Assembly (NCBI RefSeq): GCF_000003815.2 | Contig: NC_049989.1 | Span: 4,497,141-4,561,140, forward strand | DNA length: 64,000 nucleotides | From: Branchiostoma floridae | Lineage: Eukaryota > Chordata > Leptocardii > Amphioxiformes > Branchiostomatidae | Direction: 5' to 3' | Made by a program: the position numbers and the translations under genes | The notes under the pieces: generated by a model | What the model was told of the DNA's origin: nothing | Databases searched by the model: none | What the model saw: only the letters and a program-made list of their open reading frames with translations | Part shown: in pieces, positions 1-64,000 of the stretch | Layout of the letters: each line of letters starts with the position of its first letter | How positions within the stretch are numbered: position 1 is the stretch's first letter

Positions 1-3000
1 CTGTAGAATGTAAGATATCAATTGGATGGGGAAAATTAAGCATTATACTTGTATGTTCTTGAAGACAAGAACAGGAATCACAAGAGCTTGGACGACAGAA
101 TACGTCTATAGAATTAAATAAACCATTTTAATGCGCTTACCGTAGAATCAGCCATTGCAGTAGTCTCGGTGCTGTATAGTTCAGTGGTAACGGGCGTATC
201 CACAGATGGTGTCGACTGTAGAATAGAAGATATCTCATCAATCGGATGGCAAGATTAAGTGTTATATTTGTATATTTGGTACTGTTCGTGAAGACAAGAA
301 CAGGAATCACAAAAGTTGGGGCGACAGAAGACGTCACTAGAATTAAAGACCATTTTCATGCGCTTACCGTAGTATCAGCCATTCCAGTAGTCCCGGTGAA
401 AGGCGGAGCAGTGGTACCGACCGTATCCACAGATGGAGTCGGCTGTAGAAAATAAGACAGTTCATTGGTTATAAAAACGATATGTTTGTATGTTGGTCCA
501 ACTGTTGAAGACAAGACCAGGAATGTTAAAAACTAGAACGACGTCAACAGATGTAATCATTGGAAACCCCTTCTCGCGAGCTCACCGTGTAAATGTACGA
601 GCGATCAGCCATTGCAGTAGTCTCGGTACTCCACCGAAAAGGTGGACCAGTGGTACCGATTGTATCGGCCATCGCGGAACGATTCGAGAAGGCAGTATCA
701 CTCGTGGTATGGGTCATATCTTCATATGGTTTCGGCTGTAGATATGAACATAAATTGGTTGATGCGCTTTTAGATTAGTATATCAGATCGCAGTATCACA
801 TCGCATGCAGGAATTTTCAAAGACTGCAAATGCAGAACACAGTGATGATGATAGTATCACATCGCCAACAAAAGAAAAGGAATAGAATACAGCTGGCAAT
901 AAACTTACATCTTGGGTAACATTTCCGTTAATACCAAAGACGACTCCAATGATTCCACCGATAATCAGTACAGAGATGACGATAACTGCTGTTACAGCAA
1001 CGTATACCCGGCGAAACCTACACCCTGAACATCGTAGCAACACATTTCCGTTGGAAACAAGAATTCATTGTAATGGATTATTCATTGAAAGAAAAAAATA
1101 GAGAATGACGTTATCTTATCAACGTGTTTCGTATCGAAATATTTAATTCATTTATCTCATTCATTTATCTACTCAGGAACAACTGGGGCGATTGTTTTGT
1201 TTTTTTCAAAGGAAAATCTGGGCGTACATATATAAATCTTACTATATATATCAAGATAACAAAATATAAGACAAAGGTGCAAAACAGATTAATGGTAAAA
1301 ATACGCCAAGATGTAACATGGAACAAGCATGAAAGAAGCAAAACAAATATGATAGAAATAATGAAAAATACATCAGTGTTGTTTGATGATAAAACAATGA
1401 AAGGTTAGTATATGGCGAGATATTCCTGATAAGTAGTATTCAAATTAAAGTATATATAGTGAGATTGTACAGATATCTAACAAGAGAATGAAAAAGTTAA
1501 ACGTAGACACACTTTACCTGCTTGTTTGCGGACATTCGGCACGTATATCGGATTAGGCTTGAGCGCGTTTCGCGCCGACACAGGATTTGGATGACGGGCA
1601 TTCGGGTGGCGTTGAAGATTATGTGTAGTGCTGTTATCCCCGGCAATATCTGAAGTATTAGCTTCATGTGTGGATGGGTTACATCCTGCCAAGTTGGACG
1701 AAGCATTCCGTCGGCTGTTTGTCTGTGTTGCTTCCGAACTTGTAGTGGGTGCTACTTGATCATTGTCCGAATGTGCAACAGCATATGGCTCGATATCGAC
1801 ATCGTCAGAGTGCGTATCGACTGTCTGTCTGTTCTCAGCTACAGCATCACTTTTCACAGACTTTTCATCATCATCATCATCGCCATGGTAACGGTCGTTA
1901 TCCTCTTCCACATTTTCAAGAGCAGGGGCGGCCGCTATGCCATCACTGTCAGCTTGCAAGAGGGAAGATTCCCTACTTTCGGTTCCCGGACCTGGTTGCG
2001 ACATACTATCGTTTGTGATGACACTTGTTACAGCCTCGGGTGACAGGTCGTCAGTCATACTGACGACAGTATCCCTCCCTTGTCCGTTCCCATCTTGGAG
2101 ATTGCCATTACTACTCTCTGTCCCACAGGCAGATTCTGGAGTAGAAGGTGACTCTTGTGTCGGGTTAACGTTTACGTAAACTGCGTTTGCAGTTGGTGTG
2201 TACATTGGACTCGGGTTCCGATTGTTTCCTTGGTGTGCCCGATTAACATTCACATAGCTTTGAGTATATACAGGGTTCGGTTCTTGGGCAGTTTCGGTGT
2301 TATTGTAAATGGCTGGCTCTTGTACAGGGTTGGCGTTCACGGCAGGTTGTGTGTACACTGGACTCAAGTCAGTTTCTTGCTGTGACCGATTAACATTCAT
2401 ATAGCTTTGAGTATATATAGAGTTCTGTTCTTGGGCAAGTTCGGTGGTAATATAAATGGTTGGCTCCTGTAAAGGGCTGGAGTTCACGGCGGTTTGTGCG
2501 TACACTGGACTCAAGTCAGTTTCTTGGTGTACCCGATTAGCATTCACAGCAGTATAAACAGGGTTCGGGGCTTGAGCAGTTTCGGGGGCGTTATAAATGC
2601 TTGGCTCTTGTATCGGCTTGGCGTTCATGGAGTACATTGGACTCGGGTCAGTCTGGTTGTTTTCATCGTTTGTCCGACAAGCATTCGCAGCGCTTTGAGT
2701 GTACACAGGGTTTGGGTCTTGGGCTTTTGGTACACTTGTTGCTTTCGGATGAGTTGCATCATTGTTTCCAGAAGAACACTCATCGAAAGCCGGAGAGTCA
2801 TTGCCGATGTTTGTAGCTGTTTCAGTTTTCTGAAGAGGCTTTGTTGTATCATGTGAGGAAGTTTTGGAAAAAGTCATGTGATCCCCACACTTGTATGCAA
2901 CAAAATCTATCTCAATGTCACAATTGTCTTTTTCACCGGTATCCTCCATACAGGCTGCGTAGAAGTCGTTTCTAGTCCCCATCGTTTCGTCTTCGGCGGT

Positions 3001-3015
3001 CAGGTCTGTAGCCAT
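1..3015 (-). CDS. Type II membrane protein, Tyr-rich cytoplasmic N-terminus and tandem Thr/Pro-rich stalk exons (partial at left edge)
   Basis: I do not recognise a named orthologue. Coding exons on the minus strand: 1518-3015, 909-1024, 586-735, 368-442 and 141-215. The complement of an acceptor AG lies at 1-2, so a further exon starts just outside the window. Phases match throughout (donor GTAAAG after 1518; GTAAGT after 909). The ATG at 3015 is the first in frame. Exon 1 (500 residues with the split codon) has no signal peptide. It carries repeats of about 45-50 residues at roughly residues 100-287, with NPVY, SPVY, EPxIY, YMNV and YVNV motifs, then an acidic stretch, IEPYAVAH (about 408-415) and NPIYVPN (about 488-494). 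Exon 2 encodes a basic CRFRR stop and a hydrophobic helix (about 507-532), so the N-terminus should be cytosolic. The following exons, 75, 75 and 150 nt, are rich in Thr, Pro and Ala. A terminal ligand-binding domain may lie beyond the edge. Confidence 0.75.
141..735 (-). repeat. Tandemly duplicated 75-nt exon plus intron units
   Basis: Exons 141-215, 368-442 and 586-735 (a fused double, 150 nt) are all phase 0 to 0. They encode related Thr/Pro peptides: TPSVDT is shared by the two short exons and MAD recurs near unit ends. Spacing is 227 and 218 bp. The intervening introns are also similar, for example the stretch beginning gaagacaagaacaggaatca at about 61 and 288. The duplicated unit is therefore exon plus intron. 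Confidence 0.8.
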
Positions 3016-3035
3016 GCTTTGGGATTCCGACAATT
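3016..3035 (-). other. Probable 5' UTR piece with an intron just upstream
   Basis: Immediately above the ATG at 3015 the minus strand reads tcttttag before AATTGTCGG, a good splice acceptor. Translation therefore probably starts in the second exon, joined to a non-coding first exon farther right. Confidence 0.5.
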
Positions 3036-3909
3036 CTAAAAGATACGTTAATTATATGTGGTTGGTATGATGCACTATCGGAGTGCTTGCCTGCAATCAT
3101 AGTGCTTCTTCACTAACGTTTGTTGTCCCTCCCTCTGACATTTGTCTGACCACTTGACACTGGTTTTGGAAACAGCTAATACTTTACATCTAACGGCTTA
3201 AAAATGAAAGTGTGGATCGGGAGCTATCAATGTTGACAAAGAGATTCAGACGCCAACACTGGGGGTAGGAAAAACTTCAAGCTTCAACTCTCCAACTGAA
3301 GTAAGATTAAAGCAAATACACTGTACCTGGCGTTATTTATCGCCGATGTGTAGATCCTGTTTGCATCAATCCACACACAAGCATGTTTAGATTATATATG
3401 ATTCCGCCTACGCGCATTCTGCATCAAGCTCGATTATGTAGAAGACCGATTGAATATTGAGAAACTCCATACAGTAACCTGTGCGCAATATCATTAAGTA
3501 CGTCATGTCTGTGTTGTCTAAGTTACGTTCATCCAGTACATTATTTGTTTCTTTCCTCTTAATTGACGTAAGCTTTAAGAAAATGGATCGATTGAACGAC
3601 CCAAGCAACTTTAACGAAACCAGAGATAATGGCCTCATGGTGTAGATTGAAGAGGAATCTGACAAATGCTATCCTGAATTTTAAACCAGAACCCTGCATT
3701 TTACACACCGGAATGTTGGTTAATAGTCATCTGCACCAAGTGCTACAAGCAATCATGGGATATCGCTACATGTGACTAAACAATTAGCATATACTGATTA
3801 GTCTGGAGGCAACCTGGAATATTGAAAAGAAATGGTTTCAATCTTAGAGAGATATGGGGAAGTACAATTTATCAGATAGAAATGAAGAACCAAGACACAT
3901 GGTACTCAC

Positions 3910-4085
3910 GGTGCGACTTCTATCCAGGTTCTTCTCAGAGTCGGCGTCCACTACACAAACAAGGAACTTGAGCGGGTGATAAGTTATGGCGCCCGCTTGA
4001 AATTAAACGTATTCAGCAGCAGCTTATTTGATACCTTGTTGCGTAATGGTTTATGACGTTTTATGGAGATTAATAACCCAGCACC
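3910..4085 (-). promoter_or_regulatory. Candidate alternative non-coding first exon, copy 1
   Basis: On the minus strand, sequence ending GTCGCACC is followed by the donor GTGAGTACC (exon edge 3910). The block is about 70-80% similar by eye to 4811-4985. It contains no in-frame coding signal. Its donor and position make it a candidate 5' exon for the membrane-protein gene at 1-3015. The upper boundary is approximate. Confidence 0.4.
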
Positions 4086-4810
4086 TGGGAGTAACCATTT
4101 TTGGGAGTGGCAAACATTGAATAAATTACAGTTTTCGTTTTTACGTTTTAGAGTTGATGTATAAAATCGCGATCACGACAGATAACATTTGTTGACAAAA
4201 CTTTAAAGATCAGCATAGACTAGAAATATTGATTATTGGGGATAAAATACAAGTACACACTATAAAGTTAGACTTAGATCTAAGTAAACGGAAATGCGCA
4301 TTGAAAAAAGGAATGTTTGAGCAGGAAAAGACACTAAGGTATATAACGGTGTGTCCTCCGATGAAATGCTACATTTTATGATTTCACAGACAAAATAATT
4401 GTCTTTCTTTCTCCATCGAACTGCTTCGAATGGACACACCCAAGTTGTTTTTTTTCATCAGTAGACAAATTAGATTTTAAGGCCAGGTTGCTAGCTGTAC
4501 CTGCATCAGTTGAATATTTTACATTAACTCCATCATTTCCAACCTTGTGCTTTTTAAAAACAAATAAGTATTCTTCTTAGTCAAAGTTGTGTCTCTATTT
4601 GTTTGTTTGGAATGGGCATGTTATATGTAACAAGCCAGACTACAAGCCACCATGAAATATATGACTATGTGTTACTTAACACAAAAAAATATATTGATTA
4701 GTCTCAATGCAACTTCAAAAACAAGATTTCAAGCAATGGTTCCAATCTTAGAATGACACGAGAAACCCTATCTTAGATAAAAATCAATAATCAAGATACA
4801 TTGTACTCAC

Positions 4811-4985
4811 GGTACGATTTCTTTACAGGCGTCTCCTTCTCAGAGTCAGCTTCACAAACAAGGAACTTGAGAAGATACGGCTCATCACGCTTCACGTATT
4901 CAGCAGCAGCTTATTTAATACCTTGTCGCTCAATGGCTGATGACGTTTTAAGAAAATTAATAACCCAGTACCTGGGACGAACCAT
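4811..4985 (-). promoter_or_regulatory. Candidate alternative non-coding first exon, copy 2
   Basis: Duplicate of the block at 3910. It shares the stretch with cagcagcagctta and has the same donor context (GTGAGTAC, exon edge 4811). It contains a short upstream ORF of about 20 codons. A minus-strand AATAAA (tttatt near 4987) just above it could be the polyadenylation signal of the chondroitin synthase gene, which would leave that gene's 3' end and this exon nearly touching. Confidence 0.4.
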
Positions 4986-5356
4986 TTTATTCTGGGGAGT
5001 GCCGAACATCAAATATATCACACCTTTTATGTGGTGAGATATGATGACACCAGATCATATTTGTTATATACGCAGGTACATACGTACAACAAAACGTTTT
5101 CGGCAGGCTATATCCGTTGATCTCTGGATCCTCTATTACTGTATTTGAGGATTGATTTAAGATACATTGTGTCATCTCAATACTCAAGTCAAATGGAAAT
5201 ACCGCTGACGAAGGCGGAGAAATCGTTTACTTATGCAAAGTTTGGAATGCAATTGCGTCACAGGGACCCAAAAGCGAACACAGTCGAACAGGTGGAGAAC
5301 ATTCCACTCTCAAATTGTAGATTAAGGGCTCCAATAATCAGTACTGAGTAACAGTA

Positions 5357-5534
5357 CAGTGGAAGCCAGTTAAATGCACGTCGGATAAACGCACACTTCG
5401 GTCAATTGTACGGAATCTCCAAATCCCGTGGCGGTGCGGTCCAACTGAGTAACTTCGCATTATCACACACGCCGGATAATTGCACGGGATTCGCTGGCAA
5501 ATTGGGTGTGCAATTAAGCGGCTTCCACTTTTTG
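5357..5534. mobile_element. Short inverted-repeat element (MITE, pogo/Tigger-like ends)
   Basis: The left end reads cagtggaagccagttaaatg. The right end (gcaattaagcggcttccact) is its near-perfect reverse complement. The element is about 178 bp and is flanked by TA dinucleotides (5355-5356 and about 5535-5536). There is no ORF. The cagtggaa start resembles pogo/Tigger MITE termini; family assignment is by resemblance only. Confidence 0.6.
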
Positions 5535-5634
5535 TATACTAATTTCAATTCAACAACACCTGTTGCTCTGAATACATTGATAGTCTAATACACATCTGTA
5601 TGAATATGTTACAGTTATGTAATCCTCTGCCAAA

Positions 5635-8155
5635 TTACATTACATCTGCTCGATCCTGCCAAAATCCTGCCAGCTTGGCAGCGCTACCATAGGTGTTAGC
5701 TTTGGACCCAATACACATGTTGTATTGTATGGTCGGAAGGTTTGGGTCACAGTGGATGGGATGGTAAACATGCACCAGACCTGGGTCGACCGCACGGAAA
5801 GTCTCCATCTTACTTTTGACGAACTTGTCAAATAGACTGAGGTCCTCCATTCCCCATCCCCGGATGTTGATGTCAAACTGGCCAACGTTGACAAAGTCCT
5901 CCCGGTAGAGACACGCCATTCCGTAACTGCTGAAGCGCCAGTAGCCGGTGTCCTTTGAGAGAAGGTGGTATCCTTTTGCAGTCGGGCCTCCTCTGCGGTT
6001 TGATTGGTTTTCACTGGCAGGGTCTCCTAAGTCAGCAAATTTGGAGTCATACTGGCTGAACATCACGGGAAAGTACACCTGGTGACCAAGCACTGTGTTG
6101 CTACGGCAACGATCTAAGAAACCTTTGGTAAAGATCAAGTCTACGTCACAAAAGAAGAGCAAAGAACCGTTTCTGAAGTGTGCGGCTCCAGCGTTTAGAC
6201 CTATTCCTCGAGAAAACGGTCCTGTCATGAGAATAATCTTGATGGTGGAAGTGGGGTATTTTTCTTGGTATTCATCCAAAGCGTCTAGAACCCTGCTAGT
6301 TTCTGCTTCCGTGTTTTTAAACAAAACTATCAAGAGGTCCACATTCGACTCGGTTTCCAAACAGACCGACTCATAGTTCTTCATAAATCTTTCGAAAATG
6401 GATAGCCTGCCTTGAAGAGGAACGATGATGTGTACTGTTTCCTTCCTACGTGATCTTGCCCTATCCCAGATAACATTGTCGAAAACGTTCTCCTCTGAGT
6501 CTTTCTCTAGCAGCTCGGTACCTGTGTATGGCTGATGTAGATAGAGCAGCTTTCTTCCCAGCATCATTCTGGCTTTACGTTTGAACTTACGGCGGCAAAC
6601 TACAAGTAGATCCAGCTGATAGTCGGGCCCTCTGATCGGATCTACCCGCTGATATCCGTGGTGGATGCTACTGTAGTCACACACGGTACGGTAACGGCGT
6701 TGGTAGTCACGATTCACCATATGCATTGCCTGTTGGGACATGAAAGAAAAAAACAGAGGTATACGAACTATGTAGTTCTTGTTTCTCACTAAAACTTGCA
6801 CTATGCTGACTAAACACCACAAGAAACTTTGTTTATACTGTTTGGTCTGATTTGATCATTATTTTAGTAAATGGCCTCTTTATCTCTAAAAAGTATAACT
6901 TTGAAACATCGCCTTAACTGCCTTAACCGCCACAGCATTTACATACCTGAATGATATTCATGTGCATCGCTGTCTTCAAAACGGCAGGCGTTTTCTTGCT
7001 GGGCCCTCCACTCCTGGTAGTTGCGTGTTGGTACAGCATCTTGCCAACGACAGCGTCCCACGGAAGCACATCACGGGCCGCCCTTGGACGGAAGTTTGAC
7101 TGAAGGTGTTTTTCCCAACGCGAATAAGCTCGAGCCGGTAGCTTAGGCTCTAACAGTTCTGTCATCTGTTCAACCCTCTGGTTCAAGTCTAGAGCGCGTC
7201 GCTTCAGATCGTGTATACGTTGGGTGAGAAAGTAAGTATGGAGCTTGTATTGATACTCAGGACGCTTGTTTGGGTGAAGTGTGATTGCGATGTCAATGAC
7301 GGCCTTATGGAGCTCCCCAATATTCCCTTTGTTGTAATTCTTGTAGTCGTTGAAGAAGATGTCCCTGGTATCAAACGCAGATGTACAGGTGATTCCCGCA
7401 AACTTCGTGATGCACCGTCCGATCTCAACGTCCTCGTGTGAGGAGTACAGGTTCTTCAGGCACCAGGGGATGTTGGGTACCACCCTCCTCAGGGTCTCTC
7501 GGCTCATGATCATCCCCGGCCCGCCCATACAGTAGTTCTCATCTGGCCTCAGTCCGAGGCGGCCTAACTCGTCTTCTTTACCAACTCCAGCTTGTCCGAT
7601 ATAGAGAGGTTGGCTAGAGTCCACTTTCCGCAGGAAATTTTCAAGCCGGTCTCCACGTATGTACACGTCATCATCTGCGCGTACGAACCACTCATAATCA
7701 TCCAAGTAGTGATCGTGCATGTATTTCAACATCAGGAACGCCTTCTTCTGAGGCGGGTAGACGTCAGTAACTCCCGGGATGGAGACGATGGGAATCTTGT
7801 TCCCCAAAGAAGCCTTTGAGTCCGTGGCCGAAAAGAATTCTACTTTTCCGGAGATTTGCTTTCCCCATGTTTCGTATGTGGCGAGTGCCCGAGAATTCAG
7901 ATACTTCTTTGCGGTCATGATACCAACGTAGATGTGACCCTTGTACTTCATTGGATAAGTGGAATATGATTGTACCACCTTACCTTTGGCCTGTCCAGCC
8001 ATGTGGCCTGAGACATGCTGTTGACCTAAGTGCCTATCAGGCACCATCAGGACGGTAAGCCAAACGGTCATACTGAAACCCAGAATAACACCGGCTGAGA
8101 AGTTCATCAGCATGCCAGGCAGACCTCCTGAAAATCCTAGCCGTGCATTCCCCAT
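5635..8155 (-). CDS. CHSY1: Chondroitin sulfate synthase (CHSY1/CHSY3 type)
   Basis: Bifunctional Golgi enzyme that polymerises chondroitin by adding GlcA and GalNAc alternately. Coding exons are 6947-8155 and 5635-6729, joined in phase 0 (donor GTATGT, acceptor tcccaacag), giving 767 residues against 802 for human CHSY1. A type II signal anchor lies at about residues 15-38. The first glycosyltransferase domain has RADDDVYI (DDD at 161-163). The second has FFCDVDL (DVD at about 598-600) and GWGMED (about 694-699). All three are hallmark motifs of the family, and both halves align along their length with human CHSY1. A 5' UTR acceptor is visible (exon edge 8176). Orthology to CHSY1 versus CHSY3 cannot be resolved because a lancelet gene may be ancestral to both. 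Confidence 0.95.
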
Positions 8156-8803
8156 CTCTTTAGGCTTTCTCTTATTCTAGAATTAGAAAAAATATGGATT
8201 GAACGATTTGTCATTGTAGATAAACTCATTTTCTAATGGGATGTATGGCGTTTGTACGACAGTGATCATTTTAGGTCAAGTTGATGACATCACCTATCTT
8301 GTCTAAACTGTAGGAACAAGGAGGTTGTATATCTCTATATAATGTCCTTGGTTCAAACAAACAAATTTCAGATATCTAAAATCATGGCAGTGAAAAAAGT
8401 TGTTCGCGTAAAGCCCATTGTTGTCACTTGACTGTGATATGCAAATGAGCACTTATCTGAAAGGCTTGCGCCATGTCCTGGCAATGTTGTTTTGAAAACG
8501 GCCCTGCCCTGAACTATTGCAAGCGATAACTTTACATGTGTTGAGTTTAAAAGCTTTTAAGTTACAGTGACTAAGGAGCGTTGATAAAAGCTCCTTGCAG
8601 TGACTAAACATTGAATTTCAAACAGTGATGAAATCAACATAAGATCTCATATTGCTGGAGGGTACAATTGTGACAACAACGGAGCATTTGACGCTCAGAA
8701 ACTTTAATTTCGAGCACAATGAGCCACAGTTACTGTACAAAAAAATTAAAAGCTCAATCATCTTCGACATATAAAAGCAGAAATTCTGTATAGGAACACT
8801 CAC

Positions 8804-8960
8804 CAAGCGTGGCTGAGCGTCAGAGTGCCGAGGCGTGGCGGCGAGGTTTCCCGGGAGTCCGCCGAATGAGCACAGCACGGCAATACATTTGCTGTCACCT
8901 GTTCCAGATGCATGGAATGTTGAAGCAAGCTGGCTTACTTTTGTCCATGACAAATACATG
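8804..8960 (-). promoter_or_regulatory. Probable non-coding first exon of the chondroitin synthase gene
   Basis: A locally GC-rich block ends on the minus strand in CACGCTTG followed by the donor GTGAGTGTT (exon edge 8804). A matching acceptor lies at 8177-8178. The upper end is a guess. The start of SLX1 lies 690 bp to the right on the other strand, so the interval probably acts as a divergent promoter. Confidence 0.45.
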
Positions 8961-9206
8961 TAACTGCGTTAGAAAGCGCTGAATAGTTTTGAGTTGTTTC
9001 CAGTATATAAACGGGAGGTCAACATTCCAAGACATGCAAACGTATGTATTGTGATATTCAACGGGTAATCGAGAGATGCATGACAAACACATTTGACTGC
9101 GTTGTGAAAGTGCTGAGTGGTTTTGAGTTGTTTCTAGTTAAACGCATGGAGGTCAACATTCCAAGACATGCAAACGTCTGTATCGTGATATTCAACGGGT
9201 AATCGG
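8946..9206. repeat. 133-bp tandem duplication
   Basis: Two copies start with catgacaaa at about 8946 and 9079. Both continue through aggtcaacattccaagacat and gatattcaacgggtaatcg. The duplication sits between the divergent chondroitin synthase and SLX1 genes and may carry promoter elements. Beyond it, 9207-9649 shows only probable SLX1 5' UTR. Confidence 0.75.
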
Positions 9207-9649
9207 GTTGGGCATCAACGACCAAGGTCAAAGGTTAATGCTTTGTTCAGGAAGTACAAAATCGACGATAGTAGCAACAGTTTGGATGATTTCTTGGCGT
9301 CAGTTTTAAGATGTTGTGAATGATTCTCTGTACAACACAGGAGAAGACAACAGGGAGTCATCAGAGAATGTACCGATGAAACAGAAATGACAGTTGCATT
9401 TGGTATGTCACGGTTAGTATGTCGCGTATGGGGGAGGGGGGCAGGAAATTCTGTGCGACAGCTGTAGCAACTGGTCGGCCAGCTGTTGTGTTTTTAGGTT
9501 TTAACTAGCTGTTGATCAGCAAGTTCAAGCCAGGGATTAAGTTGGTGAAAGAAAGACGAAAGAACGGACAGGGGAAGACAGTTGCCGATTTTCGCAACGG
9601 AATATTCACAACATAGAAAAGCTGCTGCAAGTGAGAAATATTATTGACG

Positions 9650-12644
9650 ATGGTGGTGGAAATTGAAAACTTCTACGGCGTGTATCTGCTGTACTGCATC
9701 AACCCCAAGTACAAGGGGCGGACGTACATCGGCTTCACGAACGACCCGAACCGGCGCATCAAGCAGCACAACACGGGAACAAAGGCGGGAGGCGCCCGGA
9801 GGACGTCCGGCAGGGGGCCCTGGTGAGGAGAATAATTTTCCATTACATGAAGGACGTTGTGTAATTTTCTAAGTACAAAAGAATTATTGAAGTTGTAAAT
9901 TTTTTTCCTGTCTAAGCTGTTCTTTGTCGAGTCGGTCTGTTAAGCTGTATTGACATTTTATTTTTATTTTTAAAGAGACTGCAGTTTCTTTTCACCTTTA
10001 ATACTTAGTCTTAGCTTAAAATTGTGACACAATAAACTTGATCTTAAATCTGCTATAAAGCATCAGTTTATATTGCTGTATTTCTGTTAGATTATCTGAA
10101 ATTTCAGCTGAAACAAACAAGATTTTCAATTTTGCATTGCAGGGAGATGGTACTGATCATCCATGGCTTCCCCAACAATATCTCAGCTCTCAGGGTAAGT
10201 GACAATAGACCTGATGACAAAATGGAATGTTACCTGTAGGGACTAGTATAAGAGTATTAGAGTAACATTGAATTGTATTGTATACATTAAGATCAGAATC
10301 CTGCATCTAAATTCAAAACATTTCATGTATATGGCCTTCTTTTGGACTCCTTATAAAGCAGTACATGTTGTTTGTTGTGTTGATTGGGCAATTTTGTCAT
10401 TTTTATTGCTGCTTTCTTTTCAGTTTGAGTGGGCGTGGCAGCATCCTGACAAATCTCGTAGACTCAGACACCTCCCCAAGAAGTCAAGCAGAGAGACAGC
10501 TTTTCAGGTATAATATGATTGACTCGAATCTTAACTTTCATGTACTGTAGACTGCACTTTCATCATTATTATAACTATTACTCTGTCCCAACAAATGAAG
10601 AATTGTTTTCAGTTTGTGTGTGTGTGTGCATGCTTGCATGTTTGTGTCTACATGCAAATGTCTTTCCAAGATTTTTTTCATCCATACATTGCAGCAGTGC
10701 CATTCATTATCAGCATTGCCATTTTGTCTGCATAACTGGAAGGTTTGGGCAAAGCAGTATGAATACTTAGTATGCTGTCTCTGATTGCCTTGTTTTGTAT
10801 TACATTTTCTGCCTTAGATGCTAGTAAAAGACAGGGCTGTTTCTCTTAGATATCCAAAGGTGCAATGATATTTAGATATGTGTATATTGTATCTTTAATT
10901 GAAGCATCAAGTTTTGTTTCTTGACCAACAGCACAAGTTCCGCCTGGTGTCCAACATGTTGCGGGTGGGACCCTGGTGTAAGCTGCCTCTCACCATCAGA
11001 TGGTTGAAGCAGGAATACATGCTGGAATTTGATCCCCTTCTCCAGCCACCAAACCACATGCCTATAGGTATGCTCAGTATCACCGATAATGCAATAAAGC
11101 CTTTTTTCAGACATGTCTCAGCAATGGTTGTCTCTTATAGTTAGCTATAGCAGTGGTAAATACTCAGAAATAATAATAAGTTACAGAATTAATTCTTGTG
11201 ATAAGCCATCACCTTTGTCCTTTTGCCATCTTTGTAAGCAGGAAACTCACAGATAGAATTTTGCAATGTAGTGTTTTCACTTTATCTAATTTCTGATATC
11301 TTTAAAATAGTTACTAGTAGTAGTTAAATCTCTTGATAATGATAATAACATTTCAACATCATGACTCCTTCTCTACAGCCTATGGACCTGTTCAGAGTAA
11401 GAAGCTGAAAAAGAACAAGGCAGAGTCTGTTGCCAAGGATACACAGAGCAGTCAAGTTGATGATGATGATGATGATTTTGTACATCTCTCTCAAGCCAGA
11501 GCGACCAGATGTGATGTCTGTGTGAAGAGACTACAGGTATATTCCATACTGCCTTGTTTCCAAATCTTGAGACATACCTGCACATATCTGTAGTTCATGT
11601 TCAGGCTTTAAGAACCAAGCTTTTACTTAACAGTGGGGCAAAAGCAAAGAAGATTCATTGTGCAGTTGTATTATCTTTTGGACTCAGCTATGCAGTCTCC
11701 AACTTTGAATTATATTGTTCTAATTGCTCCTTTAGTTTTACTTCATGAATCCCTTTAATATCTTAATCTAAATTGCTGATTTTCTCAGGACCCTGAAAGT
11801 CAGGTGTCATGCGTGCACCCAAGCTGCAGCATGAAGGCCCACATGACCTGTCTGTCCAGGCACTTCCTCAGGAGAACAGAGGACAGCCTGTTGCCAGTGG
11901 AGGGAACCTGTCCGAAGTGCAAGGTGAGGCTGGACTGTTAACTCAAGGAGGAACATTTGCTATATATGCACTACATGTACAAGAGGGGCAGGGTTCAAAA
12001 TAACCCTGTTGCGCCACCATACTGTTTGGTACAATTAAGTTTCACGAGACTGCATGTGTCCTGTGAGCGGCCTATCAGATCTGAGCTACACACTGTGTAG
12101 TGTACATTAGGGCATTTGACCTGCAGCAACCTAAAATGTTTATATTTTATGGGCAACCTAAAAAGTACATGTATTTTGAACCCTATTATTTGTCACTATG
12201 TTTCACATGCATCATCGCTTATCATATGCAAGGGGAACAAATGCTTAAAGCAAGGTTTAACCAACCTCCTTGCTCTAAGCCCCCCAAAACACACAGGTAC
12301 AATTTTACAAGATTGGTTTTCTGGTCCTCCTCTCCAGGTTAGTCTACTGTGGGGAGAAGTCATCAGGCAGAAGTTGGGATGCCAGGATGTTCCTCCAGAT
12401 TCTGATGATGTGAGTTTTCCACACAAATACTAACACTTTTTAAAGACACCTTCAATGTGATTTCTATGAAAATCAACTTTGATAGCATTAAGGAAGTACA
12501 ATTCTTTTGATTTCTGTTCTTCCATAACATTACACGTGCTATGCACTTATTCGCAATAATGATCAAATTCCTTTCAATCAAATTGTTCATTCATTTTTTT
12601 CTTTCTCTTCCTTATAGAAAGCACACTGGACAGATGAAGTATGA
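9650..12644 (+). CDS. SLX1: Structure-specific endonuclease subunit SLX1
   Basis: Catalytic subunit of the SLX1-SLX4 nuclease, which cuts branched DNA such as Holliday junctions and flaps in the nucleus. Eight exons: 9650-9822, 10143-10194, 10424-10507, 10932-11067, 11379-11536, 11789-11923, 12338-12409 and 12618-12644. They sum to 837 nt (278 residues; human SLX1A has 275). The GIY-YIG domain shows GVY (10-12), YIG (26-28), the catalytic Arg in NRRIKQH (R36) and the catalytic Glu in FEWAWQHP (E77). The C-terminal zinc finger spans exons 5-6, with CDVC, CVHPSC, H/C and CPKC. An Asp run precedes it in exon 5. All junctions are GT-AG and in phase. SLX4 is not in the window. Confidence 0.95.
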
Positions 12645-13140
12645 GGGACATTAAACTGGACCAATATGGACAGACCCAACCACTGGACATCTTTAATGCT
12701 AGTACTGTCTTCTGTTGAAGAACATTTAGAGGAATGGGTGGGTGAAATATCAGCTGTAACTATATGCATCCTTCAGTCTGATACTTTGCTACAAATGTGG
12801 TTTGTATGGAAAACAATGCACTAATCAAATACCTGTTTGTTCAACAAATGTCCATATTAGTTCTGACTTCATGTTGCAGGTTTCTACTTTGCTGTACAAA
12901 AATTTTAATCTATTATCGTTTTAGTAGATTGTTATGAAATATTGACATTGTCTTTAATCTTATAACCTTAATTTTATCTATCATGTAAAATAAGCTATTT
13001 AAATGCAGTTTTATTTGGAGTTGAGCAATATTTTGAGCTGTATTTCAATGATAATGAAGTTACCACAAATTGATGCTCGACAGCCAAAAGTATGTTTTTA
13101 AAGTTTGTATTTATTTCAACAATAAAGTTCTTGACCACAA
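12645..13140 (+). terminator. SLX1 3' UTR and polyadenylation signal
   Basis: An AT-rich tail follows the stop. AATAAA lies at about 13121. A minus-strand AATAAA (tttatt) is about 10 bp away at about 13110, so a convergent transcript could end in the same place. The stretch 13141-13966 has no gene; it holds the UQCR10 3' UTR, with a minus-strand ATTAAA near 13641. Confidence 0.6.
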
Positions 13141-13966
13141 CAGAGAAAGACTTCTTTTCCTTTTGTATGTTGTCCACCATAGTGTTCTTCACGTCTTCTG
13201 TGGGAATAACTCAGGCTAATATACAGTGAGTAAACACAAAATTTCCTCAGCTGAAGATTGGTGTTCAAAGATGCTGTAGCCGTTTTTATGATATACAACA
13301 TGGATCAGATGGAACAGATCTCACATTTCTTGGATACTGGGTTCAACAGTTCAGGTGGTAATACTGACATTAGTTGGTGATAAAATGTTCAATGATAGAG
13401 GCCATGTTTCAACTGCAATGCAGATAACAGATACAGAATAACAGGCTTGTAACATATACTACTGATGATGAATGCATCTCAACTACTGTTGACATTTACA
13501 ACAACATGCATCTATGAACAGAACTTTTCTATCAAAGTGGGGAAACTATCGGGTTTGACTACTTGGTAACTGTCCCAGTTGGCAGCAGTCGTGCAGTGGT
13601 GAAAAATACAGCACAGAAATCCATCTGTGGGTACAAGGGTTTTAATTTAACAACAGACCCTGTACTACTGCAAGTTGCATTTGCTGTATGTTTTACTCAT
13701 ATGAAGGTGATAACTAGTAGCATATTTTGTACACAGACTTAATTGTTCTGTTGTATCCAGATCTGGCACTGTTAAGTTGATGAGCTTGAGTGTATGAAAG
13801 AAGCTGAAATCATCAGTTGATGTAGGTTGCTGTTAGATGGTTGTTGAACATCTGTACTGCATACAATCCAAAAGGACTTCAAAAGTTGCGACGGCAGACT
13901 TGTTCACCACTCAACAGCTGAGGATGATGTCATGTCCACTGGGGGTGGGAGGGGGGCTCAGTACTT

Positions 13967-15268
13967 TTAATCTTCTTCCTCTTCGGCTGGTAGACCATAT
14001 TTATGCTTGATATCCTTCCATTGTTTCTGTAGAAAATAAAATATGAGGGTTGAGAAATACAAAAAGCGGCATGGCTACTACTTATACCTTAGTGCACACC
14101 CTTTATTATCAAGTCAAGCATGGTCACAATAGCTTTTTGCAAGCACTGTATAACATTTTTCAGCCAATCTTCTAGGGTTAACAAGAACTTGTACCCTGTA
14201 ACAAGATGTTGCTCTCTGACCTTGGTGGTTACATTATAAGAAACAAATGTATGATTAGTAACATTACTCAGTTTAACATTGATTGATACCAAGTCTGTGT
14301 ACCAAACCAGAACATAATCATATCTGTAGAAGTGTTACAAGAAAGAAAGCCAAAAGTTCTTGGATTCGAAACAGCATTCTTTATTTCCTTTTTTAAACAG
14401 CAACCTTTGGTTTCTGTACAATGTATTTGCATGCTGACTCATAAATGTACATTATTGTGCTACTGCTGCATATACAAGTTGTTAGACATTTGAGCTTATC
14501 TTTGTGTACACTTTCATCACTCCATCTCCAGAACAATGCTCTAACATCAACCATTAGTACACAAGAAGTGAGCATGCTCTGAACAATTGCCAAGCATAAC
14601 AGACGTTAGATTTCATTTCTTTTCTTGTCAACCAACCCAATAAATGACTGTATATGAATGTTGTTGTTCTGGGCACTAGTCATCCTGTCCTGTCACCCTA
14701 TCCTTGATGTCTTTCCATTGTTTCTGTGGGTACAAAGTATTGAGGCAGGCTAACTCCAATTCATATCAACGCTAACTCCTTATACAACATAATAACAATA
14801 CACAGAGGTTTCAAGTGAGAAGGTAACAATCTAAACCATCCAACTGTCAGTAGAAGGGCGTCTTTGCCCTTGGTTGTATATGTGTAAAGGTCAACTTTTC
14901 TATCATCTGAGGTCATACTAGATAAAACTAAAAATTACATCAGACTAAATAAGCTACATAATCTTAAGTAAAAGAACTTTGTTGAGTGTGTTCTATACAG
15001 TGTTTCGTTCTTGAGAAAATAAGATTTTGCGCAACTCTCCGCCCTTGTAATTTTCTGTCGCCCTCCCCAAGATGGCGGCCACCGGCTAAATTTCTTCTAG
15101 AAAATCGTGTGTATAACTCACCCCTCTGTTCAAGTGATCCCAAAGCATGTCGCCTCCACTGTCAAACGCCCTCTCGAACAACACAGCGCCGAGGAGGATC
15201 GTCAACGCAAACGTCGACGTCCGTCGGAAAAGGCCGTGGTAGACCCGCCGTACGACCGTGTTCACCAT
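13967..15268 (-). CDS. UQCR10: Cytochrome b-c1 complex subunit 9 (UQCR10) with two alternative last exons
   Basis: Small single-pass subunit of mitochondrial complex III. Exon 1 is 15122-15268: ATG at 15268, 49 codons, with FRRTSTFALT, FERAFD and WDHLNRG shared with human UQCR10. It ends phase 0 at the donor GTGAGT. Two downstream exons both start with KQWKDIK after a good acceptor. The proximal one, 14676-14723, ends DRVTGQDD (64-residue protein). The distal one, 13967-14026, continues HKYGLPAEEEED (68-residue protein). The distal form resembles the human C-terminus (KHIKHKY). The proximal exon has its own minus-strand AATAAA (14378-14383), which supports use as an alternative terminal exon. 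Human UQCR10 is 63 residues with an intron at the same place as far as I recall. Confidence 0.9.
14676..14723 (-). CDS. UQCR10: UQCR10 alternative terminal exon 2a (proximal)
   Basis: Sixteen codons including the stop. It opens with the same KQWKDIK as exon 2b, then diverges to DRVTGQDD. The acceptor is cccacag. It lies 650-700 bp upstream of 2b in the transcript and has a private polyadenylation signal about 295 bp below the stop. The first 19 nt differ from 2b at only a few silent positions. Confidence 0.75.
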   Translation of the reverse strand, partial: KQWKDIKDRVTGQDD

Positions 15269-15690
15269 CTTGCTGGAGCTTTCTTCGAAAAAAAGTCCCG
15301 GACGCCGAATCACATAAGCAACCTTATAACAATACGCTCTATAATGAAAACTGTTGTACACTAATATACAATTCTCAGAATTCTCTTGATAAAATACATC
15401 AGTTTTTCAAAGACCATCAGAAATATTTTGCATTGGTTTTTAACGACTATGCTTCCTCTAGAAGGGGATTTCTATGTTTCAAATGAAGGAAAGAAAGTAG
15501 TACCTTTTGGCGGATTGACAATTTGTGGAAGGTTGTATAATTAGGGTCATGACCTTTCAAGATGGCGGCCTCCTGGATGATTTTGTCGATTGATCCTAAA
15601 ACTTTGTGATTTTCATCATCAAAACGCCGAAATTCGCACTGAAGTGATTCCTATAACGATACTGGTAAAGTTGCATTAACTGTTTTAAGG
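15069..15690. promoter_or_regulatory. Bidirectional UQCR10/ZMAT5 promoter with two YY1-type sites
   Basis: The two genes diverge from this interval. AAGATGGCGGC, the YY1 core, occurs at 15069-15079 (first intron of UQCR10) and 15559-15569 (near the likely ZMAT5 start). A donor AAG/GTAAGG at 15689 fits a non-coding ZMAT5 first exon spliced to the acceptor at 16021-16022. No TATA box is evident. YY1 sites are common in promoters of mitochondrial genes. Confidence 0.55.
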
Positions 15691-16032
15691 TAAGGAGTTA
15701 TTTTCATAGCTTATGATGGCCATGGGGCAGTTTTTGGAGTTTGTGTGAATAGCTCTGAAATCCCCCTCCCCAATATAAGTAAATTATGAGAGAAAAATAT
15801 AGAAAAGTTGTATCAGGAATTGTAGGTAATATGTAAAAGGCCCATAAAAGAACCATTGTTTCGATTTGCATAACGTCCAGATGGGTTTTGTTTTCTTTTA
15901 TGAGGACTGTTAACGTAACGTAACGTATTCCTGTTGCTGGACATGCGTTAAGCCCTCAATGAGACGGCTTATCCTGAATGTTTGTTTACCAACATGTTTA
16001 TGATTTTACCTTGTATTTTCAGTGTGTTGACG

Positions 16033-17463
16033 ATGGGTAAACGTTACTACTGTGACTTCTGTGACCGATCCTTTCCTGACAACCTGCCTGGAAGGAAGAA
16101 ACATCTACAAGGTGTCCAGCACCAGCGGATCAGGAAACTACACTATGACCAGTTCAGAGGTAATATCACCATTACACGAAATTGTTATGACTTATTCTTA
16201 TTGAAAGTATGCCTTTCTGATTTACATAATTTTAAAAGTTTCCCACAGTGTCAAATTCATTCTAGAGTTCTATAAGTTGAAGTTGAACACAAATCCCTAC
16301 TCATATTCCTGGTCTGTCAAAAAGAAAATTAACTGTGTTTACATACACATGTATTGTTAACTATTCCTAACTGTCAGTTATACAGTATTGTCTTGCTCTT
16401 GAATATGGTCATTCCTGTAAACTACATAGTTAGGTGTACATACTAGCCAAACATATAGTTGTACTCTTTCCTTCTAGATGCTGCTGCAATCTTGTCAGAT
16501 GAAGCTGTGAAGAAACCTTGCAAGAAATTTCAGAGGACAGGTGAGTAGAACTACTAGAAAGTTTTCCATTAATACATACATGTACTACATAGTTAACATT
16601 GAGAGAAGAGGTAAACCTTTGCTTTATGCAATCTTGTTACCCAGGCTATGATCTTGTCCGATTTGTATACTTTAATCTGTTGTGACTACTGTTAACATTG
16701 TCATGATCATGTCATGATCTGAACCCATCTACCGCTAACTCCAGGGGATTGTGACTATGGTGACAACTGCCGCTTCTCACACATGACTCCAGACAAACTC
16801 AGGGCTCTACAGGACCAAGCAGAAGGTATTTACATGGCAAGAATTGTTTCTACTTTTTCTACATATTTGCTATGAATTTTATCATATTGTCATATTGTGT
16901 ATTGGAAATCTGACTTACTTCCGGTAGGCTACTCGGAAGTAAGTGGATTTGGTCGCAGCTTGCTTTCGCCTTGTGAAATGTGAACAAATATGCTAGAAAT
17001 GTAAGGAACGGACATATATGTATTGAAAATAAGTTACAAATGTCAATCTGACTGGAGATTTTGAAGTTCAAAACATTTATTATTTTGGGGGACTGTGCTA
17101 AAATCTTACAATATATCCCTCTAAGCTACTAAGGGTTCCAGTTGTTTTCACTGTTGCCATGCATTTACAGTACTTGGGTAACCACAGACTTTAAAACTTG
17201 TCTCTTTCCCAGCTGACAAGAGACCTAAGCTCGAGGACAGAGTACCCACACTAGAAGACTGGCTGTCAAAGAGAAAACAGAGGAACCAACCCTCCCATGG
17301 ACACACAGACTCTTTGAACCAGAACCCATCATCAGAAAACACCACTGTACCAGCAGAGTACTCCCTACCCCCTGGGTTTCCCCCTCTACATGAACTGCCA
17401 CCCTCATTACAACCACCTCCCCCTGGGGGGTGGCCAGACCATCCTTATGAGGAGTGGGGCTGA
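16033..17463 (+). CDS. ZMAT5: ZMAT5, U11/U12 snRNP 20 kDa protein
   Basis: Nuclear component of the minor (U12-dependent) spliceosome. Exons 16033-16159, 16478-16540, 16745-16825 and 17213-17463 sum to 522 nt (173 residues; human 170), all in phase. The start [14 protein letters not shown] opens a U1-C-like C2H2 finger (C7, C10, then two His in the KKH...QH segment). Residues [10 protein letters not shown] follow as in human. A CCCH finger ([19 protein letters not shown]) spans exons 2-3. The C-terminal exon has LEDWLSKR and a Pro-rich tail ending [15 protein letters not shown]. The plus-strand AATAAA is at about 17661. Confidence 0.95.
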
Positions 17464-18439
17464 CAAAGTCATAGCAACAATACATATGTGTACATGTATT
17501 TGGTTTGTATTTGTATTTGTATTTATTGAAAATGACATCAATATTATTGGTTATGGTAGTGGACCTTTTAAAAGGACTGCTGCAATGTTCAGTCCAAGAA
17601 GACAAACTGCAGCACTCCCAATAGTCCGACAATTGTAAATTGTTCTTTTAATGATAGCTGAATAAACTTGTACAAAGTCATTTACTCAATGTTGTTTATT
17701 TGTTCAAATGATTTATAAGTGATAACCACAAGCCATTTACCAATCAAGGTTGTTATGTTATATTGAAACACATGATAAATTTCCTTAGCCTGAGTATCAT
17801 ACATGTAGTTAGTTTACTGGGGCTCCCATACTCCCAATGTTATTGTTGTCCAGATTATGTATTACTAGTAATACATACTCTATACTTACATACAGCATAT
17901 ACAGTATGTTGATGAAGGTTAGACATCCAGGTACTAACAGTTACGCAAGCAAAATTTGTAAATTCTTTTAGTCTTTGGACATAAATCAACGTGCTGCACA
18001 TGCCGCTATATATCATACAGTAACATTTTGTCAATTGATACAAAAACTGTAACCTTCATCATAGAATGTCAATAAAAAAGCTTACTATTAAATGTAAAAC
18101 AAAAGAGTATCTCCAAAAAACAAAACAACTACTATCTATATTGCCTAGCTGTTACATTTGTATCAGTACACAAGTACATTTGTACATGTACACCTTAAAT
18201 GTCCTTCACAACAAATAACTTTCAAGTTCCCACTTAAACCGTATAATATTTTCTAGAATAGTATGACTAACGATTGCAAACAAACACAGCATCCAACAAA
18301 TACTATATTCCTAATCCCTTTTATACACTGGTTAATATATTTAGTTAACAAATTAAGGCAATCCAGGAATAAATGCACTATGAGTTACTAGTTTTCTGAA
18401 GCATTGGTCAAACATTAATAATTTTGTACATCTTCCTTC
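17464..18439. terminator. Convergent 3' ends of ZMAT5 and the giant minus-strand gene
   Basis: ZMAT5 has AATAAA at 17661-17666. The minus strand has AATAAA (tttatt) at 17695-17700, about 740 nt below the stop at 18440. The two transcripts therefore probably end within, or a little past, one another. No other gene is seen in this stretch. Confidence 0.5.
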
Positions 18440-20802
18440 TCAATCGTTGACATTGTACACTGGGTTCTGGTACGTCTGTCCCCCAGGCTCTTGTGAGATC
18501 CTCGCTCGTGGAATCAGCATGCTCTGTTGAGCCAGGCGTTTTGCATTTTCAGAAAGCCACTGATTTTGACTAGCCACTGCGTTCTTGCGACTATGCCTCT
18601 GTAAATGTGAAAAAAGTGAGATAGTTTTTTATTAATCCGATTGTCTACGCAATTCCGTGATACAGTTACTAAAGAATGCTTACATGGCAGTCCAGGCAAC
18701 GTCAACTGTACAACTTACAGTAATGTGGAATGGATTTGTTTTATGTGGAATACATATGAGTATTGAACAGTTTTGTTCCTGTTGACCATGAAACTGTTCA
18801 TGAAACTGTTATGTTTTCTAAAGGAATTCGGAAACATTCTATTTTTGATGACCTGCCGGCCGCGTTCTTTTTCTTTCTTCTAAATCTAGCCAATGAAAAC
18901 AGAACGACTGATGACGTCAACAAACGTGCGCTATATACCTTAAAAATTGTTATTGCGTAGTGTTGGTAAAAGTAGCTAGTAGAGGACGAAGGTTCGTGTC
19001 CCCCGCTCGGAAGTTTTTCATCCTTCTTTTTTCCTTTTTAGACAAACATATATGTCACAGGGGAGACTGGAATCCAGGGGAATTCGGAATTCGTCTAGGG
19101 GAATCTCCCCTAGTCTGTACACAACGCTCTCATCTTGCGAACAGGGCATTGCACGTCCTACAATAGACTTTTTTAAATTCCTTTTCTGACGATGTTTCTC
19201 TTTTTTTTTTCTCCCCTTCCGAAACATCCTGCATTTTCGTCAAATATGTGGCCTTTCTAGTTTACCTTTGCAGTGCAGCAGATCACCAGCACCACAATAG
19301 ATGTGATGACGACTGCAGCACCAACACAGACGAGTAAGATGTAAACTGGGTTGCTGTACCATGCTGAAAAAAGAAGGCAAATACATGTATATTCATGCTT
19401 TAAATATGACTTGTCTGAATATTTTATGGGCCTGCGTGAAATACATTATATATATGTATGTACATTGTAGTAGTCATCAAACATAACATGTATCTTCATG
19501 TGCATATTGACCAATCACGATAACTCAGCTCTGAGTGAAAATTATTTAGTGACACATCATTGAAATATTTGTAACACTTATGCATCTGTCATATCATAAA
19601 GAGTGCATTGCATGACTTGTACCATTTTGCTAACAATGTGTTCAGCTCCTCAAACATAATACTGACTAACTGACTCCCTAGCATCAAACAATGACCTTTA
19701 TTTGTTACAAATTAAACTGATAATAGGTCACATGTCATTTTTTCTCATCTTAGCGAGATCTAGAATCTTGACTTGATTTTTCATTCATAGCTCCTTGTTG
19801 CTCAGCAGCCATAACTGTAATGTATGTACTCACCAACATTATTCTCATCTCTAGCCTTGTTCACCTCTGGAAATGGGACAGCAAGATTAAAATACAAACA
19901 TTGATCATAGCATCATTTAAAAATTGATGTCAGTTATTCCTTGCTGCACTTTTTGATTTGCTGCACTAATTAGATAAAGACAAACATTCCAGTTGACAGA
20001 AGCATGTAAAACTACTGTGAACATATGAGTAATATGCCTGAAAGACAAAAATCACTGCATTTTGTAATTATGTATCTAATTCACCTATGCTTTCAGAGGT
20101 AACCATGGAAATACATGTACCTGTGATGCTGGTGACTGTGGGATCTATCTGCAGATCACCAATGTTTGTCTTCCCTGCCAACACATCCAGGACTTGATCA
20201 CTGGCAATGGGTGTGGTTGAGTTGAAATGAACCATGAAGTTTACATTGATGCTTCCGGGACTAAAAGATAACCAAACGACAAACATGTGAAGTACATGTA
20301 GGAGGAAAATCCAAATATATACATAAAACTGATGATCAAAGATTAGTAAACATTCAAGATTAATTTTGAGTTTGCTTGCATCAGCTGCAAATCAAATGAC
20401 TACATTGTATACTGCTTACTTGGTGGAAAAAGCATGCTATGCTTTTGTGACATATAGAAAACCTAAGTACAGAGTAACTTACGAAAAGCCGGTGACATCA
20501 ACAGAGTGGTATGTATTCCCAAGGCTGCTATTGATGAAGGCAGCATCCAGCTAGGAAAAAAAGAAATTTTAAAGCAAATATAAAATGCCATTCTTACAAA
20601 CAAACCAACAAAACCATTGGCCCAAACCAATTATGATAGAGAGTTATCGTTATTGTTTTAACATTTTAAACTGTACTGACGTTTTCCTGGACTTCTGCAG
20701 CCAAAGTCTTGAACTCATCAGATGCTTGATTATGCAGTTCATCCCTCCAATCACGATTCACAACCTTCATGACACCTCTGAACGAACGTGCCATCGGAAG
20801 GT
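18440..20802 (-). CDS. Giant gene exons 37-42: SEA domain, transmembrane helix, NPVY tail
   Basis: Exons 20681-20802, 20483-20550, 20121-20260, 19834-19866, 19266-19363 and 18440-18598. Exons 37-39 form a SEA domain ([13 protein letters not shown], then [10 protein letters not shown], then [12 protein letters not shown]). The G-SINV step at about 4612-4613 matches the G/SVVV autoproteolysis site, so the protein may be cleaved and stay together non-covalently. Exon 41 encodes the hydrophobic helix ending ICCTAK. The tail is basic at first and ends [12 protein letters not shown]; NPxY is a PTB-domain or endocytosis motif. No C-terminal PDZ ligand is obvious. Confidence 0.8.
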
Positions 20803-23800
20803 CTAGGAATGGGATGTAAATAAATGCCATGTTAACAGCCTCAATGAGTACAAAATGTGACAAATAAAGTTCTGGCATCTTCTCTGCTATGATCATGATA
20901 GAAGGAATCTCATCTTAACCCATTTGTTTTTGCAATTTGAGCATCTTGTAGAGCTTTCTATAAAATTGTTTAATGGATACCCCCTTACCGTCGGTAGTTT
21001 TAGTTGATGCAGTGTTTCCTTCACTCTTTTCAGTTGTAGGAATGGTGGTAAAGCTTTCGGTTTCCTCAGTTGTAGCGTCTGACTTTGTTGTAGAACCGGT
21101 GGTACTTGTGGTCGCTCTTTCTGTTGTATGGAGGCCAGTAGAGCTCTCAGCTTCCTCTGTTGTAGTATCTGGCTGTGTTGTAGAACTGATGGTAGAGCTT
21201 TTGAAAGGTGTTTCATACTCTTCGGTTGTGGTTGCTCTTTCTGTTGTAGGGACTGTGGTAGAGCGCTGAGTTTCCTCTGTTGTAGTATCTTGTTGTGTTG
21301 TAGAACTGATGGTAGAGCTTTTGAAAGGTGTTGTTATTTCATACTCTTCGGTTGTGGTCGTTCTTTCCGTTGCAGGGAGGGTGGTGGAGCGCCCAGTTTC
21401 CTCTGTTGTAGTATCTGACTGTGTTGTGGAACTGATGGTAGAGCTTTTGAAAGGTGTTGTTATTTCATACTCTTCGGTTGTGGTCGCTCTTTCTGTTGTA
21501 GGGACTGTGGCAGAGCTCTCAACTTCCTCTGTTGTAGTATCTTGCTGTGCTGTAGGACCAGTAGTAGACCTTTCAGAGAGTGTCGTTATTTCATACTCTT
21601 CGGTTGTGCTCGCTCTTTCTGTTTTGTCTGGCTGTGTTGGAGACTCAGGGAAAGTTATTACTACAATGACATTTGTTTCACAGGACATGGAATCTACAGC
21701 GTTGTCTCTGACTTCAACTGTCATGGAAACAACTGAGGAATTGTCATTAAACTGTGGTACTTCACTCATAACGTAGATCCAACCAGTTGAAGGGTTGATG
21801 CTGAAGAGGTTTGCCAGCTCTCCTGTTTTGGACTTAAAACTGTAGGAAACTTCACCGTTTGGACCATTGTCAAGATCTTCTGCCTCTATGGTGATGATAG
21901 TCGACCCTCTTGTAAGATTGTGAGAAGCAATCTCAAGACGTTGATCTTCTGGGCACTGTGGGGCTGTGTTGGTGCTTACTTTGGTCACGATCATACGGAG
22001 ACTGACTTCATCTGTTTTTGGTGGTGAACCGTGGTCTGATGCACTGACCCTGACCACGTAGGTACCACTTTCCAAGGCACTTCTAATGGTTACACTACCA
22101 TTTGTAGCATCTATGGAAACAAAGGGGCTGAGACTTGCAATCCCGTAGGTGATTTTGGAGTTATCGTCGGACCTGTCGGCATCAGAAGCTTGGATAGTGG
22201 TAACATGAAAGCCAATGGGGGAGGTGGTTTGAAGGTTATACTCAGTGTCAGGAGGAATGTTGATGACTGGTTTGTTGTCATTCTGGTCTGTTATGTTTAT
22301 CGTTATCGTTGCTGTCCCCGTAAGTGTCGGTACCCCCTGGTCAAATGCTTCAACGATGATACTGAACGAAGTGCGCTCCAACGATTCCAGGTCAAACTCA
22401 ACGACTGAAGTTATGACACCCAAAGTAAGATGCACTGCAAAGTTTTCATCATCCAAACCTGTTTGGACAAGCCTGTACCTGACCTCACCGTTACGTCCAC
22501 TGTCAGTGTCATTTGCAAAAACTGTGAGTATCGGCGAGGCAATGGGCTGGTTTTCGGCAATAATGGCATCGTATCTGTCCTGCTGGAATATGGGCGGGTT
22601 CTCATTTGGCAAGTTCTCTTCACTGCAGTCCTCCCCTTGGAACCCAGGGAAGCATTCGCATGCGTTTGGGGCGACACAGGTGCCTTGGCTGGAGCAGTCA
22701 CTCTTGCTGCTGCAGTTTGCAATGTTACAGGAACTGCCTGACCAGCCAGGAGCACAGCTGCACGTGTCGAAGCTCACACAGCTTCCGTGGCCTGTATCAA
22801 AGGATCAGAGAAACATTCATTCGAAAACAAATTATTATGCACATCATATGTTTGTCCTAAAATGATATTCTGTGTCTCAGTATGATTGATATGATAGGAA
22901 CATCATAATGATTTAAATTAAGCATTTGTAGTACATAGACACAGATACATAGTTACAGTCCACCAGTACTCACCAGAACAGTACCTCAGTGCTTCACAAG
23001 AGAAATTAGCACAGTCATATCCGGTATACCCACTGTCACATTGACACAGGTTGGGCTCTATGCAGCTGCCATGGTCAGTGCAGTTATTCTGTTCAGCGCA
23101 GTCGGGCTGATCACAACTGGCACCACTGAACCCTGAAAAGCAGCTGTAACACAACAGCAGGAACAGGAGATGTCATGATTGTGAGGAAGTATCATAATGT
23201 GTTTGACACGTGGTAAATTTGCTTATCATATAGGGAGCATAAACAAACACTGCAGTTTGTCGAATACAAATCAAGATTCTACAATATGACTTACTGGCAT
23301 TCCTTTTGCCCTTCAGAACTGATGACACAAGCCCCATTTTCATTGCATTCTTGCAACTCAGGGCAGCTTTGGGCTTGGGCGCAGTTCAGACCTTGATATC
23401 CGCTGTAACACTGGCAAACGTTCGGACCGATACAGTCTCCTTGGCGGGAGCACTGGTTGACTGCAGGACAGTCCGGTGTGACACAGGAGCTACCCGTCCA
23501 GCCCTGCTCACAGTAGCAGACGTCTATGTCCACACAGTGGCCGTGCCCTGCATGGCAAATGCATGATTGTTTTCCTTACCATAGTTAGTAATCAATGACA
23601 TTTCCCAAGTTATTAACACGAACTTGTATTGTATTGTAATTGCGGTATCTGATCCAAACAGCCACCTATTAGAACAAAAAGTATGTCTTCCCTTTTACTT
23701 CATGCACTGATATGAGAAAGACATGTAGGATATGAGCTAACCAGAGCAGTGATCCAATGCTGCACACGAGAACTGGTCACACTTGTCGCCTGTCCACTGC

Positions 23801-26800
23801 TCATCACACAAACAGGTGTCGAAGTCCACACAAATTCCATGGTCTGAGCAGTTAGCAACGTTTCCGCATGTGGGCACCTTGCTACAGTCTTCACCTAGGT
23901 GGTATAGATGTTAGTGAATCAGAATTGTGCTTTGACAGAGGCCCGGAATATAAATTCAATGCCAGGAACACCTTGACCTGATTAAATCGCTCATCTGCCA
24001 GCCCCTAATGCCTTAAATTGCTAGAGGCAGAAGGGCCAGTCACAGCCCTGGACAGAAGAGTTTGCATTACACAGACTTGGTAGACATCTGTTAGGCAAAA
24101 TCCTAATACATTACCCGGTATTCAAGATGCCAGCATGTTTGACTTACCGATGTAGCCTGGTTTACAGCTGCAGACATCTGTCGCTATGCAGATCCCATGA
24201 TCTATGCTGGTGCAGTTTTGTACAGCATAACATGTCGCTACATGATTGACATGATAGAAAAAATTAGAAATATGTGTCATCACTTGTTTATGTTCATATA
24301 TTTTCTGACAATAGATTAAGACAGCAAGAAAAGATGTCAGGACCATCTGAAGGGGTCAGAAATGTCTGACTTGCTGACAATAATACTGTTCCCACGGAAA
24401 AACAAGTATTTTTGGACCTAATACATTTTAGCACCAAGTGTTCCTCAATAGAAATGTATCAACAATATGCCATAAATCAAATTTGAATGACTAGTATTGT
24501 GTACAAATAAAGTATGATAGCACCCTTTCCATGAACAAAATGTTCTAAGCGGTAATATAAATAATAAGCACCATCCAGAGGATAATCAGATATTACCTTG
24601 TTGGTCACAGGCTGCTCCCTCCCATCCGGGCTCACACCTACAGAACCCCAGCTCACACCTGCCGTGATCCTCGGAGCAGTCTGTGCAGTTTCCAAGGTTA
24701 CAGTCTTCACCAGACCAGCCCGTTATGCAGTCACAGGTTCCGTTTACACAGCGACCCCTACCGGAACACTGGTTTGGGCAACCTGTGATAGTATGAATGG
24801 GCCGATAAGTTTTCAGGAGAAAAAGTTGGCCTTCTACTACAAATACTACAATGGGAATATGGACAAACAATATTATCGGACACTTGAAATTTCAGCACCA
24901 GTACTAAAGTGGAATACAGTAAAGCCAAAGTTATGCCTTTGAAAACTTCCTGTTCAGTAAATGTTGTGTCGTTGGTGATTGACACGTCAAAGATGCATTC
25001 ATTCAAAAGAGTGCCAGTCAATCCGAGGGCGATGCACATCTCTTCAGCTTTCTGAAACATAGATTACACAAAGAATGTGTACGTAGAGTATTGCCTTCTG
25101 TACTCTATGAACCTCATGTATTTCATAATCATGCATGTTATACATATGCATGCATCTTCTTATATACCAATTTTGATAGCTTAAAGGAAATACAATAGAC
25201 TGTTGAAGATAACAGTGTTCAAATTTTTCGGTGGCATTAGAAACAACATTTGTCAGTAGAAGTAACCAAACGTACTTCCTTTTGCTCTTGTGTCAGGCCA
25301 TCTATGCCCACAGAAGGGCGGTGTGCCGGGTCAGAATAAGCAGAATCCATGACATCATCAGGATGGAAATTCGAAGAGTTCCAGGACCAGGACCCGATCA
25401 GACCGGAGCCGTGGTGGGTGTTGTTGATTCGCCCTAGAAAATCAACAAGTAACATTCTGATCTGATATGTATGCAATGTTGGCATTTTTGCAACAGAAGC
25501 ATTTTTTGCTCTGTGTGAAATATTCTACCCTTGGAGCGTAACGTTCATACATGTAGCTCTGCGCCGGCATTCTGGAGTACAAGTATTATTAGTTTCACTG
25601 CATGATCTATTACTTACAGGTTTCAGCAAATACAGAAGAGTCGTTGTAGACTGCACCGTCTGGACCAGTGAAGTCATTGGCATCATCGTCATCCATGAGC
25701 CCACACAGCCCCTCCGTGTTACCCTTGAACGTGGCAGTGGGGCTGAACAGAATGTTCACAAACTGCCGGCCCATCTTTGGTGAGTACCGAACATCAAATG
25801 ACACAGTTGCTCCTGGTTGTTTGGTTAGAGGACAAAGAGGCAACCATGATTTTTAAAAATCAAATTTGCGTTTGTTTGTATGTACTGACAGACAACCATC
25901 ATCTCTAAATCATCAGCTGGGACATCATCGATAAAAAGAGAAATGGCATTAGATAGACCATCAGAGACTACGTCCACTTTCCAAATGAATCTAGATCATT
26001 GAGAACAGGACATTTTTGTCACCTTTTCATAGGGTACACTACTTTGCAAAACTTTACCTGAAGCAAACGTAACAGATATGATGATAACAGCCCCTGACTC
26101 CGTAGCATTTGTAGATGGTTTCTGGGCGAGCAGATGTATTGTCCCATTGTTCAGAAGATATTTCTCTCCAACAGAAAGTTGGTGCAGTTCACCGTCAATC
26201 CTGTAGTGGTCAAACCATAAAAACATTAAACGTCTAACCCCTGGAAGGCAGGGAACAACGGACGCTAAACCGGATAGTGAGTGAGTGTGAGTGGGTTGAA
26301 AGAGTTGCTACTTTCAATCGTAACATAATGACATTGTTTTTGTTATGTTCTCGTGTACTTTGAAACTTCAAACATGGATGTGTTAATCAATTGTCACTAT
26401 GAAGTAATTAGAGAAAGTATATAACTACGTGTACCTAATATTTGGAACATTTTCCGTTGCATTCGGTACTGCCATCAGAGTGACAACGCTGTGCCCAGCC
26501 TTGACTGCAATCCCTCCAATCAGAGAAGCACTTTCGTACGCGTACATTCGAGTTTGAACGCCGAAGTCGTTGGACACGCTTTTGCAGTCCCAGAACTCAC
26601 CAATGCCATGGTAGTCGTATGATATCCCTAACATGCAATGCAATGTAGAGAATCAAAAGACAGCACTTGTGTATGCATAGCACAAATATCTTTATCTGAA
26701 TGGAATTCCTGTACTTAGTTTTTCTTTATGCAACAGAGAAACACATGCTTTTGACACAGTTACCATCTAATGTCTGAAGATGAGGGTCCCCTCCAATGGG

Positions 26801-29800
26801 ACGAGGACGGCGTAGCTCGCAACAGTCGCCGAACCACTGACGCGAGCAGACACAATATGACGGACAGCTGTCTGTTGATGTGGTGCATCGGCCGTTCCCG
26901 GAGCAGCCTGCAAATATCATATATCACCAAACATTCTCACGATGGATAGAAAAAACAATTTGAAAGTCCTAATGTTGTTTCTACCAAAGATTCAAAACAA
27001 TGCATCTGAAATTTTGACTGATGACTGTACCTTGACATGGCCTGCAGTCTGGCTGTCTGCAGTCTGGCCCCATCCTCCCCACCACACATGTAGGTGGGAT
27101 CCCGCACTCTGTCTTCTGTGGGCACTTACAGACGCAGTCTTGCCACACAGGTTCCTCGTCATTCTCACAGTCAGGACAGCTACATAAGGTTGATAAAGAC
27201 ATGGCAAACATGTGAAGACATAGCAATATGACAATGAACACCATCCTAGGTCCATTTTAGTTTGTAGGTGTCGTCCTCTGTTTGATAAAAGAATAATGCA
27301 TTATCATACATTGTGCCGCATTTGTCTTAATCAATTGAAATTCTGATGTTTTGACAAGATATACTAAAGATAATTCCTGGACACTTATTATATTAATTAC
27401 GCTAATGTCAGACAAGGAGGTACCAAACCTGTCAGAACAGATGCAGCCTTGAGGACCGAGAACCGACTCGTGGCAGTTGTTACATGTGCACCTACACGGA
27501 CAGGTACCATCACTCATCTTTACATCCCTGCTACCATCGGCGCAGGTGCAGGAACACTGAAACAAAATTGTGAAGTGTCAGCTACTACTGTCATGTACCA
27601 AACATTCATGATTCTAAAAGAAAGCAAAATTCAACTGAACACTGAGCTAATTATACAGCTTACGTCACATTTTCCAGTGCTGGTCAGTTCCGATGGGCTG
27701 TTGTCAGGACATAGACATGGGCAGTGTAGATGTCCCTGACTATTGACCGTTTCGAACTCTCCATCGGGGCACACATTACAGTTGCATCCGTCACCAGAAA
27801 TGTCTGGGTGCTGTTTGGAAGAAATAATACAAATTATGAGTAATTCATTTTCCCCCAAAGTCATGGAAGATCATTGCTCCAACATAGGAATTGGTATTCG
27901 TTTATTTATCAAAATGGACTCATCATTCATATGCTATGTACTTATAGGAGAAAAATATTGGCCACTAGTAGAAAGCTTCATACCGTGAAGCTTATATTCC
28001 TACTTGTACAGTTACAAGGGCACATGCAGAAATCCTCGATAGTTGGGTGTGGCGTCCCAGTTGCTCCATCTGGGCATGAACATGAGTCCGCACAAATACT
28101 TGATGGCTGTGCTGTACAATCTCTGAAATATAATAGAGATTGTCAAATAAATATGCATTTCTCGGAGCTATACAAAGTGTCTTTACATTGACAATGATCA
28201 ATTGCAGAAACCTAATGTGTAAGATATTCTCTTGATACTGAAACAAAATGGTTTTGTACCTTCAGATAACAACTAAGGTAGCCTGCAGTATGTTGGCCTG
28301 ACATAGTGACACACGAGGAAGCTAACACGCCCTAAGACTTTATTTACACAGTGTAAATAAAGTCTTAGGGCGTGTTAGCTTCCTCGTGTTATGGACCCAT
28401 TCAACGAGAGTCACTTATCAAATATGCATCCGAAATGTCTTAACAGTTTCAATACACTCATTATAGACAGATGGTGCAAATATAAAGTAAGATATGATTT
28501 CTAACCGATCGGAATCCATCCACTCCTCGCGTCTCCATATCTGATCCTGATAGTAATCGTTGTTTCCTGCTATTACGTTGAATGCCCCTTTCAGATAGCC
28601 CAACGATGAGGCGACCCCAACGTGCTGTGGTCTGTCTGAATATGGGCATTCGGTGGAACATGACTGGGCTGATACACGCAGGAGAGCTTCTGATTGAATG
28701 GATGTTGTGATAAAGTATCCAAAACCGTCCTCTTCATCAGATATATCTGGGAACAGACATAGACGATTGGAAAACATTTTTAGAAGACTGATTCACATAC
28801 TCGCATTGAGGAAATAGCAGTTATAGTATGATTCACAAGCATTCTTCATAGGTAAGTTGACACTTGAAAATTTAGAAGTCGGTTTACCTAATGGTATCGT
28901 CCATTCATCCTTGCCACTTTCTCCAGATGTTGGAAACTCGATGAAAAATGTTGGTTTCGCCTTTAGCTCCAATCTGATGAGATGGTCACTTTCAGTTGCA
29001 GTTCCAGAGAAAGACGATATCTCGATATCTGCACTGTTCTTTAATTGAAAGAGAGGACTCAACTTTGTCAACTCATATTGCTTGGTAACAGTCTGAGAAC
29101 AAGATACCAATATAAAGAGTCGCTAAACATTATAGAGTAGTTCAACATTCTACGTTCTACATAAATATATCTGGGTCTAAAGTTTTGTACCAGCTACCTG
29201 TGACCATATACAATGTACAATTTTGAATGTTGTGAAACACTCACGGATTCGTTGTTCTGGACAAACTTGAACCGTTGGCTTCCTTCTTGTGGCTGCCAGC
29301 TTCCACCGCCGTCAATATCTGGCTTTTCCACGTTGGAGGCCATTTCTATGCTGCCTGGACCCTGACGTATGTATGGAGCAAATTACCAAAGGAGAGTTAG
29401 ATCTGAAGCAGGTTTGCACTTCCAGGGGAAATGATAAACAACTTTACAACACAGACATACAATACTAAAGCTATGGAAAGGGGTGGCTGCCATGGTTTCT
29501 TGATATTCGACGTGTTTTCTTTACATTTTCAATGATTTTGTTTGAAATGATTTGTGTTATATTATACTGACTATTACAATGCAATTTCCATTAAATCTTA
29601 CCTACCTCGGCGTAGATTTGATACTCTGTAACAATGTCCGCCCATATTTTAGCAGGTATGCACAGTATCTCGTTTACACACAGGGAGGCGTAGCTTGGAG
29701 ACAATTCCGTCCGAAAAGCGCCTGTGGTATTTACCCCCCTAAGGGAACAAAACGTACAAATTACATTCAATACATATAAAACCGAATGAAAGGGAGAGAA

Positions 29801-32800
29801 AGAAAGAAAGAAAGTCAGCACTTTTCCTTAACTTCAAAAGCAATACATTTAATCATACTATGATGATACTGTAAGAATCACTATTCAGTAACGTTTTAAA
29901 CGTACCTAAAATGCGTTGCCAGTACTTCTTACCTCTCCGAAACGTCCAGGGAGCCTTCCAGTCCTACTTTTAGCTCTGCACCGACGAAAAAAGCTTCGGC
30001 CTTTTCAAGCGTAGGTGTTTGAGACTTTAACCTCGAAACTGCAAGCGAAAGCTTGATTCCACCTGAGAGCTCCCCACTTGTATATAGTTTGATACTATAA
30101 CTATCTGTGACGTTCTGTAAAATAAAGATTCATATTGTATTACGTGGTGTCACACTCGAACTGTGGCATGTTTAACAGCTGCAGTCCACATGTAGAACGA
30201 TCGATATCATTTTGCTCTTCCCATGTAATCTCCCTTTGAGTAGATCGTATCGGATCACATCACATAAGGGGTTTGTAATTTAGTATATGCTCTTTGTGGA
30301 TCATGAAGAGTTTCCACTTCCTATACTGATTTCGATACAGATTTCGTATCCAAAGATTCGTTTTTTTACTAGAGTCCATTCCGAGACACCATGAGGGTTT
30401 TTAGACAATAATTGTAATAAGTTGGAATCATTTTCAATAAAAGAATATCTAAGCTCCAACAATTATAATTTTTTCAAAAATATTAATATGGCATTTTGAA
30501 TCTATTTGAATTCCTTTGAATACTTTGGAAACATTTTGAAAGAGATCACACAAAAATCTCTTTATTTACAATAATTTTCAAACATGTGCAGGATTCTTTC
30601 ACTTTTAGAAATATTTACAAAAAATGGTAAACCTTGCCAAATGGTAGAATTAATTTATTGCCCCATAAAAGTTAGCCCCTTTTGTCTGCCTGGTATATTT
30701 TTAGATTTCACTGATGGGCACTGGTGGGTCCTTTGTGGTGGGCCATTGACATGACACCCAACCATACTTTGCAAGGATGTGTGAATTACTTTCTTCCTAC
30801 CCCACTGACCCAATATTACAAAAAATAGTAGAAAATGGTAAATAATGGCAAAATGCTGTTACCATTGTTTACAAACTGTTAGAAGTATTCTGTTCCACAT
30901 CATGAATATTTCAAAGGTTTTACAGACTGGGAAAAATATTTAGAAAGTTCAAATAGCATTAGAAATATTTCAAAAGTATAAAATCTCCTGGACATATAAT
31001 TGAAACCAACTGAAACCATTTGTAAATGATGACAGTTGCAACCCTCGCGGTGACTCGGAATCGACTCTAAGAATTTCACTTCAAATACTAAATCATTGAG
31101 CATTTGACGATAAACACTCCCTTGCTACAATAAGCGTCTATGGCGCGCAAACCCACACATCAAAAGCTACCTGCCTCGAAAAATCAAGACCATGGCATAT
31201 CCAGGACAAAAGACACAAACAACGCACGTTCTGCTGCAGTGCGGCCATTGACCTTCGTTTTTTCCACTTCTATCAACATACCATAAATCATTACAATCTA
31301 TGGAGAGATATGCCTGTCAGAGAGAGACCAAAAGCAATACTTTTTTTGTCATGGGAGTAATTACTGTAAAAGCAGTCATACCGAGAACTCATCTTCGATG
31401 ACGATGTCCAAACGCTGTCTAGGTGGAGATATGGTGATATCCTCACGTCGTCGTCGTCTTGTTGGTGCCATTGCCATTGCCAAGGTAGACCTGCTCAGGA
31501 TAGGCTCCACTTCCACTAACGTTTGCTCTAGAGCAGTGGTGATACTCAGAACCTAAACGATTTGCACACCGCTATTACCTTTTGAGATTACACGTATCAT
31601 CATGCTTGATATGGCATATAAGTCGACATAGTAATCATATAACATTGCCTCCTTCGCCGCCTTCCAACACGAGCGCATATGGGCCAGACCCTTCTGCCGC
31701 AAAGGTTGTGTAGCGGGATGTGGACACAACCTTCGCAACAAAAGAAGGTGGCCCATATGTTGAAAATCTCAAATCAACGAGAACCCAACCAACCAACTCC
31801 CCCCCCCCCTTCCCCAACAATATAATCTTTATTGCAAACTCATGCCCGAAAGCTGATTGCAAAAATACATGTATGAAAGTACAACGAACAATAACCGCCA
31901 GCGCTTGTGGAAGGCTAATCTCCAAGCAGATCTTCCTGTGGCAAATGGCAAGGAGTTTAGCCGGCAGAGGAGTTATTGGCAAATAACTCCTCTGCCGGCT
32001 AAACTACGTCCCATTTGCCACAGCAAGATCTGCTTGGAGATTAGTAGAAGGCTACATCTAACCCATGTACTCACTTTCGCCAGCAACCTGCCACTCCTTC
32101 TCCCCACCACGGCATCGCCAATCTCCAGGTCCACTTCCTGTCCGGCAGAGTCTACGATGAGCAGCCCGTGTGCCCCGTCCGGTCCGCCCGAACACGGCAG
32201 GGAGGCGGGAAGGGTTGTCCCGTCCGCTGTCCTCAGTTCCTCCCGGAAGCTTAAAAAAAATACATTGTCATCGCAGATCATCACACACAGCGTAGCTTAT
32301 TTGTCATAAAGGAGCTTATATGCTAGCAAGTGGAGACGAAGAATGATGTTTGAATTAAACATCCCAATTGAAGATTCACTGTGATATAAAATTGAGTTCA
32401 ACTCACGCAAACATTCTAAAGCAGTCCTGCAGCCGGGTCTGTATGAAAACTCCTTGAGGTGTCGTTGTTTGCTGGATAACCTGCTCCAATATTCCGTTGC
32501 TGTGGTTACTGACAATGACGTCACCAACTGATACTTGATCAGGGATGTCTCTCATCAGCAGGTGGTAGCTGCCTTCTCCTTCATTCGTAGCCCGGGCGCC
32601 AATGCACTTGTACACAGAGACATCTGGAGAGTTTGTTCCATAACGGTTTTGTCAGGTTTGAATCACATATATAACTGTTATACACACCTTACTTCTGACA
32701 GTCACTGTTGTGTATCATAAAAAGTAATATGCAAATTTCCAAAGGCAAGTACCGGATACAGCTGTAGACTGTATCTTGAGAATCAACATTGCTTGCATAC

Positions 32801-35800
32801 GCCAACACCCCACTACCACCTACCTATACAAGGTTTTTCCGTATTTAAGAGATGCTGAAAATTATGCATACGGGTATCGTGTATAAACAAACCATTTCTG
32901 TTTCTACACACCTTCCGTGATAACACGAACAGCGCTTCCATCCAGTGTCCCGTTTCCACTCAGCACCCTCTCCACCACAGACAGTTCAGGAACTCCCTCA
33001 TTCCTCTTCATGTCCACAGCCATCTCCAGCTGAACCTCCTGGCTGAAGTCACTGTAATCCAGCATGTCCTCCAGAGTGGCGGGGTGTGCTACTGTCACGG
33101 TGTAATCGCCTGTAGTAAAACGCAAGGCAAATGCCAGTTCTTTAGAATAGGTAACATCAATGTATTAGTTTAAAACCCCGTCCATTGAATATACGTACAA
33201 TATCATCTGTTATCATGAAAGAACATCTGTTTATGCATATTAGAACGAAGTTATGAATGAAGACTACATCTTACGTAACCAACACGTTGAAAGAAATCGG
33301 GACACACACCGAATTGCGTCCAAACCAAATTTGGTAAGTCGCTTTTAACGTGTTGATTAGTAATTAGTATGTAAAGTTTAACATTGATTCATAACATTGT
33401 CTTGGATAAGTGGCAGTGGCCATCGGTATACATAGATTTCCTCACCAGTCTTCGTCACTTGTTCCACCTTATGTAGTACACCGTTTGCCTGAGGACTGGA
33501 CAGCACCTGGCCGATCCGGATGTCCAGGTTCCCTTCATTCACAAACATGGTGGCTCCCCAGCTGGAGAAGCGGACAGGACACCGGTACAAGATGTTGTCG
33601 TCTGACGGGACGTACTTCACGTTGTGGCCGATCAGAATCTTCTCAATACGCGTGGTGTCGTTGTACAGTGGGTGGATGAAACCCTTAGGACACCGATCTT
33701 CATTCCACACGCTGCAATAGTCTTTGTCCTATTGCAATTGAATTGTTAAGTTTCGATTATTGGTCACTATGCATGCTATTTTGCTGTATAAAACAAATTG
33801 CATTCGAAGAGACCCAAATTTATACTCTATTGATATCGATTTGTGCAATGGCAGGACTGTTCTTTTCGACTAACTTGCTCAATTGTAAACTACATCATAA
33901 ATCTATATCACCGTTGGTGTAGAATAGTTTCGAAAAATAATATTTCATATGGACGAAAACCAATCCAAACGAATGATGAATACCACATGCCATCCTCCCA
34001 AAACTATTTCTACGCGATGTGTTCTGAGAAAGGATATGAGAGTGTTAGGAGAATATGGCTTATCAATCTCAAAGAATGTTTGTACAATAGAACCAACAGT
34101 GTAGATGACATGCTAGACCCAATATGCTAACTTATCATATGTGAGTAGTTGTTATAGACCTTACGAAAGTCGTTGTACTTTTGTCAATAAAGATGTCCCT
34201 TCGGCTGTCTTGACTACTCACCACGTCCTTGAAGCACCCTGCTATATCTTGACATCTTAGACAGGATTCCACGGTAGTTGTGGAGAGGGAAGGGTTACAT
34301 TGCCATTGCTCACAGTCCATGACCTGTGATGCAGTGATAGACATGTCAGTATAAACAGTTGCAAAATGTCAGGGCGACGAAGAACATATCAATGCAAGAT
34401 CTAGAAAAAAGCCAGAAATGCATGTAATTTATCTATTTGTTATTGTTTCTAAAGTCATCAAGAATGACGTGATAACACATTATGACATCTCCTCAGAGAA
34501 AATACCTCTATTTGGCTTGAGCATCGATCCCTTTTCCCCACAGTGAAACAGCTATGGTAGAACCACGATGTACATCCAGTTATGTCTGGTCCCTCGTACA
34601 GCCCGGATTCACAGCTTTGTCTTTTCTCGCACCATCCACAACCGACCGCACTTGTACAGGACTTGCAGCTGGTGAACCTGTTGCAGTAGCTGACTGTGCA
34701 TGCTCGCCCCTAGATGATGGAATTATGGAAGAGATACAAGAGGAATAAAGGGACTGAAGGACACAATCGGTATCATCTGAAAATGCGGCACAGTTGGGCA
34801 AATAGCTAGATTGCTGTTAAGAGGTAATAAATAATAAAGCCTGGAACGAAACGCTTGTTCTTGACAGGGTGTCATTTATATTTTGTTTCTACGAAAGTAT
34901 TTTGCTACTGAATAATGTCTATTCGTACCTGCCATCCATTCCTGCACCTGCAGATATTTGGCCCTACGCAGGTGCCAAACTCTCCACAGAAATTCCTGTC
35001 CTTACAGGTGAATGTAGAACAGTCCTCTCCCTCCCAGCCTCGTCCGCAGATGCAGGTTTGCCCTTCACAAAGTCCGTGGTGAGAGCAGGAGTTCAGGCAT
35101 TCATCAACTGTAAATACAAGAAAATCTTAAGTAGGATACGCCGCATTTGCTTAGGAATTTTACAACATTTTAGGTGTCACATTGAGTAAATAAAACCGAA
35201 GCATATGCATATAGCAACCTTACCAACAGGTTGCTTGCAGATGTAGGGGAAGAAAGAGTTGCAAGATTCGTCTTGAACAGCCTCACGGGATCCGGATTCT
35301 CGAAGATAAATTTGACAGTTCGCTGGTACGTTTTCCAGCTCCTGTAGACAAAAGATAGTACAAGTGGAAAAATTATACACTTAAGAAACCACCAATTACC
35401 CGCCATACAAGAGATTTAAATAAAAGAGTTGACGCTAATAAAAACTGGTCTGTGATTCGTGCTGTTTGTACATGTTGAAGGCAGAGAAATTGATTGTTGA
35501 AGAGATACCGGTAACAACCAGCTACTTCAGCAAGTTACCTGCTGTATTTGTTTGTCTATCCAGACCGGTATATCCGGCGCAAAGTGTACGTTTCGTGCGA
35601 TCAGCAAGGTGTCGATGAAGTTTCTCTCTAGCTCTGAACCAGCAAACCTCTTGGACAGCACCGAATACTGAGCCTAAGTAGGAAAGTGGACGAATAATCT
35701 CAGCTTTTAGCATTGCATGCGGTATGTCACCATGATATGCTAGAGGAATGTATGGCAAACATTTGACGTGCTAATATGAAAATGTTTGCAGCAGCCATAC

Positions 35801-38800
35801 TGAGTAAATATCTATAATATATTATTCTGCACACAACAGCTACATACGAATGACAATGAAGTTTACTCATGCCACACAAACCTGACAGGATTGCACAGAG
35901 CTGTCCCAAGACTGTGCTCCGCCCATGTACCTGTAACAGGCCCTGAACGTCTTGCTGTATGTCCATCCTAAACGGCAGGGACCTAAAAGACACGTAACAT
36001 AACAGATAACAACAACGGAACACGATACGTGATTTAGGTATATATGCCTTAGCCTACAGGCTAAAATGTTGACATTTTATGTGGACTGTTCATGAATATA
36101 TGAATTCTATACATGATACATGCTTGTTATAGGCCAGAGATTGGCCAACATGCCTGTTGACGGGGCTTTACAAATCAAGAATTTAGCTCGGCCGAGTTGT
36201 CAGCGAGGTCTAAATTACGAGGAGGTATGACCCTGNNNNNNNNNNNNNNNNNNNNNNNNNNNNNNNNNNNNNNNNNNNNNNNNNNNNNNNNNNNNNNNNN
36301 NNNNNNNNNNNNNNNNNNNNNNNNNNNNNNNNNNNCTGACACTCGGCCGAGCTAAATCTTGATTTGTAAACGGGGCTTAAAGGGGGCTTTACCGTCACTT
36401 TCCTAAACTTTTCAACTCAGTGCAACTCAATTTCACAGTGCAAATGAATGAGCTTACCATCAGTTATGCTCTCGTGTGCCCATGGTTGAAAGTGTACCTC
36501 TGCCCAGTACTGCCGGTCGTTCTTGTCTCTGATTCTTGAGGATATGTCAGACGCGGAGTTAAATCCCCACCAGTTCTGAGTAGCATTTACGGAGTAATTA
36601 TACCCGGTCCTGTCCGGCGTTGCCAGCTCAGCATCGTTCGCCGGGTTAGTGAGAACATTACCATGCAGTTGAACATCTCGTCCCGAGACAACAATGGTAT
36701 ACTTCTCCCCTGGAGTCAGTGCGATGTTGTCGTAGAATAGATTGTTCTCACAGATCTGTCGACTGTTTGTTCTGCTTCGTCCTTCCCAACTGACAACGTG
36801 GTGTCCCGAGTTGTTAAAGAAAACGTTGTTGTCCAATTGCCCATCAACATTCTCAAACTTCACTATACTTTCTGAGAAACCGACGTCATTGCTTGAGAAG
36901 ACGTTGCTGTCTACCAGTATGGGTTGCTGTGTCGTACTGTAGCTGTTTCCTGTCACCATTATTGCAGACTCGCCTGTGGTCCTGAAGAAATGGTTGTCTA
37001 GAACTGTTATATTTCCAGCTTTCTGGTTTGTAAGGTCGATTGATAGGCCTTTCATTAAGTTGTTAGCCATATAGTTGTTTCTTACACTGATAAAGGAGTC
37101 AGTCAGAACACTGCTGACCACAGCCTGCTCGTTATCACCAGTATGAGGTTGGTTACCCAGAAACATGTTGCGTTGGATGTCGAAGATTGTGCCGTTTGAT
37201 GCGGTGACGTTAATAACTGTCCCGACGGTATTCTCCACCATGCTGTCCTCGATAATGTACGTTCGATCTACAGCACCTGTCTCGTTATAGACCATGACCT
37301 CTCCAAAGATCTGGTCAGCCGCATTGTAATAAGATCTGAAGTATAGACTCATTGTCGTCTGGGATACAAACCGAATGTATGTTTTGCCGTTGTCCGATCG
37401 GGTGACCTGTCCAATTTGTTGCGTTTGTCTGTTGTCGGCATAGACCCGTAGACTCGAATAGGAATATTGAAACTGAACGAATGAGATAATGAGTTCAACC
37501 GTAATACCCTCACTTGCGTACAGATGTCTATTGCATGAAAGCCATGAATTGGTCCTTCCTGTCTCCATAAAGCACATGTTATTCTTGATATGGAGATCAG
37601 GCTCCTCTGCACATAGACTCATAATCGATCCATAATTATCCATACAAGTGTGTGGTGTGATTTCAAATGACCCTGATGTAAAGATACTGTCGGTGATGCG
37701 AATATTTGTTGATGTAATAACACCAGACCTGCCGAGGGAGACGCCCGCATATCCGTTACAACGAGAAATGTTCACACTCCTGATAGTTGTTGCTGATTTG
37801 CCTCCTCCTATCTGTATTCCAGTCCCCATACACTCTGATATTTCAATGTTAGAAATGTTTGTAGCACCCTGCGCTTCTTGGATGGATATAGCTGCGTGTG
37901 AACGCCCATGCAGATTGCCTGTGTTGCTGAAATTCACGTTTGTAAGGACCGCAGTGGTTGCAGAATTGGATGTAATTCCTCCCCACTTTTTGGTTTTACA
38001 TCTTAGTCGAGGCGACACCGGAGTGTTCATATTGCATCTTATTCCAACATCGTAAGTATGTGTGCAGCCCGAGTACGCATTACCAGGTGTGCCACTAAGG
38101 CAATTGAATATACTCATCTCATTCCCATTGCATTCTGGACTACTGCCGGACCAGCCAATCCATATAGTTCCCGATCCTTGTTCAAAGGAGTACGTTTTAT
38201 ACATTGTAGACGGTCCATACCCAAGCTCACGGCAAACAACATCTGCGTCTCTTGAGTCCCAGTGGAGCCTCCCACAGACAGTTCCCCATTCTCCGTTATA
38301 TAACACCTCCACACGGCCTTCCCAAGGGTACCGCCCTCCCACCAGCCGGACCTGGGGTTGGTGAATGGGCACGTCCAAGTCCGCAAGCTCAAAGAGGATC
38401 GGTTCTGTACTTGTTCCTTGGGCAACAAAAGAGCCAAGGTTTGATAAGCCAATACATGGGTACACCTTTATAGTAGTCCCCGGATCTATTGTAAGTGAGG
38501 CATTTGTCAATATAGTTAAATCCGCTTTGATAATGTAGGGACTCCCATCCTTTTGTAGATGCAGTGGATGGTACAGTCTGCCTCCGATATTGTCAGTTGT
38601 CATGGTAACATCCCGGCTGAAGGGATCAGCTGGTGGAGAGGATAAGTCAGGGCCTGTCAGGTACGGGAAGTAATCTACAGGTGCGCGGTCGTCCCAGTCG
38701 TCAAAGTCAGAAATCTTGTCTCGAATCTCAGTTTCAACGGTGGTCCCCCACCAGTTGTGACTTGCCCCGATAGTCCAATAAGGGGTGTCTGTGTGAATCC

Positions 38801-41800
38801 TGCTGCATACGGTGTAGTCCATGTTGGGATTGTCTAAGATATTCCTGTGCATTTGGATGCTTCGTTTATATCCGCTGATCTCAATGGTACAAGACGTGTT
38901 GGCAGTATGTTGCTTATACTGATTTTTGTCACTTAGTGATGGGTCAAAGAAATTCCCTTCAAATATGTTCATTTCGATTTGGATTTCAAAAGGGATTAGG
39001 GACTGAAAAATAGCCATAGCAAGTGATAGAGTTTCCCTTGCGCTGTTGTTAAGTACGGTATTAGATATAAAACTGAGATTTTGTGCTTGTCCGTCCAGTT
39101 TTAGAGCTGGTTGATACGGGCATCTGTTTCCAGATACTGCATTGCCTACAAAATCAAATGCCCTCTGCCTGCCCGTCACCTGCAGTGCATACCGTTCATT
39201 TCCCGTGATATTGCTGTTGTGTATTCCAACGGTGGGATGTTGATCCGACTGGCCTGCTCCAGTGTTAACACGTATTCCTCCTCTTTTATTTCCGTCAATG
39301 TGACTGTCGTATATTCCCACCTGTGTGTCATGGGACAGGTCCAGATCTATACCGTACCAGTTATTGTCTCTACACGTTATGTTCGAAAGGTAGTACGAGC
39401 CGTGTTGAGTGCTTACGTGTTGTATTTTGATTCCATAATCATTGCGGACATAACTACTAAGCAATCCATTTTTCGTCACAGTCACGTCTGTTAGTGTAGT
39501 TAACCCATGAACATTTTGCAGAAGCAAACCCCCATAGCTGTTGGAATGGACCAGTATATTGCTCATGTTTACGGTACCATCAATGCTGGAGACTGTTATC
39601 CCGTAATAATTATAAGCAACATGTACATCGGACAGGGTGATGTCGCCGCTTGATGAAGTGATGAAGATGCCATAACGATGGTTTTCAAAGCCCGCTGAGA
39701 TTAGGCTGTTTTCTATATGAATGTTTGACTCCGACTGTTTTATCTGTATCCCATAGTAAAAGTTCCTTACACTGCAGTCTGATATACGAAGTGTTGTCGT
39801 ACTGACGGGGTTAGTGGAGTTACTGCTCGGTCCAATTACATCCAACCTTGCCACAAAGAACACATTTTGTGAACTAGAAGCTTTTAAAGATAACGTCATA
39901 ACGGGGTTAGTCGATGTGAATACTTGAGGGAGTCCTGAAGAGCTGACTTGGTTGTAGTAATCCACTGATCCAACTTTGAAGGCTTCATCTGGTTCATATG
40001 AATCGTAAACAGTGAGGCTATTTCTTGATGACGGGCTGCTGAAACTACTCCTTGTTACAGTAAGACGAACGAAATACCCTTCTGTGGCCCTTACAGTTCT
40101 AAGACATTGAAGCCTCGCTTTCTTCTTGATGCCATTTACGATCCACCATGACTGACCTTCCACAAGTAGAAGAGAAGTCGGTAACGAGCACATTCTTATC
40201 AGAGGGACAAATCGACTGCCGGCATATGCTTCAAGTTCCCACCACGATAGCGAGTTCAAACTTTTAACATCGATTCCAACACCATCCCTGGTACCAGAAT
40301 TGACCAACGTTAATCCCTGCAGTAGGGTATCAGGTTGGGAACGTTGCAAAGCTAAGTACTCTACTCCAGACCGACCCCCAGCTAGGTGCTCCATTAAGAC
40401 GTTTGTTACAACGTTCGGTGATTGAGACCCTTGCATAGAAAGACCAGGCGCCTTGTGTCGATGCAGGTGTCCGACATGAAAAATGTTGACGTCATGTAAC
40501 TCAAAAGTTTGGTCCGACAAAGAGACAATGCCTCCCCAGCCGGGAGTGGGGTCACAAGTTAACTTCAGGTGCCTGTACATATACGTATCACTTCCGCATC
40601 TATTTTCATGATGTAAGCTGCATTCTCCGATGTTGTCTTCGAATCCATCACACCTGATAGTGATCCAATTTCGATTGGAGGGCTCGTAGCCAGACGTTGC
40701 AGACTTGTACGAACCAAGCCCCAACTGCCGGCAGGCGATCGTTGCGAACTCGAGGTATGAATTCAATGGCCAGTCCCAGCACACAGGAATCCATTGTCCG
40801 GAGTACTGCACTTCTAGCCACCCCTGCCCGGGGCTGGAGCCTCCCGTTAACCGAATTGGAATCGTTCGGTTCGACACGCTTTTACGGGTGACATCAAATG
40901 TTATAGGACTTGATGGTAGTCCGTCTAACTGCAGTTTCCCCAGATTGAGGATGCCAACACGTTCCTGTACACGGAACTCAACTCCTGCTTGGACACTGAG
41001 AACAGAGCCCGGTAAGATCGTGAGGTCCCGTGTCAGGGTGACGGGGCTATCGGAGGTGGTTATGTGCAATGTCCCATTCAGACGGCCGCCTAAAGACGAG
41101 GCTGTCATGGTTTCTGTGTGTACAGTGCTTATAGAACTGCCTGAGGGCGAGTCTAGATACGAGGAAAACTTGACCAAGCCTCCGCTGTACCAATCATTGT
41201 TGTCAAATATCTTCCCTTTTATTGAATTGGTATCTGTTGTTCCCCACCAATTGTTTTCTGCTGCAATCTGATTCATAGCCAATGGAAGAGAACCATCACT
41301 GCTGCAAAGCTCTAAACCATTTGGACTATTGAGAAACGAATTTCGGGTGATGGTATGTTCTTCTCCTGATACTACAACTTCGATTGTGCAGTACTCATTC
41401 AGCGGATCCGAGATGTGGGCCAGTGACTGTGGTTCATACTCATTGTTTTCAAACACGTTACCTTCGACAACAAGAGGGAGAACGTCGGCAGACACATCGG
41501 TCGTGTTGAATAGCACCACCCGTCGACAGACATTGCTGCCAAACCTATTCCCTGTAATATTCGCAGTCTTGTCATACCCATGTACATGGATGACCGACTT
41601 ACTGCCGCACTGACTTGAGTTAAACTCACTGTCCTGGATTGTAACCTCCGCTTTAGTCCCGCCAACTTCGATGATCGTCGCTGAGTTGTCTTCAAAAACT
41701 CCGCCTGTGAGTTGGACGACCGGGAAACGATCCTCGTAAGAGTTGCCAACGGTTATCATGACTGAGCCGTTCTCATTGGAGGCGAAGTCTGATTGGTCTA

Positions 41801-44800
41801 TGGTGATTTGATCTAAAATCGATGAAGATATGATATTCTGGTATTCCTCGTATTCTATTTCCAGATCAAATCCAGTACCAACATTACCTTTCGCCACACC
41901 ATTACGCAAGATTGTGTGACTTTTATTGTCCGACACGCCAAGATATCGGGCATGGAAACCGTCTAGACCGTTATGATCAAAGTGACAACTTTCGGTCACA
42001 AGATTGACAAGGGTTGTGGTGAAGACACTGAGTCCGTAATGCGAGTTTGTGCTGAAGTTGGACTCACGTATGTCCACGGTCATAGGGACTTCAGACAGCA
42101 TCAGGCCGGCACCACTGTTTTGTTCAAACGTGCTGACAGTGATCTGGAGGGTTGATCTTGTTGGTCCTCCGGTAACCTGCATTCCTACTGGGGAGTTCTT
42201 ACTGAAGGTGCTGGAGACAATGGTCACGTTTGCTGAAGGATTCTTCACTATCAACCCGGCTCCCTGATTCTCTGAGATGACACAATTTGCCATTTTAAAA
42301 CTAGTAGTAGAGTCATCAACTCTGACAGCTGCGTCTCCAGAGTACTTGATATTGACGTTGTGTAGCAGAGGGGGGACCGACGTGCTGATAATAGCGACTC
42401 TCTCTGCGTTTGGGTTTTCTCCTCCAGCATGGAATATGTCTACATTGTCTAGTATGGACGTCATAGCTTCATTGGTTGTGCGAATGTCTATTGCTTTCCA
42501 ATAGACGTTCCCTTTGTGATTCAATCCCTCACATACCACACCGAGATCTCTTCGGTATCGGCCCTGGCCTTTTATGATAAAGAAACATGTAACGTTAATT
42601 AGTTAGAAACGGAGTGAAACCAGCATGAGGTGTGAAATAGCTAATAATATTTTACCCCCCCCCCCCCCCCGATAAACTGTGGGAACAGCATATACATTAT
42701 GATATTGTGGGAATGTTAGTTGCTGTATATACATCTTGATGTTTGACTAGCACATAACAATGCAAGAAAAATTGTTCATGAACATAATCATATTACCGAT
42801 ATCCCAGTCGGACTTAAAACGTAATTCAGCAGTTACCATTTCATAACGTGTCCACATGATTTAGTCCATTTTTACTGAATCTTTTTGTCTTCTTGTTCCT
42901 TCAACTGAAAAGTGCAGCCTCAGAAGTTTGAATTCAGAAATTCAATCTCCTAGAGGCTAAACCAGATAGAATCTGACTAATACACACCACCTTGCGCTAA
43001 ACCACAAATACATTGTTGATGCCTCAGTATATGATGAGCAATTTGCAAAGCAAAACTCACGACATTGAGGTGGTGAGTCAAGGTCATCGTGGTTGCACTC
43101 GTAGATGTTGGTCTCATTGCCGAGACACTCCAGGTCACACACAGCCATGCGTCCTGTGCCAAACTGGTACTTGTTCTCCACTCGCCCGGTTGCGAACCCC
43201 AGTTGTCGACAAACCACCTTGAAATATTTCAAAATCTATTGGTTTATGGACGTGAAGGAACAAGTGTAGTGTGAATGATTAAAATTGATACTTCCGAAGA
43301 GATTGATTAAAACTGATTAAAACGTATAAAAAAGAGATTTGAAAATATAAAGGAATATCCTCTTATGATACTTGGAACAACATAGATAACATGTCATTAA
43401 CTATATGCCAAACCTTCATCAAAATTGTCTTACAGTAAAGGAAATGACACAAATCTCCTATTACACTGAGCAGAGGTACTGATGTACGTTGGAGTTCGTT
43501 CACTGTTGATTGTGCTCCAATGTAAAATGATTAGAACTGCATCGGGAATAAATGTGTAGTGTTGAAAGGGTGTTCACTTTTGATACTTACTTATTGATAC
43601 TTCGTGCAAGGAAAAGGTAACAGATCATCAAACATACGTTTAACCTTGAAACTGACAATTTGCGTCTTGTTACTGGCATGGTGATGGCATGATGAGGCAC
43701 CTCGGAGACACTGTGGAGGCACTAGCTGTGGAGGCATCTTACCACTTACTTTATTTTTTAAATTTCAAAAACAGTGCCTTTGTTGGAGGCACATTGGATT
43801 TCGTTGGAGGCACGTTTGTGTTGTCTAGATCAATAGTGCCTCAAATAAACGGGGACGTGCGATCGCGAGGATGCGTAGAAATGGTTTTGACTTTCCCCCA
43901 CCTGAACATGCCTGTTTTACCCTTTCTCCTCTTGACAAATAATATTATTAACATAGTGATATTATATAAATGATATTATCTGAATAATATTATAGATAAT
44001 TCCTCTCATCCGATCATCGTCTGTGCTTTTGGAATGACTAGTGGTTATATGCACCACCCACACGGTGGCGATGTATACATCTTCAATTGATTAGTTACAC
44101 ACCTCAAGTTTGCTTTTAACACGGTTACGTACAATTTAGCACTGCTGTAAATTGTTTGCTGAGATTAAGTGCGTACATGTATGTACCACTTTGGGATAAA
44201 GAACTATATGTTCATTTAATCTCATTACAGGGCGAGACGAAGGTAAATTGAAACTAGAGTTCGGGGACCTCATACCTCCATGAAATATTTATGTTTTTTG
44301 TGTGGATGGTATTTATGTTTATAGTCATCAACACAACCAAAAGGACATGAAATATCCGTCAACCAATACCTACATGTAGGATACGGGGACAAGCTGATGC
44401 CCGATATATAATAATGCAAGTACTTACCAACACAACATCAGCATAAGCCACGCGGAGCACAAAATCTAACAGCGCAAACGAAGTATAACACACCAGGTCC
44501 CAAAAGGCACAAGTGGCTAAATACAAAGTTATTTATAATATTCAAATTGTCCAGCATCGGGAAACAGTTGCCCAGCATCGGGAAACAGCTGCTAATGTGC
44601 CAACTGTTACAAATATTTCAAACAGTCCTAAGCAGACATAAATAAAACTACTGGGGGTTCCCCAAACAGCTGTCACCTCACTATCTGCTTGCAGCTAAGC
44701 CCATTAACAAACACATAAAGCACGATGCCTGTACCAATATATCTCAAATATAGGGGTGATTTCTGATATTATTACATCGATTATAACGACAGATACGGCT

Positions 44801-47800
44801 CCCAATATCTCATCGATTCAAGCTTTCATCACACCCCACCAACACAACAAGTATGAAACCAATCCATCCAGCCGTTCTTGAGTAATCATCTACACAGACA
44901 GGGACACATAACAGAAAATATAACCTCCATTCCATAACATTTCATGGAGGTAATAAATCGTTTACTCACAGTTGCTTCTGAGCTCCTCCATGACCCCCTT
45001 GACAGGCAGAGAGAACCCCACATCCCGTCACGTTTGACCTGAACACGTCCTTCAAACACGGTAGGACCCAGCAGCCGGATGTCGTGGTCACGTGTCACGT
45101 TGTTAGCTTGGTCGTCGGGAGGGTTCCACTTCCGGTCGAAGATGATTCTTTGTTCAGGAGTGCCCACCTGTACATTCAAAGAGACGTTATTGACTGATAT
45201 AATGATACTGACGAAGAGATCTAAATACTGAACATGCGCACCGAAGAAATCTAAAAATATTGAATTTTTTTCCAATAAACATTTTCGTTTCGACTCAGAA
45301 GGAATCATCAATCTCGTACGAAGATGTTGTCAACCTTTGAATGCTCATCTACCATATAAAACCACTAAATGGAAAACTAGAGTTCCACGACCGCATACCT
45401 TCGCCAAATGATCCTAGTCTTTACAACCGCTGTATCAATTGTGTTTGTCAGTAATTATGTAAATAAGGTTCTCATTTACATAAATTATATCAGTTGGTCA
45501 TCTCCTGTACCAGACAACAGACGTACACAATCTATAAAGAAATAAGGCATTTATCACATTTTCTGACAATTTATGCAAATATGGATCTCATTTGCATGAT
45601 TAATGTTCAACGATGTTCACCTGTGCATAACTTTTTAATGCTACAAGTAAGAAGTTCCCGTCATTTACCACAATGAAATATAGCGTGTTCTCACTAATTA
45701 TGCAAATTAGGTCTTCATTTTGCATAATATATATATACCAATATTCTTCTCCTTCTCAGATACAAATGTCACATGTTGCAATGGTCCTATTATGGAACTG
45801 AGCGTGTTTACACGATTTCCTAATCAATTATAGAATTAGATACCAATTTGCATAATCAATATGTCATTATATAAAGCATCACTTACGCTATCTACATACC
45901 AAAAATCATAATCCGTTAACCCCATCTTGAGTTGTTCAATTTCAAAGTATGACACTAAACCTGCCCTGCAGTTCCAAAACAAGCCGCTAAGGGGCCCAAA
46001 CCTATACCACTTACTCTCGGCATCAAAAACTGTCTACCACTCAAAAATCATAGCCGCAGCATGTTCAAAACTGGAGATATCAAACCAGGAAATTTAGCTG
46101 TAGTACCGTAACAGGCTGTTAGGGGGCCCAAAATCTAGTTGTTTCCAGATCTCATCAAGACCTACCCATCTACCAAATATCAATACAATCCATTCAGGCG
46201 TTCTTGAGTTATGCTGGTCTCCTACATACATACTGTACATACATACATACATACATACATACAAACATACATACAAACGCTACCCAAAACATAACCTTCT
46301 CGGCGAAGGTAATTAAAGTCCAAAGTCCAACATCCGCTCGTTCGGACGCCTAGATATCCTATATCTCTACATACCCGTGGACTGAAGTCATCAATGCTGA
46401 CACCCAGAGCAAAGTAGACAACTTTTAACCGTTAACCTCATCCAACAAGCCCAAAGAAATAACCGATTTCCAGATAGAACAATCATCATGCATAAAACTG
46501 ATAAACCCTAGATAACCCCTCAAATTAAAGCCATCTGCCTAAAATGTATATCATTATGAACATCTTTGCTTAAGCTACCTGCATGCTTAAAATGATGGCA
46601 ATCCACCATTCCTCTCTGCAGTAATCGTCTTTGGCCATGGAATGTCCTGACAAAAATGTCCCTACAGTTCCCAAAATTAATGTTACGAGGCTGGAAAGAA
46701 ACTTGACCCAATTTGTCACGATGCTAAAAGCCAACAACCCAAATATCAAGACCATGTCATGTTCGGGACAAAAGATACATTTAAAAAAAACTTGTATGAT
46801 CGATAAGTCTCATTAATCATGCACACACAATCGCTAGTGAAACTAGAGTTTGGAGACCTCATATCTCCATGAAATAGTCTGATTATGTAAATAATTTTCA
46901 CATTTACATAATCTATGCTTGGTTATGTACACATTTAGATAACTTACACTGGTCAAACTGTTGATTGTGCAATCATTTACCATTTAGAAGAATTATAGCA
47001 CTTTTACATTAATTATGCAAATTATGGACTTGGGATTTGCATAATTGATATCTGTTAACAAACTACATATGTGACAGGTATTTGAGTCCTACAATCGCAA
47101 ACACTACAATTATAAATTTCCCTCATTGATTAGGCAAATTAAGTGCCAGTTTGCATAATTTGCACTCGATCTCTAAGCTACATACATACCAAATATCATC
47201 TAAATTTGTCGTTCCCTTATCCAGGTACCCTCCTAAGAAGATTTTGAGGAAAACACCCCTGCAGTTCCAGAGCAACCTGCTAGGGGACTCAAACATACAC
47301 CACCTATTCCTGACGTCACAAGCTGTCTGCCACCAAAAAATCATGACCATAGCACATCCTGGTCAAAAGATACAAAAAAACGGAATTCTGCTGCAGTACC
47401 AAGGTCACAGTGACGATATTATACTATCATGAACCAGCACATAATGATAGCCTGATTGTAAATATTATATACCATGTGTAAAATAGATTAGTCTGTTAGA
47501 TTTTAGATACTAGTAACTCATGTAGTGTTCTGTTCTGTATGTATTGTATGTTCAAGTTGCCAAACACTGTATCCTCTACAGTTGTCGTGCAATAAAGTTC
47601 TTCTTCATACCAGGGGCCCAAAATTGACATTGACCTTCGTGTTTCCAGTACCTACCCACATAACAAACACACAGACAGACATACCCAAAATTATATCTCC
47701 ATTTTTCATGGAGATAAATATAACCTCCATGAAATTTCATGGAGGTAAGATCATAATTTCCTATATGACGAAGTAAGAATTATGCCACACTCACAGCTAT

Positions 47801-48040
47801 CAGCCGTCCCCACACAGTCATGCCGACCCCCTCCGGGAACAGCAGCCGAACCCCCGCCTCCACCGTCAGGGTTGCCGACTCGCCGACGATGATGTCATTT
47901 GTGACGTTGTACGGACTTCCCGACAGACGGATAGTGTGGTTGTGATAGAAGGATCCACCTATGTCATCGGGAACTGCACCGGACAACAATCCAAGGAACA
48001 GCAGAGAAAACAGAAAACCGCGCCGCCATAGAGGCTCCAT
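18440..48040 (-). CDS. Giant mosaic transmembrane protein: bark beetle/anakonda-like ectodomain joined to VWD-EGF-cadherin-mucin-SEA-TM
   Basis: I reconstruct 42 coding exons in continuous phase from the ATG at 48040 to the TGA at 18440-18442: 14,259 nt, 4,752 residues. Exons are listed in the block entries. Order: signal peptide; three SRCR/beta-helix units (to about 2237); C-type lectin domain (2238-2355); EGF; PSI-like; unassigned beta-repeats; Cys-rich modules; VWD (from about 3385); EGF repeats; three cadherin domains; Ser/Thr mucin repeat; SEA; TM (about 4675-4697); 52-residue tail with NPVY. The N-terminal half matches the layout of Drosophila Bark/Anakonda, a tricellular-junction protein of about 3,100 residues in which, as I recall, the TM follows the lectin domain. 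Here about 2,400 more residues intervene. Function is inferred as cell-surface adhesion or barrier. The 100-N gap lies in an intron. An in-frame ATG at 48082 is an alternative start, but the one at 48040 gives the better signal peptide. Confidence 0.8.
18885..18940 (+). promoter_or_regulatory. Promoter-like cluster inside the last intron of the giant gene
   Basis: CCAAT at 18890-18894, a full CRE palindrome TGACGTCA at 18912-18919 and TATATA at 18932-18937 lie in the right order and spacing on the plus strand, within intron 18599-19265. No ORF with recognisable content follows. It may be chance or a remnant. Confidence 0.3.
20989..25051 (-). CDS. Giant gene exons 30-36: EGF repeats, three cadherin domains, mucin repeat
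   Basis: Exons 24937-25051, 24597-24782, 24148-24237, 23742-23894, 23295-23547, 22974-23143 and 20989-22791. Exons 31-36 hold about ten tenascin-type EGF modules (CxCxxGWxGxxC). Exon 36 (1,803 nt) then carries cadherin repeats with Ca-site motifs ([33 protein letters not shown]) and a Ser/Thr/Glu mucin array of repeats of roughly 35-45 residues built on [12 protein letters not shown] and SSTISSTTQ. Exon 30 needs a GC donor (AAAG/GCATAA, edge 24937) to keep phase; all other junctions are GT-AG. Confidence 0.8.
25276..26907 (-). CDS. Giant gene exons 25-29: EGF and von Willebrand factor type D domain
   Basis: Exons 26764-26907, 26435-26627, 26058-26200, 25618-25812 and 25276-25433. Exon 25 ends with [11 protein letters not shown], the signature start of a VWD domain (GDPH at about residue 3385). 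Exon 26 continues with [14 protein letters not shown]. Exon 28 has [15 protein letters not shown], and exons 28-29 close with FAETWR as in MUC4-type VWD domains. No CxxC multimerisation motif of VWF is seen. Confidence 0.85.
27031..28122 (-). CDS. Giant gene exons 21-24: cysteine-rich modules
   Basis: Exons 27984-28122, 27664-27810, 27429-27556 and 27031-27179. They show repeated CxC pairs ([62 protein letters not shown]), with roughly one module per exon. The pattern looks like a small disulfide-rich tandem repeat. I do not recognise the family. It separates the beta-domains from the VWD domain. Confidence 0.7.
28311..28389. repeat. Perfect 79-bp palindrome
   Basis: Arms 28311-28349 and 28351-28389 are exact reverse complements (39 bp each) around a single A at 28350. 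The palindrome lies in the intron between exons 20 and 21 of the giant gene. An unmutated palindrome of this size is recent, maintained, or an assembly artefact. Confidence 0.9.
28506..33728 (-). CDS. Giant gene exons 11-20: unassigned beta-rich repeats with a penta-arginine site
   Basis: Exons 33446-33728, 32912-33109, 32407-32623, 32075-32249, 31382-31552, 29933-30114, 29606-29738, 29245-29361, 28888-29092 and 28506-28746. Three repeats share a pattern of hydrophobic-GD/GQ-V-(V/L)-S, then G-(V/I/L)-L-x-x-V, then a strand: [32 protein letters not shown] and [17 protein letters not shown] cannot name the family. Exon 15 has TRRRRRED (Arg at about residues 2840-2844), a furin-type site. Exons 16-20 look like a second beta-domain ([33 protein letters not shown]). 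Donors in this block are GTGAGG, GTGTGT, GTATGA and GTTAGA, some of them weak. Confidence 0.65.
30115..31381. other. Long AT-rich intron of the giant gene, no gene seen
   Basis: The intron between exons 15 and 16 contains degenerate repeats of short words such as aaatatttagaa, aaatggtaaa and tttgaaa, plus a stretch at about 31180-31320 that looks like diverged interspersed repeat. No ORF, RNA gene or clear element end is visible. Confidence 0.5.
31915..32044. mobile_element. Foldback (inverted-repeat) element
   Basis: ctaatctccaagcagatc at the left returns as gatctgcttggagattag at the right. Arms of about 62 bp (31915-31976 and 31981-32044) enclose only a few bases and match almost throughout, including the ttagccggcagaggagttat segment. 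It sits in the intron below exon 14. A poly-C run at about 31799-31809 lies just upstream. Confidence 0.75.
33729..34221. other. Intron between exons 10 and 11 of the giant gene, nothing recognised
   Basis: AT-rich sequence with only short chance ORFs. No repeat ends and no RNA gene are seen. Confidence 0.4.
34222..35982 (-). CDS. Giant gene exons 5-10: C-type lectin domain, EGF pair, PSI-like modules
   Basis: Exons 35882-35982, 35539-35673, 35224-35341, 34929-35107, 34506-34709 and 34222-34323. Exons 5-7 form a lectin-like fold: [21 protein letters not shown] and a closing [12 protein letters not shown]. There is no EPN or QPD plus WND calcium triad, so sugar binding by the classical site is unlikely. 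Exon 8 carries two EGF modules ([19 protein letters not shown], then CRCRNGW). Exons 9-10 have PSI-like Cys patterns ([23 protein letters not shown]). Confidence 0.75.
36159..36397. mobile_element. Inverted-repeat element interrupted by the assembly gap
   Basis: On the left, caaatcaagaatttagctcg is followed by gccgag and ttgtcag. On the right, ctgacactcggccgagctaa is followed by atcttgatttg. These are inverted copies of about 45 bp facing each other across the N run. The true internal sequence is unknown. Confidence 0.65.
36236..36335. other. Assembly gap, 100 N
   Basis: Exactly 100 unknown bases, probably a placeholder length. It lies in the intron between exons 4 and 5 of the giant gene, so the coding model is not interrupted. 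Confidence 0.98.
36458..48040 (-). CDS. Giant gene exons 1-4: signal peptide and three SRCR/beta-helix units
   Basis: Exons 47795-48040, 44970-45167, 43061-43217 and 36458-42568. Exon 1 begins MEPLWRRG plus a Leu-rich core (cleavage around GAVPDD). Each unit has a TLTVEAGV-like beta strand set, an SRCR domain (unit 1 around VVCRQLGF; unit 2 around IACRQLGL; unit 3 around VVCRELGY) and a long run of right-handed beta-helix repeats (NxWxG, NxF, VxDSxF patterns). Each unit closes with NNWWG, HNWWG or QNWWG. Exon 4 alone is 6,111 nt (about 2,036 codons) and holds nearly all three helices, whereas the first SRCR is split over exons 2-4. Parallel beta-helices of this type often bind glycans. The three-fold layout is the strongest link to Bark/Anakonda. 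Confidence 0.85.
42655..42670. repeat. Poly-C tract
   Basis: A run of sixteen C in the intron just upstream of exon 4 of the giant gene (G-rich on the sense strand). Confidence 0.95.
43218..44249. other. Intron 2 of the giant gene, left part
   Basis: No gene. The word ggaggca(c) recurs six or so times between about 43695 and 43815, in a stretch that also has aggcacctcgg; it may be part of a decayed repeat. AT-rich inverted words (aatattatt) lie at 43930-43995. Confidence 0.4.
44250..44955 (+). mobile_element. Repeat family copy 1 (hairpin-ended, non-coding)
   Basis: Begins gaaactagagttcggggacc and ends with an imperfect hairpin, ACCTCCAT (44923-44930) against ATGGAGGT (44944-44951). The 5' end carries ACCTCCATGAAAT (44274-44286), complementary to the 3' end. 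Its right end stops about 15 bp short of exon 2 of the giant gene, next to that exon's splice donor. No ORF. Confidence 0.65.
45372..46315 (+). mobile_element. Repeat family copy 2 (hairpin-ended, octamer-rich)
   Basis: Begins gaaaactagagttccacgac. The 5' end has ACCTTCGCC (45397-45405) and the 3' end has ACCTTC/GGCGAAGGT (46294-46310). The interior carries hairpins of the type attatgcaaat...atttgcataat, with exact POU octamers at 45573, 45590, 45710 and 45846. A 3' tail with ccattcaggcgttcttgagt is followed by a CATA microsatellite (46235-46278). Confidence 0.7.
46839..47748 (+). mobile_element. Repeat family copy 3 (two 3' hairpins)
   Basis: Begins gaaactagagtttggagacc. The 5' end has ATCTCCATGAAAT (46863-46875). 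The first 3' hairpin is ATCTCCAT/CATGGAGAT (47695-47715), matching this 5' end. A second hairpin, ACCTCCAT/ATGGAGGT (47723-47746), follows and may be the end of another copy. Octamers lie at 47015-47022 and 47035-47042. Confidence 0.65.
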
Positions 48041-49743
48041 GGTGGCAACTGACTCGGTCGACCTGCGCTGGACTTGTATCATGTGTTTGCATACTGTGCT
48101 TGTTTATGCTTACTTGCCTTACTTGATTACACGACACAACAGAGTCTTGCTTCAAGTCTTACTGTCCGTTTCGGATGACTCGTTTTTCTTGCTACGGCAG
48201 TGAATGTGATTAACTTGAGTGTGTTGCCTTTTAAGCCACATCTCTTGACGTCTAGAAACATGAGGGATTCGTATTTTGAATTTGTGCCTTTGAAAGGCAT
48301 GTAACAATGATATAACAAGAATAAAATATGTATATCACTACATAAATAATTTTGAAGCGAATGTTACAGAGATGTATCAAGCAAAACAATGGTGGAAATT
48401 CGAGAAACATTCAACTGCCCAATCTACTCCCTATGGTGTGTGAGTTTTTAAGTAACTTTTTCCACTTCGACAATATCATATTGTAACATTGTCACGCTTA
48501 CAGGTTGTTTTGCCACCTAAAAAATGTAATTTATAACCGTTTTGTTATCTTGGATCTTTTCCAAATAGAAGATAATGCCACAAATGCTGTCGGACACATT
48601 AGAACATTGTCAACAAGGAAGAAAATTCCACAACATCAAGTTAAGTCACGTGTGTTTATTATACGTAACACTATGTACAATAACGCTTAAGCAAACTGTC
48701 AGGATAACATACGGAGGATACCATAGCAATTAGCAATGGTGATAGATTACCGTTAGTTTTATATGAATACAATATAACAGACACACATGAATCTTGTAAG
48801 AATAAAATATTGAAAAGTGATATCATTAACAGAGGCCAACAAATGTGTGCATGTTTATTTGTGGTTTAATGATGATGGTAGTGATCTGTGTTCTACGTCA
48901 TTGTTGCCTTTTCTACATGAGCTCTTTCAATTCCGAACCAAAATCGATTCTCAAAAAAATAAGGCTGATAAAGGTAAACCGCATCTCGTAACTCGTAACT
49001 AATAGTTAACTTATAGTTAATCTCCCTAAATTAGCTGCTATCTTGGCTATGATAAATCCCACAATACTATTTACTAGATAATGATCATAACATACAGGAG
49101 CAAAGAGACTTCCTATAGAAATCGTGGCTATGTAGCCTGGATACCATACCCCAACCTCAGATATCTTTCGTGTGGGGGTCTGGCAGGATGGCTGTAGAAA
49201 GGTTCTCGAAGGCCCTTGATCAGAGGAAGGAGAACCTAGGATTGATAACCACTCACACCACAGGTAGCCAGCTACAACACACCACAGTTGGTCAACAGGC
49301 TATCACAGTAGCGAATCAGGTACTTAGTAGTCACTGTTATGGATTCAAAAAAGTACAGTTGGGGGTCTTTAACCAATCATGGTAGGGTGTAATTACCTCC
49401 TGCTGATCCTGCTGCTGTTCTATTGGTGGAGTTTTTTGCCCACTAGAAGGGGCAAAATTGAGTTCCTATGTCATCCTGCCAGACCGGTGCACGATAGTAC
49501 TTGACATCGGGCTGGGGTTTGGTAACCAGGCTAGTGGCTATGATGAATGTTATAGTTGGTAACAGAAGAGTAGCTTTTACCTCAAAAGTTAGACCAAATG
49601 CAACGAACGTGATGAATCTTCTCATAAATGCAAATCAGTTTGAAACATTCCCTGCTTTATTTTGCAAACATTGGCTTCAGTAAGTCCGTCCCTTATTATG
49701 TCGCACGACTATCAGACTAGTCATCAAACTGCACATTTCCAGT
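48041..49743. other. Spacer between the giant gene start and the MAM-mucin gene 3' end
   Basis: The right part holds the short 3' UTR of the MAM-mucin gene; its minus-strand AATAAA (tttatt) is at 49656-49661, about 85 bp below the stop. The left part should hold the promoter and 5' UTR of the giant gene; no TATA box stands out. The block 49130-49400 (from gtagcctggataccatacc) looks like interspersed repeat. No coding gene is seen. Confidence 0.5.
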
Positions 49744-58920
<9,177 letters not shown>

Positions 58921-59413
58921 GGTACTTTGAAATCCGTGTGTTCCTCCTCGCTAGTGAAACACGGAAATGTTTACACAAGGCACTCAGTCCGAGAAACCTT
59001 TCTGGGCCCTTTCTACGGTCTGCGCACGACACCTGTGCGCACAAGCGGAAGGCCACCGAGTCTTTGTTGGAATCGGTGTTGATCTGTAAACACCGTGTAA
59101 CGTTAACTCTGAGATACGAACACATCCATGGCACAATGCTGTGTCTTGCATAATAATTCTTAATCCTCAACATTACGTGTTCTTCAGTAAGGCATGTAAA
59201 CTTAGTTTGTTACGGTTAGTTGAATTATTGCATAATGCTGACTAAACGTTACTTGTTTCCGGAGATTGTGCCCTGATTAACTTTGGCCTAGTACTCATCC
59301 ACCTCCGGCTGTTATCCACGCGCCCTACCGTACAAGTTAATGTTCTGAAGCTATCACAAAGCTAATAGTTAACCGTTTTATTACCCTCCCTAGAAGGTTT
59401 TGCTTTCGGTAGC

Positions 59414-59421
<8 letters not shown>

Positions 59422-59445
<24 letters not shown>

Positions 59446-59604
59446 ACCGTCAGCATAACTCAAGAATCGAATGCCTAGATGGATTGTCTTGATATTAGGT
59501 ACGTGGGTAAGTCTTGATGAGATTTGCACAAGATCAGTGACATACCAGCGGATTTGAACCCAGGGGCCAAACATCCTGCCCTTACACCACACGACACCTA
59601 CAGT
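59422..59604 (-). mobile_element. tRNA-derived SINE
   Basis: The minus strand has a tRNA-like head with A box TGGTGTAAGGG (59579-59589) and a perfect B box GGTTCAAATCC (59550-59560). The tail contains the atctcatcaagacttaccc and ttcttgagttatgctg words, also found at 46140-46215 in repeat copy 2, and ends in an (AC)n run (59417-59441). The stretch from 58921 to 59421 holds only the probable 5' UTR and promoter of the MAM-mucin gene. Confidence 0.7.
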
Positions 59605-60369
59605 CATGGGCCAAAAGAGGCAACCTACGGCTGACTAAGTAATGCACAAGCTCTAGCTCTCAGCAAATTTGATTGCTTACCCAGTTAAGTGCCCCAAAGC
59701 GACAGTGACACACAAACTACTGACATTGCACAAAAAGAGTTTTCACTAACCCCCAAGGCTGATTTCTTTTCAGATCGACAATAGGTTATACTGTCCTATG
59801 ATATTTGTTATCTTGGATAATGAGGGCGGCAAAGGAATGGAAAGAAATGACATCTTTTTTACAGCCACCCAAGCTGAAATAGTTTAAACTTTTCTATCCC
59901 TTGGGTATCCAAGTAAGAGTTGTGCCATAACTGTATAACCGATTGGAGATCCAAAGCGCAATGGACTTTTCGGAAATCGATAACCCGACTGACTGCTTTG
60001 CACTTTTTGCTGCCTAATTATAAACTCTCCTCCTTGACCGTTAGGATATAAAACCTGATTTCCAACAAGATATCTTCAGTGTCACTGACAAAAGATAATG
60101 GATGATTCATGTTATCTGGAACATCTGACTGTTTCCAAAACCATATCCAGTTGCTTGAGTAATTGCTATTAGACGTATATCATTACCTGGATGTCTGACC
60201 TTCATTGATAAAACTATTGGCTTGTGCCCTGGACGATCCTTACTGAATGTGAAGTTGGGTTGACAGAGTAATTGTTTTTCAACACTTAAAAAACAAATGT
60301 AACGTTTCTTGGTGGAAGTCAATGTGCAAACGTTGGCACATTAACGCACCAAATCCGTAGTGTGTTTTT

Positions 60370-60530
60370 GGCACACAGACAGATTAGCCTGAAAGGCTCG
60401 GCGGGTGTGACTCCACCGTAAGAGTCCTGTAGTGCCTTTCCCAAGGGCACAATGCCGGGGCATGATGGGTATTGAACTCGGGACCTTTTGATTCCAAACT
60501 GAACACTCTATTAGTTGCGCCACACTAATT
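60370..60530 (-). mobile_element. tRNA-derived SINE, second family
   Basis: The minus strand reads TGGCGCAACTAATAGAG (A box, about 60506-60522) and GGTCCCGAGTTCAATACCC (B box, about 60466-60484), then a body with gtgcccttgggaaaggcact typical of deuterostome SINEs. It is too diverged to be a working tRNA gene. Confidence 0.7.
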
Positions 60531-60739
60531 TTTAACATCAGATGTAGTTTATTATGGTTAATTATAATATGGGGAACAACAGATGATGAACTGGATAGTG
60601 TGTGTGTATAATTCATTACTTCATTACTTCATCAATCAATCAATCAATCCATCTATTCAAGCATCCTTCCATGCATCCTTTCATCCATTCAAAAGTAATG
60701 ACAACAAAAAACAATTCAAGTGTAGGGATAAACCATGAT

Positions 60740-62602
60740 ATGATGTACCTTTATTATACAAATCAAGTTCCATGACAGAATGAAGGAGATGCTACAGCCT
60801 TTTGTTTGTATTGCATTGGAGTGACACTTTCAGCGCATCGTATGCACTGCACAAACAAACTGCTAGGTCACTGATACTGTGATATCATATGCACAGAGCA
60901 CAGCTGTAAAGTAACAACAAACCAAATGATGATTAACTGGATATGTAAAATGATACAGATATATGGCAAGTTATAAACAGACAACAAATTTTGTTGCAGA
61001 AAATTCAGTGTACAAACTTTATCGGTAATAACCAGTTTAGAGTGACCAATCAAAGATTCCGATCAATGTATTGATGTTCTACATTCTGTAATGTTTGAAA
61101 GAGGAAATAATGCATATGCTACATGACATCTGTTTATACTCACCACCAGTAAGTATAGTGCATAGGCAGGAAAAAAGGAGCAGACATTTAATAATACTGG
61201 AAATACAGTTTCTGTAGATAGACTGTCAGTAGCAGCTGCCTGGTCAAGTTGCTAGCATCAGTCATACATGTATACAACCCCTTAAGTTAAGGGTTCCTAG
61301 CATCAATCATACGTGTATACAACCCCTAAAGTAAAGGGGCACAATCATCTTTGGATACAGAACGTTGCTATGTCAAGAAGCTGACCAAAACCTAATTCAA
61401 GTCTACCTATAAAAGACTCTCAACTTTTCAAACAAAACGAAAATTACAATAACATAATAAAAAGTATGTATTATATTATGTTGACAAATCTTTAACATTG
61501 GGATAGCCTAGCCTATTCTGGATAATGCTACCATACTGAATCAGCTGCAGCGACTGGCGGCACCAGGGCTAGCCTGGGCACCAGACAAGCCAAACTTCTT
61601 ACATCAATAAGTATATACAGCTAGGAAATCATCTTTAACACCTGTAGTAATGCCTGGGCCTCAGTCTATAGGCCTGGAGGACTTTTATATCTTAATCATT
61701 AGCATATAAGTTAGAGGATAAAGCCATAGCCAGTCTTTTACATTGTTCATCACCATTGTTGACATTGTATACTTGAGGTAAAAAAACAGAGGAGCTAGCG
61801 ATCACAGAACAGCAAAAAAACTCTTACTCTGGTACTGCCCTAGCGATGAGTAATGTCACTCCAACTACCAGTATTCACTTCCAAGTCCTTCTTAAAGCTT
61901 GCTATGTACCTTTACATTACATTCAACAGTAGGAACGTCAACTATATCTTTGCTATTGTTTGTCTTCTGATTTCATAGATACCTTAGTTCATCCAACAAA
62001 AGCATTACTTAATCTGAATGTCTTGCTAAAAGTAAAGCAATACAAGTAGTTCAGAGATTATACACTGTTATATACTGACATTTATGTTGAATAGTTTAAC
62101 AGTACCTTCACATCACCTGGTCATACAATCCTACTGATTTCTCCTATAGAACCTCCACGTCGTAGAGACAATTTTATCCTAACAATTGACTACACTTTAT
62201 GTATAGTGCAACTAGTGCTGGTTGCATTCTGAATTTTCTCTCTTTCAATAAGGATTGATATACCGTAAACCCTGTGTGCATGTAAAACCCCTAAGCTTCA
62301 ATACATTGTATTGGCTGACTACCACATTGTAATCTAAATGGTCACAGATTGATGCATATTACAAAAAGGAACATGAAATTATAATAATTTCTCCACAAGT
62401 TGACTCCTGATTGTACCTTGTATGTGTAAAACCTTATACATGTAAGGTTATTTCCTAACTTCCCCTCACCACCATTATTTTCACATTCAGTATACACACG
62501 TCATATTGAGAGAGTCATCATATGTGTCCACTCTCAATATATATACACCATACGTATCCATACTTACACTACCCCAGATACTTATGTCTCTCCCCCCTCT
62601 CT
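60740..62602 (-). terminator. 3' UTR of the gene entering from the right
   Basis: Below the stop at 62603 a gene-free AT-rich stretch runs to a minus-strand AATAAA (tttatt, 60750-60755). That would give a 3' UTR of about 1.85 kb. A small direct repeat, ctagcatcaatcatac.tgta with acaacccct, occurs at about 61250 and 61297. Confidence 0.45.
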
Positions 62603-62789
62603 TCATACGAACTCGGAATCGGTGTACTTCTTTCGCTGCTGGGGTACTTCAGGCGACCGAGGGGGAGGTTCAGGTTTGGACGTGGAGGGGGTGCGCGAAA
62701 AGGAGACTTTGGCTGTGGAGGTGAACGTCTTGGGTACCTGAGGAGCGTGTTTAGTGATCTTGGTGTGTCGCACGGGGGCTACTTCAACT
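62603..62789 (-). CDS. Last coding exon of an unidentified gene (ends ...KKYTDSEFV)
   Basis: A strong acceptor (tctgtccctctgcag, AG at 62790-62791) opens an exon of one base plus 61 codons and a TGA at 62603-62605. The peptide is Pro/Ser/Lys-rich (EVAPVRHTKITKHAP, STSKPEPPPRSPEVPQQ) and looks like a disordered C-terminal tail. I do not recognise the protein. The end EFV could fit a class III PDZ ligand, a weak inference. The upstream exons must lie to the right; a candidate acceptor near 63317 gives no clean in-phase join. Confidence 0.55.
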
Positions 62790-64000
62790 CTGCAGAGGGA
62801 CAGAAGAAAGTGTACCACGGTGAATATTGGGTTAATGATTCCAATGGACATCACTTCATTACAGGCGACTTCCATGCCATCACAAATGCATTGTATTCAT
62901 GCTGTTAGGAACATCAGGGTCATGGTCAAGACATACAAATGAAGTTGGCATACAAGTACATTGTATTACCTGTAACAACATGGTAAGGTTAATAATCAGT
63001 ACAGTACAGTAAGTTCATTTCATCATCAACGTCCATCACAAATACCATGCTGTGGTTGCATTAGAACTGGATGAGTTGCATTCATAGTTTCTGCAGTTCA
63101 ATACTTCACCGTTGCTATGCCTTTATTCCATAGTCTTTTAGATGCCAAATTTTACATGCACCACATTGCTTGAAAAGGACGCATATGCAACTTGCGAACA
63201 AGTTCAGAATCCATGCCAGTACAACCATGCTCATAGGCAAGCAAGCAGATGCACAGAAGAGGAGGGAATTGTGCATTACCAAAAAGCAGTTCTGATCTGT
63301 ATATCCCTCGTCTGAAGAGGCAAGAACAGAGTGAGAGAGAGGTTAGAAGGTTGGTTCAAGCTGTGCGGGGGACGGGGGTGGTAAGGGTATGAGTGGTGTG
63401 GTGTGTCAACATTTTCACTGCACTCTTTAGAAACATCCAGCAGTCAAGGAGCCAAACCATGCAATGCCACACCTGGTCAGCAGAGGGCGCTGCTACGCCA
63501 CGCATTGTTCGCACACTGGACTGTTTTGGATAACTGTCATCTTCAATTTTGGCCCCATTTGAAAAGAAAGGCATGATCTGGAAGCCAATCTGAGACCTAG
63601 AATTTCTGTATGACCTAGAACTGATCATGCTACAAGGTCGCCCTCTTGTTGACCAGCATGGCAAAGTGCCCCCATACAATCTCACTGCAAACTGCAAGCA
63701 AGAGATAGAAGGAACGTGGTGTGTGACGTACCCTGGGAGTCAGGGCCTGTGCTTTCTTATCATGCTACAGGAACACAAGAAGAGAGAAGGTACATGATGG
63801 TGAGACAGAACACAGGACAGATGACATGCTTCATTTGTGAAAAGGAAAAGCAGAAAGGAAAGACAAAAAGGAAGAAAGTCTGACAGAAATGAAGCAAGCA
63901 GGCTGAGTTTCACAAAAAGAAAGCAAACTGGACATAGAGACACTTTACAACCCTGTATGGTATCTTAGTCCAGGATTCCAGGTTATGTAGACATACACCT
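62790..64000. other. Right edge, presumed intron, nothing firmly recognised
   Basis: No convincing exon or RNA gene. The purine-rich stretch 63770-63920 (gaaagg/aagaaa words) and several short chance ORFs are the only visible structure. Confidence 0.4.

Follow-up and report, generated by a model that had tools for sequence, protein, structure and literature searches.

In Drosophila, Bark/Anakonda is described as organizing tricellular occluding junctions, with homophilic adhesion at vertices, and the legend to Fig. 5 of the same source gives the domains of fly Aka as SRCR, CUB, parallel beta-helices, and a lectin-like domain; for vertebrates, tricellulin and the angulins are named there in the tricellular-junction role (PMC11698045). 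For the mud crab protein SpBark, binding of LPS by the lectin domain has been reported, together with a lowering of phagocytosis upon SpBark knockdown (PMC6716108).

The gene described here lies in a window of 64,000 nucleotides of the lancelet genome (C11:4497141-4561140), in which all coordinates given without a contig are counted. By the published schemes, its product resembles Drosophila Bark/Aka and mud crab SpBark in having a signal peptide, three SRCR units, beta-helices, CUB, a lectin domain, and a type I transmembrane (TM) segment. The three SRCR domains and the lectin domain start at 106, 976, 1797, and 2512 in SpBark and at about 116, 772, 1606, and 2238 in the lancelet protein (PMC6716108). 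However, whereas the SpBark scheme carries no predicted domain between lectin and TM, the lancelet protein has about 2,300 residues with many domains there (PMC6716108). Because of these domains, the lancelet gene would, by its sequence, be filed as an extended variant of the Bark type and not as Bark itself. In the open-access literature searched, we found no description of an architecture combining a Bark head with VWD, cadherin, and SEA.

Gene model

In what follows, A denotes the copy in the window and B, C, D, and E denote paralogs, which were searched with the exons of model M3 (see below) as queries.

18440..48040, minus strand: whole gene, model M5 (42 exons, CDS of 14,205 nt, 4,734 amino acids)
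47966..48040, minus strand: start codon and signal peptide-like N terminus (hydropathy only)
36236..36335, no strand: run of 100 N (assembly gap) in intron 4, separating unit 3 from the lectin domain

On the minus strand, M5 starts with an ATG at 48040 and ends with a stop codon at 18440, with 40 GT-AG introns and 1 GC-AG intron. An earlier note on this DNA had claimed 42 exons and 14.3 kb of coding sequence, from a signal peptide to an NPVY tail, and M5, with 42 exons and 14,205 nt, bears this out. Exon models were obtained by dynamic programming, with codon scores and splice matrices, and were then corrected by means of the paralogs. The first such model had 39 exons and later ones had 46, 55, or 61, depending on the intron penalty; those with 55 and 61 exons (penalties 7 and 6) were set aside, and a model of 100 to 146 exons, obtained at a low intron penalty, was discarded. 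Removal, by judgment, of three intron-1 exons (47190-47326, 46296-46396, and 45320-45348) from the 46-exon model gave M3 (43 exons, 14,385 nt). Exon 15 of M3 (31644-31730) was then dropped, being missing from the C and D chains, interrupted by a stop in B, and matched over 9 residues only in E, and M3 exons 10 and 40 were shortened at their 3' ends on the basis of the paralogs.

Chaining itself forces the exons of a model into phase, and the phase continuity of the chain is no test of gene unity. When exons were called singly, 29 of 41 agreed with M3, and neighbors called in this way were phase compatible in 23 of 40 cases (one third expected; p=0.0014) and in 18 of the 21 cases where both calls matched. 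Exon 4 (36458-42568) is a single open frame of 6,111 nt that holds the rest of unit 1 and the complete units 2 and 3 of the head. EGF, three cadherins, and the Thr-rich stretch are encoded in exon 36 (20989-22791) by an uninterrupted reading frame of 1,803 nt. These two exons carry much of the architecture argument without splicing. The gene model is not a product of chance, since exon 4 is open over its 6,111 nt and since the exon order of M3 is repeated in B to E. The first exon was matched in B at 89% and in C at 82%.

The assembly gap, absent from the earlier note, is surrounded by inverted repeats (36167-36370), one pair of 17 nt being perfect (36181-36197/36341-36357) and the other, also of 17 nt, being 94% identical (36167-36183/36354-36370); they perhaps represent a MITE-like element, a small transposon.

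Elsewhere in the window (54154-58241), three minus-strand frames with MAM domains and a 534-amino-acid open frame (54157-55758), with a Pro/Thr/Ser-rich start and no Pfam match, probably belong to a neighboring MAM-mucin gene. A chondroitin synthase-type gene is found at 5638-8176, on the minus strand (CHGN at 6.6e-109 and 7.5e-37, in two frames), and a minus-strand open frame of 524 codons (1480-3051) has no Pfam match at E 0.01.

The Bark-type head

41100..47962, minus strand: Bark unit 1 (exons 1 to 4), with beta-helix, SRCR1, and beta-helix; SRCR1 at E=1.2e-17, spliced over exons 2 to 4
38595..41099, minus strand: Bark unit 2 (within exon 4), with beta-helix, SRCR2, CUB-like segment, and beta-helix (Pfam; CUB by profile)
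36459..38594, minus strand: Bark unit 3 (within exon 4), with beta-helix, SRCR3, CUB-like segment, and beta-helix (Pfam; CUB by profile)
35224..35982, minus strand: C-type lectin-like domain (exons 5 to 7), between phase-1 introns

Pfam recognized three SRCR domains and four beta-helix stretches, that is, a threefold repeat of SRCR and right-handed beta-helix. Units 2 and 3 align with each other at E=1e-27, and unit 3 aligns weakly (2e-5) with the exon-4 part of unit 1. Pfam found no CUB in A alone. Built from eight segments (unit 3 of A to E and unit 2 of A, B, and D, with unit 2 of C and E omitted), a profile relates the CUB-like segments of units 2 and 3 to cubilin (6.2e-8) and PCPE-1 (3.1e-6), both matches being partial. 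Similarly, the lectin domain is weak as a single sequence (Lectin_C 0.012, below the Pfam cutoff), and a four-paralog profile (A to D, with E omitted) matches Ly75 at 1.4e-6 over 37 of 112 positions, in the first third of the profile. An AlphaFold model of unit 3, with the three units as the alignment, was poor (mean pLDDT, 45.6), and an NCBIfam search with four pieces (the three units and the EGF-cadherin exon) gave no match.

The claim of a Bark/Anakonda-type head is upheld by these Pfam and profile matches, with three SRCR domains and beta-helices followed by a lectin domain. Moreover, since CUB-like segments are found in units 2 and 3 and CUB is given for fly Aka, the head is nearer to Bark than the earlier note said; judged by domain architecture, all tested Bark features are present.

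The stalk between the lectin domain and the membrane

About 2,380 residues of adhesion and mucin modules follow the lectin domain, in line with the approximately 2,400 extra residues previously claimed. Their order is EGF, PSI, an unnamed triple repeat, RRRRR, Cys-rich units, VWD, an EGF array, three cadherins, a Thr-rich stretch, SEA, and TM; of these, PSI, the triple repeat, and RRRRR add to the modules named in the earlier note.

34506..35107, minus strand: two EGF repeats and a PSI domain (exons 8 and 9); EGF_Teneurin 2.5e-6, 2 stretches
31382..33728, minus strand: unnamed domain, three times (exons 11 to 15), core resembling GD[VI][IV]....G.L.KV; Pfam gave no match in exons 11 to 14
31445..31459, minus strand: RRRRR before ED, residues 2840 to 2844; identical in A, B, C, and D, with no aligned residues in E
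28506..30114, minus strand: region without a family match (exons 16 to 20); no Pfam family
27031..28122, minus strand: four Cys-rich units (exons 21 to 24), by eye; exons matched in paralogs
24937..26907, minus strand: VWD with a GDPH start and a weakly MUC4-like C8 tail (exons 25 to 30); VWD 2.8e-9
22619..24782, minus strand: EGF array of about ten repeats (exons 31 to 36); 10 stretches, Pfam
21644..22603, minus strand: three cadherin repeats; Pfam, 4.7e-39
20989..21643, minus strand: Thr/Ser/Glu-rich mucin-like stretch; 218 amino acids, 77 Thr
20121..20802, minus strand: SEA domain (exons 37 to 39); Pfam, 1.8e-16
20251..20256, minus strand: G-S within PGSI.V of SEA; same in A, B, C, and D
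19266..19363, minus strand: exon 41, encoding the transmembrane segment and preceded by a phase-1 intron; hydropathy
18440..18598, minus strand: cytoplasmic tail (exon 42), from M5
18455..18466, minus strand: NPVY motif; NPVY in A, B, and D, NPMY in C

Two of these domains exceed the Pfam cutoff only as cut-out pieces: PSI, at 2.7e-5 in a 68-amino-acid piece and at 0.035 in one of 121 amino acids, and VWD, whose 2.8e-9 covers profile positions 5 to 155 of 156 in the cut-out piece and which is unlisted for a piece of 1,178 amino acids. Against PDB, the VWD matches mucin-5B at 3.2e-6. The TM segment has the best 19-residue hydropathy of the protein (3.08; runner-up, 1.77), and by hydropathy only, a signal peptide and a single C-terminal TM are present. 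We take RRRRR to be a furin-type site; presumably, the G-S of PGSI.V is the usual place of SEA self-cleavage and NPVY is a PTB motif.

As a profile, the unnamed triple repeat found no match in PDB; its identity to A is 91% in C and 59% in E. A minus-strand gene on another contig (C12:17279001-17289000, at 17.28 Mb) has PSI, the triple repeat, and RRRR, with no Bark or VWD match reported among the best candidates scored, and is a possible relative of the source of this stalk block. Because phase-1 introns bound the block of exons 8 to 40, this block is likely a case of exon shuffling, inserted between the lectin domain and the membrane.

With MUC4-type transmembrane mucins, the lancelet protein shares a VWD with a GDPH start, EGF, a Thr-rich stretch, and a single TM, the match to C8-3_MUC4 being weak (0.014, below the cutoff). 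Unlike those mucins, it has cadherins, SEA, and a Bark-type head, and neither NIDO nor AMOP was among the Pfam matches of its pieces. Its EGF repeats score best as teneurin-type EGF; however, no other teneurin domain was among the Pfam matches, and the protein is type I by the position of its TM, whereas teneurins are type II.

A family of paralogs

A search of the genome (513,431,437 bases in 431 contigs) with unit 3 found A and the following further heads, a lower bound, with 63 of 341 candidates scored.

C11:3189119-3191266: head of paralog B, 81% to A unit 3
C11:3235692-3237842: head of paralog C, 80% to A unit 3
C11:19840607: head of paralog D, 48% to A unit 3, with one TAG inside the match
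C13:10507957 (minus), 10429882 (plus), and 10468907 (plus; matched only over residues 533 to 708): three heads
C4:7225399 and 6867669: two heads
C1:23489340: one head

Two further partial matches to unit 3 lie at C4:6852842 and C1:23468041. Paralog E is the minus-strand copy on C13. Chaining of the M3 exons reproduced their order in B (42 of 43), C (41 of 43), D (39 of 43), and E (38 of 43, several of the weak matches in E probably being due to chance). At the exact homologous place, an acceptor AG was found in 36 of 41 cases in B, 35 of 40 in C, 33 of 39 in D, and 28 of 37 in E; the corresponding figures for a donor GT or GC were 36 of 41, 36 of 40, 33 of 38, and 28 of 37. The C13 plus-strand copy with the head at 10468907 has the exons from EGF through cadherin in order, and for the copy at C4:7.22 Mb, direct reading of the sequence showed the Cys-rich and VWD exons. 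At all 10 loci counted, the exons of the unnamed repeat and of VWD stand behind a Bark-type head in the same orientation. The genome therefore appears to hold about ten genes of the same plan, a copy number that differs from that of fly and crab Bark. Several copies are only 33 to 48% alike in the head, and the join between head and stalk is therefore old in the lancelet genome.

In paralog C (C11:3222001-3252000), exon 4 shifts to another reading frame near A codon 753; this copy may be a broken gene (pseudogene) or reflect misassembly or a sequencing error. In paralog D (C11:19830001-19850000), an intron gain or an insertion of about 1.7 kb splits the exon-4 homologue near A codon 1125.

Between A and B, dN/dS was 0.34 in the head, 0.43 in the lectin domain, 0.19 in EGF-PSI, 0.22 in the unnamed repeat, 0.42 in the next region, 0.19 in the Cys-rich units, 0.08 in VWD, 0.10 in EGF, 0.19 in cadherin, 0.43 in the mucin stretch, 0.78 in SEA, and 0.55 in the TM and tail; between A and C, it stayed below 1 in all regions computed (0.82 at most). 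For M3 exons 16 to 21, the values were 0.42 against B, 0.56 against C, and 0.31 against D. These ratios point to constraint and not to positive selection; SEA and the tail would be constrained only weakly, and the parts without a known domain also seem to evolve as constrained protein.

Divergence between copies

Synonymous divergence is not uniform along the gene. Between A and B, the synonymous difference amounts to 0.62 (264 of 426 sites) in codons 880 to 1525, compared with 0.28 (268 of 945) in the remainder of exon 4 (p=8e-32), and the same excess in unit 2 is found between A and C (p=2e-29). Outside unit 2, exons 4 to 10 equal the stalk in the A-B comparison (0.27 versus 0.26; p=0.58). 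Between A and D, the shift lies inside exon 11, with 0.77 (1178 of 1529) over exons 4 to 10 and 0.35 (471 of 1341) thereafter (p=7e-117). In D, the head diverges from A more than the stalk does; exon 3 of D is again nearer to A (dS of 0.69 over 64 codons). The jumps in exon 4 (A-B) and exon 11 (A-D) suggest exchange between copies; their simplest reading would be that paralogs exchanged sequence, whether by swapping head segments or by homogenizing the stalk.

Proposed function and alternative readings

On balance, we favor a role in recognition and adhesion at the epithelial surface, with a diversified head, beyond that of a copy of the fly tricellular-junction part. This role seems likeliest because head segments differ between copies like replaced parts over a stalk that stays alike. 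The protein would be cut at the putative furin-type site RRRRR; self-cleavage of SEA would leave the head held noncovalently and able to be shed; the head may bind other cell surfaces or microbes; and the tail may recruit PTB-type adaptors. Both cleavages are predicted from motifs kept in A to D. A recognition role is also fitted by the number of SRCR stretches above the cutoff in the genome, at least 150 (150 of 459 candidates scored), together with LPS binding and phagocytosis in the case of crab SpBark (PMC6716108).

Alternatively, the gene might encode a structural junction protein, a lancelet counterpart of Bark/Anakonda at tricellular junctions with a longer stalk, which we regard as a serious possibility that falls short of being probable. 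Its head architecture, CUB included, equals the published Aka scheme, the homophilic adhesion at vertices described for the fly fits such a function, and the low dN/dS is in keeping with it (PMC11698045). However, about ten copies with mosaic divergence, and a head that in D diverges more than the stalk, argue against this role. Fly Bark is a single-copy gene, which also counts against it. Given copy number and mosaic heads, a junction role is no likelier than diversified recognition.

Recognition as the preferred function draws on mosaic divergence, which might instead reflect uneven selection or uneven synonymous rates, without any exchange between copies. The introns of A and D lend this some credit, being unmatched in both halves of the gene (0 of 6,293 nt in introns 1 to 10 and 0 of 7,593 nt in introns 11 to 41), and a recent exchange covering introns gets no support from this comparison. 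Nevertheless, we consider uneven rates improbable: the unit-2 excess seen in A-B and A-C is absent in B-C (0.26 versus 0.29; p=0.43), and A-E synonymous sites are saturated over most of the stalk, so that the stalk is not synonymously frozen. Exchange between copies is, as a suggestion, the reading that we retain.

A further concern was that two genes had been joined: the first, of Bark type, would end ahead of exon 24, and the second, equipped with a signal peptide of its own, would begin at 27244.

27179..27244, minus strand: in-frame stretch resembling a signal peptide, directly before exon 24 (M3 exon 25), the rival gene start; absent in B, C, and D

This in-frame stretch abuts exon 24 and has A at -3 and G at +4 of its start, and E likewise has a Met and a hydrophobic stretch before exon 24. 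We nonetheless judge this arrangement very unlikely because the 27244 start is missing from B, C, and D, which have unrelated intron letters without a Met-plus-hydrophobic stretch at this place; the stretch in E, moreover, is dissimilar. Such stretches occur at 4 of 232 acceptor-like sites as background and were seen at 2 of 42 exons. By eye, one Cys-rich unit crosses the exon 23/24 junction. Finally, a scan behind M3 exons 5 to 22 for an alternative TM-bearing 3' exon, as a gene ending after the lectin exons would need, found none, and the same scan recovered the real TM exon. With exon order kept in B to E, the earlier claim of a single gene stands and, as far as DNA can show, this is one gene.

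The 100-N gap might also be suspected of being a scaffolding artifact that joins two unrelated loci, given its default size, its location separating unit 3 from the lectin domain, and the use of another, out-of-phase acceptor (35967) when exon 5 was called singly. This suspicion can be dismissed as contradicted by the paralogs, to judge from their sequences: exons 4 and 5 are adjacent in B, C, and D, where the 50 kb read per locus contained no N and intron 4 of B has about 255 bases; B, C, D, and E all keep the donor of exon 4 and the acceptor of exon 5 exactly; and the published Bark order is likewise units and then lectin (PMC6716108).

Significance for tricellular junctions and recognition

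The lancelet family has a Bark-type head, another lower part, and about ten copies with mosaic divergence. Tricellulin and the angulins are not known to be related to Bark. The fate of invertebrate tricellular junctions on the path to vertebrates becomes testable with this family, as does the question of whether a junction protein became a diversified recognition receptor. The family also shows a repeated extracellular domain without a Pfam or PDB match, present at ten Bark-type loci and at C12:17.28 Mb. We speculate, as an idea that is tentative and more doubtful than not, that a chordate recognition system arose from a tricellular-junction protein, with about ten giant proteins whose heads or units were swapped over a conserved cadherin-mucin stalk processed by furin and at SEA; if true, lancelets would possess a modular set of surface heads for the recognition of self or of microbes.
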